A stretch of 64,000 bases of DNA from Tachypleus tridentatus. Lineage: Eukaryota; Arthropoda; Merostomata; Xiphosura; Limulidae. The stretch is from positions 41,348,348-41,412,347 of the forward strand of contig NC_134825.1 of NCBI RefSeq assembly GCF_004210375.1. The letters are read 5' to 3'. Numbering within the stretch: position 1 is the stretch's first letter; the number at the start of each line of letters is the position of its first letter. Made by a program: the position numbers and the translations under genes. Of the stretch, positions 1-64,000 are shown in pieces. Under the pieces are notes generated by a model. It was not told the origin of the DNA and did not search any database. It saw nothing but the letters and a program-made list of their open reading frames with translations.

Positions 1-1555
1 ATGATTTTAATAACAAAAATCATGGTGTAAACACTGAATGCTGGAAAACATTATTAAAATCCAACAGGTTTAAAAGCTATTATAAGAACGAGTAAGTACA
101 GATTTTTTTTAAACATTATTATTTTATCCAGGTGTGTGAGAAACAGTATTTCAAATTATCTTTTGTCTCCAACTAGTTAGAGCCAAATACGATTTTATTG
201 AATAACAGAACTGATCAGTTTGGCTGGATGGTGAGAGACAAAAGTGTCCATGAAACTATCTATACATAAAAGATAAAATCTACTGATCATTACAACTTAA
301 ATGGTGTAAACTGCTGAAATATTGTAAAAGTTATAAATTATTGTAAAACATGTTAACTACAGAAATATTTCATTTTCATCAATTTTCATCTTAATTTCTT
401 CACTGTGGCTAAAAATTAGAGATATATAAAATAGAGACTTCTATTATTATTTGTTTTAGACAGTCCTGATTTTCAGTGGACAATGGACAAATTAAAGTAA
501 TCTGGAAAAAGATATCATCTGTAGTTAACTTGTTTTCTGATAACCAAACTTGAAAAATTAAAGTTCAGACAGAGAGGTTTTCTAAAATCTAATCTGTTAT
601 CAGGTTGTCAACTAATCTACAGAAAAGGACACAGTTTAAAAAAAAACTTAATAAAATATTCAAAACTACACATGGTTGCAAAGTCATCATTTGTTTCAAA
701 ACTTACCAAGTTTTATGCTCCAATCCATTTAAACTAATATTTTCAAACTTTTAATATCCCTATAGGTTACACTGTTGAGGTGCAGAAATTTTATTCCTTG
801 AAGAACCTGAATGAAAAATGAATTTATTTCAAAGATAAATATTTTAAAATATTACTATAGTTTTAATTCAGTGTGCTTGTTGCTTTTATTTCTTTATACA
901 TGGATATATTTACATATATTTAGAAAACAATTCAAACATGAGATAGAATAAGGGAATGTTAATGTTTGTTTATATTCATAAACAGCAGAAATAACCAGCA
1001 CTGATCTCATTATTCGTTGATATATTAGTTGTTTTACTATCTGCTGGAGCACCAACCATAAATCTGGCCCTGAGAAAAGCATGGGCTATGCAGGTCAAGA
1101 CCAACAACCTTGAGTGACTGCTCCTGTGCAACAGTAAACTTAAATTGTTTCAGTATTTTCTGTTATATCACCAACATTTTAATAAAACTTTAAACAAATC
1201 AGCAAATGGTTTCAAGTTTTGTTATTTATATGTTTCATTTTATATTTTCAGTACATATATAAAGAGTAATATTAAATTATACTTCAATAGCTAATTAACA
1301 TAAAAGCCATTGCTGGAAATGATTGTTGGCAAATCACCTTGTCTTTTATATATATTTGATGTTGTTATATAATTGAAACTTCTAGCTATGCTCAGGTTAT
1401 TAGGTTGATATACTCAATACAACAGAGGTAGACTAGCCATACATCATGGTACCTGGGCCTCCTCAAAAGAATTGAATAGGTAACACATGACTTTCAATGC
1501 TGGCAGGATGGTATGGGCCCTACCTCATAATAAGATGGTGTGGTCCCCAAAAAGG
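1..1555. other. AT-rich non-coding DNA
   Basis: I see no convincing coding sequence, RNA gene or intact repeat here. Open frames are short and lack both splice signals and recognisable protein motifs. Confidence 0.6.
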
Positions 1556-1832
1556 GTTTGGTTCTTGAATTTTATGCAAAGCTACAGAAAAGCTATCTGC
1601 ACTAGCCACCCCTAATTAGGCAGTGTGGGACTGGAGAGAAGGTAGCTAGTCATCACCACCCACCACCACCTCTTGGGCTACTCTTTGAGCAACAAATAGT
1701 GGGATTGACAGTCACTTGAAAATGCTCCAATGGCTGAAAGGATGAGCATGTTTGATGTAACAGGGATTTGATCCTACAACCTTAAGATTACAAATTGATC
1801 ACCCTAACCATCTGGACATGCCAGGCTCCCAA
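1556..1832 (-). repeat. tRNA-derived SINE (Thr-like family), old copy
   Basis: Read on the minus strand, the copy has a tRNA-like head near 1,830, the conserved body that includes a run of CACC repeats around 1,655-1,670, and the tail containing GCAAAGCTA near 1,575. It is clearly diverged from the copies at 24-64 kb, with many substitutions in the head and B box, so it is an old insertion. Confidence 0.8.
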
Positions 1833-2029
1833 TAACAGACCATTCCACCTTTACTAAACAACGTTATTGTGTGTATCTTGAACCCATTTTATCATAAAAG
1901 TAATACCTATGAACATTTCTACTGAAGCAACATGACATAAAAACTTTTGTTGGAACATGTCATTTACAAATTGCATGAACTATTCTATATAAAAAAGTTG
2001 TTATATAGGGAAAATCTCTTTTCTATGTA

Positions 2030-2445
2030 GTTTCTTTTACTACTTCACCTCCTTAAAAAGATGTACACATGCACACACGTACATGTCTGTCTGTGATTTC
2101 CATTTTTAATAAAAGGAACCACTTCTTTTCTCTGTTGTTTTCTGCTACTTTGCCTCCTTAGATAGATGCATACATACATGGATGAATTAGCGCTTAGGCA
2201 CACCTTCAGAGGTCTTTTGGTATGAGAGCAAAATTTTAGGTTTCTAAAATCTAAAGATATGGCTGTCACATATTCTTTTCTATATGTTTTCCCAAGCTTT
2301 TTCTACAAAGATGCATATACATGTGAATAAGTAATAAAACCCAGATGCACAACCTGAGAGTCCACTTACTATTGGTGCAAATTTTCAGGTTTCTAGACTC
2401 TATCCTTTAAAGATATGGTGGTCATACACATGCAGAGACAAACTC
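2030..2445. repeat. Degenerate direct repeats, ~150-bp unit
   Basis: Two or three diverged copies lie in tandem. Each contains a pyrimidine-rich stretch, an AGATGCATAnACATG-like motif, GGTTTCTA(A/G)A and AAAGATATGG(C/T)(G/T)GTCA. The clearest pair is about 2,120-2,275 and 2,272-2,440, with a partial copy from 2,030. The layout resembles the repeated 3' end of a retroelement, but no reverse transcriptase lies next to it, so the class is unassigned. Confidence 0.45.
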
Positions 2446-3566
2446 TTCTATTATTATAGGTAAACTATGTTATTAGCATAATACTGCTTACATAATATAC
2501 ACAGTAGATTTTTCATGTTTCTAGTTTATCCTGAAAGACTAGGCCACCATCTGCAGTAGTTTTGAAATGTGTATTCTTTATAACTTGAACAAGTTTTGTC
2601 ATTTAGAGTAGTATAAATTCTAAAACTAAAGTTTTAGTCTATTTTAAGACTGAACTTTTGTTAAGGTTTTATTTTATTTGAACTAACTATCAGCCATTTC
2701 TTATTCTTTTTCAAATTAACAACTTGTATGATAGAAGATTAAAATTATGCTATACATTTATCATTAAAGGCATAAGTTTCACTGATATTTAGTACAGTTA
2801 AATCTTGCCAATAGTAAATTAACAAGAATATTTGTAAACTTGTTGAAGATGTGCCTTCCCATAATGCCCTGGAAGTGAAGAAAGAGCCATACAGTTTACA
2901 CTGTGATAACCACATCAATTTTACATGGAAATTCACTATTACTGGCTGAAATATTATTTGAAATATTTTTATCACTCAAGATATTAAAGTTTTTAAAAGT
3001 GTCCTATTTTGTTACCAAGTTTAGAGAGTTTTAAAAAGGAACTGCAATAGTTATTGAATAGTTATGCAATAGTTAAATTACTATAATCAGACATCTTTTA
3101 AAATCACCCTCTCTATTAAAAACAACTGCTGATATTTCATTTTCAGGCAGACAGGTTTAGGTGAGAACATTTTTCAAAGAGTCAAGTTCCAAATAATATT
3201 CCCCTATCACCTAAACAAAGTTTAAAATTTCACTTCTGTGTTATTCTTTAATAAAGCCACATATAAATAATAAGACAGAATATTTTTTTCCTTACTTAAG
3301 ATTCTGCCAGTAATTATATATCTAATACAAATACCCACACCAAAGTTCTTCCAATAATTCTTCACGAGGTAAAAAATAAAGTAGCTATACTTCTTCAGTG
3401 CTCTTTTAAGAGTTAAATTATTATTATTTAAAACAGTGTTTACAAAAGCATGATACCTGTACCTCTGGTATCACACAAGATAATTTTAGGTGGTACATGG
3501 AGTAAGATTTTTGTTTCATGATGGTATGTCTGAGTCATCACAGATTACTGGTTAAGAACAGGATTT
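2446..3566. other. Non-coding DNA, nothing recognised
   Basis: AT-rich sequence without a supported gene or repeat; the short open frames here match no family I know. Confidence 0.5.
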
Positions 3567-4430
3567 CTAAAGTGTAATGGTAAAGTTTGTGAAGGAAATG
3601 AGATAAAGTGGTGAGAGCTGTGAGAACCAATTCAATGAATCACCAAAACTGTTTGTTAGTGTTGTAAAAGTACCAGCTGCAAAGAAACCAAAAATATCAT
3701 GTAAATATGATGAAAAGTATTTGTTAATTGGATTTTGATGAACAAGCAATAAGAGAATGTGCCGTACGTATGGAGACCTCAAGCATCATTTTGAAACAAA
3801 CCACAAGGAATACCATGTGTAAGCTATTGAATTTTTCAAAGAAAAGGGAAAGGACATTCTAGTCTCCCAGAAAGTAAAGCACAGTGTGGCAGGGGATGAT
3901 AATGTGAAATCTGTGGAAACCTCTTTTATAGTATCATATGTAACTGTAAATGCCAGAGTTATTGGAGTAATAGGAGAGACACTAGTCAAACCTGTTGCCA
4001 AAAAAGTGATGATGGGAAGCAATGCAAGCTAAACAATAGATATATGCTCATTTCAACATCCTAAATATATCATTCCAAGGCAAGCTTATATTGGTATTCT
4101 ACATGCAAGACAAAGTTAATGCAATGATTGCAAAACTGGAGCTACGGGGCACAAATTTTGGTTGTAGTGAACTGGAATCTTTTCCATTTTTCATTCACGT
4201 GGCTATGAACTCATCTGAAGCACTTGCTGAATATATGTTGAACATAATGAAGACACACTTCAAGGACTTCATGAAAGATCTTCATAAGAATGTTTCCAAA
4301 TGTGATGGTAGTTGTGAGTGGATGAGAAACTACTTTTTCATCACTTTTCACGCATTACCAAATAACTCGACACCTTCAAAAACATATCAGCTTCTGGAGA
4401 ATGCTTCACATGGTGTCTTGAAGTAAAAGT
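3567..4430 (+). pseudogene. hAT/ZBED-type transposase remnant
   Basis: Broken plus-strand reading frames resemble hAT transposases of the ZBED5 type. Around 3,680-3,830 a KYDEKYL-like N-terminal segment is followed after a stop by LKHHFETNHKEY, which fits the second half of a BED-type zinc finger, and then an EFFKEKG-like segment. Around 4,091-4,424 a 111-codon frame contains LESFPFFIHV...AEYML..MKTHFKDF, which resembles the middle of the hAT catalytic domain. Stops and frame changes separate the pieces, so no active protein is possible. Terminal repeats were not found. The BED-like part is more convincing than the second segment. Confidence 0.55.
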
Positions 4431-4832
4431 TTGTGTTCAACAAAAGTCACATTATTTTGCTTAGGTATTGATGCACAGTATCCAACCTTGTCAGAGAAGG
4501 GAATTAGGTATCTTTCATCCTTTCCTACTAAATTTCATACACATGTGAGTTCGAATTACCTGTGATGGTTAATGTCAAAACTTAAAAAGGAATCTTATTT
4601 TCAATGTAGAACCTTATCTTCATCTTAAACCAAGCTACATCAAACCAAATATTTCTTTACTGCTGTCTCGTTCTAAACAGTTTCATTCTTCTCATTGAGA
4701 AACACATTTTTGGAAATTCATTTTTAAACCGATTATATTTATTATTAGTTATAGCATGAATTGTGAAGTTATTTTCACTTTGTTATATTAATGTCATTTT
4801 GAGATGAGGAAAATAATGTTTTAAAAGAAATA

Positions 4833-6297
4833 CACTAAAACCTGCTAAAACCAGAAATCTATCCAAGCCAAAAATATAAAAATTTTGTTGCATTATCTTA
4901 AGATTTCTCTTATAAAATGACCTCTAGATGGTGGAACCTGCATAACGCTGACAGAAAATTATCTTTTACCAACCTCATCTACCAACAGGTAGAATTAGAA
5001 CCTGAGTAAGGCAGAAAAAATGTTTTTGATTAATAATTTCTTTAAATATTTATAAATTCTTATGTAATTAATAATGTGTTTAAATACTAATAAATTCTCA
5101 GACATTTTGTTGCAGCAAGTATTGGTTAAATATATTCTGTTAATTTTTCTGCCGTCATTTTTCGAAGGTCATCATTCAATAAATGATTAACTGTACTTTT
5201 GGTTGCATTTGCTGATGGAAAACTAGCGAACCCATGGGTAACAGGTAAAAGTGAAAATCTGCACTGTTTCAAACATTTAAGGAAGAATCAACTTCCTGTG
5301 AAATGAAGAGCGAATAATAAAGCATGGATGACAAGTGCTATATTTGAGGAATTTTTTGAACAAATGAAACAAAAGAATGGAACAAGAAAAAGGAATATTT
5401 TACTTTTCCTAGATAATGCAACTTGTCACCCAAAAGTTCAACTTTCAAATGTTTGTTTAATCTTTCTATCTCCATGTACAACATCAGTTTTACAACCACA
5501 AGATAATGGAATTATACAGTTTATAAAATTGAAACACAGAATATTGATCCATATTATTGCAAACATGGTCAACTGTAAGAGAGCATCTGAAATGACCATG
5601 AAAATTGATGTGTTAGATGCAATTGCATTTTTAAGTCATTCAATCAAATGCATAAAAAATGAATGTGTAATAAAGTGCTTTCGAAACTGTGGATTTATTC
5701 TTGAGAAGTTATTTGTTATGATGATTCTGTAAATGTGGAAAGTTTTGTGAATAAGAATGTTTTAACAGAAACTGATGAAATTGATTTAAAATCTACAATA
5801 GAATCGCAAGATGGTAACAGTGCGAGAGATTCAGAAGATGAACAAAATGGAAAAGATAGTAGGAAATAGATATTCCTACTTCATCGCAAGTGATAAGTTA
5901 TATTAACACTATCAAATTGCATGCAAAAATTAAGGGGGAAAATGAACTTCATGAAAAGGCCATAGAATTGGTGTTCTCTTTTAACCGCATGAAAAAGCCC
6001 ATTAAAAACAACAAACACTTGAAATTGGACACTTTCTTCAAATAAAGTTAAGGTTTTGTGTATTTATGTATATTTTGAATGTCTATTTTTTGTTCTTATT
6101 CTGATAAATATAGCAAAAACAGTATAATAAGTTTATCCACAAACGTCTCACTTCCCTTGAGTCAAGCAAGCATAATGTTCTGCTCAAAAATTATATATAA
6201 TTAAGGAAATACATGCTCACTCTATAAGCTGGAAAAACTGCTTAAGCCAGAAGTTTTGTTCGGTCCCGTGCAATTCTGCCTTAAACATATTTTACTG
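4833..6297 (+). mobile_element. Tigger/pogo-like DNA transposon with TIRs and TA target duplication
   Basis: The left end CACTAAAACCTG at 4,833 pairs with the inverted right end, which reads CAGTAAAATATG on the other strand and ends at 6,297. About 22 of the first 30 bases match between ends. A TA dinucleotide flanks both sides (4,831-4,832 and 6,298-6,299), as expected for Tc1/mariner/pogo insertion. The 1,465-bp element carries a decayed pogo-type transposase. A full Tigger is normally longer, so this copy has probably lost its 5' coding part, including the CENP-B-like DNA-binding domain. Confidence 0.75.
5180..6048 (+). pseudogene. Tigger/pogo DDE transposase, partial and frameshifted
   Basis: The plus strand encodes the C-terminal half of a DDE_1 (jerky/Tigger) transposase. 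A segment like LTVLL.AFADGKL is followed by NNKAWMTSAIFEEFFEQM (from about 5,315), then LLFLDNATCHP (second catalytic Asp) and TTSVLQPQDNGII (third acidic-residue region). The longest open part is 5,328-5,729. A frameshift near 5,700-5,730 moves the continuation into another frame (acidic, ending about 5,868). A final segment ending LDTFFK stops near 6,047, matching the usual Tigger C terminus. A stop at about 5,306 also breaks the frame. The family and the inactivation are both clear. Confidence 0.8.
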
Positions 6298-6299
6298 TA

Positions 6300-7497
6300 T
6301 TACGGTAAGTGATACTGCTTTTCCTTTTATCCTTGTGTTATGAAATTTCCTTTTCAAATAAATTTATTTAAATCAAAAAGTGAATTTGTTTTGAAAAAAA
6401 ATATGAAGTGAAACTTAAATAATATTACAGGTGGCACTCAGATATATAAAAAATCAGGAAGGTGGTACATGAATGACAGAAGATTGAGAAACACTTATCT
6501 ATTTCAAGAGTGTTAAGAAAGAGTGAATTCATAAAGAATAGTTTTTACTTCTTTGTTTTTCTTCAATTCCTCATGCTCATTTTTCTACCTCAATATTTTT
6601 TAAATGATAAGAAGTACAATCTTTAATATAAGACTAAAGCTGTGATATGATCCCAAACATTTATAAGAATTGCATTGGTTTTGTAATTTGTTTGTAACAC
6701 ACTAAACAATATTTGAAGTCTTCCAAATAATGATGCATTTAAGTATATCATGTAAGCTGCTAATAATTTAACAAACTCAACTTTTTCACTTTTTCTATCA
6801 AATAATTTCAACAACCAAACCACAAATAAAAAAATGTGAACCAAAACATGCATAAAAGACAAATAAAGTAATGTTGTAAAAATACAGTGTTATAGCTAAA
6901 TCTTGTTCTGGTAAGAGAAGTTATTGGTAGGAGCACAGTATTTAAGTTATTTTAAAGTCATATATATATGTAGTGATATAGATGTGGGATGTTGTGGGCT
7001 TGAGCACCCACATCTCACTATCCTGATTTCTAAATTTCTCATGTAAGACTAGCATATTGGAGGTGAAGGTTGAAAAACAGTGTCTCCCCATTGAAATATG
7101 GGTCCTATTTCATCAGTCACCTCCAAAACCTAGGATACATTTTTAATCCCACATTGTAGCTTGTACCCTAGGATCTTTTTTTAAAAAAAAATATGCAGTG
7201 TACTTAGCTCAATTTGAATGTGTTTTGTTTGTGGCTTGAAAACTTATGGTAACATATAAAATGAAATGAAAATCAGTGTGTCAAAAGCAATTGTGGCTAC
7301 AAACACAGGCTCTCACATCAACATTATCGTGTATAATGTATAACCAAAATTTTAAAAAAGCAAACCTGTGAGAGTGATATGTGAAACTATTCTTAAACCC
7401 ATAGTGTTATTCAAAATTGTCCTACCACATATAATAGGTATTACCTTAATGTACACTCTACAGAATGTTAAATTAAAATTACAGGAGAATTAACTAA
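6300..7497. other. Intergenic DNA, nothing firm
   Basis: No supported gene. On the minus strand, 7,000-7,150 holds a moderately GC-richer stretch with a broken open frame, which may be an unrecognised repeat. Confidence 0.4.
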
Positions 7498-7499
7498 TA

Positions 7500-8731
7500 C
7501 ACTGCTGGCCAAAATCTTAAGGTCAATGAACATAAAGAAAAAAATATACATTTTGTGTTGTAAGACTCAACCACTAATTTGAGTAAAAGTTCGAAAGATG
7601 AAAAATAAGAAAAGGGAAAATAAAATTAAAATTTTTAGCATTTAATAGGGAAAATGTGAACACTATGAAATTAGCCTAAATACCAACTGGCCAAAAGTTT
7701 AAGACCATACCAAAAAGAAGTCCTAAGCAGGGTAGCAAATGCCCAACAAGAGATCTTAGTAGTGAGTTGCATTGAGAACAACTGCAAACATTCGCTTTGG
7801 CATGGTCAATATAAGCATTTGCAGAAGGCTGGCTGGAATGTTATTCCAAGTGGTGAAGATGACTTTAGAAAGACCATGTACTGTTTGGAATTGACGTCCT
7901 TATGGATATCCTTATCATGCCAACAACGTTGGAAGCCATCTGTACCATCCAGAATAAATTTATTCTCATCAGAGAACAAAATCTTTGTCCACTTTTCTAC
8001 ATCCCATGTTTGGTGCTTCTCAGCAAAATTTAACCAAGCTGTTTTGTGGTGTGGAAGGAGGTGTGGCCCTTTGAAGACGTTTACGGTTTTTAAAGCCTTT
8101 CTCTCATAGATTCTGTCTTATTGTTCTTGAGCTATATTCTGCATCCATAAGGGCCTTAATCTGGTTCGACGATTGGCTGGTGTCTTGCCAGACAACCCGT
8201 CGAATCCTCCTGCTCAACGCCAGAGAAATTTTCTGGGGTGACCACTTGAAATTCTCATTCTGTATTCCTCAGGGTCTTTTAAGAAATTTGCAACAGCAGT
8301 TTTACTACATCCAATCTCACCAGTGATGGCACGTTGAGAGAGACCTTGCTTTTGCAATTCGACAATTCTGCCAAGTTCACACTCTGTCAACTTTTTAGCC
8401 TTTACCATGTTTTTATCCAATGTAACGCAGGAGATGACAGTGGGAGATGTTGACAACAGTAATGCTTGAACACAAATGACTAAATTTCGTTACGTGTTCA
8501 CTGATTATCACTTCGTTTCAGTGTGGGCTTAATCTTTTGACTAGCTTGTATTTGGACTAATTTCATAGTGTTCATTTTCCCTATTAAATGCTAAAAAAGG
8601 TTTTTATTTTTATTTTCCCTTTTTCTTATTTTCATCTTTTGAAGCTCTTCTCAAATAAGTGGTTGAGTCTAACAATGCAAAATGCATATTTTTCTTTATG
8701 TTCATTGGCCTTAAGATTTTAGCCAGCAGTG
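7500..8731 (-). mobile_element. Tc1-like transposon with long terminal inverted repeats
   Basis: The 5' end starting CACTGCTGGCCAAAATCTTA (7,500) matches the inverted 3' end (CACTGCTGGCTAAAATCTTA read inward from 8,731). Similarity extends well inside both ends through a GACTCAACCACT motif, so the repeats are of the long-TIR Tc1 type. TA duplications flank the element at 7,498-7,499 and 8,732-8,733. At 1,232 bp, with a truncated transposase, it is a non-autonomous internally deleted copy. It lies directly against a PAK-kinase-like fragment at 8,734. Confidence 0.88.
7760..8408 (-). pseudogene. Tc1 transposase, truncated and broken
   Basis: Read on the minus strand from an ATG at 8,408, the frame begins MVKAKKLTECELGRI and continues into an HTH of the Tc1 type (LSQRAITGEIGCSKTAVANF). 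The HTH frame stops at 8,214. Lower down, minus-strand segments include KAWLNFAEKHQTWDVEKW and LFSDENKF, the first catalytic-Asp region of the DDE core, in a different frame. The rest of the catalytic core, including the later acidic residues, is missing. The protein is therefore dead. Confidence 0.85.
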
Positions 8732-8733
8732 TA

Positions 8734-8939
8734 TGTAACACTAAGAACACTTGCCCAGAGTTCATCTCTTACAAGGTAACTATCCACATAGTTCACAATG
8801 TTCGGATGTTTCACATCAAACAATATTAATAGTTCAGTAATTGAACATTCTTTATTAGGTTGCTCAGTCAGATAAAGCATCGTAACAGAAACTTACAACT
8901 AAGTTCCTCTATCTATTGCTTTATATGCACCTGCTGAAC
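8734..8939 (-). pseudogene. PAK-type serine/threonine kinase fragment (retrocopy-like), decayed
   Basis: Minus-strand translation gives GSAGAYKAIDRGT, two stop codons, then a segment ending ELLILFDVKHPNIVNYVDSY and LVRDELW. This aligns without gaps to the N-lobe of group I p21-activated kinases, from the glycine-rich loop through the hinge. The invariant ATP-binding Lys of VAIK is replaced by Thr (VSVT), and the two stops lie just before it. Vertebrate PAK genes have introns within this stretch but none is seen here, which suggests a processed copy. The upstream side has an acceptor-like TTGTTTTAG at 8,941-8,950. The Tc1 element begins exactly where the similarity ends. Catalytically inactive. 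Confidence 0.72.
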
Positions 8940-8990
8940 CACTAAAACAATTAAAGAAATATCATCAGAATCTGTAATGTACTCAAATGT

Positions 8991-9988
8991 AAAGATATTA
9001 CCAGATTCCAGTGATAAAATTATTATGCTTTAAAAAAACAAATGAACAATGGAAAATCACATGTTTAAAATATTTGTACAATAATAAAACTGTATGCATA
9101 TCTTATTATACAGGAAATACAATATCATACATAACAAAATGTCTTACATTATATGAATACTACCATAGAGTATCAATAAAAAATAAACAATAAGTGAAAT
9201 TGACACACGTAAGCACCACTTTTAAAATAACATTAATAACTTTTTGGAAGTGATTCTGGTGTTACAATCGAGATGTACTAGTAATGTGACAATTTTAGAA
9301 TCTTTTCAGCAAATCATTCGTGAGTGAATTAATCCACTGAAGTAAATGTATGTTTTTAAGTATAAGAATATCAATGACACTATTGATTATTCTGCTCTAT
9401 AAATCTTGTAAATTTGTGTATGATCAAATATGCTTTACAATTTCACAAAGCAATGATGTCTTTATACACTGTTATTTTATTTTACAGAAGTTACTAAATG
9501 CTCTCTTTTAATCAAAATGTGCAGTTATTCAGTTTCAAATTTTAACTTTATCAACTATGTAACTATTTTTGCTGGGACTTAGTTATTTTTTAACACAAAC
9601 ATTTGTTCAAGTAAAATGTAATAGCTGTATTTGTGGGAGATGAATCAAACTGTCCACTTGTTATTCTGCATTTGTTTAATTCCTTGGTAGGTCAGAAAAT
9701 GGCAAGGTGTTACTTATATTGAACATTTCTATATTTTATGATTTAAATCACATTTTCAATACATCAGGAATATGTTAAGCAGCACATACATTTCCCCTCT
9801 ACATCACATATAGTGTAATAATGTTATAAACCCCATTACTTTCTCTATTGAAAATGCATTTCCATGGACTACTTACCTTTTCTTATATAAATAGCTATTC
9901 ACATGCATTACTGCCCTCTATATGCAAAACAACATTCTTACACACATGCCACAAGCCTTCTGCTGCCCCTCCATCAGAAATGACTTAC
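8991..9988. other. Non-coding DNA
   Basis: AT-rich sequence; I see no supported gene or repeat. It would be intronic if the exon at 9,989-10,126 belongs to a larger minus-strand gene. Confidence 0.5.
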
Positions 9989-10126
9989 TCTAATGTGTAT
10001 CTCATGCAAATTATCAGGACAACCCTCAACCAGTGAAACTGCCACGTATTCAGGGTTACCCATGTTATTTCCTCTTTTGAATTTTACCAGAATATCAGAA
10101 CGAGTTTTGCCACAAATTGGAATATT
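9989..10126 (-). CDS. Isolated internal coding exon, product unidentified
   Basis: The minus strand has an uninterrupted 138-base (46-codon) block. It is bounded upstream by a splice acceptor (TTCTTGTTTAAAGCAG, ending at 10,127) and downstream by a consensus donor AGA|GTAAGT (donor at 9,983-9,988). Both boundaries are phase 0. The peptide starts NIPICGKTRSDILVKFKRG and ends CPDNLHEIHIR, a balanced, non-repetitive composition unlike the surrounding AT-rich DNA. I do not recognise the family. Flanking exons of the presumed minus-strand gene were not found in the window, so introns longer than several kb are implied, or the exon is a relic. Confidence 0.55.
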
Positions 10127-10229
10127 CTGCTTTAAACAAGAAAGTGAGATGTGTGAAAGGAGTTAAATACCTATCGAAAATACAATTTTAGTATTGATAA
10201 ATTATAATATTACACATATGTTCACATAA

Positions 10230-11900
10230 ATACCTAGAATTCATATTCCATAGGCAAAAAAACCAGAGCAACAAAATAAAGGAAGAATCCTTTGAAACCA
10301 TAGAAGGAAAACATCTGGAAACAAGAGAATAAGATGCAAAGAACTGATGTGAAGGACTGTACTACAATTGAACTCTTTGTCCATTGAAGAAAATTGGTAC
10401 ATGTGGATGGAAAACAGTGTCCAAGTGGTGTGTGAAAAAAACAATGGAACTGCTTCCAGAAGTACAGTGAATAATGCACAACAGGCTAAACTCAGCAAGC
10501 CAACTACATCCAAAATCCATGTTACTGGGAACTAACATCCATACAGTCATAGGGTGAGGAGCAAAACGTCAAAAGGTAAACAAGGCCCCTGAAAAATTTA
10601 ATAATAATAAAAAATAACTAACCTAGCCAAAGTCACATGGAAATTTGAAGAGTGGCTACACATCAAAGAAGACAGCCCAATGAGGATGAAATGGTGATAC
10701 TATACAAACAGCAAGAGACAAATGTGTTAGAAGTAGTCAACTGGTGCAGTTGAAGAAGTTCTTCCAGAGAATGATAAAGATGAAATACAAGAGAAAAGGT
10801 AAGACATCAAATATGATGAGAATAAATATGAAACAAAAAAATACAGGACGACAACAAAAGAGACGAATAAACCAACTGAATCAAAAGCCCTGTCCCCACT
10901 GGCAAAGCTGAAAAGAGAAATATCACAAACAGAATAGTTGCCAAGGTATAAAGAGAGGGGAACAAGCACTACAGATGACAGTTGTGTGAGCAACGAAACA
11001 TTTAAGATCACATAGAGAAAGTAGTCTGTCTGGATCAGACATATGATAAAGGTTACTAATGGAAGGAAGATAGATCAATGAGTTATCCTCACTAGCTACT
11101 GTTGTTTTGAGGAGGAAAGAATGATTCAGATAAAAGAGAAACATGTAGGATGATAAAGAGATAATAGCACACTGAATATAAATGTTGCAGGAAAATTAAC
11201 TTGCGTTAAGATCATAGAATAAAAGAACTGATGTCCCAATGTAAAGACTAAGAATGACTGTAGTACATGCCAGAAGCATGAAAACAATATCGATGTAGCT
11301 ATATTGGAATGTACAATACTCTGACAAAGTTAGCCCTGTAATGTATGAGCTACACAGATCCAGTGCAATGTGCATAGAACACATTTATCAGCTGTGTCCA
11401 CACATCTCAGACAAACCCTTAGTTCACTGGCTTGACCAGGAGACTGCAGATGAAAACAATGAGTCAGAGGAGGGTGAGAACATTGTTTCTAATTGTTACA
11501 TCCTGTATGAGAATAGAGAAAGGAAACTGTACTTGCATAGAACATCCAAAGAAAGGACAGCACAAATCTAACGTAGCTTATCCAAATATTAAATGGAATA
11601 TAATTGAAGGCCACTTTATGAGAGAGGAACAATCGCAGCCACAACAACACAAACAACCAGTACCTGGCACAAATCATAAGGTGTGTTATCATGTAATTTA
11701 CCCTGGTGTTCAGAGGTACTGAGGGAAGTAAGATAAAAATGACATTGGAGGGTACAGCATCTAACTAGTTTTACCTCCATATTGTCAGCCTCACATGATT
11801 AAGACAGAAATTGAGCAAATGTGGAAAGCTGGATGTTCACAAAAACTAACTAAATAAAATGAAACCAAAAAAATGATAATAAATTATAAAGAAAAAAAAA
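10230..11900. other. Purine-rich (plus strand) tract of unknown type
   Basis: The plus strand is rich in A and G with short frames broken by stops. The minus strand shows several hydrophobic open frames, which are the expected complement of a purine-rich strand. The texture suggests a decayed retroelement, but I see no reverse transcriptase, protease or integrase motif and no terminal repeats. Confidence 0.35.
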
Positions 11901-12664
11901 CATTACACCAACAGGGAAGACAGCAAAACTGTCCTTGAATTTAGCATTTAAGCTTTCAATACAATGTTTTGATATAAATAACAAAGTATTAGGGTGTTAC
12001 TATACTGAACCCAACCTACATTATAAATATAGTTCCCATCCTGCACCATTTATGTTACCATCTGAAAATTCAATGGTTCTAATGAGATCCATAGAGTAGC
12101 AGGTATTATGTAAAGTTAATAACATAAAGCAAAAAAAAAGATATTACATGTATAATAACTTGTCTGTAATGCTATTTGAGATTCTCCCTCATAAAAAAGT
12201 ACTCCTCTAGAAAATTTTGTTAATTTGTCATATCTTTCATATATATGTTTTTAAAATGGACTCAATAAGATCTGTTCAAATATGATCTCAGATCCTAATT
12301 TCAACATTGTTCAAGGTGGACACCTGAATGCCACTGGGTGCAGAAGGCTCAGAAGCTATATACACACCTCAGTACTTTTTAAGACCTCAGATGGATCATA
12401 CAGTAATGTATCATATTCATGTTCCTAGATTTGGGAAGATATCCCCCACCAACAGTTCACACATCAATAAAAAAATATTTCCAGAAGCTTCTCAGCATAA
12501 ACACCACGTGGTGATATGGTAGTTTGATAATATCCAAATAATGTGTAGCATATGCTCAGTAATAACATAACTTCATAACATTTTGGCATTACACAGTTAA
12601 CACGTAATAATATAACACTTTTTTTTTTATGCAGTCAGAATGTACTCTTATGGCATGTAGTACT

Positions 12665-12752
12665 AACTGTGCTCTGCCCACCACTGTATCAAAACTAGGT
12701 TTCTAGTGGTATAAGTCTGCAGACATACTATTGGGGAGCCACATAGTGCTAC
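12665..12752 (-). repeat. tRNA-derived SINE (Val-like family), fragment
   Basis: Minus-strand head of the second SINE family: the interval contains CTCTGCCCACCAC, a degenerate B box and GTCTGCAGACATACTATTGGGGAGCC. It is diverged, and the tail is not clearly preserved. Confidence 0.65.
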
Positions 12753-13269
12753 TAAGTAGCAATAGCATGAGTATATTAATTTCATTTGAAAAGCAAAAAA
12801 GGTAAATCAGTTAGCAGTGTAACTTATAGGCTATTAGGTATTCCACACATTATTAGTTTTTGGTGTTTAAACATTACTTTTGTATACTTAATATTGCATC
12901 CAAATAAAAATGTTATAAATTGTGTAAAATATTATTTTCCATATAAAAAGAAAAAAGGATAATTAGTTGCAAATTTACTTACTTATTTGATGTATTTGTT
13001 ATATAGTGGATAAGTCCTAAACTTCAGGAATGATGTTATAGTTTAATTATACCTAATTTGAATAAGATCATCTCAAATGTCCAGCATTCTTGAATAAGCA
13101 ACTTTAAATCTCCAAAATACTAATGTACATAATGATAAAATGTGCTTTCTACATCCACAGAAAGTTTGTAGAATGTTTAAAATCACAAACTAAAAGAGAA
13201 GTCAACAGCAACAGTATCAGATGGAATAAGTAAATTAGTCCTAGACTTCAGGAATGAAAAACAGGGTTT

Positions 13270-14345
13270 AACAGTATATATTAAGTTTTGTTGTCATACC
13301 ACAGTCACAAAAGCACAGATCAGAGAATTTGCATAAGACCTTTATGTGATTCTCTTTGGACTCTCCCAAATTCTGCAGACTTCAATTGTTCCCAAAACAC
13401 TGTCAAACACACCCTTGAGGCCAAGACAGGAAAATTTGAACATAGAGGCAGAACAATTAAACTCAATGATACTGATGTCAGGTATCTTTGTTCATTCTGC
13501 CTTCAGTACAAAGGAAAGGCTGCCACTGATGTCAAAGTGATATAAATGAACATATATTAAATGACAGAAAGGTGTCCAGATCTAAAGAATCAAGAAGACT
13601 CACTGATAATGTAATATCTGGTTGTGTATCAGTTAAAAAAGCTTTTACTTTGATATTCAAATATTTGCAAGAGACTTAAATTTACTGAAAAATACAAAAA
13701 ATGGACTGCTAATAATTGGAAAGAGCTGTTATAGATGGATGAGTCCAAGTTTGAAGTATTTCGGTCAAAGTGTTGGTAGTATGTCTGGCTGAAGGTAGTA
13801 GAAAGATACTTATCTCAATGCATGGCACCTGCCATAAAGCATGGTAGAAGCAGTGTGATGATCTGGGGACATTTTTCTGCTGAGGTGATAGAAAATATCT
13901 ACAAAATAAATGGAATAATAGACCAGCACAAGTACAATGCAGTATTGATCAAGTATGGTATACCCGGTGGTTTGCATATTATTGGTAAAGGACTCTACTG
14001 CCAAGATTATAATAACCTCAGATACTCATACAACCTATGCAGAAAAATTTACTTAGCTATGAAAGCTGTTGCTAAAATCATTCAAATGATGTAATTGCCC
14101 CCCCAAAGAGTTGCAGTCTCAACCTAATTGAGCAGATCTGGGATTTGATAGATTGAAAACTTGACAAATCAAAAGTTACTTCCAAAAAAGCTTCATATGA
14201 GTGTATCAGAGACACTTGGAGTAAAATCTCAAAGGACACTCTTATTAATTATCTTGCAGCAATACCTAAAAAACCATCCATAGTAATTAAAGCAAGAGAG
14301 AGACAACAAAATGCTAACTGTTTCCTTAATCAATCACTCTAACTA
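13270..14345 (+). pseudogene. Tc1/mariner-superfamily transposase remnant
   Basis: Plus-strand fragments are in order for a Tc1-like transposase. A helix-turn-helix-like region occupies about 13,290-13,540. It is followed by MDESKFEVFRSK near 13,737 (first catalytic Asp) and HGRSSVMIWGHFS at about 13,840. A degraded middle and a C-terminal part with SLNLIEQIWDLID near 14,115-14,150 (the PDLNPIE motif region) complete it. Several stops and frameshifts break the frame. No terminal inverted repeats were identified, so the element edges are not defined. Confidence 0.75.
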
Positions 14346-15466
14346 CATTTCAGTTGTACTGAGTTTAGTATGGGATTCACCTTCTATTGTTCTTTTGAGA
14401 CAACCTGAAATCTATTTTTGACTTTGTCCTAACACATTTCCACACTTCTGTATTACAAGTTTAACATATGTTACAGGGAAGAGCATTATAAAGACAGGCT
14501 GATAAATGAAGAGTATATAACATTAAACTACAACTTTTTACCAACACAATTTGTATAAACAAGAGCAAAGTAAGTGTACTGTAAATTTGACTTGCATTGT
14601 GAAAGAATCTATAGGGATTCATACTTAACCATTCCTCTGTAAGAAAATGTTTTCAAGCTTGAAATTTCTACTGACAAAAATGTTACATATGCTTTATCAT
14701 AAAAAGCATAAAAAATAACATTACAAAAAATTAACTCTCAACTCATTAACAGTCTTACAAGAGTCTTACTGTAATTTATTGAATAATTCCCAATTTTATT
14801 AGCAATACAAGATATTACAGAATGTTCTTTACTTTGGAGTTAAACTTGAAGAACAAAAAAAAATATTTTCTACTTGTTTCTCAAACAATTAGTGAAATTC
14901 TCCATTAATTATTATAAACAATTTAAACTTTTCCATCACCATTTTTAAAATATTTGTTTTATATTACAAGTTACCAGTACTGATAATGGTATCACTTACA
15001 TTTAGAAGTACATGTTTTTTTAGTTGATTTGTTCATTTTTCTCTCACTCAACAAATATTATAAAAGGTGGAATGATATCTTTAAATTTCTATAAATATCC
15101 ATAAATGGTCTTTCTTTATGAAAATTTACTTAACATCCAACTTTCATCATTATTTTCATAATGCATGACATTGTAGGTGTGTCATTTTCCTGAACTTTCA
15201 AAACTGTATCATATGACATGAAGTATTAATTAGAAAGGTTCTAGTGTAACTTCCTCCTCAAGACATTATGTAGTAAATTACATTCACAGCAACACAAATT
15301 GGTAAGTTTGATATGAAAGATGTGCAACTCACAGTAATTCACTTATTTTATATATATCAGATATTTGAGAATAAAATACATGATAGAAATATTTGCTACT
15401 GAAAAAATGCATAGAAAAGGAGCAAGTAGATAGTGATTTCTACTACCATAAACAAACAGTAACATG
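14346..15466. other. Non-coding AT-rich DNA
   Basis: I see nothing supported here beyond short chance frames. Confidence 0.5.

Positions 15467-15516
<50 letters not shown>
15467..15516. repeat. Compound (TA)n(TG)n microsatellite
   Basis: About ten TA units run directly into about thirteen TG units. This is a typical Z-DNA-prone dinucleotide tract and is likely length-variable. Confidence 0.95.
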
Positions 15517-15520
<4 letters not shown>

Positions 15521-15569
15521 ATTAATATTCTTTTTGCATAGAATAGTTTTGTTTTTTTTTATACATATT

Positions 15570-16793
15570 AGGTCATCCCATAAGTAATGTCGTTTTTTGG
15601 GATAGGATAAGTTTAAATGCATATTTCTTGGCTAAATGAAGTTATTCTCAAAGTCACACAAGTTATATGGGATGAAATGATAACATTCAGAGTAAACCAA
15701 TTTGTTTCTTCACTAATTTTTGTTGTATTTATTTTAGAAGCCCCAATTATCATGGAGGTATCAGAAGAGCACATAAAGAATATAATGTTTTACAACTTCA
15801 GAAAATGAAAGAGTGCTACTGAAGAAGCATTCAAGATGTGTACAACAATGACATTCTGAATATAGGGAAGTGTCAAAGATGGTTCCATAAGTTTAAAACT
15901 GGTGACTACAGTTTGACGGATGCAGCTCGCACTGAGTGCCCTGCTGAGTTTGACAATGACCTGCTTCTAGCAATACATGAGAAAGATTGTGCTGTAACTG
16001 TTGTCCATCCTTCCATTGTCCATCAACATTTGCAACTTGGTAGAGTTTTAAAGTTTGGAAAATGGGTACCACATGAGTTGTCAGCTTATAATCTGAGAGA
16101 ATGAGTAGACATCTGCACATCTCTTCACTCTCATGAACTTCAAGCTTCATTTTTGAGCCACCTAGTTAGTGACTGGAGATAAGAAATGGATACTCTTTCA
16201 AAATGCCATGCACTGCCAACAGTGGGTTAATGCAGTAGAACCAGCAACACCACAGTCAAAAGTGAACCTGTACTTCAGGTGGTGTAACACTCTTTGAATT
16301 GTTACAAACAAATCACACAATAACTGCTGAGAGATGCTGGCAGTAACTGGATTAATTGAAAGCTGCACTAAAAAATAAATAAAAGAGACCTGCTTTTGTA
16401 AATCAGAAAGGAGTTGTTTTCCACCATAACAATGCACATCCTAACATTGCTAGGGTTACTTTTAAAAAAATTGAACAGCTTAGCTGGAAGAAACTTCCCC
16501 ATCCTCCTTATTCTCCTGATCTTGCTCCTTCAGATTATAATTTTTTCAAAACTTGACACATCATCTGAATGGAAAACAGTTTACTTCTATGATTTGTTAA
16601 AAAGTAACTCTTGTACCTTTTATATCTCAAAACAACTTGATTTTTATAAGTGTGATATTGAAAATATTTTGATACATTTCCAGACTGTTATTGAGAAGAG
16701 ATGAAAAATATGTAATTGATTAAAGTTGTTATTTGAGTTATTTTTCTTCTTTTAAATCTTAGTGTTAAAATGATATTACTTATGGGATGACCT
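15570..16793 (+). mobile_element. mariner transposon, decayed
   Basis: The 5' end GGTCATCCCATAAGTAAT (15,571) is repeated in inverted orientation at the 3' end (ATTACTTATGGGATGACC, ending 16,792). The length (about 1.22 kb) is near that of full mariner elements. A TA precedes the 5' end, but the base after the 3' end does not complete a TA, so the target duplication has mutated. Confidence 0.85.
15752..16701 (+). pseudogene. mariner transposase, multiply interrupted
   Basis: The reading starts MEVSEEHIKNIMFYNF (15,752) and hits a stop after 18 residues. It resumes in another frame with a WFHKFKTGDYSLTDAART segment (the mariner CxxWFxxFRxGDxSLxD motif) and later GKWVPHELS. After further breaks, a segment from about 16,410 contains HHNNAHPN and PHPPYSPDLAPSDYNFF, the second and third catalytic-Asp regions of a D,D34D mariner transposase. 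It ends at 16,701. At least three stops or frameshifts make it inactive. Confidence 0.85.
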
Positions 16794-16799
16794 CACAGT

Positions 16800-19255
16800 T
16801 TTCATATATATAGTGTAATCTACACAGGAAACCTAAACAGTAAAAAAAGGAAATAACTGCATCACTGACAGTGTTTCTGTTTAAAGCTTTATGTGATTTT
16901 GTAGTCAACAAATTCAAGATGCAAAAATAGCTTAAAAATTGTATTTATAAAACAGAGAGTAATCTATCAATTATTTTAGGATTAACTTGATAAGTTCATT
17001 TATTCCACAACCTTCAACAGAAAAACATGTCTTTGAAATAGCATCTCAATATTACTTGCCAGAAAACAAACTACCAGAGCAGTTCCTAAAATTAAAGATA
17101 TAAGTACCTATCAATTAATATACATACAAACATGTACACACTTGTTTAGGCACACTTTCCCAGTTTGAATGATTTAATATTTCTTAACTCTTTTCTGTCT
17201 TCAATCTTATAAAACCTTATTTCTTGATCTTCTAACCACACTACAACATTGAAAACTCATTCTCATCTGTGAAATATGTATTTGAAAATACATTTGAAAA
17301 CACACTAGTTAATTCCATCCAGAACACAAACAAAATCAATTTAACTTGAGAAATACCAACTGAAATATTATTCAAAACATTGCCAAAAGCAATTTACTAC
17401 TGTCTTACTAATATTAAAATATATAACTTTACAACTGCATGAAAGTGTAATTCAGAGAATAAAACAAATTATCAGTCACTTTCAACTATAAAAACCTGAG
17501 TTTGAATACAATATCAAAATTCTTATGATATATTTAAACTGCTATAAGTTGCACTAACATTACAGTTAAAAAAAACACTTTATCACTGATATAAATTTCT
17601 AAATGTTAAAATGAGACACATCTTAATACAACAAATAGAAATGCAGTTAGCCACATTGCACAGATGTTTAACTTGCATTTCTTTCCATATAAAACAAATA
17701 TTCTAACAAAATGTATTATATAACATTAAATTATCTCTCATTATAATACTGTTCTGAAACTTTATGTGCACTTCATTTTAAAAGATATAAACAAAAGGCA
17801 GGTGTAAATATACTTCAGTCAACATTTTGAAGTAACACATATTAAAAGCTCATCAAAGTTTTAAAAAGATCTAACATTAATAAGTCATACAATAACATGG
17901 TAAGTCTATTTATTGTTTTGAGTATGGTAAAGTTCAGCCCTAACTAAATTAAACCAAAAAATATACATAAATTACAGTGTTAATTTATTTCTTTATTGCA
18001 GAAAGGATGTATGCAAAATAAATGATTAACAAATGTCAGGCCTAAGACAAGTGGACTTAGATTTTTGGTGTATGTGATAAGAGTTCTTTTGTATTACTCT
18101 AGTATTTAAAGAAGTACTGTTACAATAAATATATTAATTTTATTGCAAATGTTTTGTGGGTCTCTTTAAGCTAAAATTATTAAACACCAATTAACCAGTC
18201 ATATTTCCTAAGTAACATTCTCTTATATTTTTGTTCTCAGAAGAATAACAAACCTGATTATTCTTTCTGATTATAAACATGTTTCAATATGTTTCTTGTT
18301 GAAAATTGTGAAGCTGTTTGATATATTTCTGCTCATAAAGGACAATGTAACTCAATATGGGTTTTAGATAAATTTCTAAATTTACTATGTAATGGTACTG
18401 TTGCTTCATTATGGGTCTGTATTACATATGTATCTTAAACATTTCTTGGGAAAGTAGTTTTTCTAACCTAATCTGGTACAGATTTAATAAAATTCCATTG
18501 CTCTAACTCAAGTAGGACATAGTAATAACACTGAGGTACAATACAAAGTGTACAGCAGGCCAACACTAAAATAACTTTGAATGAAATACCTGTATTATTT
18601 GAACTTTCTGGGTGAATTATTTTAACATATTTAATTCATTTTATTATCATAATGTACCATTAAAAAATCTATAACAATACTCATTTTGAAACTGGTTGAT
18701 ATTTAAAAATGAATTTAACAGTTTGATAGAAATATGGAGAATAACTTGTTACAGAGTATTTTAAATTAGTTCAGCTTGTGAAATGGATTCTAAAATAATT
18801 TAATCAGCCTAAGTGGACTTTTAACATGAAGAGAACTGTCACATTTAAAATACAACTGTAGTCATCATAGTCTAAAGAATTCTTGAAGGTACATTTAACT
18901 TGTTTTAAATATCTAATTTTAAAATAAGTGGACTGCTTGCTGCATGTTATTTTCAAATTTATCACTAACAAATCACAGACATCTACTATAGAAGAATCCT
19001 AAAATTTTGACGTATGTAGTTTCTGAGTATGAGTTGAATGTAAAAAAATGTGCACAAGTTTGCAGAGGAGTTAAAGTGTTGATAGAAGCCACATATTTAT
19101 TTCCTCTTTGGTTACTGTGTTTCAAAAACTGGAAAGTCTCACCTAAATACTAAAATTCATTAAGTTCATACTTATTGTAACTAGTGACACACACAATATG
19201 ACTAGATAGTGGTGAGGTCCACGATAAACTAATGAAAAATAAATAAGAGGTAGAG
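16800..19255. other. Non-coding AT-rich DNA, 2.4 kb
   Basis: I see no supported gene, repeat or RNA here. A pyrimidine-rich acceptor-like site exists on the minus strand near 17,090, but the frame beyond it is only about 28 codons and matches nothing I know. Confidence 0.5.
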
Positions 19256-19261
19256 AAAAGT

Positions 19262-21730
19262 TCAGTTGAGGAAATTAGTATAGAAGTAATTATAAGGGTA
19301 GACTTATTTCTTACTATCATAATAACAGAAGTAAAAGATATAAAATAGATAACTTCAGAGCATTAGTAGGAATGAAAGATTTTGATATAATGGGAATAAC
19401 TGAAATACGGTTAAACAAAGATGATGTGTGACAAAAATTTCCTTCAAATATAGTGTTAATGTCTTTTTTAATAATTAGAGTACAAAAGGGAGAAGTGGAT
19501 TTACATGTACAATGTAAGTTACATCCTGTTTTAGTTAAAGATATCAAAGATAACAACAATGAGATTATATCCAGTGAAGTTTCTATTAGTGTATATGAAG
19601 GAAATGACATTTAATGGGAATTTGTTACAAACAACCAAAGGATATTCACATAACTCAAACAGTCACAATGAGATTAAGGTTTCAGCTGTTTGTGAAGCCA
19701 CAATTATGAGTGATTTTAATTTCAAGCATACAAAACGGGAAATGCTACAGTCAACCTGTGAGAGAGAAAGGTTTTTGTCAACTGTTCATAATGGCTTTTT
19801 TTACCAATTGGTCAAGGAATCCACTAGAAAATGCTCTGTCAGATTTGTTGTAACTTTGAAAATACAGGTAGAAAACTGGGGAACACATGGGTACAAGTGA
19901 TCACTGCTGTATTAGGTTTGATGTTTTTTCCTGCATATTGAAATGAGAAATAACAATATTTTGATTTCAAATTTTAAAGGGAAACAACAAGAATTATCTG
20001 TTAACTGGGCAGCTGTGTTATGCTGAGACACTGAGCAAATGTGGAAAATCTTCAAAGAAAAAACTGTCAATGTTCAAGGTAAATATTTTCCTTACAGAAA
20101 GAATAGGAAAGCAGCAAGTAAAAATAATGTTGGCTCACAAAGAGTTATAGAAATAAAATTAATGAGAAGCATAATAAATTGGAAATTAGGGGTGATGAAA
20201 ATTGTCCCAATACTTAAAGACCCATTAGTCTTACATCAGTTGTGGAACACATTTTGGAGAATCTGATTAAAAAAAAACTCCAAAAATTTATTTAACCAAG
20301 CTAAGAATTTTATTAGATAACTAACATGATTTCACTGATGGAAAACCTTGCCTCAGAAATCTGTTGACATTTTTTCAAAAGGTTACTACTTGTGTAAATG
20401 AGAGTAAGAGGAGATCTGGAAGAAAGGATTGTCACAAATGCAGTTCAACCAAACCAGATTAATGTCACAAATGAGGTACCTCAGGGTTCAAGTCTTAGAA
20501 CCTTTGCTCTTTTGATTTGCATCCATGACACAGATGAAAGAATGGTCAATAAATTACTTAAATGTGCAGATTACATTAAGACATAGAGTGTTACTACCTG
20601 TGAATAGGATGCCACTGATTTACAGAAGGATTTATATCATTCAGTGAATTGGGCAAATAAATGGCAGATGGGATTTAATTATAATAAATGCAAAATAGTG
20701 CTGGTGAGTTATCATGATTTGAATAACAATTTGGATGGGAATAATATAAACAGTGTCATGAAAAATAAGAATCTTGATGTAATAGCTGATCAGTCTCATA
20801 AGCTATCCAAGCATTGTGTTATTGCTGGTGGTAGGACAAATAAATTTTATGTTATATCTAAAGAGATTTTCAATACGAGTCTAAAGCAGTTATAATTTTA
20901 TTGTATGGTTCATATGTTGTGTCATATTTGGAGTATTGTGTTCAGTCTTGGTATCCTTACCTTAGGAAGGGCTTTGAATTGTTTGAAGGGTTCAAAGTTG
21001 GGTTACTAGAATGGTGCTTAGGATGGAGGAGTTGTCATATGAGGAGTGGCTGAAATCTCTTGTACTGCTTTCTCTTGGAAAAAAAAAGAATTGGAGGAGG
21101 GGTGTGATATGATTGAGGTGTTAAAGATTGTAAAGGGAATTGATGATGTTGATGCATCATAATTGTGCATAATTAACAGTGAGAATAGTAGGGCTAGAGG
21201 ACTCTAGTATAAACACTGGCAGGTTGGTTGGTTGATTTAATGTTTTATGGCACAAAGCAGCTAGGTTATCTGTACCAAACATCCAGTAAAAGGTAAAAGT
21301 AAATTTAGTAAAATTCATAAAAGGAAATCAAGGTAAAACAAAACAAAGTTTAAAAACAACAACATAAATAGCATAAGACCAATGTTTACATCTAGTCTAC
21401 AACGTCAACAATACAGTAATTCAAAGTTGTAAAGGACTTTCTGTAGCATGACTGTAATAATCATAACTCACCAGGAAGACTAACAGGTAAGTTCAAAAAC
21501 ACCATCAGTAAACTGAAGTTGGCCTTTCCAGTCCTGGTTTCAAGTTACTTAATGGACACTGGCAGAGTAGAAGTCACCTTCAGCTAAGATAACTTTATTT
21601 TTCTTACAAGATAGTTAGCCTTTGAAGTGAGTTTTCTTTGGATGTTATGGAGCAGAAAATTTAAACAAGTTTAACAGAAAGCTTGATAAGTATATGAATA
21701 AGTGTTGGCTTTAAGACTTCTAAAAATTAA
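19262..21730 (+). pseudogene. Non-LTR retrotransposon (CR1/jockey-like LINE), 5'-truncated and decayed
   Basis: Plus-strand pieces follow LINE ORF2 order. The endonuclease region has FDIMGITEIRLNK near 19,380 and TIMSDFNFKH and FFYQLVKESTRK at 19,700-19,830. Reverse transcriptase follows with PISLTSVVEHILENLIKKKL around 20,220, VPQGSSL at 20,478, a KCADYIKT segment (FADDTK-like, catalytic YxDD degraded) at about 20,560, and NWANKWQMGFNYNKCK at 20,647. A C-terminal stretch around 20,920-21,060 contains a YCVQSWYPY-like motif, and tail remnants continue to about 21,720. Many stops make it dead. A 343-bp insertion interrupts it at 21,223. Confidence 0.8.
21223..21565 (-). mobile_element. Short interspersed insertion within the LINE, with 10-bp target duplication
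   Basis: The direct repeat ACACTGGCAG occurs at 21,213-21,222 and again at 21,556-21,565, bracketing an insertion into the LINE 3' region. The LINE reading resumes after it. The insertion begins with GGTTGGTTGG and the complement of the GCTTTGTGC tail shared by both tRNA-SINE families here, so it is a minus-strand relative with a different body. Confidence 0.75.
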
Positions 21731-22126
21731 TTCATTAACATTTATAGTTTGAATTAGAGGATGTAAGAGCCAGGATGGACCAAGAGATCCCATACTGTTC
21801 CAAAACGTTATATATTATGTCCAGTGCTTCAGACTGCAGTCTAATTCCAGAAGATTTAATATGTTTCTAATGCAACAATAAAACTTTTGTCGATAATGTA
21901 GCTTCGAACTCAGCTTTGTTGTTAGTATTACATGGTTCACTATGGTACTGAAAGAGTAAGACCATACAACATAGGAGAATATAGTATTGGGTAAACTGAA
22001 TTCTAAAAAAAAGTTCTATTCTAACATCTAACTTCGTTTTTGTTTCGTTGGTCCCCTCATGATTCTATTTCGGATCAACTGTCCATTTGATTACAAACGT
22101 ACCTTTATGCTAATGTTTATGCTTTA

Positions 22127-22375
22127 ATGGTTGAGGTTATGTTTATTTCTGCATGCATCATACTTGGGCCAACAAAGTATAGCAAAAATATAAATTCTCT
22201 TTCTGAGAGTATGAATAACCTGGTTCTGAATTACATTGTTGAGTTGGCTAGGTCACTCGGCATATTACATTTTGTCTTTTGCAAAAAAGAACATCCTAAA
22301 CAACCAAGAATGTTTGGCAACCAGAAAATAAAACATTTAAACTCACCATTTACACTAAAGTTATCTAAACTGTGA
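22127..22375 (+). other. 82-codon open frame, unidentified
   Basis: An ATG-initiated frame with no recognised motif and no adjacent strong splice sites. Length alone does not support a gene in AT-rich DNA. Confidence 0.15.
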
Positions 22376-22554
22376 TAACCGAAAGCTGTAAATTTCCTAT
22401 TGAAAATCCTTATTTTTCGGTATCAAACAATGAACTATGGTCTACAAAAGACCTCTGCGCTACATAGTGGTTAGATTTTGTATAACGTTATATTTACATA
22501 TTTTTTCAATTATAAATAAGCATTAATTATAGATTATGAAAAATAAAATAACTC

Positions 22555-22685
22555 TTCTTTGTTTGGTTGGTTGGTAAGTACAAAACAACACAACAGGCTA
22601 TCTGCGTTCTGCCTACCACAAGTATCAAAATCCGATTTTGAAAGTTATAAGCCCCCAGACTTTCCGCTTAGCCACTGGGAAAATA
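22555..22685 (-). repeat. tRNA-derived SINE (Val-like family), diverged
   Basis: Minus-strand copy: the tail complement (GGCTATCTGCGTTCTGCC) is followed by a mutated B box and head ending AGCCACTGGG. It follows a TTGGTTGGTTGG tract. Confidence 0.65.
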
Positions 22686-24118
22686 ACATTTGAACATCGA
22701 TTGTGTATTGATATCGAGCAATGTACAGTAAATACACTCTTTTGGTAAGAAATGAGTCTTAATGAAGGTTTCTGAAATAAATTAGAGCCATGTTTGTGAT
22801 TTCAGAAAAATACTAACAAGCAAATAAATAAATTGAAATTTGATATCTTTCGACAAAACTGTTTTAAATAACCACGAAACAGATTAAAAGGGAAGTTAGT
22901 TTTCAAAAGCTGTAATTTTATTTATGTACAGTTTCATAAATTATTATGGAAAAGTGAGCGAAACACTAATAATCAGAAACTTAGGGACTGGTAGCCCAAC
23001 TACTTCCAGAACTCCTGTATTCTATACACACGACACACCCGTGCTTTACTTATGAAAACCACTTCACACGAAATTTAACAGTTGCAGCACAAATTACAAG
23101 GTTCAGCCACGCGAGTGGCAATGCCTTCCCTTATTACGCTTACATCAAGCATTTTGAAGCTTAAATCTGTCATCCTTCTCATGAAAAAAAATTAATAAAA
23201 TATCTAATAAAATTGTTTGTTTTTCACAAATATTTCAATCTGTATGACTGAAAATATACCAATCACAAGAAGTAAAACATTGAACTACACGTGTTTATAT
23301 TTGCTATGATTTCATCTACATTGACAATTTTATCCACTCATTAATTTTCAATTGATTAAGATAAGATATTCTTGCATTATTCTTTTGAAAAACATTAGGT
23401 ACAAACTGGATTAGAAACACCATATGAAACAGTGTTCTTAAAGATGTAAAACTGTATTCTCACTCTCTTGCCAGTGGCGTGAGTCTCTTTGTTACTATGG
23501 TTTCTTCCATGAAAAAATTGCCACTTGTAATTCTCAACGCAAGGGTTTTGGATTCTCTTTTGTTCGTTATGTATTTTATTTTACCCTACTTCTTTAGACC
23601 TGTAGATGGATTGGTTAACTGATGAGTCCAAGCTTGTTGTGTCTGAAGCTAAAGTGTTGCTGAGTTAAACAATATGTAATGTTTGAAATTTTCAAATGTT
23701 GGTGGTTAAATTCTATAGTTTTTTCGATTAATAGGCATTAATCACAATTATAGTTTCCTAGGCCTGTAGCACGTTGACTGTAGATGCCCAATAACAATAT
23801 TAATCTTCTCTCTTGGTGCGCTGCTTTTATATAAACCATGCGAAACTAGATTATACACCGAAGGTCGCTTGGCAAACGTATTGTCAATCAGTAGCATTAC
23901 ATACACACCTAGTACTTTGTTGATTCTTACGATCGAGAATCTTCTATTAATTTCGAGAACAGGCAGGACTTGTGAATTACACAGCCCACAGTAAACGTCA
24001 TAAGAAAAAATAAAATTACACTGAAAGAAGCGAAGGTACTACACTAAATGTACAATAGTAAATCTGTTACAAAATAAAAACCGATAACTCAAGTGAGACT
24101 GAATTACCTTTTGACGAG
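22686..24118. other. Non-coding DNA entering the left inverted arm
   Basis: I see no gene. From about 23,909 the sequence is the reverse complement of the extreme right end of the window. Confidence 0.5.
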
Positions 24119-24119
24119 G

Positions 24120-24392
24120 AACGCCCGGCATGGCCAAGCGTGTTAAGGCGTGCGACTCGTAATCTGAGGGTCGCGGGTTCGCATCCCCGTCGCGCCAAAC
24201 ATGTTCGCCCTTTCAGCCGTAGAGGCGTTATAATGTGACGGTCAATGTGATGGTAAAAGAGTAGCCCAAGAGTTGGTGGTGGGTGGTGATGACTAGCTGC
24301 CTTCCCTCTAGTCTTACACTGCTAAATTAGGGACGGCTAGCACAGATAGCCCTCGAATAGCTTTGTGCGAAATTCAAAACGAAAACAAAATT
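24120..24392 (+). repeat. tRNA-derived SINE (Thr-like family), near full length
   Basis: The head begins GCCCGGCATGGCCAAGCG (A-box region). A CTCGTAA anticodon-loop-like segment (CGT, threonine-like) and a B box GGTTCGCATCC follow, then the conserved body with GGTGGTGATGACTAGCTGCC and the tail AGCTTTGTGCGAAATTC. The bases after the anticodon loop do not form a paired stem, so this is not a functional tRNA. The right-arm copy is at 63,519-63,792. Confidence 0.92.
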
Positions 24393-24708
24393 GAGGAGGA
24401 ACGGGTAAATAAAGAGAAACCTCAGAGTCAGAGCATGTTAGTGTTGTGTTAGTTGATGAAGTAATAATGACAAGGGACATCTCAGTTAAAAACACTAGAA
24501 GTGAAGATAAGGACCCCAGTAACAAATAATATGTCAAATACTTTCCCAATGATATATGAGTAGAACCTTATATCATGCAGATGCTCAAGTAGTTGCATAC
24601 AAACCCAAGAATGATGTGAATGAAAGTAGGTAATATTGCCTCTAATAACATAACAAACACTGGATAATATGATACTCTATTTATGAAGTTGTAATTACGT
24701 TAAGTAGG

Positions 24709-24955
24709 TTTGTTTCTTTATTTTGAATATTGCACAAAGCCATACGAAAACGATCTACGCCAGCTGTCCCTGATTTAGCAGAGTAAGACAAGAGGAAAAG
24801 CAACTCCTGGGGTACTCTTTCAAACGAATAATGGGATTGACCATAATAACGCCCTAAGAATGAAAGGGCGAACATGTTTAGTTAAATGTGGATTCGCACC
24901 CGTGACTCTCAGATTACGAGTCGAGTGCCCTTACCACCTGACAATGCCGGGGCAC
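24709..24955 (-). repeat. tRNA-derived SINE (Thr-like family), minus strand
   Basis: The tail complement (TTGCACAAAGCC) is at the left; the head complement with GATTACGAGTCGAGTGCCC and AATGCCGGGGC is at the right. There are internal deletions relative to the copy at 24,120. Mirrored at about 62,951-63,197. Confidence 0.88.
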
Positions 24956-25228
24956 GTAACGTAGGATAAGTCATATATGTATATAATTACATAAGATTAT
25001 ATGTTTATCAAATAAATTGTACAATATATTTTAAGAATAAATACTTAATAATTGTTTAGCTTTATTTGTAACATGAGAGTCACAATCAATTAATTTAAAG
25101 TAAACATTATGACAAATTTAATTACGAAACTCGATAGGGGTCGTACGCATTGTTTGTAACTCATTGATGCAGAGATTATCGAGTGTCGCGTGTAGAGTAC
25201 AGAAGACAGACGATTAGGTGTAATAAAG

Positions 25229-25285
25229 ATAAATAGTTTGGTTTGATGTTTCATAGCACAAAGCAACTAGACTATCTGCGCTAAA
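25229..25285 (-). repeat. SINE tail fragment
   Basis: A short piece with TTTCATAGCACAAAGCAACT and CTATCTGCGC, matching the tail shared by the SINE families, with no tRNA-like head. Present in the right arm near 62,620-62,678. Confidence 0.5.
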
Positions 25286-25794
25286 GATAAATAAATAGTG
25301 TGATTGGAATAGTAGAAGTAGAAAAACAGACAAAAATTAGCAGACGAGATGTTACGAAACGGAAGTAGGCCAAAGAAAAGTAAAAAGGGAAGTTAATCGT
25401 CGTGGAAGGCCTTACGATTAATATAGGCCTAATAATTGATATATTATTGTGAGTATTGTAAAAGATAACGAAAATAATTTATTTCGCCAAAGAGAGAACT
25501 GAGCATATATTTATATTAAATCTTTTAAAATCAAAATTACAGCTTAACTTCAGTTTGACGTATCTTAAAAAACAAAAGGCCAGCTAAGCCTAAAGTTACC
25601 ACTAACCAACGTAAGCCTTATCGAAAGAATCTGTTTCTGTTATGGCGAAATAGAAAATAAGAAATGTATTTCATTACAAAAAAATATGATGAAATTCAAA
25701 ATACGAAGCGAAATTTAACGTTTACAAAACTTGCAGATTAAAATAATTGACACCAACCTTCCTAAAAATAAAAGTATACCTCCAGACCAAAAAT
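25286..25794. other. Non-coding DNA
   Basis: I see nothing supported. The sequence is virtually identical in both arms. Confidence 0.5.
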
Positions 25795-25918
25795 CTCCCC
25801 AGTGGCTCAGCAGTATGTCTGCGGAATTGCAACACTAAAAACTGGGTGTCGATACCCGTGATGGGCAGAGCACAGATAGCCCATTGTGTAGCTTTGTGCT
25901 TAATACAAAACAACAACC
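25795..25918 (+). repeat. tRNA-derived SINE (Val-like family)
   Basis: The head CCCCAGTGGCTCAGCAGTA, a B box near GGTGTCGATACCC, and the tail GAGCACAGATAGCCCATTGT followed by GTAGCTTTGTGCTTAATAC. The tail is closely related to that of the Thr-like SINE although the heads differ. Mirrored at 61,987-62,110. Confidence 0.85.
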
Positions 25919-26231
25919 AGACCAAAGAATCAAATATATCACAGAAGAACTTCAAATTAAAAGTTTAAAACAAAGTATAAAGGAAATTTTCTGCAAAAAT
26001 GAACTGAATCCCCGCAACAAACTTGCAAGTTTAACTTCCTCTGAATATTACTATTATCACCATTCATACGTAAAATCACATACTATAAAGGCTTAACAAT
26101 CAACTAAAGCAGCCCTGGATTAACCATTAAGCAAAATACGCACGTGATTAGGGCACCAATGGAAGGGAGAACCACAGAGATTTCCCCTTAGTTATAATGC
26201 CCTTACCTCTTTCACTTCCACACTTAACTTT

Positions 26232-26256
26232 GGTTGATTTTTTTTTTTTTTTTTTG
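26232..26256. repeat. Poly-T tract
   Basis: A run of about seventeen or more T in the left arm, mirrored as poly-A at about 61,650-61,667. The length may differ between arms. Confidence 0.9.
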
Positions 26257-27474
26257 TAATTGCTCTTACCTACCGTGCTTGACTTTACTCTGCATTGTTA
26301 AAAAAGTTTTCTTTGGCTCGGTTAGTGACTAAAGTTTCGAGAATCTACTAAACTATATATCTGAAGTAAGAAGTAATTGATTTGCGAAAGATTACTGTAA
26401 AGAGTGGTTCAAAATGTTGATACAACTTCAGGTAAAAGATGATCATATGTTATGATGTCTAACCTTGCAGATGAAATATTTTTCTCAATCATTCCTTCTG
26501 CTGTGGCTATATATAAGAAATTTTCGGCAGTGGAACTGTTTTGTTTTATCTTTTACTGCTTTAATGAGTCACATCTACAGAAACAAAAGAGAATAATACC
26601 ACAGAAATATAAGTCAAACGAAATGGTAACATGTGTACAGAGACGTGGCTAGTTTAATGTTTTTTTCGGCTTTGTTTTCGTGCCTTATATTTGGGTTATT
26701 GTCTTGTTTGTTTTAGTTTTATTTGCGTTAGTATTGCTTTATTTGTGTGTTTTGTAATATTTTTATAAGTGTGTTTTTCACTGAAGTTTTCTGAGCCGTT
26801 ACGTTTTTTGGCTTCAAATAGCTTGCTGTTAAAAAACCTTTGTTTGTGAGTACATTGTTTGCAATTTATCATACCAAGAAAAATTTTAGAAAGGAATGCT
26901 ACTGTAGCAATGCCACCGTTCATATATTACATGTAACCTATAAGAGCATTTGGGCATGTATGCATACCCTTCTAATTATGTAATAATATAAGCAGATCTG
27001 AAGCTGAGATTTACTAAGGAGATACGTACAAGGGTGCCTTCTGGTGATATTTTTTTATGAGACGAACGAACAATCCGAGACAGAAACACAAATACAACGA
27101 AGAGAAACTTTCAGGTGTAATTCAACTATTTTGTGACTATAAATTCAGTTCACTATGTGTTGTATTACATTTCTGAAAAGCTGGGAAAACAATTGAATGA
27201 TCGGAGCAGTCTGAAGGCGATAATTCGACCTTTTAGGTCAAATTACGTAAGACTTCGACATGTTCGATAACAAGGTTCTTAACATTGCTATGTTTATACC
27301 ATACGACTAGTAGTAGTACAGTACTGTGGCACCGTGGTCATACGAAGATAATGTAAACTGAAAAATCAAGAAAATCAATTTAGGATTGAAAAAGTGCATA
27401 AACTAAACAACTTCATGTGAGCAAGGTTAGTACTAAGTACTAGGCTTAACGTTAGTGGCCTCAGTTGCAATGTA

Positions 27475-27682
27475 CAGGGTGGCCCATATATCTTATGTAT
27501 CTGTGTGCTGTCCCTCATTCTCTCTGCATAATATGCGATGCCATGTTCTGTGAGATATTTTCAAGTATAAATGGGATACATCGGCCATATTTCTGTGAAA
27601 AAAAGAAACGAATATATAATACATGCGTAATTGAATATAACATAATAACATATGGATGGGTAGGGACTTACGGGCCACCCTG
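27475..27682. mobile_element. mariner-type MITE, left-arm copy with one damaged TIR
   Basis: The ends CAGGGTGGCCC and GGGCCACCCTG are inverted, with TA on both sides. The left TIR is shortened by about 26 bases compared with the right-arm copy at 60,198-60,431. A short minus-strand frame inside contains MADVSHLYLKISHRTW, perhaps the residual C-terminal coding end of a mariner-like transposase. Confidence 0.8.
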
Positions 27683-28536
27683 TATTAGCATTAGGCCTGA
27701 CGTTAATGTCATCTGAGAACTGAGTGACAATAACGTTAAGCCTAAATACTGTAACAAGTTTAGTGTAAGTACACTGGAAACGCTACTGTAGCCTGGAATA
27801 ATGAAGTGGACTATTCCCAGTGTAAGGCTGTCGTTTTGAATTTGCCTTCGCATCCAGGCATGTAAGTAAAGTTTCAGACATATGCCTATTTCGTTGATGT
27901 ATGGTTTGTTGGCTCATCTAAAGTCCCAGGTCAAATCTGAGCTCAAAAGAAAAGTTGAGGTTACAACTCATTCTTCAGATATTAGGATTAAGGTACTCTA
28001 GCCCAGGCCTAACCCAGTATTTAATAATTCAATGTGCAATACAGTTTACAACTGATTATATGTTATATATGTGTACTATTACAGAATGATTACTGTGTAT
28101 ATAGGCTACTACAGAATGTGTTGTGGATCACAAATTGTTTTGGAATACTTTTTTGGCTCACAATGGATTTACATATTACTATTGTCATTGCTTCTTGCAA
28201 TCAGCTACCATAACAACAACCTTAATGAAACTTTTGCAATGACTGAAAATTAATTTTTCTAAAATGGATTGAGGCCAGTCATGAATGGTTTTCAATGGTT
28301 ATCAGAATACAGCAAGTCAATAAAAGTATTTATGAATTCATGTTTATGTGCTGATGGATCTGGACCCGAGGATAACTTTCTGACAGTCTTTGTCTAAATG
28401 TAGACCTAGAGTTTAGTATGTTTGACTGTCTTACGAATGTTTTTCTTTATAAATTTCAGTGTTTTTCTTATCATTATAACTATATATGATCCGTATTATT
28501 TTGTGTTTTTTTTCTCTGTATATTTCAGACTGCAAG

Positions 28537-30165
28537 ATGAAACAAGTTCATTTAAGTGGTGCACAAAAGAAAAAACTGGCAGAAAAGAACCAACAAAAGG
28601 CTTTGGATTTAGTGGCCAAGACTAGATAGCAGACTAATTTGTTCACTGAACTTACACAACAAGATCTTCCAAATCAAAACCCATCTCTGCCATGAGAAGT
28701 CACTTGTACTGTATCTGACTCTGACATGATTAAAGTTGAACCAAGCTCCACATCTACAAGTACCACTTTGTCCACTTGAAGGTCAGAACATTATGATGAC
28801 GTTGAGGTGTCACAGGCTTGCTCAACTGGAACAACTTTCACAACTGATCTTACTTTGCTTGTAAATTCTCCAGATATCTCTAGTGTTAATGTTGATGCAA
28901 GTTTCTCCACAAGACAGTTTGAAGTTGAAATAATTTCTGAAAATGAAAATTGCTGAACTATGGTAAAATGCTTCAGTCTAAAAAAGATGAAGAAACTAAA
29001 GCAAAAGATCCAGGGTTGTGGCTCGATTTCTCTGCTGCTGATGTGGCTTATTCGATTGCTTGTGGACCCACTGACTGTTAACACCACAATGGGTCATTTG
29101 TTAAATCTTGCTGGACTTTCAATAGTAGCAAACTAATGAAATACTGTTTGCAAAACTTTTCTTTGGGGTAAAAGCCAATGGTGAGTAATACAAGAGAGAA
29201 TGGTTGTTGTATTCACTGTCGACTCTTTGTCCCTAAATTTTCCTCGTGTTTTGTTGAAAGAGAAGGGTTCAGTGACTGGCGAAATACTATTGTAATTGAT
29301 CATCATTAAAGAAGCACTACTCACCGAAACTCTATGTTAACATACTTAACTTACAGACAAGGTTTAGGCTTGCAACAAGAGTTGGAAAAGAAATTAAAAG
29401 AAGAGTGCGATTACTGGGAGCATGTCTTGGAGCATGCAATAGTTGTTATTTGTACGTTAGCTGAACGTAGCCTGGCTTTTCACAGAACAGATGAAATTTG
29501 GTTCACTGCAGAATGGGAATTTTTTAGGGCTACATTGGCTCATAAGTCAGTTTGATCCAGTTTAGCAGGGCATATTTATAAATATGGAAATTTTGGAAAA
29601 GGAAATCCTTCATACTTGTCCAAAACCGCCTATGAAGGATTCATTGAACCAATGGTTCAGAAGGTCTACACATTCGTTGTTGATGAAGTAAATTCTTCTT
29701 GTTATTTTAGCTTGTCAGTTGACTCGACGCCAGATCTATCACATATAGATCAGATAAGAGTTGAACTCGATACTTAAAAAATGGGCAGCCTATTGAATGC
29801 TTTTTAACCTTTTTGGAACCAAAAAGTCAAATGACTGATGAAATGGCAAACCAGGTATTGCAGTACTTACGTGAACTTAGCAAACTTAATTTTACAAAAT
29901 ATAGGGGTCAGTCTTATGACAATGCTGCTAACATGTCTGGGCGTTATAAGGATATGCAGCAAAAGATTTTAGAAGAAAATAAGTTTGCCATATATGTGCC
30001 TTGTGCAGCCCATTCATTAAATCTGGTAGACCGAAGTTCTTTCTACTGCTGTCAAGTGGCAATTAACTTTTCTCTACAATGTATTTGCTCTATACATATT
30101 TTTCAGCCTCAACCAGCCAGTGGAAAATTTTTTAAAGCTTGCACAATTAGGCAGCACGTGCTTCC
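28537..30165 (+). pseudogene. hAT-family (DUF4371/ZMYM1-like) transposase, decayed
   Basis: The reading begins at an ATG at 28,537 (MKQVHLSGAQKKKLAEKNQQ) and meets its first stop after about 29 codons. Later pieces follow DUF4371 order. They are GLWLDFSAADVAYSIACGP around 29,020-29,075, LQQELEKKLKEECDYWEHVL at 29,360, LAERSLAFHR, the segment GHIYKYGNFGKGNPSYLS at about 29,570, YFSLSVDSTPDLSHIDQIRV at about 29,705, and then YRGQSYDNAANMSG at 29,900 and FAIYVPCAAHSLNLVDRSS at about 29,985. Four or more stops or frameshifts occur. Similarity ends near 30,165, where a Tigger-like pseudogene on the other strand abuts it. A duplicate lies on the right arm. Confidence 0.88.
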
Positions 30166-30167
30166 AT

Positions 30168-30912
30168 ATTGCTCTCATGCTACTCTCGCTTCGTTGATAT
30201 TCTCGATAGCACTTCTGATGATGTAATTTTTCCAGAATTTAGTCGAAGATAGTGCAGCTTCTGTAATTGTAGTCTTTATTGCTTGAGAGAAAGTTCGCTT
30301 CAAATAATAAGCTTCAAACGTTACAATGACACCGTGATTCATTAATTGCAGTAGAGATGTTGTATTGGGTGGAAAAAGATGAATTTTGACATTTCCAAGT
30401 CCTGTTGGATGGCTTTAAAGTCCAAGTTGTTTTCTTTTGCAGTAATGTTCAACTGAAGGACAAAAATAGCTTTTTTAACCAGTCTTCAAACAAAGGTTTT
30501 GTGACCCATGCTTTTTTTTATTTGATCGCCAAACAACTGGAAGAGTCTTCTTTGCACAACTGATAAGTGTTCGGGGTGTTTCCGCACGATACACAAGCAC
30601 AGGTTTTAATTTAAAATCGCCAGATCCATTTCCGCGAAACAAGTGTCAAACGATCTTTTACCCCTTCTAACGTGGCCGAGTTTTTTTCATTTTCTGATAG
30701 AAAAGTTCTTGAAGGCACTTTTTTCCCAAAATAAACCCCTTTTATCAACATTAATATTTGGTTATCTTCGTAACGAACTTTTTATTAATTTGAACTTTCG
30801 CCTGCAATATGAATATTATGAAAACCAGAGTGTTTTTTAAAACGAAAGAACCAATCACGGCTTGCCAAAAATATTTCTTTAGTTCCCCATTCACCAACGT
30901 TTTCTTTAAAGG
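30168..30912 (-). pseudogene. Tigger/jerky-like transposase, 3' half (5' half deleted in this arm)
   Basis: Minus-strand fragments include RDWFFRFKKHSGFHN (end of the CENP-B HTH domain), KVPSRTFLSENEK, GVKDRLTLVS, KKAWVTKPLFEDWLKKLF and YYLKRTFSQAI. These are in the order of jerky/Tigger transposases, with stops and frameshifts between. The coding start is missing because the left arm carries a 744-bp deletion that removes it. The right-arm copy (56,395-57,715) preserves the earlier part. Confidence 0.82.
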
Positions 30913-31040
30913 CGGCCCGGCATGGCGAAGCGTGTTAAGGCGTGCGACTCGTAATCTGAGGGTCGCGGGTTCGCATCCCGGTCGCGCCAACATTCTCGCC
31001 CTCCCAGCCGTGGGGTCGTTATAATGTGACGGTTAATATC
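30913..31040 (+). repeat. tRNA-derived SINE (Thr-like), truncated by deletion
   Basis: The head and first body segment are intact to GTGACGGTTA, where the sequence switches to unrelated DNA (ATATCCAAGAACACAC). The right arm has the full SINE at 56,695-56,966, so the truncation is a later deletion and not 5' truncation at insertion. Confidence 0.9.
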
Positions 31041-31307
31041 CAAGAACACACTTCAAAGACGAAGAGAAATACGTAACAAGATATTTATGAAATTGAAGAT
31101 TTATAAAAACATAAATCTACGTTTCAAAAACCGAAGTGTCACAGTAACAAAAATTACATTTAACAAAGGATTTCGTTCATGTACTATCGTGTAATTGATT
31201 TATACGTTAGTTTTGCATACTATTCTTCTCAGTTTTCAGTTGTTTAACTGAGAAATGAACAACTTAAAAATCTAGAAGCAAATGTATCTTAACGTCAAAT
31301 TAATAGA

Positions 31308-31530
31308 TAGGTTTGTTTTTTAATCTCGCGTAAAACAAGACGAGCCGTCCCTAATTTAGCAATGTAAAACTAAAGTGAAGGCAGCTATTCATCACCACCT
31401 ATCGCCAACTCTTGGGTTACTCTTTCACCAACGAATAGTGGGATTGACCGTCACATTATAACGGGGATTTGAACTCGCGACTTTCGGATTATGAGTCGAG
31501 TGCCTTAACCACCTGGCCATGCTGGGCCTG
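31308..31530 (-). repeat. tRNA-derived SINE (Thr-like), internally deleted
   Basis: Minus-strand copy with a degraded tail (AATCTCGCGTAAAACAAGAC), conserved body, and a head ending CCACCTGGCCATGCTGGGCC. The linker between B box and body is missing compared with the 24,120 copy. Mirrored at 55,609-55,832. Confidence 0.88.
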
Positions 31531-31578
31531 AGGGGAAAGTAGCATTTGCAATTTCTATAATATTTATTATAAATCTTG

Positions 31579-31700
31579 CCCCCCGCTAGTACAAAGGTAT
31601 GTCTCCGGATTTACAACGCTAAAATCAGGGGTTCGATTCCCCTCGGTGGGCTGAGCAGATAGCCCGATGTGGCTTTGCTATACGAAAAACACAAACACAC
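31579..31700 (+). repeat. tRNA-derived SINE (Val-like family)
   Basis: The head CCCCGCTAGTACAAAGGTA precedes a TTTACAA loop (TAC, valine-like anticodon) and an intact B box GGTTCGATTCC. The tail TGAGCAGATAGCCCGATGTG leads into GGCTTTGCTATACG and a short CA-rich stretch. Mirrored at 55,436-55,562. Confidence 0.87.
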
Positions 31701-31845
31701 ACATAATAAATCTTAGGCTTATTTGATTCAGGGAATTAACTTTATTGCAACAGCACAACAAAACTGTGATAGTACTTTACCTGGCAACCATGAACAGCGT
31801 AATGAACATATTACCGTTTTCAGGACGGAAGATCTATTGAAATCT

Positions 31846-32079
31846 TGGCCTGGCATGGCCAAGTGTGATAAGGCGTTCGACTCGTAATCCGAGGGTCGCG
31901 GGTTCGAATCCCGGTCGCACTAAACATACTCGCCTCCCAGCCGTGGGGGCGTTATAATGTGATGGTCAATCCCACTATTCGTTGGTAAAAGAGTAGCCCA
32001 AGAGTTGGCGGTGGGTGGTGATGACTAGCTGCCTTCCCTCTAGTCTTACACTGCTAAATTAGGGACGACTAGCACAAAT
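31846..32079 (+). repeat. tRNA-derived SINE (Thr-like), 5' portion, split by the THAP/SWIM element
   Basis: The head GGCCTGGCATGGCCAAGTGT, a perfect B box GGTTCGAATCC and the full body run to AGCACAAAT. The 2.2-kb THAP/SWIM element follows, and the SINE tail (AGCCTTCGAATAGCTTTGTG) resumes at 34,282 and ends near 34,321. The interruption gives the order of events: SINE first, element second. Confidence 0.92.
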
Positions 32080-32214
32080 AGAGGTTTAGCGTGAACCTAT
32101 ATAGTGTCACGTGACCACAACGAGGTTTGTAAACATATCGCCATATTGGGTGGCAAGTGTCCCTCATGACTGAACGAGTTAACAACTGCTGTATTCAGTA
32201 CTATTCACATGTAA

Positions 32215-33211
32215 ATGGCTGCCGCTGGCTTTTCATCACTTGTAGCACACCTGACAGGTGCTGATAAGGCCAGGTATGAGGAAAACGTGAAGGAACTGGG
32301 TGTAGGAGACCCGTATATGCTCCCGCCACGTGTATTTACGCCAGTAATATCCAGCCAAGACAACGTTGTTCAGAGTCAGACTGTTTCCGGAGTAGATCTG
32401 CCATATATTACATATGGTGACATTTATATATATTTGATAAACAGGACTTCCACCTATACAAATGAAAGTCTAAAAGGTTACAAAAGCCTTGATGCGTACA
32501 AGTATTTTGTGGCAGGATTTGTACAGAATGTGCAGATAACCAGGGCAACGTCGGATAAAGTCATCATTACAGCAAAAGTTTGTACATCATGTTGTATTAC
32601 ATACATGTATCATGTACTCTGTATGATAGATTTAACTACATTTTAGACGAAGACTAGATACTTAAGTAAAGTAGGGCCCCCCATTTTAATAAATGGTTCA
32701 ATATTATTGTACTACATGTGTACTGACTGTTGTCAAAGCTCTAGCCTAGAGCACTTCTATACATGTTTGTATAATGATATTAAGACACCTTATTGTCTAG
32801 GCTGTTTCAAAACTTAATTTTGATTTATGATTAATTTTTGGTAAGGAATCAATATATAGATAATAAATAGTACAAGTAGACATAGACCGTTAAAGCTGGT
32901 CAATAGCCATGTTAGGTTTCTGTAAAAATAATTTAATATTTAGCTGTTCTGTTATTTTTTTATATTATTTTATTATTTGAGTGACACATGTATCCCAACC
33001 TGATACCCAGTTGTCTTTAAAGCTTATATATACACAACTTAATATTTTCTTTGTTATTTTACAGGTGTGCCACTCTCAGCGGCTAAATGAACCACCACTA
33101 AAGCTATGGGTTGCTAGTTGCAGGAATGGAGAGATAATATCTTCCCACTGCACCTGCAAGGCTGGACTAGGTGAAGTCTGCTCCCACGTTGGCATTCAGA
33201 TTCAAGTCTAA
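32215..33211 (+). CDS. SWIM zinc-finger protein, truncated (two exons)
   Basis: Exon 1 is 32,215-32,577 (121 codons from the ATG) with donor AAAA|GTTTGT. Exon 2 starts at 33,065 after TTATTTTACAG, and both sides are phase 0. Exon 1 contains LPYITYGDIYIYLINRTSTY and SLDAYKYFVAGFVQNV. Exon 2 gives PPLKLWVASCRNGEIISSHC followed by TCKAGLGEVCSH, a CxCx7CxH SWIM zinc finger. This arrangement is known from multicopy invertebrate proteins in which the SWIM motif is followed by a YqaJ-type exonuclease domain. Here that domain is absent: the frame leaves the family just after CSHVG and stops at 33,209-33,211. The protein may bind DNA or protein but cannot be a nuclease. Exon 1 is identical in translation between the two arms. 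Confidence 0.72.
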
Positions 33212-34190
33212 CTAAGTCTATGAATGATATTTCCGTCTGCATACATGTCTCAGTTGTATATTGTGATGTACACAAGTCAAAATTATCACATGTAGCTTCA
33301 AGTTCATCAGCAGAATCAGTACAGCTGCTATCAGTGGCAGCAGTGCCAGCAGATTCTATGAAAGCAAGTTCAAGCAGCCCAGCAGCAGCTTCATGTCTCT
33401 TTTGTTGTTCTTTTCTCCTTTTGGTCACTTCTTTCCTGTTTTCATATTTACACAATTCAGCAGCTTTCCTTCTCTTCAGGGGAGAACGTGTAAAATGAAA
33501 TATGGAAGGTACATAGTCAGGTGATAGGGGATCATCACTCTTCGTCCCTGAAACAGAGTACAATAATTTTGTTAAGATATAGATCTACAGGCATCATCAG
33601 ATAATATTTATATATATAACAGATACACTGTACACTTTTAACTAAATATATATATATATATATATATATATACTGAATATGCTGAACATTGTTTAACAAC
33701 TGAATGTACAGCCAACAAAGTAATTATTTGCACACTATTTAATTTTGTGCAAGTTGTGGTTTTCTGATGAATCACTTAAATTGGTCCTTTAAGAGATATT
33801 AACATTTTGTCTTAATGTACAAATGGCTATATAACCTATTCATCATGAATAATATTGTTCCTTCAGTAAATTTACTATTCAGTAATTTAAAAGTAAAAGA
33901 AAAGTGTGCAAAAAACATTTCTTTGACTGGTGCTGCAGTGTGCTCTGCTGTACATATATCATGCGTGTAAGTTTCAATTTATTCAGCCTGGCTATAGATG
34001 AATTATAGATACCTGACACAAAATGTTTACTACAAAATCTGGTGTGCTCTGTGGGTGTCCAGTGTTTCCTATTGACAGCTGCAATCCATCGTCTTCTTCG
34101 GTCGGGATCTATAGGAAATCTGTAGTATGACACATTTTCCACCTGTCCACGTCGATTTGAACAGTTAAATGCACAACACGAGTGTACCAT
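33114..34190 (-). CDS. THAP zinc-finger protein, two exons, fused C terminus
   Basis: Exon 1 runs from the ATG at 34,190 to 34,013. The MVHSCCAFNCSNRRGQ start, the FPIDP..RRRWIAAV segment and the CSKHF end give the C2CH THAP signature. Donor G|GTATCT and acceptor GTTTCAG (exon 2 from 33,547) join in phase 1 to give SGTKSDDPLSPDYVPSIF, the usual continuation after a THAP domain. A basic Lys/Arg-rich stretch and an acidic, Ser-rich region follow. The last ~25 codons are antisense to the SWIM exon, so the natural C terminus was lost at the fusion point near 33,195; the frame stops at 33,114. A start 24 bases upstream (34,214) is possible, but MVHSCC is the family-typical start. Confidence 0.75.
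33645..33672. repeat. (TA)n microsatellite, length differs between arms
   Basis: About 14 TA units lie in the THAP intron of the left arm. The corresponding right-arm tract (around 53,474-53,493) is shorter by several units. Confidence 0.9.
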
Positions 34191-34281
34191 CGCGCACTTT
34201 TGACAATGAATCACCCTTGTGTTGGAATATAAACACGGTCAGCAGTAACTAGGTCAAGAGTGACGTCACACGCAAACCTCT

Positions 34282-34321
34282 ATAGCCTTCGAATAGCTTT
34301 GTGCGACATTCGAAAAACAAA
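34282..34321 (+). repeat. SINE 3' tail, continuation of 31,846-32,079
   Basis: ATAGCCTTCGAATAGCTTTG plus TGCGACATTCG and an A-rich end. This is the missing tail of the SINE split by the THAP/SWIM element. Confidence 0.9.
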
Positions 34322-34815
34322 CTATTGAAATCATATTAGTTTTGAAGAACAGAATATTTGATACAGCTAATTGTAGTCATTAATCCCTATATAACACCGT
34401 GGAATGCAGTATTTGTCACACAAGTTATATATGTGAATATTCTTTAACTGATTTTTCAATTTAAATATTGTTACAGTGTTTATACATTCATAACTACTCA
34501 ATTATAATTTATATGTATCATGAGACATCTGTTAGCAGTCTTATTATGGTTGATATCATAAATACCGACTAAGACTTGTATTGTCAGAAGAAATTGCAAA
34601 GCAAAACTTCGTATATATTTTATTTGCTTTTACCTAAATTTCAAGTTGAAATCTCAGGCAAGTGTTGTTATTGTTTATTAAATCTAAATTATGCAAAACA
34701 TAAACATGATTATAATTTCTCAGTTTAAGGTCTTTCACACTACAGAAAGCAATAAACTTTGCAATCATTATTGTTAGTAAAACGTTTTTCCACCGAACAA
34801 TGTTACTTCAGTTCA

Positions 34816-34823
34816 TGACGTCA
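34816..34823. promoter_or_regulatory. CRE/AP-1-type palindrome TGACGTCA upstream of the receptor gene
   Basis: A perfect TGACGTCA lies about 100 bp upstream of the presumed start codon at 34,922 and is conserved in the right arm (around 52,324-52,331). The motif is the textbook CREB/ATF site; its use here is inferred only from position and conservation. Confidence 0.35.
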
Positions 34824-34921
34824 TTCAAACAAGAATACTTTGTGCGCATAGTAACACCGATATTTCACTTAGAAACAATACAGAAAGTGATTTACAAAGC
34901 GTACAGTGCAGAGAGAATTCA

Positions 34922-35222
34922 ATGGCTAATTACACTCAATTATTTTATATTTTCGCTAATTTCCTGCTTGTTTCAGGTTTTAAATTCGTCTACGAAACTG
35001 AACGTGGTTCTACTCTCACATTAATTTGTTCAAACCGAGCTTATAAAAGAGCGAGAGAAGAACCAGTAATTTGGTTATCAAATCTCAATGAACAAGTTAT
35101 TAATAGTGAGAAAACGCAAATAAAATACGGTGGCAAATTAGTGCTAACCGACATCCAATTTGAAGACGCGGGAATTTACACATGCAAAAATCGTGAAGGT
35201 GATTACAAACATGATGTCAGAG
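34922..35222 (+). CDS. Receptor exon 1: signal peptide and Ig domain
   Basis: The first 19 residues (MANYTQLFYIFANFLLVSG) read as a signal peptide, and the rest is one Ig domain ended by donor AGAG|GTAAAT. A caution: CTGCTTGTTTCAG inside the presumed signal peptide (ending 34,976) is also a good splice acceptor, so the true first exon could lie upstream, with this exon starting at 34,977. Three nucleotide differences from the right arm were counted over 301 bases, two changing amino acids (K/R and L/F). Confidence 0.72.
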
Positions 35223-38200
35223 GTAAATTCAAAGTTTTTTTGTAGACCATATTTTTATTTATTAAACGATAGTAATTTAACAGAAATAACATCTAAATCT
35301 GAATCGTCCATCTTGCTTTTAAATTTCTTTCAGCCATAACCTTTTCGTTTGATATTTCACCATGTGTATTGATTATAAAAATAATTGCCTGTGTATATGT
35401 AAGATTACACTATGTAACAAAATTTTTACTGTTTCTTGTTCTTGGGGACAAAATGTTATTTCCTAATTGCTTATGCCTAAAGTAAATGGTAAAGGCCTAA
35501 TGTCTTCAAACTTTGCTTTTGTGACTTGGGAGCGTGTACAACGAAAACATGATGGGGGGAATATATTTGGGGGCTGATACTTGAAAGGGATTTATATATT
35601 TCAGTCGCAAATCGCGAAAAAGTACTTCTAAACATCTTTGTATAACTTTAGTATAAATACATGTAAATCTTGATTCATATGTTGTTTTATTCAGACATTA
35701 TGTAAATATGCCCGTTTCTACACGTGTATTGACTACAAAATTATTTATATTGCCCATGTATACGTAAGATTATGATGACAATAGTATCACTTTTAACTTA
35801 ATTATTTCACAATAAAAATTTCATATTATGTGTTACTTATTTGTAAACAACCAAGCGGAATGTTCATAGGAAGAAAAAAGAAAATTAATTCTGTCATTAA
35901 TAATCGTTTGTAAAGCATTTGAAATTAGTTTATTAAAAATTCGATAACCAATATTTTATCAATCTTACTATATGTTTGTGATATTTATTTGTATTCATTG
36001 GTTAGAGCTATGGAATTCCTGATTTTTCTCTTACAGAGCTTGGTAGTTAACGAAGCTAAAAGTAAACAAGATACTCTCTGACAAATCAACCTTAGGAATT
36101 CAAAGATTTGGTTAAAATTTTGTAACTGTAAAGATATCCTACTGATCACTACACTTTCAATCTATTTAAAGTTTCTCTATAGTAGTTTCAAACTGTTAAT
36201 ACCACCGCCGTTCAATTCTCTTTCTTTTTTTGCTAGCTAAGCTCTGCTCCCCACTAGTACAGAGGTAAGTCTACGGATTTACAACGCTAAAATCACAGGT
36301 TCGAAATCCTTCGGTGAGCTCAGCAGATAGCCCGACGTGGCTTTGCTAAAAGAAGTTTGTTTTTTGAAATTCGCACAAAGCTACTCGAGGGCTATCTGTG
36401 CTAACCGTCCCTAATTTAGTAGTGTAAGACTAGAGGGAAGGCAGCTAGTCATCACCACCCACCGCCAATTCTTGGGCTACTCTTTACCAACGAATAGTGG
36501 GATTGACCGTCACATTATAACGCCCCCACGGTTGAAAAGACGAGGATGCTGGCCCTACTAAAGGAAAAAAACACACAAACATAAACAACTTAGCTCTACA
36601 TTTATTTTTACGTATACAAATTAAATATTTTCGTTCTTACCGTGAACGGATGTTTCTTTAATAGTAAAACGTTTTGATGGAGAGTGCAGATGTTAGTGAA
36701 TCCTAATAATTATGTTTAATGCCACATTTGCTCGCAAATATTTCTGCCTCATTTTTCTCAATATGCTCATTACTGATTTTAAGTCTGTGGTGTGCGAAAA
36801 TCTCGTTTTAGATGATTACTTTAATGCTAGAACCCGTTAGTAGGTCTCATCTATAGCAATAAAAATAGTTTTTCTTTATGCGTTGTAAAATATGTACAGG
36901 ATGGGTAGAAAATGTTTAAGTTGGCGAAGCAATGATATTACACGATGATTTAATGTTTAAACTGGAATAAATGTGACTGAATAATTTCTTTGGTTAAAAG
37001 GAATTTTAATTAAAACTTCATTTGTTAAAACTGGTGTTTTCTTTTAATTTGATTCTCTTTTTCTTGCAGTTCAATATTTTCCAATGACTCGCAAATACGT
37101 TGTTTTTTTCATATTCTTTATGAATAGATTTAAATCCAAGTCGTATAAGTATGTGTTTAGTTTAAGTAGAGTGCATATTTACAGAGAAAAATAGAAACAA
37201 AAACTCACAGCTTTAAAATGTGTAATATAATCTATTGTACCATTTAATCATTAATTAAAAAACGTTACGATTATAGTCTTATAATCGAACTGATAAGCAA
37301 CCAGTTTTGGACTGACAACAGATAAAATCAGTTAACACTTAACATTAAATAACTATGTTCATGGAGTTATTGTTTTAATGAAATAGTCTCCCGATGGAAC
37401 AGCGGTAAGTCTATGGATTTACAACGCTAAGATCAGGAGTTCGATTGCCCTCGGTAGACACAGTAAATAGCCCGATGTGGTTTTGTTATAAGAAAAACTA
37501 TGTGTGCTTGATCATTCGAAAAGCTTTTCATTCTCTACAGTTAATTAGAAAGTTAAGTTCTTGTTTTCTACTCCAAGTTAGCCATCAAATATATTAGACA
37601 AAAGTGAAAGATTACCTCATACTTACAGTTTGTGGTCCCTGTATATAGTTATCAGATTTTCATGTATTACACGTGGACTGATATTATGATATTAATACAG
37701 CTACAATAAGTACATTTCTGTGTAACTTGTCTAAACATTTTCAAGGTATCTCTAATTGTAGCTGTATTAATGTCAGTTCACATGTAATAAATGAAAATCT
37801 GATAACTATGTGTAGGGACCACAAACTGCAAGTGTGAGATGATCTTTCGCTTTTGTTTAATAGATTTGATAGCTTACTTGGAGGAGAAAGCAAGAACTTA
37901 ACTTTCTATTTGCGGTCACATTCAGTGCTTGTACTAACTGAGCTAACTCCGATCTACTGTTTTCCACTGTAAAAGCGAACTACTGTCAGTTATTCTGAAT
38001 TTTGTCATTGAAAACTAACAACTCAGATCTTGTTTTATATATTTCATTTTGTTTTTTTCTGATATGTGTTGATATATTAGTGATACTTACCAATGATCTG
38101 AATACTTTTCCAATCATGGTTTTCAGTTGGTTGAGTCAAATAATTCATATTATTCGTTTGTTCACCTAAAGAGTAAATAATTTCTTTATGGATTTGTCTC

Positions 38201-41200
38201 TGCTGATCAAACTGTTGTTACTGCACCAGATAGGAATTTTAAAATACTCTCATCTACGTTAATTAAACTGTGTTTTTATCGATTTCGTTCATAAAACGAT
38301 ACGTTTTTTAATGTCATTTAATTATAATGAAAATTGAACTGTCATATTTTCATATGATAGTTTTTAACAACCTTCGTGTAATTTCCCATTAATACTATCT
38401 GCATTACTCTTAGTATTTTCAGAATATTTTGTAAATTATAAAATATTGTAAATTAAAAGTATCATCTTCAAACTATAATACACCGAACAAGATTTATTAA
38501 ATCTTATTAATACAGATATCAAAGTGTGTTTTTATATTGGTTTAATGTGTGTTTGCTCTTGTATTACAAGGAATTATTTGGTTTATCGTCTAATGATGTT
38601 GGATTCTCTGTTTCGCATTTAAATGTTACATGTAGTATATTTATTTGAGTTGCAGTGTTAAATAAACGTGAGATCCTATTTTTTTGTGTTACATGAATCT
38701 TGTTTTGAGTTTTGGGCTTGTTTCTCCGACGTAAAATACGTGGAAGTTGCCATAAAATATTTTATAAATGACATTAGTATTGTATTTGCTTTATATTTTT
38801 ACAAGAATTTAAGTATTTTGTTTATTGTATTTGGGGTTATTGACTGGGTGAGTATCGTGCTGTTGACTGAGGTTTCTCTATATCACCGTATCTCAAATCT
38901 CCTTCCTAATCGCTTTATAACCTAAAAACGTCGAATTATATATGAGTTCTGTGATAAAAAGTTTTAAATTACCCATTGTAGAATGTCTGCAAAATTCATT
39001 AGCTTCAAGTTGGTTCCTCAGAAATATAAATGCATAAAATAGATTATGACAACAATATTAAAACTACTCACAATGAATTATTACATTAGAGATAACATGA
39101 AATTAGTTTTTCTTAATTTTAATGAGAGGAAATGTCGATGTTGAAGTGTGGTATGAATAAGTATTGGTAAACATATCCACATATAATTGCTTTAAATGTT
39201 ACCATCAATACTACACTCTTTGTTCGTCTATATACTGATCCATCTAATCAGGACTCCAGTAATGGCTGATATTGCCCAACTCCAAGGTGCTAAGTGGGTC
39301 AAAAGATTATTTGAAGATGTTGATATTGACAGCTATAATATACTTATGAAAGATGCATCACATTCCATCAGTTGATGTTAAAGATGCCCTGAAAAGAACT
39401 ATTTCAGGGCAGTGATAAAGACGAACCCGTAATCTTATCGGTACTCCTGAAATAAACATACAGTATTAGTCAGAGGCTGCCACTAATGTTTACAGCAATA
39501 ATACTTTATAGTTTATAAGGATTAGTAAGCCATGCCAAAACAATATTGAATATGCAACCTGGCATATAATGTGACTCAATCTGATATAAAGTCACGATAG
39601 AACAGAATTTATCAGAACAACTTCATGACATTGCTTAACATTTCGTAAATGGTGTGATGTAATCGAAAATTGGTTGCTTTTGGGAAAGGTTTGTAACAGA
39701 CCTTTCCAATGTAAATTTTTATATGCCCAAATATGAAAATATATTCAAATGAGAATTTAAATTTTTCGAAACAAAGATATTTATTGTATTTAAGAGCACC
39801 GAAAAAATAATTTTGGTTCGCCAAAATAATTTATGAACAATTCATAAAAAAGACGTGCAACAAGTCGTACGAACACAAATGTCAGGATAAAAAACGCTGA
39901 AGTGTCCCAGGCAACAGTACGTAAAAAATATCTCAGTCTTCTAACCGCTGAGTAATTAGATAGATATGCATGTTATTGTACACACACACACACACTTACC
40001 AGTCACGTCACTGATGTAGTAATTATAGATTTCTATGTGATCAGACCAGATGGATTATGGTAAACCTGTAGAGAGAAGTGATGAGGCTCCAAAGTTATTT
40101 TGATATAATGAACTCAACTTATGAATGTTGAATCAAAATCTTATGAACTGTAAAGATACAAATCATATCTACGAAGTTTTTTAAGAACGTATTTTGAATA
40201 AGCAATACTTTAAATTTACAGTGAAATGTGTTAGATCGCATTGTTATTTATCTTGATAAATCCACAAAAAATTAAGTATTTGATTTTATATTAACTTTAA
40301 ATGAAAAATTTTCTCGGAATGCATTTCATCCAATTTCTGCATTACTCGGATATTATTTGATATTTTGTTGTTTGCAAGACACAATCATATACTGATACAT
40401 TTTACCAACGTAATATTCCCAAAATAACCTGTATTTTCATACCTGATATTAACATAACCAGTGACAACGGTTTCACGTTTAACTGTGACAAATAAAAATT
40501 TTACAAGGGAAACACCAACAAAAATCAAATGTACCAATAAAAAAAAGATCGTGTGTAATTTCATAAATTTCCAAGATTGTGTGATTAGTTTCATCAGTTA
40601 ACTCCATTAGGAAGTACATAAAGAAACAAAAGTCTACTGTTAAGAAACTGTTTTGACACGTTTTATTTTTCTCACAAAAAGTAACATTTATGTTGTTATT
40701 TTACAGAGTGAGTCATACTTAATATTATAACTAGTGCGTCGTGCTCATTGTGAAAAACCTTAAAATTCCAACGGTGACACAAAACGTGCTAAAAAAATAT
40801 TAACTCTCTGTTGTTTTCTCCAGTGTATATTCCAGCCGAGAATCTCAACTGTACTCGTGGATACCAAAGAGATGTTAACAGGTGTTGTAAGTATATATGA
40901 TACTCAATTACTTTAAACTGTTCACACTAAACACAAATAGATGAAATACTTTTAAAAATATGGAATTTTAGTTAAACAAATACGTTTTTTGATACTAAGG
41001 ACGTTGTTAGAACAATAAAATTAACACTGTGGGTAAATCAATGCTTAACTATGTACTTTTAACGCTTTTAGATCCATGTCCTCCTGGACACTATGATAAC
41101 GGATCCCAAACTCACTGCTTGCCGTGTCCAGGAGGGACTTACATGGCATCTTTTGCTGCTGACGCCTGTATACCTTGTCCTGGAGATAAAATTACTGATG

Positions 41201-44200
41201 AAGAAGGAGCTGATAATAAAGATCTTTGTAGAAGTAATGGAACAAAAGGGTTTTAAAGTTTTATTTTATTGTTTCCTTAACATTTTAAAGATGTTTATTT
41301 TTGTTCAGGCAGATTGTTATAATACGATACTTCTTCATAACTTTCATGGTTTTTAATGCATTAAAAAGCTTTGCTTTTACTGAGAAATCATACTACTCTT
41401 TTTAAAGATGAGCTCAAACATTTACGACAAATAGTATTGAATAGCTGTCTTACCTCCAGTGTATCATTTCAAAATTAGGAACGGCTAACGCTGAAAGTCC
41501 TCGTTCAGGTATTCGCGAAATTGAAAAACAAATATTACGGTGTCTCGATAGCACATCTGTGTGCGTCACATTATTACTAAAAAGACCAAAGATATTTAAC
41601 TAAAACAGTGTATGTTCCAAAACATAACTTTTATCTTAGAAAGAATTGTTACCAAGATATTTAACTAATACAGTGTATGTCCCAAAACATAACTTTTATC
41701 TTAGAAAGAATTGTTACCAAGATATTTAACTAAAACAGTGTATGTCCCAAAACATAACTTATATCTTAGAAAGAATTGTTACCAAGATATTTAACTAAAA
41801 CAGTGTATGTCCCAAAACATAACTTTTATCTTAGAAAGAACTGTTACCAAGATATTTAACTAAAACAGTGTATGTCCCAAAACATAACTTATATCTATGT
41901 TTAATATGTTTATTTTGTGTACATAATGTCGTTTTTGTGATAAAATAAAGTAATTTGTCAAAATACTAAACAAATGTTTTAATATGAGGTAATAATAACA
42001 TTGGATTATCAAAACGTTAGCACCATCTCATAAGTTCTGAATAAAACTATTGGAAAGAATTGTTACCAAGTAAGCGAAAAAACTTCATCAGTAGTGACGT
42101 ACGACGTTCAGTGTTTCTGGTCAAAATGGTATCGTTCTTTATCTGGGAAATTTAGAGTAAAGACAAATTTGTAAAAATTACTGTTTTTAATAGTGTTATA
42201 AAACGCAGAAACTACCATTCAGTGCATACGATTCGATAGCATAAAAGAATAATGTACCAAAATAAGAGAAGCTAATTATAAAACTTAACACAGTAAGTGA
42301 ATAGCGATTAAACAAACTGACTTTATTAAGTAGTCAATGGAAAGACAGTTTGTTTAATTTGTGTTATACATCTTTACAGTTTTAAGGAATCTAAGTTGAT
42401 TTAACTCACTGTGTTATACTGAGTTGTATAATATGTCAATTATCGTAAAGAAATGGCGAGATTTTTTTTATATAGTCTGATCACGTGTATTTGGAATGGA
42501 AAGTCGGTAGGTTTCGTGATATATCGTCTCACAATGTAAATATGTTGGAAAACCTAATTGATTTCCCGTTATATAACTATATAGTTGTTGTTATTACACA
42601 ACTGTACTATTTGTCTACTAGTAAGGAGCTCAAATAATACAACAGGCGTCATTTTTCTTTGCTAATTATCTGTTTAACGTGTAAAGAAAAAATGTATATT
42701 TACAGTTGGCAAATTGTAAAGGTTGTTATCAATGTTTAATATGAAAATATATTATAAGTGTAAGAAATTTCATATTTATTCAATTAAAATTTTAATATGT
42801 TAATGAAGATTATTGTTGAACTTAAAGAATTATACACATTACTATTATTGTTAACTTACATTTGAAGTTTTATTTTTCTGTTTTACGTGACCGGTGGAGT
42901 ACGTAAACTGATTTTAAATACGACTCTCTGTCTTAAGATCGAATTGAAGTGGTTTCGAAGGCTACGCTTCACTTGGCGTCAAAATTTACAGTTCCAAGAT
43001 GTGCTTGGCGGACAGCACTCATTATGATGTGTCTTACTGCTTTGTGGTAAGTTACGACTGCAAGTTTTAACTGTGACGCATTATCCATAGCTTATTTAAT
43101 TACAATATGTATTTTAATGGACTTGAAACACGTGATTCTTATTTATTTATTTTCTGTAATGATCATGCAGCGTTCTTTGTTTTTTCTACACCTGGAAATC
43201 TAAACCTCGGGAAGAACGGAATGTTTTGAAAAACCGTGTCGAACACAAACAGCTTGGTGATGTAAAGATAACCACTGATGAATTGGATATTTTGGAGGCT
43301 ATGCCACTGATCCCTGAATGTGAGAAGAAGGTCTCTGCAAAGAATGTTAAGAAGACAAAAACTAATATACGAAGAAAGCAAAAAGTGACCAAACGAACAA
43401 CCCTGGAGACGATATATGAAAATGACCTAGAAGAAAGGAATACTTTGGTTCGAAATTCAATTTAGTTCTTATTCATCTTACGTTATAATTAATATTTAAT
43501 GCAAGTAAATTCACATTTTTATAGTTAAAAAAATGATGCGTTCAGAGAATCTTTAATGTTCAGAGTCGTTTGAATGCGTGCATTTTTTTTTCTCCAAAAT
43601 AGACTTATACATGTTTGATACCATTGAGGTCTTATAAGTCTATATGCTAGTTAAACTGATGAATCACCTCTTCTTCAATCTTAGTACATGTTGGAAGACA
43701 ATTAACATCCATTAAACTGAACACAGAGCCAATCATAACAATATATGATTGTGTAAGAAGTTCGCATTACCTTTACTGATGTCCATAGCATTAATAACAT
43801 CTGGAAAACATAAAGATCAGAATGCCCTTTCGTAATTTTTCATTCACATACATACTACCACTACTGATAATAAAAGCGAATTAGTTTGTACATTAGTGGC
43901 ACCATAATATATCATTTCCGCTCATATTGCTCACTTTATTTCGTTTTTTAACTGTATGTACAATGAAATGACGTCATGTTGGAGCTTTGAACATCTGATT
44001 CAGATATTATCAGGTTACACATAATCGGTATATAACGGCAACTTGCTTTAAAGGTGGATTGGGACCTTCTTAGCCAAGTACCAGTGTATTTGTGCCATTT
44101 TGTTGCAAGTGGTTCAACTATATCTTGTTGATGACGCTTTCAGACATTTTACAACAGTTTTTTTTTTCTTCTTTTGACTGTCAGCCAACTTTCATTGGTC

Positions 44201-45100
44201 TCAAAGACATTTAGTGAAATATCCAGTTCTCTTCTTTTGGACTTTACTAAGATTATTGATTGTTTTAAAACGCTATAGGGTGCGTGATTTATTCCAAAGT
44301 TGCAAAAAAAATAAGACAGTTTGAATACCATTTCTCTCTGTAACATAAAGTAAATAACCAGTTGTTTGAAGTTCAGATCACATAACTTTTCATGTTTAAT
44401 TTATATAACAACAAATTGAGTAGAACACTTAACATTTAATTATAAACGTACTTTCATCTTGTCTAGTTATATAACAATAAATTGAGTAGAACACTTGACA
44501 TTTAATTGTTACCGTACTTTCATCTTGTCTAGACAATAATATAAACAATCTAGTTATCCTTTGTGAACGTGTAAAATATAAATGGAAAACAGTATTTAAG
44601 CTATTGTCTGCTGTATATCATTCTTTATTCACTGCGTTAAGCAATGTTTGAAATAGTTTTTCTAGTTTCCAGAAAACATTTATGAGATAACTGAAACCAA
44701 TTTCATATTTTATTATTTTTATAGAAACATTTATTTGGTTTTATGCATGTTATAGTAAAATTATTACTCAAATTTTGAGTGTTGCACCACTAAACATAAC
44801 TATATTCTACATCTTCAGAGAGAAACACCAGCGTCAAAACAAGGAAAAGCTATTAAAGAATATATCCAGCGACCTCTGTTTCCTAGAAATGTGAACAATT
44901 ACGATGAACTTATTATCGTTAAACCAAATAGTAAACAAGGACATCGAAAAAAAAAGGTTGTGATTCTCATTGAAAATTCTGACAGCCAAGATACGTTTAT
45001 CATTGGAAAGCTCGGAAACAAACCTGATTTTTCTTCAAAACTGAGAAAAGAATTAATAAACGAATTTATAAAACAGCCATTGTTAATATGTTCACTCTAG
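34922..45100 (+). CDS. Ig + ephrin-receptor-like Cys-rich single-pass membrane receptor (six exons, ~397 aa)
   Basis: Exons are 34,922-35,222; 40,824-40,886; 41,072-41,233; 42,938-43,046; 43,171-43,447; 44,819-45,100. They sum to 1,194 bases, and all five junctions keep frame (phases 1,1,1,2,0). Residues 1-19 form a probable signal peptide. An Ig domain follows (LTLICSN Cys, VIWLSN Trp, DAGIYTC Cys). A Cys-rich module of the GCC2/GCC3 (ephrin-receptor-like) type spans about 120-176, with CPPGHYDNG and CPGGTYMASF. A transmembrane helix lies at about 201-220, followed by KSKPR. The ~177-residue tail is basic, lacks a kinase and carries YEND and YDEL tyrosine motifs. The last junction uses a weak donor (TTG|GTTCGA); without it the protein would stop at 43,465 (about 309 aa). 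I know no named family with this exact architecture. A surface adhesion or immune-type receptor is an inference. Confidence 0.75.
36243..36355 (+). repeat. tRNA-derived SINE (Val-like) in receptor intron 1
   Basis: The head CCCCACTAGTACAGAGGTAA, a mutated B box (GGTTCGAAATCC) and the tail CAGATAGCCCGACGTG and GGCTTTGCTA. Present in both arms (right copy about 50,578-50,692). Confidence 0.85.
36356..36556 (-). mobile_element. tRNA-SINE (Thr-like), present only in the left arm
   Basis: The complement of the SINE tail and body, ending before a complete tRNA head (5'-truncated). It sits between CTAAAAGAAG and CTAAAGGAAA, which look like an imperfect target duplication. In the right arm the Val-like SINE runs directly into the flanking CACACAAACATAAACAAC. 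Confidence 0.85.
37384..37497 (+). repeat. tRNA-derived SINE (Val-like) in receptor intron 1
   Basis: The head TCCCGATGGAACAGCGGTAA, the loop TTTACAA and a degraded B box (GAGTTCGATTGCC). The tail is AGTAAATAGCCCGATGTG. Mirrored at about 49,638-49,755. Confidence 0.8.
37541..37915. mobile_element. Foldback element with ~180-bp inverted arms
   Basis: AGAAAGTTAAGTTCTTG near 37,548 recurs inverted near 37,905. Pairing continues through CAGTTTGTGGTCCCT and GTTATCAGATTTTCAT to AATACAGCTACAAT around 37,708. The two arms are about 85-90% alike, with a short loop near 37,710-37,755. No coding capacity. A similar palindrome occupies 49,234-49,600 in the right arm. It is probably a foldback MITE; no target duplication was recognised. 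Confidence 0.8.
37916..40823 (+). other. Receptor intron 1, distal part
   Basis: AT-rich intron. The segment 39,250-39,400 has a modest open frame from ATGGCTGATATTGCCC, but the right arm carries a roughly 25-base deletion and frame changes in it, so it is not a conserved exon. Confidence 0.5.
41072..41233 (+). CDS. Receptor exon 3: ephrin-receptor-like cysteine module
   Basis: 54 codons with the spacing CPPGHY-x7-CLPCPGG-x10-CIPCPG-x15-C typical of GCC2/GCC3 modules, bounded by acceptor CGCTTTTAG and donor AGAA|GTAATG, phase 1 at both ends. Over the 131 bases also present in the right arm I count 8 differences, of which 6 are synonymous (the others are S/F and A/T). Confidence 0.85.
41467..41530 (+). 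repeat. SINE tail fragment
   Basis: AATTAGGAACGGCTAACGCT and ATTCGCGAAATTGAAAAAC match the 3' end of the Thr-like SINE. The head is absent. Confidence 0.6.
41590..41895. repeat. 65-bp minisatellite, about 4.7 copies, in receptor intron 3
   Basis: Units start AGATATTTAACTAA at 41,590, 41,655, 41,720, 41,785 and 41,850, an exact 65-base period. They differ by only one or two substitutions each, implying recent expansion. An isolated piece (GGAAAGAATTGTTACCAAG) recurs at about 42,052. The right arm does not cover this region. Confidence 0.97.
42938..43447 (+). CDS. Receptor exons 4-5: transmembrane helix and proximal tail
   Basis: Exon 4 (42,938-43,046) has acceptor CTTAAG and donor GTG|GTAAGT. 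Exon 5 starts at 43,171 after CATGCAG. Together they encode RTALIMMCLTALCVLCFFYT, a hydrophobic span followed by WKSKPREER, which fits the positive-inside rule for a type I protein. The tail continues with a Lys-rich stretch and ETIYENDLEE. If the donor at 43,448 is skipped, the frame ends at 43,465. Confidence 0.72.
44401..44532. repeat. 66-bp tandem duplication in receptor intron 5
   Basis: TTATATAACAACAAATTGAG at 44,401 is repeated at 44,467 (one base changed), and both units end CTTTCATCTTGTCTAG. Two copies, about 92% identical. Confidence 0.93.
44819..45100 (+). CDS. Receptor exon 6: distal cytoplasmic tail
   Basis: Opens after ACATCTTCAG in phase 0 with RETPASKQGKAIKEY, runs 93 codons plus a TAG stop and includes NNYDELIIVKP and RKKKVVILIEN. 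Splice joining to exon 5 is inferred from frame and orientation. No other gene start is needed to explain this open frame. Only one arm contains it, so no conservation test is possible here. Confidence 0.6.
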   Translation, partial: RETPASKQGKAIKEYIQRPLFPRNVNNYDELIIVKPNSKQGHRKKKVVILIENSDSQDTFIIGKLGNKPDFSSKLRKELINEFIKQPLLICSL

Positions 45101-45472
45101 AGTTAAGAGAAATCAAGATGGCTTTTATCTCCACACTATACAATTACACTAATGGATTGATACTCACAAAATTTTTAAATTCACCATCATTGATATAATT
45201 GGTTTAGCAGAAACTTACATAGTAATTTAACTATTTACATTTATGTACAAGCAAATTAAATATAAACTCTAAAACTTAGTCTTAACATTTTATCGGAACA
45301 TTCATAACTATTATTGAAATTTAGAGAGACTGTGGCTTTAGTTCAACAATTCACAAGCGTTTTTTTTTTCATGTTTTTATTATTTCCTTTATTGCAGTGT
45401 ATATTTATTACAATATATAATGTTAAACCTTATGTGAAATATTAAATCAAAAGTAACGAAATGTTTGTATAC

Positions 45473-45972
45473 NNNNNNNNNNNNNNNNNNNNNNNNNNNN
45501 NNNNNNNNNNNNNNNNNNNNNNNNNNNNNNNNNNNNNNNNNNNNNNNNNNNNNNNNNNNNNNNNNNNNNNNNNNNNNNNNNNNNNNNNNNNNNNNNNNNN
45601 NNNNNNNNNNNNNNNNNNNNNNNNNNNNNNNNNNNNNNNNNNNNNNNNNNNNNNNNNNNNNNNNNNNNNNNNNNNNNNNNNNNNNNNNNNNNNNNNNNNN
45701 NNNNNNNNNNNNNNNNNNNNNNNNNNNNNNNNNNNNNNNNNNNNNNNNNNNNNNNNNNNNNNNNNNNNNNNNNNNNNNNNNNNNNNNNNNNNNNNNNNNN
45801 NNNNNNNNNNNNNNNNNNNNNNNNNNNNNNNNNNNNNNNNNNNNNNNNNNNNNNNNNNNNNNNNNNNNNNNNNNNNNNNNNNNNNNNNNNNNNNNNNNNN
45901 NNNNNNNNNNNNNNNNNNNNNNNNNNNNNNNNNNNNNNNNNNNNNNNNNNNNNNNNNNNNNNNNNNNNNNNN
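45473..45972. other. Assembly gap of exactly 500 N
   Basis: 500 undetermined bases. The round size is a scaffolding placeholder, so the real distance and the adjacency of its two sides are not established. Any open frame crossing it is an artefact. Confidence 0.99.
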
Positions 45973-48900
45973 TTCATCAGTAATTTTATCTCCAGGACAA
46001 GGTATACAGGCGTCAGCAGCAAATGATGTCATGTAAGTTCCTCCTGGACACGGCAGGCAGTGAGTTTGGAATCCATTGTCATAGTGACCAGGAGGACATG
46101 GATCTAAAAGCGTTAAAAGTACATAGCTAAACATTTATTTACCCAGTGTTAATTTTATTGTTCTAACAACGTCTTTAGTATCAAAAAACGTATTTGTTTA
46201 ACCAAAATTCCATATTTTTAAAAGTCTTTCATCTATTTGTGTTTAATGTGAACAGTTTAAAGTAATTGAGTATCATATATACTTACAACACCTGTAAACA
46301 TCTCTTTGGTATCCTCGAGTACAGTTGAGATTCTCGGCTGGAACATACACTGGGAAAACAACAGAGAGTTAATATTTTTGTAAGCACCTTTTGTGTCACC
46401 GTTGGAATTTTAAGGTTTTTCACAATGAGCACGACGCACTAGTTATAATATTAATTATGACTCACTCTGTAAAATAACAACATAAATGTTACTTTTCGTG
46501 AGAAAAATAAAACGTGTCGTGCTTCAAAACAGTTTCTTAACAGTAGACTTTTGTTTCTTTATGTACTTCCTGATGGAGTTCACTTATGAAACTAATCACA
46601 CAAACTTGGAAATTTATGAAATTACACACGATCTTTTTTTTATTGATACATTAGATTTCCGTTGGTGTTTCCCTTGCAAAATTCTTATTTGTCACAGTTA
46701 AACGTGAAACCGTTGTCACTGTTTATGTTAATATCAGGTATGAAAATACAGGTTCTTTTGGGAATATTACGTTGGTAAAATGTATCAGTATATGATTGTG
46801 TCTTGCAAACAACAAAATATCAAATAATATCCGTGTAATGCAGAAAATGCGTGATATGCATTCCGAGAAAATTTTTCATATGAAGTTAAAATAAAAGCAA
46901 ATACTTAATATTTTGTGGATTTATCAAGATAAATAATATTGCGATATAACACCTTTCACTGTAAATTTAAAGTATTGTTTATTCAAAATACGTTCTTAAA
47001 AACTTCGTAGATATGATTTGTATCTTTACAGTTCATAAGATTTTGATTCAACATTCATAAGTTGAGTTCATTATATCAAAATAACTTTGGAGCCTCATTA
47101 CTTCTCTCTACAGGTTTTCCATAATCCATCTAGTCTCTTGATCACATAGAAATCTATAATTACTACATCAGTCACGTGACTGGTACATCTGTGTGTGCAT
47201 ATCTATCTAATTACTCAGCGGTTAGAAAACTGGGATATTTTTTTACGTACCGTCGCCTGGGACACTTCAGCGGTTTTTATCTCTGACATTTGTGTTCGTA
47301 CGACTTGTTGCAGGTCTTTTTCCGAATTGTTCTGGCAAACCAAAATTATTTTTCGATGCTCTTAAGTACAATAAATATCTTTGTTTCCAATATTTTAAAT
47401 TCTCATTTGAATATATTTTCATGATTTGGGCATATAAAAATTTACATTGAAAAGGTCTGTTACATACCTTTCCCAAAAGCAACCAATTTTCGGTTACATT
47501 ACACCATTTACGAAATGTTAAGCTATATCATGAAGTTGTTCTGATAAATTCTGTTCTGCCGTAACTTTATATCAGATTAAGTCACATTATATGCCAGGTT
47601 GCATATTCAAAACTGTTTTGGTATGGCTTACTAATCCCTATAAACTATTATTGCTATGAACATCAGTGGCAGCCTCTGACTAATACTGTACGTTTATTAC
47701 AGGAGTACCGATAATATTACGAGTTCGTCTTCATCACTGCCCTGAAAAGTTATTTCAGGGCATCTTCAGCATCAACTAATGGAATGTGATGCATCTTCCA
47801 AGAGTATATTATAGCTGTCAATATCAACATCTGCACCTTGGGTTGGGCAATATCACCCATTACTGGAGTCCTGATTAGATGGATCAGTATATGTACGAAC
47901 AAAGGGTCGTGAGGTTTATCTTTAGAATGTGTAGTATTGATGGTAACATTTATAGTAATTATATGTCGATATGTTTACCAATACTTATTCATACCACACT
48001 TCAACATCGACACTTCCTCTCATGAAAATTAAGAAAAACTGATTTCATGTTATCTCTAATGTAATAATTCATTGTGAGTAGTTTTAACATTGTTGTCATA
48101 ATCTATTTCATGCATTTATATTTCTGAGGAACCCACTTGAAGCTAATAAATTTTGCAGACATTCTACAATGGGTAATTTAAAACTTTTTATCACAGAACT
48201 CATATATAATTCGACGTTTTAGGTTATAAAGCGATCAGGAAGGAAATTTGAGATACGGTGATATAGAGAAACCTCAGTCAACAGCACGATACTCACCCAG
48301 TCAATAACCCCAAATGCAATAAACAAAATACTTAAATTCTTGTGAAAAATAAAGCAAATACAATACTAATGTCATTTATAAAATACTTTATGGCAACTTC
48401 CACGTATTTTACGTCAGAGAAACAAGCCCGAAACTCAAGACAACATTCATGTAACACAAAAAAAATAGAATGTCACGTTTTTAAATTTAACACTGCAACT
48501 CAAATAAATGTTCTTCAGGTAACATTTAAATACTAAACAGAGAATCCAACTTCACCAGACAATAAACCAAATAATTCCTTGTAATACAAGAGCAAACACA
48601 CATTAAACCAATATAAAAACACACTTTGATATCTGTATTAATAAAACTTAATAAATCTTGTTCGATGTATTATAGTTTGAAGATGATACTTTTAATTTAC
48701 AATATTTTATAATTTACAAAATATTCTGAAAATACTAAGAGTAATGCAGATAGTATTAATGGGAAATTACACGAAGGTTGTTAAAAACTATCATTGGAAG
48801 ATAAGACAGTTCAATTTTCATTACAATTAAATGATATACAAGATAACGTGTCGTTTATGAACGAAATTGATAAAAACACAGTTTACTTAACGAAGATTTG

Positions 48901-51900
48901 AGTATTTTAAAATTCCTATCTGGTGCAGTAACAACAGTTTGATCAGCAGAGACAACTACATAAAGAAATTATTTATTTTGTAGGTGAACAAACGAATAAT
49001 ATGAATTATTTGACTCAACCAACTGAAAACTATGATTAGAAAAGTATCCAGATTATTGGTAAGTATCACTAATATATCAATACATATCAGAGAAAAACAA
49101 AATAAAATATATAAAACAAGAGCTGAGATGTTAGTTTTCAATGACAAAATTCAGAATAATTAACGGTAGTTGGCTTTTACAGTGGAAAACAGTAGATCGG
49201 AGTTAGCTAAGTTAATACAAGCACTGTATGTGACCGCAAATAGAAAGTTAAGTTCTTGCTTTCTACTCTGAGTAAGCTACCAAATCTATTAAACAAAAGC
49301 AAAGATTACTTCACACTTACAGTTTGTGGTCCCTACACAGTTATCAGATTTTCATTTATTACACGCGGACTGACATTACTACAGCTACAATTAGAGGTAC
49401 CTTGAAAATGTTTAAACAAATTGAAAAGAAATGCAGCTGTATATTGTAGCTGTATTAATATCAGTCCACGTGTAATTCATGAAAATCTGACAACTATATG
49501 TAGGACCTTCAACTGTAAGTGTGGTGTAATCTTTCGCTTTGTCCAATATATTTGATAGCTTACTTGGAGTAGAAAGCAAGAACTTAACTTTCTAATTAAC
49601 TGTAGAGAATGAAAAGCTTTTCGAATGATCAAGCACACATAGTTATTCTTATAGCCAAACCACATCGGGCTATTTACTGTGTCCACCGAGGGCAATCGAA
49701 CTCCTAATCTTAGCGTTGTAAATCCATTGACTTACCGCTGTCCCATCGGAAGACTATTTCATTAAAACAATAACTCCACGAACATAGTTATTTAAAGTTA
49801 AGTGTTAACTAATTTTATCTGTTTGCAGTCCAAAACTGGTTGCTTATCAGTTCGATTATAAGACTATAATCGTAACGTTTTTAATGAATGATTAAATGGT
49901 ACAATAGATTATATTACACGTTTTAATCTGCGAGTTTTGTTTCCATATTTCTCTGTAAATTTGCACTCCACTTAAACTAAACACATACTTATACGACTTG
50001 GATTTAAATCTATTCATAAAGAATGTGAAAAAACAACGTATTTGCAAGTCATTTGAAAATACTGAATCACAAGAATAAGAGGATCAATTTAAAAGAAAAC
50101 ACCAGTTTTAACAAATGAAGTTTTAATCAAAATTCCTTTTAACCAAAGAAATTATTCAGTCGCATTTATTCCAGTTTAAACATTAAATCATCGGGAGTGT
50201 AATATCATTGCTTCGCCAACTTAAACATTTTCTACCCATCCTGTACATATTTTACAACGAATAAAAAAAAATATATTTTGATCGCTATAAATGAGACCTA
50301 CTAACGGGTTCTAGCATTAAAGAAATCTCCTAAAACGAGATTTTCGCACACCACAGACTTAAAATCGGTAATGAGCAAATTGATAAAAATGAGGCAGAAA
50401 TATTTGCGAGCAAATGTGACGTTAAACATAATTATTAGGCTTCACTAACCTCTGCACTCCCCATCAAAACCTTATACTATTAAAGAAACATCCATTTATG
50501 GTGAGAACGAAAATATGTAATTTGTATATATAAAAATAAATGTAGAGCTGAGTTGTTTATGTTTGTGTGTTTTCTTTCAGCTAAGCCACGTCAGGCTATC
50601 TATCTGAGCTCACCGATGGGATTCGAACCTCTTATTGTAGCGTTGTAAATCCGTAGACTTACCTCTGTACTAGTAAGGGGCAGAGCTAAGTTAGCAAAAA
50701 AAAAAAAAGAAAAAAAGAATCGAACGGCAGTGGTATTAACAGTTTGAAACTACTGTATAGAAACTTTAAATTGATTGGAAGTGTTGTGTATCAGTAAGAG
50801 TTTCAAATTTTTTAACCAAATCTTTGAATACCTAAGGTTGATTTGTCAGAGAGTATCTTGTTTACTTTTAGCCTCGTTAACTACCAAGCTCTGTAAGAGA
50901 AAAATCAGGAATTCCATAGCTCTAACCAATGAATACAAATGCTTTGCAAACGATAATTAATGACAGAATTAACTTTCTTTTTTCTTTGTATGAGCACCCG
51001 GCTTGGTTGTTTACAAAAACGTAAAACATAACATGAAATTTTTATTGTGAAATAATTAAGTTAAAAGTGATACTATTGTCAACATAATCTTTCGTATACA
51101 TGGGAAATATAAATAATTTTGTAGTCAATACACATGTAGAAACGGGCAAATTTACATAATGTCTGAATAAAACAATATATGATTGTTTGTGAATTTCGCA
51201 CAAAGCTACTCAAGGGCTGTTTGTGCTAGCCGTCCCTAATTTAGCAGTGTAAGACTAGAGGGAAGGCAGCTGGTCATCACCACCCACCGCCAACTCTTGG
51301 GCTATTCTTTTATCAACGAAAAGTGGGATTGGCCGTCACATTATAATGCCCCCCACGGCTGAAAGTGTGAGCATGTTTGGCGCGACAGGGATGCGAACCC
51401 GCCACCCTCAGATTACGAGTCGCACGCCTTAACACACTTGGCCATGCCGAGCCCTAACAGCGTATGAATCAAGATTTACATGTATTTATACTAAAGTTAT
51501 ACACAAATATTTAGAAGTAAGTACTTTTCGAGATTTGCGACTGAAATATAAATCCCTTTCACGTATCAGCCCTCAAATATATTCTCCCATCATGTTTTCG
51601 TTATACACGCTCCCAAGTCACAAAAGTAAAGTTTGAAGAGAATAGGCCTTTTCCATTTACTTTAGGCATAAGCAATTAGAAAATAACATTTTGTGCCCAG
51701 AAACAAGAAAAGGTAAAAATTTTCTTACACAGTGTAATCTTACGTATATACAGACAATTATTATTTTTAATCAATACACATGGTGAGTGAAATATCAAAC
51801 GAAAAGGTTATGGCTGAAAGAAATTTAAAAGCAAGATGGACGATTTCGATTTAGGTGTTATTTCTGTTAAATTAGTGTCGTTTAATAAATGAAAATACGG

Positions 51901-52225
51901 TCTTTAAAAAAACCTTTAATTTACCTCTAACATCATGTTTGTAATCACCTTCACGATTTTTGCATGTGTAAATTCCCGCGTCTTCAAATTGGATGTCGGT
52001 TAGCACTAATTTGCCACCGTATTTTATTTGCGTTTTCTCACTATTAATAACTTGTTCATTGAGATTTGAGAACCAAATTACTGGTTCTTCTCTCGCTCTT
52101 TTATAAGCTCGGTTTGAACAAATTAATGTGAGAGTAGAACCACGTTCAGTTTCGTAGACGAATCTAAAACCTGAAACAAGCAGGAAATTAGCGAAAATAT
52201 AAAATAATTGAGTGTAATTAGCCAT
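45973..52225 (-). CDS. Receptor gene, partial second copy (exons 1-3, truncated by gap)
   Basis: Exon 1 is 52,225-51,925; exon 2 is 46,349-46,287; exon 3 runs from 46,103 to the gap edge at 45,973. All splice sites match the left copy. Exon 1 has K-to-R and L-to-F changes, exon 2 I-to-V and N-to-Y, and exon 3 S-to-F and A-to-T. The membrane and cytoplasmic exons are not in the window. Nothing suggests inactivation, so this is either the second allele or a paralogue cut off by the assembly. Confidence 0.78.
49234..49600. mobile_element. Foldback element, right-arm copy
   Basis: Counterpart of the palindrome at 37,541-37,915. It again starts and ends with AGAAAGTTAAGTTCTTG-type arms. Several small indels distinguish it from the left copy, more than in the outer parts of the arms. 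Confidence 0.78.
49638..49755 (-). repeat. tRNA-SINE (Val-like), mirror of 37,384-37,497
   Basis: The complement of the same insertion, flanked by the same sequences. Confidence 0.8.
50578..50692 (-). repeat. tRNA-SINE (Val-like), mirror of 36,243-36,355
   Basis: Same insertion as in the left arm, but without the adjacent Thr-like SINE. Confidence 0.82.
51187..51456 (-). mobile_element. tRNA-SINE (Thr-like), present only in the right arm
   Basis: Full-length minus-strand copy from the tail (GTGAATTTCGCACAAAGCTA) to the head (GGCCATGCCGAGCCC). The flanks AACAATATATGAT and AACAGCGTATGA are an imperfect target duplication. The left arm at about 35,680-35,695 shows the empty site (AACATATGA, read on the minus strand). 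It lies in receptor intron 1. Confidence 0.92.
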
Positions 52226-52824
52226 TGAATTCTCTCTGCACTGTACGCTTTGTAAATCACTTTCTGTATTGTTTCTAAGTGAAATATCAGTGTTACTATG
52301 CGCACAAAGTATTCTTGTTTGAATGACGTCATGAACTGAAGTAACATTGTTCGGTGGAAAAACGTTTTACTAACAATAATGATTGCAAAGTTTATTGCTT
52401 TCTGTAGTGTGAAAGACCTTAAACTGAGAAATTATAATCATGTTTATGTTTTGCATAATTTAGATTTAATAAACAATAACAACACTTGCCTGAGATTTCA
52501 ACTTGAAATTTAGGTAAAAGCAAATAAAATGTATACGAAGTTTTGCTTTGCAATTTCTTCTGACAATACAAGTCTTAGTCGGTATTTATGATATCAACCA
52601 TAATAAGACTGCTAACAGATGTCTCATGATACATATAAATTATAATTGAGTAGTTATAAATGTATAAACACTGTAACAATATTTAAATTGAAAAATCAGT
52701 TAAAGAATATTCACATATATAACTTGTGTGACAAATACTGCATTCCACGGTGTTATATAGGGATTAATGACTACAATTAGCTGTATCAAATATTTTGTTC
52801 TTCAAAACTAATATGATTTCAATA

Positions 52825-52865
52825 GTTTGTTTTTCGAATGTCGCACAAAGCTATTCGAAGGCTAT
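52825..52865 (-). repeat. SINE 3' tail at the THAP/SWIM element edge (right arm)
   Basis: Tail of the split SINE whose head and body lie at 55,059-55,296. Confidence 0.88.
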
Positions 52866-52956
52866 AGAGGTTTGCGTGTGACGTCACTCTTGACCTAGTT
52901 ACTGCTGACCGTGTTTATATTCCAACACAAGGGTGATTCATTGTCAAAAGTGCGCG

Positions 52957-54024
52957 ATGGTACACTCGTGTTGTGCATTTAACTGTTCAAATCGACATGG
53001 ACAGGTGGAAAATGTGTCATACTACAGATTTCCTATAGATCCCGACCGAAGAAGACGATGGATTGCAGCTGTCAATAGGAAAAACTGGACACCCACAGAG
53101 CACACCAGACTTTGTAGTAAACATTTTGTGTCAGGTATCTATAATTCATCTATAGCCAGGCTGAATAAATTGAAACTTACACGCATGATATATGTACAGC
53201 AGAGCACACTGCAGCACCAGTCAAAGAAATGTTTTTGCACACTTTTCTTTTACTTTTAAATTACTGAATAGTAAATTTACTGAAGGAACAATATTATTCA
53301 TGATGAATAGGTTATATAGCCATTTGTACATTAAGACAAAATGTTAATATCTCTTAAAGGACCAATTTAAGTGATTCATCAGAAAACCACAACTGGCACA
53401 AAATTAAATAGTGTGCAAATAATTAATTTGTTGGCTGTACATTCAGTTGTTAAACAATGTTCAGCATATTCAGTTATATATATATATATATATTTAGTTA
53501 AAAGTGTACAGTGTATGTGTTATATATATAAATATTATCTGATCATGCCTGTAGGTCTATATCTTAACAAAATTATTGTACTCTGTTTCAGGGACGAAGA
53601 GTGATGATCCCCTATCACCTGACTATGTACCTTCCATATTTCATTTTACACGTTCTCCCTGAAGAGAAGGAAAGCTGCTGAATTGTGTAAATATGAAAAC
53701 AGGAAAGAAGTGACCAAAAGGAGAAAAGAACAACAAAAGAGACATGAAGCTGCTGCTGGGCTGCTTGAACTTGCTTTCATAGAATCTGCTGGCACTGCTG
53801 CCACTGATAGCAGCTGTACTGATTCTGCTGATGAACTTGAAGCTACATGTGATAATTTTGACTTGTGTACATCACAATATACAACTGAGACATGTATGCA
53901 GACGGAAATATCATTCATAGACTTAGTTAGACTTGAATCTGAATGCCAACGTGGGAGCAGACTTCACCTAGTCCAGCCTTGCAGGTGCAGTGGGAAGATA
54001 TTATCTCTCCATTCCTGCAACTAG
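52957..54024 (+). pseudogene. THAP protein gene, right-arm copy with a 1-bp frameshift
   Basis: Exon 1 is 52,957-53,134 (MVHSCCAFNCSNRHGQ start); exon 2 starts at 53,592 with the same splice sites as the left copy. Near 53,653-53,660 this copy reads TCTCCCTGAAG where the left reads TCTCCCCTGAAG. One C is missing, so a stop follows directly after HFTRSP. The remaining frame (53,683-54,024) is otherwise preserved. THAP-domain changes from the left are R/H, H/N and F/L. It may be a real null allele or a homopolymer sequencing error. Confidence 0.75.
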
Positions 54025-54924
54025 CAACCCATAGCTTTAGTGGTGGTTCATTTAGCCGCTGAGAGTGGCACACCTGTAAAATAACAAAGAAAATATTAAG
54101 TTGTGTATATATAAGCTTTTAAAGACAACTGGGTATCAGGTTGGGATACATGTGTCACTCAAATAATAAAATAATATAAAAAAATAACAGAACAGCTAAA
54201 TATTAAATTATTTTTACAGAAACCTAACATGGCTATTGACCAGCTTTAACGGTCTATGTCTACTTGTACTATTTATTATCTATATATTGATTCCTTACCA
54301 AAATTAATCATAAATCAAAAATTAAGTTTTGAAACAGCCTAGACAATAAGGTGTCTTAATATCATTATACAAACATGTATAGAAGTGCTCCTAGGCTAGA
54401 GCTTTGACAACAGTCAGTACACATGTAGTACAATAATATTGAACCATTTATTAAAATGGGGGCCCTACTTTACTTAAGTATCTAGTCTTCGTCTAAAATG
54501 TAGTTAAATCTATCATACAGAGTACATGATACATGTATGTAATACAACATGATGTACAAACTTTTGCTGTAATGATGACTTTATCCGACGTTGCCCTGGT
54601 TATCTGCACATTCTGTACAAATCCTGCCACAAAGTACTTGTACGCATCAAGGCTTTTGTAACCTTTTAGACTTTCATTTGTATAGGTGGAAGTCCTGTTT
54701 ATCAAATATATATAAATGTCACCATATGTAATATATGGCAGATCTACTCCGGAAACAGTCTGACTCTGAACAACGTTGTCTTGGCTGGATATTACTGGCG
54801 TAAATACACGTGGCGGGAGCATATACGGGTCTCCTACACCCAGTTCCTTCACGTTTTCCTCATACCTGGCCTTATCAGCACCTGTCAGGTGTGCTACAAG
54901 TGATGAAAAGCCAGCGGCAGCCAT
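53928..54924 (-). CDS. SWIM zinc-finger protein, truncated, right-arm copy
   Basis: Exon 1 is 54,924-54,562 and exon 2 begins at 54,074, mirroring 32,215-33,211. The exon 1 translation is identical to the left copy over 121 codons. Exon 2 carries the same CxCx7CxH motif and the same abrupt end. It overlaps the THAP frame in antisense at the fusion point. Confidence 0.7.
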
Positions 54925-55058
54925 TTACATGTGAATAGTACTGAATACAGCAGTTGTTAACTCGTTCAGTCATGAGGGACACTTGCCACCCAATATGGCG
55001 ATATGTTTACAAACCTCGTTGTGGTCACGTGACACTAATAGGTTCACGCAAAACCTCT

Positions 55059-55296
55059 ATTTGTGCTAGTCGTCCCTAATTTAGCAGTGTAAGACTAGAG
55101 GGAAGGCAGCTAGTCATCACCACCCACCGCCAACTCTTGGGCTACTCTTTTACCAACGAATAGTGGGATTGACCATCACATTATAACGCCCCCACGGCTG
55201 GGAGGCGAGTATGTTTAGTGCGACCGGGATTCGAACCCGCGACCCTCGGATTACGAGTCGAACGCCTTATCACACTTGGCCATGCCAGGCCAAGAT
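55059..55296 (-). repeat. tRNA-SINE (Thr-like), head and body of the split copy (right arm)
   Basis: Complement of the SINE interrupted by the THAP/SWIM element. It has an intact B box and a head ending CTTGGCCATGCCAGGCC. Confidence 0.9.
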
Positions 55297-55435
55297 TTCA
55301 ATAGATCTTCCGTCCTGAAAACGGTAATATGTTCATTACGCTGTTCATGGTTGCCAGGTAAAATACTATCACAGTTTTGTTGTGCTGTTGCAATAAAGTT
55401 AATTCCCTGAATCAAATAAGCCTAAGATTTATTAT

Positions 55436-55562
55436 GTGTGTGTTTGTGTTTTTCTTATAGCAAAGCCACATCGGGCTATCTGCTCAGCCCACCGAGGGGA
55501 ATCGAACCCCTGATTTTAGCGTTGTAAATCCGGAGACATACCGCTGTACTAGCGGGGGGCAA
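55436..55562 (-). repeat. tRNA-SINE (Val-like), mirror of 31,579-31,700
   Basis: Complement of the same insertion, with an intact B box (GGAATCGAACC). Confidence 0.86.
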
Positions 55563-55608
55563 GATTTATAATAAATATTATAGAAATTGCAAATGCTACT
55601 TTCCCCTC

Positions 55609-55832
55609 AGGCCCAGCATGGCCAGGTGGTTAAGGCACTCGACTCATAATCCGAAAGTCGCGAGTTCAAATCCCCGTTATAATGTGACGGTCAATCCCAC
55701 TATTCGTTGGTGAAAGAGTAACCCAAGAGTTGGCGATAGGTGGTGATGAATAGCTGCCTTCACTTTAGTTTTACATTGCTAAATTAGGGACGGCTCGTCT
55801 TGTTTTACGCGAGATTAAAAACAAACCTATCT
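55609..55832 (+). repeat. tRNA-SINE (Thr-like), mirror of 31,308-31,530
   Basis: Same internally shortened copy, plus orientation here. Confidence 0.87.
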
Positions 55833-56394
55833 ATTAATTTGACGTTAAGATACATTTGCTTCTAGATTTTAAGTTGTTCATTTCTCAGTTAAACAACTGA
55901 AAACTGAGAAGAATAGCATGCAAAACTAACGTATAAATCAATTACACGATAGTACATGAATGAAATCCTTTGTTAAATGTAATTTTGTTACTGTGACACT
56001 TCGGTTTTGAAACGTAGATTTATGTTTTATAAATCTTCAATTTCATAAATATCTTGTTACGTATTTCTCTTCGTCTTTGAAGTGTGTTCTTGGATATTAA
56101 AGGAGGTCCGCAGTGAAGCTTAACAGTATGGGGTTCACTGTAATGGGGCTTTATTTATATACGAATAAGCCTTTGGGCCCTTTTTTATTATGGCTGACAT
56201 TTTAATACATATATTTCTGAAAAGATGTCTACGAATTTGTGTCATTCGCTTATTCTAGATCTTTCTACAAGCCTATACAATGCGCATGCACATTATATAC
56301 TGCACAGTATAAATCTGAGCATCACTTGCTGTCAGCGGCAGTTCAGTTTTTTCATGTTAAGGACGGGTGTATACTTTTTACAGAGATCATTTTA

Positions 56395-57715
56395 TTATGC
56401 GTGAGAAAAGAATGTGTGATGATACTGAGCCAAAGAAACCTAACTCGCACGAGACGAAGGAATAAATGAATCATCTGTAAGACTGTTAAATGAAAGAACC
56501 AGTAAAAACAGTATTGAATGGCTACCAACTGTTTTGCCTCGAAAACAATCGTCAAGAAAAGGAGCTCTCTAATGGTGAATATGGAATGTCTGCTATCAAT
56601 ATGGATAGATGATTGTAATCAGAAGCGAATTCCTTTAAGTCAAATGGAAATTCAAACGAAAGCTTCGAGTTTTTTAAACGCCTTTAAAGATTGGTTTGTT
56701 TTGGAATTTCGCACAAAGCTACTCGAGGGCTATCTGTGCTAGCCGTCCCTAATTTAGCAGTGTAAGACTAGAGGGAAGGCAGCTAGTCATCACCACCCAC
56801 CGCCAACTCTTGGGCTACTCTTTTACCAACGAATAGTGGGATTGACCGTCACATTATAACGACCCCACGGCTGGGAGGGCGAGCATGTTTGGCGCGACCG
56901 GGATGCGAACCCGCGACCCTCAGATTACGAGTCGCACGCCTTAACACGCTTGGCCATGCCGGGCCGCCTTTAAAGAAAACGTTGGTGAATGGGGAACTAA
57001 AGAAATATTTTGGCAAGCCGTGATTGGTTCTTTCGTTTTAAAAACACTCTGGTTTTCATAATGTTCGTATTGCAGGCGAAAGTTCAAATTAATAAAAAGT
57101 TCGTTACGAAGATAACCAAATATTAATGTTGATAAAAGGGGTTTATTTTGGGAAAAAAGTGCCTTCAAGAACTTTTCTATCAGAAAATGAAAAAAACTCG
57201 GCCACGTTAGAAGGGGTAAAAGATCGTTTGACACTTGTTTCGCGGAAATGGATCTGGCGATTTTAAATTAAAACCTGTGCTTGTGTATCGTGCGGAAACA
57301 CCCCGAACACTTATCAGTTGTGCAAAGAAGACTCTTCCAGTTGTTTGGCGATCAAATAAAAAAAGCATGGGTCACAAAACCTTTGTTTGAAGACTGGTTA
57401 AAAAAGCTATTTTTGTCCTGCAGTTGAACATTACTGCAAAAGAAAACAACTTGGACTTTAAAGCCATCCAACAGGACTTTGTGACTTTAATGGAAATGTC
57501 AAAATTCATCTTTTTCCACCCAATACAACATCTCTACTGCAATTAATGAATCACGGTGTCATTGTAACGTTTGAAGCTTATTATTTGAAGCGAACTTTCT
57601 CTCAAGCAATAAAGACTACAATTACAGAAGCTGCACTATCTTCGACTAAATTCTGGAAAAATTACATCATCAGAAGTGCTATCGAGAATATCAACGAAGC
57701 GAGAGTAACATGAGA
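56395..57715 (+). pseudogene. Tigger/jerky-like transposase, fuller copy interrupted by a SINE
   Basis: Plus-strand frames include EWLPTVLPRKQSSRKGA near 56,515, then ECLLSIWIDDCNQKRIPLSQ and KASSFLNAFK (CENP-B HTH region) up to 56,694. After a SINE the reading continues with ENVGEWGTKEIF and then the catalytic-domain segments listed for the left copy, ending with FWKNYIIRSAIENINEA near 57,705. Multiple stops and frameshifts exist apart from the SINE. It abuts the hAT pseudogene and probably inserted into it. Confidence 0.82.
56695..56966 (-). mobile_element. tRNA-SINE (Thr-like), full length, inserted in the Tigger pseudogene
   Basis: Complement of a full SINE flanked by the target duplication GCCTTTAAAGA (about 56,681-56,692) and GCCTTTAAAGA (about 56,967-56,977). 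In the left arm the same SINE is cut at its middle by the 744-bp deletion. Confidence 0.93.
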
Positions 57716-57717
57716 GC

Positions 57718-59346
57718 AATATGGAAGCACGTGCTGCCTAATTGTGCAAGCTTTAAAAATTTTCCACTGGCTGGTTGAGGCTGAAAAATATGTATAGAGC
57801 AAATACATTGTAGAGAAAAGTTAATTGCCACTTGACAGCAGTAGAAAGAACTTCGGTCTACCAGATTTAATGAATGGGCTGCACAAGGCACATATATGGC
57901 AAACTTATTTTCTTCTAAAATCTTTTGCTGCATATCCTTATAACGCCCAGACATGTTAGCAGCATTGTCATAAGACTGACCCTATATTTTGTAAAATTAA
58001 GTTTGCAAAGTTCACGTAAGTACTGCAATACCTGGTTTGCCATTTCATCAGTCATTTGACTTTTGGTTCCAAAAGGTTAAAAGCATTCAATAGGCTGCCC
58101 ATTTTTTAAGTATCGAGTTCAACTCTTATCTGATCTATATGTGATAGATCTGGCGTCGAGTCAACTGACAAGCTAAAATAACAAGAAGAATTTACTTCAT
58201 CAACAACGAATGTGTAGACCTTCTGAACCATTGGTTCAATGAGTTCTTCATAGGCGGTTTTGGACAAGTATGAAGGATTTCCTTTTCCAAAATTTCCATA
58301 TTTATAAATATGCCCTGCTAAACTGGATCAAACTGACTTATGAGCTAATGTAGCCCTAAAAATTCCCATTCTGCAGTGAACCAAATTTCATCTGTTCTGT
58401 GAAAAGCCAGGCTACGTTCAGCTAACGTACAAATAACAACTATTGCATGCTCCAAGACATGCTCCCAGTAATCGCACTCTTCTTTTAATTTCTTTTTCCA
58501 ACTCTTGTTGCAAGCCTAAACCTTGTCTGTAAGTTAAGTATGTTAACATAGAGTTTCGGTGAGTAGTGCTTCTTTAATGATGATCAATTACAATAGTATT
58601 TCGCCAGTCACTGAACCCTTCTCTTTCAACAAAACACGAGGAAAATTTAGGGACAAAGAGTCGACAGTGAATACAACAACCATTCTCTCTTGTATTACTC
58701 ACCATTGGCTTTTACCCCAAAGAAAAGTTTTGCAAACAGTATTTCATTAGTTTGCTACTATTGAAAGTCCAGCAAGATTTAACAAATGACCCATTGTGGT
58801 GTTAACAGTCAGTGGGTCCACAAGCAATCGAATAAGCCACATCAGCAGCAGAGAAATCGAGCCACAACCCTGGATCTTTTGCTTTAGTTTCTTCATCTTT
58901 TTTAGACTGAAGCATTTTACCATAGTTCAGCAATTTTCATTTTCAGAAATTATTTCAACTTCAAACTGTCTTGTGGAGAAACTTGCATCAACATTAACAC
59001 TAGAGATATCTGGAGAATTTACAAGCAAAGTAAGATCAGTTGTGAAAGTTGTTCCAGTTGAGCAAGCCTGTGACACCTCAACGTCATCATAATGTTCTGA
59101 CCTTCAAGTGGACAAAGTGGTACTTGTAGATGTGGAGCTTGGTTCAACTTTAATCATGTCAGAGTCAGATACAGTACAAGTGACTTCTCATGGCAGAGAT
59201 GGGTTTTGATTTGGAAGATCTTGTTGTGTAAGTTCAGTGAACAAATTAGTCTGCTATCTAGTCTTGGCCACTAAATCCAAAGCCTTTTGTTGGTTCTTTT
59301 CTGCCAGTTTTTCTTTTGTGCACCACTTAAATGAACTTGTTTCATC
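57718..59346 (-). pseudogene. hAT (DUF4371/ZMYM1-like) transposase, right-arm copy
   Basis: Mirror of 28,537-30,165 with the same interruptions and only scattered substitutions, so decay preceded the split of the two arms. Confidence 0.86.
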
Positions 59347-60197
59347 TTGCAGTCTGAAATATACAGAGAAAAAAACACAAAATAATACGGATCATATATA
59401 GTTATAATGATAAGAAAAACACTGAAATTTATAAAGAAAAACATTCGTAAGACAGTCAAACATACTAAACTCTAGGTCTACATTTAGACAAAGACTGTCA
59501 GAAAGTTATCCTCGGGTCCAGATCCATCAGCACATAAACATGAATTCATAAATACTTTTATTGACTTGCTGTATTCTGATAACCATTGAAAACCATTCAT
59601 GACTGGCCTCAATCCATTTTAGAAAAATTAATTTTCAGTCATTGCAAAAGTTTCATTAAGGTTGTTGTTATGGTAGCTGATTGCAAGAAGCAATGACAAT
59701 GGTAATATGTAAATCCATTGTGAGCCAAAAAGTATTCCAAAACAATTTGTGATCCACAACACATTCTGTAGTAGCCTATATACACAGTAATCATTCTGTA
59801 ATAGTACACATATATAACATATAATCAGTTGTAAACTGTATTGCACATTGAATTATTAAATACTGGGTTAGGCCTGGGCTAGAGTACCTTAATCCTAATA
59901 TCTGAAGAATGAGTTGTAACCTCAACTTTTCTTTTGAGCTCAGATTTGACCTGGGACTTTAGATGAGCCAACAAACCATACATCAACGAAATAGGCATAT
60001 GTCTGAAACTTTACTTACATGCCTGGATGCGAAGGCAAATTCAAAACGACAGCCTTACACTGGGAATAGTCCACTTCATTATTCCAGGCTACAGTAGCGT
60101 TTCCAGTGTACTTACACTAAACTTGTTACAGTATTTAGGCTTAACGTTATTGTCACTCAGTTCTCAGATGACATTAACGTCAGGCCTAATGCTAATA

Positions 60198-60431
60198 CAG
60201 GGTGGCCCGTAAGTCCCTACCCATCCATATGTTATTATGTTATATTCAATTACGCATGTATTATATATTCGTTTCTTTTTTCACAGAAATATGGCCGATG
60301 TAACCCATTTATACTTGAAAATATCTCACAGAACATGGCGTCGCATATTATGCAGCGAGAATGAGGGACAGCACACAGATACACTGGATACATAAGATAT
60401 ATGGATGGGTAGGGACTTATGGGCCACCCTG
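60198..60431. mobile_element. mariner-type MITE with ~35-bp TIRs, right-arm copy
   Basis: CAGGGTGGCCCGTAAGTCCC at the left end pairs with the inverted right end CAGGGTGGCCCATAAGTCCC, continuing through TACCCATCCATAT. TA flanks both sides. 234 bp, versus 208 bp in the left arm. Confidence 0.88.
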
Positions 60432-61986
60432 TACATTGCAACTGAGGCCACTAACGTTAAGCCTAGTACTTAGTACTAACCTTGCTCACATGAAGTTGTT
60501 TAGTTTATGCACTTTTTCAATCCTAAATTGATTTTCTTGATTTTTCAGTTTACATTATCTTCGTATGACCACGGTGCCACAGTACTGTACTACTACTAGT
60601 CGTATGGTATAAACATAGCAATGTTAAGAACCTTGTTATCGAACATGTCGAAGTCTTACGTAATTTGACCTAAAAGGTCGAATTATCGCCTTCAGACTGC
60701 TCCGATCATTCAATTGTTTTCCCAGCTTTTCAGAAATGTAATACAACACATAGTGAACTGAATTTATAGTCACAAAATAGTTGAATTACACCTGAAAGTT
60801 TCTCTTCGTTGTATTTGTGTTTCTGTCTCGGATTGTTCGTTCGTCTCATAAAAAAATATCACCAGAAGGCACCCTTGTACGTATCTCCTTAGTAAATCTC
60901 AGCTTCAGATCTGCTTATATTATTACATAATTAGAAGGGTATGCATACATGCCCAAATGCTCTTATAGGTTACATGTAATATATGAACGGTGGCATTGCT
61001 ACAGTAGCATTCCTTTCTAAAATTTTTCTTGGTATGATAAATTGCAAACAATGTACTCACAAACAAAGGTTTTTTAACAGCAAGCTATTTGAAGCCAAAA
61101 AACGTAACGGCTCAGAAAACTTCAGTGAAAAACACACTTATAAAAATATTACAAAACACACAAATAAAGCAATACTAACGCAAATAAAACTAAAACAAAC
61201 AAGACAATAACCCAAATATAAGGCACGAAAACAAAGCCGAAAAAAACATTAAACTAGCCACGTCTCTGTACACATGTTACCATTTCGTTTGACTTATATT
61301 TCTGTGGTATTATTCTCTTTGTTTCTGTAGATGTGACTCATTAAAGCAGTAAAAGATAAAACAAAACAGTTCCACTGCCGAAAATTTCTTATATATAGCC
61401 ACAGCAGAAGGAATGATTGAGAAAAATATTTCATCTGCAAGGTTAGACATCATAACATATGATCATCTTTTACCTGAAGTTGTATCAACATTTTGAACCA
61501 CTCTTTACAGTAATCTTTCGCAAATCAATTACTTCTTACTTCAGATATATAGTTTAGTAGATTCTCGAAACTTTAGTCACTAACCGAGCCAAAGAAAACT
61601 TTTTTAACAATGCAGAGTAAAGTCAAGCACGGTAGGTAAGAGCAATTACAAAAAAAAAAAAAAAAAATCAACCAAAGTTAAGTGTGGAAGTGAAAGAGGT
61701 AAGGGCATTATAACTAAGGGGAAATCTCTGTGGTTCTCCCTTCCATTGGTGCCCTAATCACGTGCGTATTTTGCTTAATGGTTAATCCAGGGCTGCTTTA
61801 GTTGATTGTTAAGCCTTTATAGTATGTGATTTTACGTATGAATGGTGATAATAGTAATATTCAGAGGAAGTTAAACTTGCAAGTTTGTTGCGGGGATTCA
61901 GTTCATTTTTGCAGAAAATTTCCTTTATACTTTGTTTTAAACTTTTAATTTGAAGTTCTTCTGTGATATATTTGATTCTTTGGTCT

Positions 61987-62110
61987 GGTTGTTGTTTTGT
62001 ATTAAGCACAAAGCTACACAATGGGCTATCTGTGCTCTGCCCATCACGGGTATCGACACCCAGTTTTTAGTGTTGCAATTCCGCAGACATACTGCTGAGC
62101 CACTGGGGAG
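61987..62110 (-). repeat. tRNA-SINE (Val-like), mirror of 25,795-25,918
   Basis: Complement of the same insertion, essentially identical. Confidence 0.84.
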
Positions 62111-62950
62111 ATTTTTGGTCTGGAGGTATACTTTTATTTTTAGGAAGGTTGGTGTCAATTATTTTAATCTGCAAGTTTTGTAAACGTTAAATTTCGCTTC
62201 GTATTTTTGAATTTCATCATATTTTTTTGTAATGAAATACATTTCTTATTTTCTATTTCGCCATAACAGAAACAGATTCTTTCGATAAGGCTTACGTTGG
62301 TTAGTGGTAACTTTAGGCTTAGCTGGCCTTTTGTTTTTTAAGATACGTCAAACTGAAGTTAAGCTGTAATTTTGATTTTAAAAGATTTAATATAAATATA
62401 TGCTCAGTTCTCTCTTTGGCGAAATAAATTATTTTCGTTATCTTTTACAATACTCACAATAATATATCAATTATTAGGCCTATATTAATCGTAAGGCCTT
62501 CCACGACGATTAACTTCCCTTTTTACTTTTCTTTGGCCTACTTCCGTTTCGTAACATCTCGTCTGCTAATTTTTGTCTGTTTTTCTACTTCTACTATTCC
62601 AATCACACTATTTATTTATCTTTAGCGCAGATAGTCTAGTTGCTTTGTGCTATGAAACATCAAACCAAACTATTTATCTTTATTACACCTAATCGTCTGT
62701 CTTCTGTACTCTACACGCGACACTCGATAATCTCTGCATCAATGAGTTACAAACAATGCGTACGACCCCTATCGAGTTTCGTAATTAAATTTGTCATAAT
62801 GTTTACTTTAAATTAATTGATTGTGACTCTCATGTTACAAATAAAGCTAAACAATTATTAAGTATTTATTCTTAAAATATATTGTACAATTTATTTGATA
62901 AACATATAATCTTATGTAATTATATACATATATGACTTATCCTACGTTAC

Positions 62951-63197
62951 GTGCCCCGGCATTGTCAGGTGGTAAGGGCACTCGACTCGTAATCTGAGAG
63001 TCACGGGTGCGAATCCACATTTAACTAAACATGTTCGCCCTTTCATTCTTAGGGCGTTATTATGGTCAATCCCATTATTCGTTTGAAAGAGTACCCCAGG
63101 AGTTGCTTTTCCTCTTGTCTTACTCTGCTAAATCAGGGACAGCTGGCGTAGATCGTTTTCGTATGGCTTTGTGCAATATTCAAAATAAAGAAACAAA
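62951..63197 (+). repeat. tRNA-SINE (Thr-like), mirror of 24,709-24,955
   Basis: Same copy, with the same internal deletions, in plus orientation. Confidence 0.87.
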
Positions 63198-63518
63198 CCT
63201 ACTTAACGTAATTACAACTTCATAAATAGAGTATCATATTATCCAGTGTTTGTTATGTTATTAGAGGCAATATTACCTACTTTCATTCACATCATTCTTG
63301 GGTTTGTATGCAACTACTTGAGCATCTGCATGATATAAGGTTCTACTCATATATCATTGGGAAAGTATTTGACATATTATTTGTTACTGGGGTCCTTATC
63401 TTCACTTCTAGTGTTTTTAACTGAGATGTCCCTTGTCATTATTACTTCATCAACTAACACAACACTAACATGCTCTGACTCTGAGGTTTCTCTTTATTTA
63501 CCCGTTCCTCCTCAATTT

Positions 63519-63792
63519 TTGTTTTCGTTTTTGAATTTCGCACAAAGCTATTCGAGGGCTATCTGTGCTAGCCGTCCCTAATTTAGCAGTGTAAGACTAG
63601 AGGGAAGGCAGCTAGTCATCACCACCCACCACCAACTCTTGGGCTACTCTTTTACCATCACATTGACCGTCACATTATAACGCCTCTACGGCTGAAAGGG
63701 CGAACATGTTTGGCGCGACGGGAATGCGAACCCGCGACCCTCAGATTACGAGTCGCACGCCTTAACACGCTTGGCCATGCCGGGCGTTCCTC
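63519..63792 (-). repeat. tRNA-SINE (Thr-like), mirror of 24,120-24,392
   Basis: Complement of the same near full-length copy, with an occasional substitution. Confidence 0.91.
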
Positions 63793-64000
63793 GTCAAAAG
63801 GTAATTCAGTCTCACTTGAGTTATCGGTTTTTATTTTGTAACAGATTTACTATTGTACATTTAGTGTAGTACCTTCGCTTCTTTCAGTGTAATTTTATTT
63901 TTTCTTATGACGTTTACTGTGGGCTGTGTAATTCACAAGTCCTGCCTGTTCTCGAAATTAATAGAAGATTCTCGATCGTAAGAATCAACAAAGTACTAGG

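Follow-up and report, generated by a model that had tools for sequence, protein, structure and literature searches.

Segmental duplications are stretches of more than 1 kb which occur with at least 90% identity in more than one place of a genome. Horseshoe crabs are animals studied for innate immunity, and in chelicerates the short Dscam genes carry fibronectin type III domains following their Ig domains. For heterotype false duplication (haplotigs), the signs described include an assembly gap, half read depth, one-copy k-mers and discordant read pairs (PMC9516828).

The window, a stretch of 64,000 nt on scaffold C1 of Tachypleus tridentatus, was compared by BLAST with itself, a 284-kb stretch of the same scaffold was treated likewise, and copies were located in assembly CNA0000821 (scaffolds C1, C6, C7, C9, C12 and C19). 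Positions that are negative or above 64000 lie on the same scaffold outside the window. Contig A lies left of the gap in the window and contig B right of it, and the neighbouring contig C bears a third copy of the arm (Table 1). On balance it is likely that the two inverted arms are not alleles but copies of a segment, 40 kb or longer, which was duplicated many times and recently within and between the chromosomes of T. tridentatus, with an unproven inverted join between them.

The right arm was the reverse complement of the left, as the earlier note had described over at least 17 kb: 64000-56841 paired with 23908-31037 at 98.97%, 56100-51456 with 31033-35686 at 98.03%, and 50578-45973 with 36564-41202 at 91.4%. 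With BLAST E-values of 0, the match is not due to chance. The arms did match at the window edge, but a length of 17-18 kb proved too short, since the homology left the window on both sides (-6872 to 35686 on the left, 94799 to 51456 on the right) and the arms are really about 42 kb long. Substitutions in the main alignment of contigs A and B (38,034 columns) numbered 139 (0.37%). Of its 86 gaps, 62 were homopolymer changes of 1-2 bp. From 35.35 kb on towards the gap, identity was mostly about 90-97% per 250-column block. There the left arm (35987..41202) was 98-99% identical to the third copy versus only 87-91% to the right arm, and the first 2.7 kb of the right arm's part nearest the gap matched a C19 copy (L005) at 98.3% identity, versus 91% for the left arm. 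The stretch at 36.5-41.2 kb was also considered as two unrelated repeat insertions, which was rejected, for it sits between the two exons of the gene in both arms; it was common to the dispersed gene copies at 90% identity or more. Scans of the window for tRNA genes and Rfam families gave no matches.

Table 1. Features of the window, with strand and supporting evidence
Feature	Position	Strand	Evidence
Left arm (contig A), well-matched part within window	1..35686	+	BLAST self-comparison; homology from -6872
Insert taken to be transposon-like, in both arms, not in third copy	7662..8835	.	Alignment breaks and sequence at site
1.06-kb stretch in both arms, missing from third copy	14439..15497	.	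Scaffold self-BLAST
Ig exon open frame, left arm	34781..35245	+	Pfam Ig_3 6.8e-07, ig 1.2e-05, I-set 1.7e-05
Left arm nearest gap: intron 1 and exon 2 of receptor-like gene	35987..41202	+	
Ephrin-receptor-like cysteine-rich exon, left arm	41071..41232	+	Pfam Ephrin_rec_like 3.4e-12 (frame 41011-41253)
Stretch single in window	41203..45472	+	
500-N scaffold gap, contig A / contig B	45473..45972	.	
Ephrin-receptor-like exon, right arm, truncated by gap	45973..46104	-	
Right arm (contig B) nearest gap, diverged paralogue	45973..51455	-	
Right arm (contig B), well-matched part within window	51456..64000	-	BLAST; homology on to 94799
Ig exon open frame, right arm	51872..52366	-	Pfam Ig_3 4.5e-07

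The arm interior was found at 99-100% identity in at least 10 places, three on C1 and seven on C9 and C19, counted among the 40 that were scored out of 14,596 candidates. Most likely there are at least ten near-identical copies of the duplicated segment, two of which are the arms. The copies exceeded 1 kb in length and shared 90% identity or more across multiple genomic places, as segmental duplications do. The left arm resembled one C9 copy about as closely as it resembled the right arm, and the insert was also present in a C9 copy where its edge was read. The outer edge of the homology varied, being at -6872 (A against B), 3699 (third copy) and about 5325 (a C9 copy). Sites at which one of the compared copies was the odd one out were clustered in blocks.

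The right arm started exactly after the run of 500 Ns and within an exon, the ephrin-receptor-like exon being cut at the first base, so both observations of the earlier note stood. At this centre the two sides were asymmetric, since the right arm halted in the exon while the left arm extended 4.3 kb more. That extension had been taken as present once, which was true within the window; it recurred in the third copy, about 177 kb upstream on the same scaffold (98.3% over 41651-45472), and in a C9 copy (from 42915 on, 96%). To the left of the gap, both contigs were short, at 61 kb and 116 kb, and ended inside the repeated segment; the published contig N50 of the assembly is 1.69 Mb (PMC7815833). 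Because contigs which end in near-identical copies were placed next to each other across 500-N gaps, the head-to-head orientation is an unproven join. Distrust of the scaffold join is justified, both by the gap between repeat-ended contigs and by contig C, which continues into C12-like sequence.

The earlier note favoured a haplotig join, in which the arms would be alleles of a single locus that were assembled as separate contigs and then scaffolded facing each other; this now seems unlikely. What fits it is the join across Ns between the arm pair, the shortness of both left-hand contigs with their repeat ends, and the misplaced look of contig C: beyond the third arm copy, at -91330..-70971, the only near-identical twin of this contig that was found is on C12 near 81.9 Mb, like a haplotig, and it is probably misplaced as a second copy of the C12 locus. 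Contig A, likewise, might be chimeric or in the wrong place. Between A and B the substitutions amount to 0.37%, less than the 0.8% heterozygosity reported for another horseshoe crab (PMC7210998), which would suit alleles. For this species the assembly is also large: it exceeds three others, of 1.72 and 1.94 Gb (PMC7815833) and 2.06 Gb, and some of the copies counted may therefore be false duplicates.

Against allelism of the two arms stand their outer flanks, which are unrelated. Contigs A and B left the homology at -6872 and 94799 in sequence free of Ns, and the A flank (-70470..-6873) compared with the B flank (94800..144000) gave no match of at least 400 bp at E 1e-50, whereas alleles should be homologous beyond the duplicated part. 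Four more distant family copies on C6 and C7 crossed the outer edge of B unbroken, thus it is the left arm that breaks there. The flank of contig A belonged to a different dispersed family, and a 3-kb piece of the B flank had no other match above 95%. Nine kb of the contig C flank, scanned in three frames, gave no Pfam matches. In addition, a copy on C9 as close as the opposite arm, a third copy within the same scaffold, and the fall to 91% identity at the gap, where the right arm switches to C19-type sequence, are not what alleles of one locus would give, and large structural differences between the haplotypes would be required as well. Removing one of the arms as a supposed haplotig would probably be a mistake, since a paralogue would be deleted.

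It is rather improbable that the paralogous arms lie genuinely head to head on C1 around a short spacer, as a true large palindrome. Elsewhere, of the 37 pairs of neighbouring ephrin-like exons with under 100 kb between them, 7 were oppositely oriented, as assembled; an inverted arrangement of neighbours may thus be usual for the gene family. However, no contig spanned the centre, where the inverted arms were separated by 500 Ns instead of being joined by continuous sequence; the asymmetry of the centre and the probable misplacement of contig C speak against a palindrome as well. A giant mobile element that has fixed ends and carries the receptor-like gene is a very improbable identity for the arm and was rejected: although the arm is dispersed over many scaffolds and its parts keep their order, the copies examined had three different outer edges, and those on C6 and C7 go beyond the edge of B.

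For the preferred reading, non-allelic copies of a duplicated segment, the course of events may have been as follows. The segment with the receptor-like gene, no less than 40 kb long, would have been duplicated repeatedly within and between chromosomes. Contigs would end inside near-identical copies, presumably because the assembler was unable to resolve them, and scaffolding would then have placed the contigs adjacent to each other with 500-N gaps, presumably choosing their order and orientation. Exchange between copies may be the source of the divergence blocks, which could instead come from consensus switching in the assembly.

The arms carry a receptor-like gene. It has an Ig exon and an ephrin-receptor-like cysteine-rich exon, with about 6 kb of intron between them, and probably further exons. 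The matched part of the left-arm Ig exon (34976-35242) corresponded to C1:41383323-41383589. At least 150 copies each of the Ig exon and the ephrin-like exon were present genome-wide; among the 150 of each that were scored, C19 was the richest scaffold (54 Ig and 35 ephrin-like exons). A Pfam scan of the C9 copy L039 in three frames gave no matches. It is conceivable, if doubtful, that T. tridentatus has hundreds of cell-surface genes of this Ig and ephrin-receptor-like type, which still spread from chromosome to chromosome as duplicated blocks, each 40 kb or longer, and are reshuffled where copies exchange sequence at the Ig exon, as would be expected in an immune or self-recognition repertoire.

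Since the arms are most likely two of at least ten near-identical copies, facing each other across an unsequenced gap, neither a palindrome nor a local gene count should be read from them. Claims of a palindrome or of gene copies from this locus are unsafe; the same caution about gene counts and copy number in the earlier note was borne out. What the locus shows is a small part of a large receptor-like family that has recently been spreading in the horseshoe crab.

Among known systems, the zona-pellucida-binding proteins (Sp38 family) were approached by an Ig exon in the flank of contig A (29.4 bits, cut-off 23.1), whereas the arms' own Ig exons reached 14.6 and 15.3 bits, below this cut-off, and such an identity of the arm gene was rejected. 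Like the short Dscam genes, the arm gene is a chelicerate receptor-like gene that opens with a signal peptide plus an Ig domain, but it has an ephrin-receptor-like exon. No fibronectin type III domains were found over 10 kb downstream of the Ig exon (35500-45472, plus strand) or, in the C9 copy L039, over 10 kb read on the strand of the gene, and short Dscam identity was rejected because these two stretches lacked them. With heterotype false duplication, as described in PMC9516828, the locus shares an assembly gap between the arm pair on one scaffold, while the unrelated flanks and the many other near-identical copies set it apart. From interspersed segmental duplications with a lineage-specific receptor family it differs in the pairing of Ig and ephrin-receptor-like domains, which searches of open-licence papers for the family or for segmental duplication in horseshoe crabs did not bring up; it resembles them in its long near-identical gene-carrying copies on several chromosomes, and in the ragged edges and block-wise divergence of the arm copies.

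Inverted arms meeting at a 500-N gap, as described in the earlier note, were borne out when the window was compared with itself. Adding 140 kb of sequence before the window and 80 kb after it gave a stretch of 284 kb, in which the homology of the two arms was found to extend beyond the window. Three 500-N gaps divide the 284-kb stretch into four contigs, of which A lies to the left of the gap within the window, B to its right, and C is the left neighbour of A (Table). A third copy of the arm, in the orientation of B, was revealed on contig C; this contig matches A as far as the last base of A, so A and C end at nearly the same point, to within 132 bases. The end of B differs from that point and lies inside the second exon of the gene. 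The palindrome is a join across Ns.

Features of the 284-kb stretch around the window (window positions; negative values and values above 64000 lie outside it)
Feature	Positions	Remark
First contig	ends at -132203	
Contig C	-131702..-70971	
Contig A	-70470..45472	
Contig B	45973 to beyond 144000	
A/B inverted match	-6872/94799 to 35686/51456	
A/B inverted match, resumed	36564/50578 to 41202/45973	91%
Third arm copy, contig C	-131570..-91331	
Contig C flank	-91330..-70971	
Ig exon, outer flank of A	-65007..-64651	minus strand
Transposase remnant	5307-5732	DDE-type, Pfam DDE_1 3.4e-18
Transposon-like insert	7662-8835	1.17 kb
Second stretch in A and B, absent from C	14439-15497	1.06 kb
Tandem repeat	41589-41896	65-bp unit, 4.7 copies
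Interspersed repeat, 230-275 bp	24123-24388, 31847-32081, 51183-51453, 55057-55291, 56691-56965, 63519-63785	perhaps a SINE

The earlier note had favoured two alleles of one locus scaffolded head to head. The main A-B alignment (38,034 columns) showed 139 substitutions (0.37%) together with 86 gaps, of which 62 were homopolymer changes of 1-2 bp, and in the following 4,665 columns substitutions numbered 62 and gaps 19 (12 of the same kind); these homopolymer gaps are probably long-read consensus errors. This likeness is not special to the pair. When the genome (2,167,478,450 bases, 205 contigs) was searched with the arm interior (20000-22000), 10 places were 99-100% identical over at least 1.9 kb (A itself, B, C, two on scaffold C9 and five on scaffold C19), which is a lower bound from the best 40 of 14,596 candidates scored, and the interior of A matched C9:124750081 with 3576 bits vs 3585 bits for B. 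Since the outer flanks also differ, A and B are probably not alleles of one locus.

Both A and B leave the homology at their outer edges without Ns, and no match of at least 400 bp at E 1e-50 was found between their flanks. The edge of B was crossed unbroken by four family copies, two on C6 and two on C7 (88-93%), and a 3-kb piece of its flank had a best other match of 94% over its length, with 95% in one 770-bp piece. At the edge of A, the arm side matched B at 99% and the C6 and C7 copies just named at 87-94%, whereas the flank side belonged to another dispersed family: its match to C19:26676074 (98%) ran as far as the junction, and its matches to C8 and C7 copies (93%) overlapped the junction by 19 bp. 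Thus B retains the family order and A breaks it. The outer flank piece of A carrying an Ig exon had three other copies of 99-100% over 3 kb (C9, C19 and C8) and many further copies of about 86-98%; as this flank is not unique, the placement of A on scaffold C1, which holds the window, is weakened. That Ig exon scored above the Pfam cut-off for Sp38 (zona-pellucida-binding protein), and the 3 kb around it is a dispersed family (40 candidates scored).

A three-way comparison over A 3700-35300 gave 110 sites with C as the odd one out, 73 with A and 37 with B. The first 1.5 kb was mixed (A 19, C 8, B 6), then the odd copy was roughly C at 5-25 kb, A at 26-32 kb and B at 32-35.1 kb, with A odd again at 35.22-35.29 kb, where the Ig frame has its 3' end. 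Between 35.35 kb and the gap, identity was mostly at least 96% for A with C and mostly about 90-97% for B with either of them. Near the gap B was 98.3% identical over 2.7 kb to a C19 copy (C19:25330515, L005), and 89.7-95.4% in long pieces to eight other places compared. The transposon-like insert and the 1.06-kb stretch were present in A and B and absent in C; since the C9 copy has an edge of the former, they are not proof alone that A and B are sisters.

The flank of contig C was compared with the genome at two places. One 3-kb piece had a near-identical twin at C12:81927308-81930311 (5385 vs 5413 bits, best 40 of 706 candidates scored), the next among the matches listed being 70% identical. 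The junction query split cleanly: its arm side matched the family, including B at 99% and A at 98%, and its flank side matched C12:81942311-81943646 (100%, 4-bp overlap); among the matches scored, no arm match adjoined the latter on C12. A short exon at the end of contig C gave a peptide whose best PDB match was ASH2 proteins (E 3.4e-4), and a Pfam scan of the flank found nothing. Three readings fit contig C: the other C12 haplotype with an inserted arm, a chimeric contig, and a very recent interchromosomal duplication; in the first two cases it is foreign to C1. Possibly a second copy of a C12 locus near the ASH2-like exon has been misplaced here. The scaffold is not trustworthy here.

The receptor-like gene of the arm has an Ig exon (Ig_3, 6.8e-07; closest PDB chain contactin-1, 6.4e-13), whose frame likely encodes a signal peptide, and 6 kb later an Ephrin_rec_like exon (3.4e-12; closest PDB chain a mastigoneme-like protein, 2.8e-06). 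No other Pfam domain was found in the 10 kb following the Ig exon or in 10 kb of the C9 copy, and frames further downstream, present both in A and in the C9 copy, might encode a cytoplasmic tail. In the contig C copy, the Ig exon matched over residues 24-88 with a stop inside. The alignments of several other gene copies skip part of the 65-bp tandem repeat, so its copy number seems variable. The 230-275 bp repeat, perhaps a SINE, occurs many times in the 284-kb stretch.

Genome-wide, the best 150 of 301 Ig exon candidates and the best 150 of 427 ephrin-like candidates were scored. Of these 150 ephrin-like exons, 89 were preceded on their own strand by a scored Ig exon no more than 15 kb away (median 5.6 kb), in contrast to 1 with an opposite-strand and 9 with a downstream Ig exon. 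Internal stops occurred in 6 of the 150 ephrin-like exons and, by visual count, in 37 of the 150 Ig exons, so a considerable share of the family is either broken or mis-sequenced. In an alignment of 12 ephrin-like copies, made after the removal of two duplicate loci (one copy yielded no exon, and that of B is cut), comparing codons in pairs showed 208 synonymous against 129 non-synonymous differences (uncorrected), which hints at purifying selection; exon and intron divergence were alike (4.1% and 4.2%). C19 was the richest scaffold (54 of the 150 Ig and 35 of the 150 ephrin-like exons). This scaffold (69.8 Mb) also holds many copies of the flank pieces.

Most likely, the arms would have arisen as a segment was duplicated repeatedly, with edges that are ragged (at -6872, 3699 and about 5325 among the copies examined), short overlaps at two junctions (the edges of A and C) and exchange between copies. 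Once the two exons listed for this locus were set aside, 37 neighbouring pairs of ephrin-like exons lay less than 100 kb apart and 7 of them were inverted, so a true inverted pair here is possible, but it is not demonstrated by an assembly with Ns at the palindrome centre. The warning against gene counts at this locus stands. Other assemblies of the species are smaller, with 1.72 and 1.94 Gb (PMC7815833) and 2.06 Gb for a further one; as the present assembly is larger than these, some of the copies may be false.
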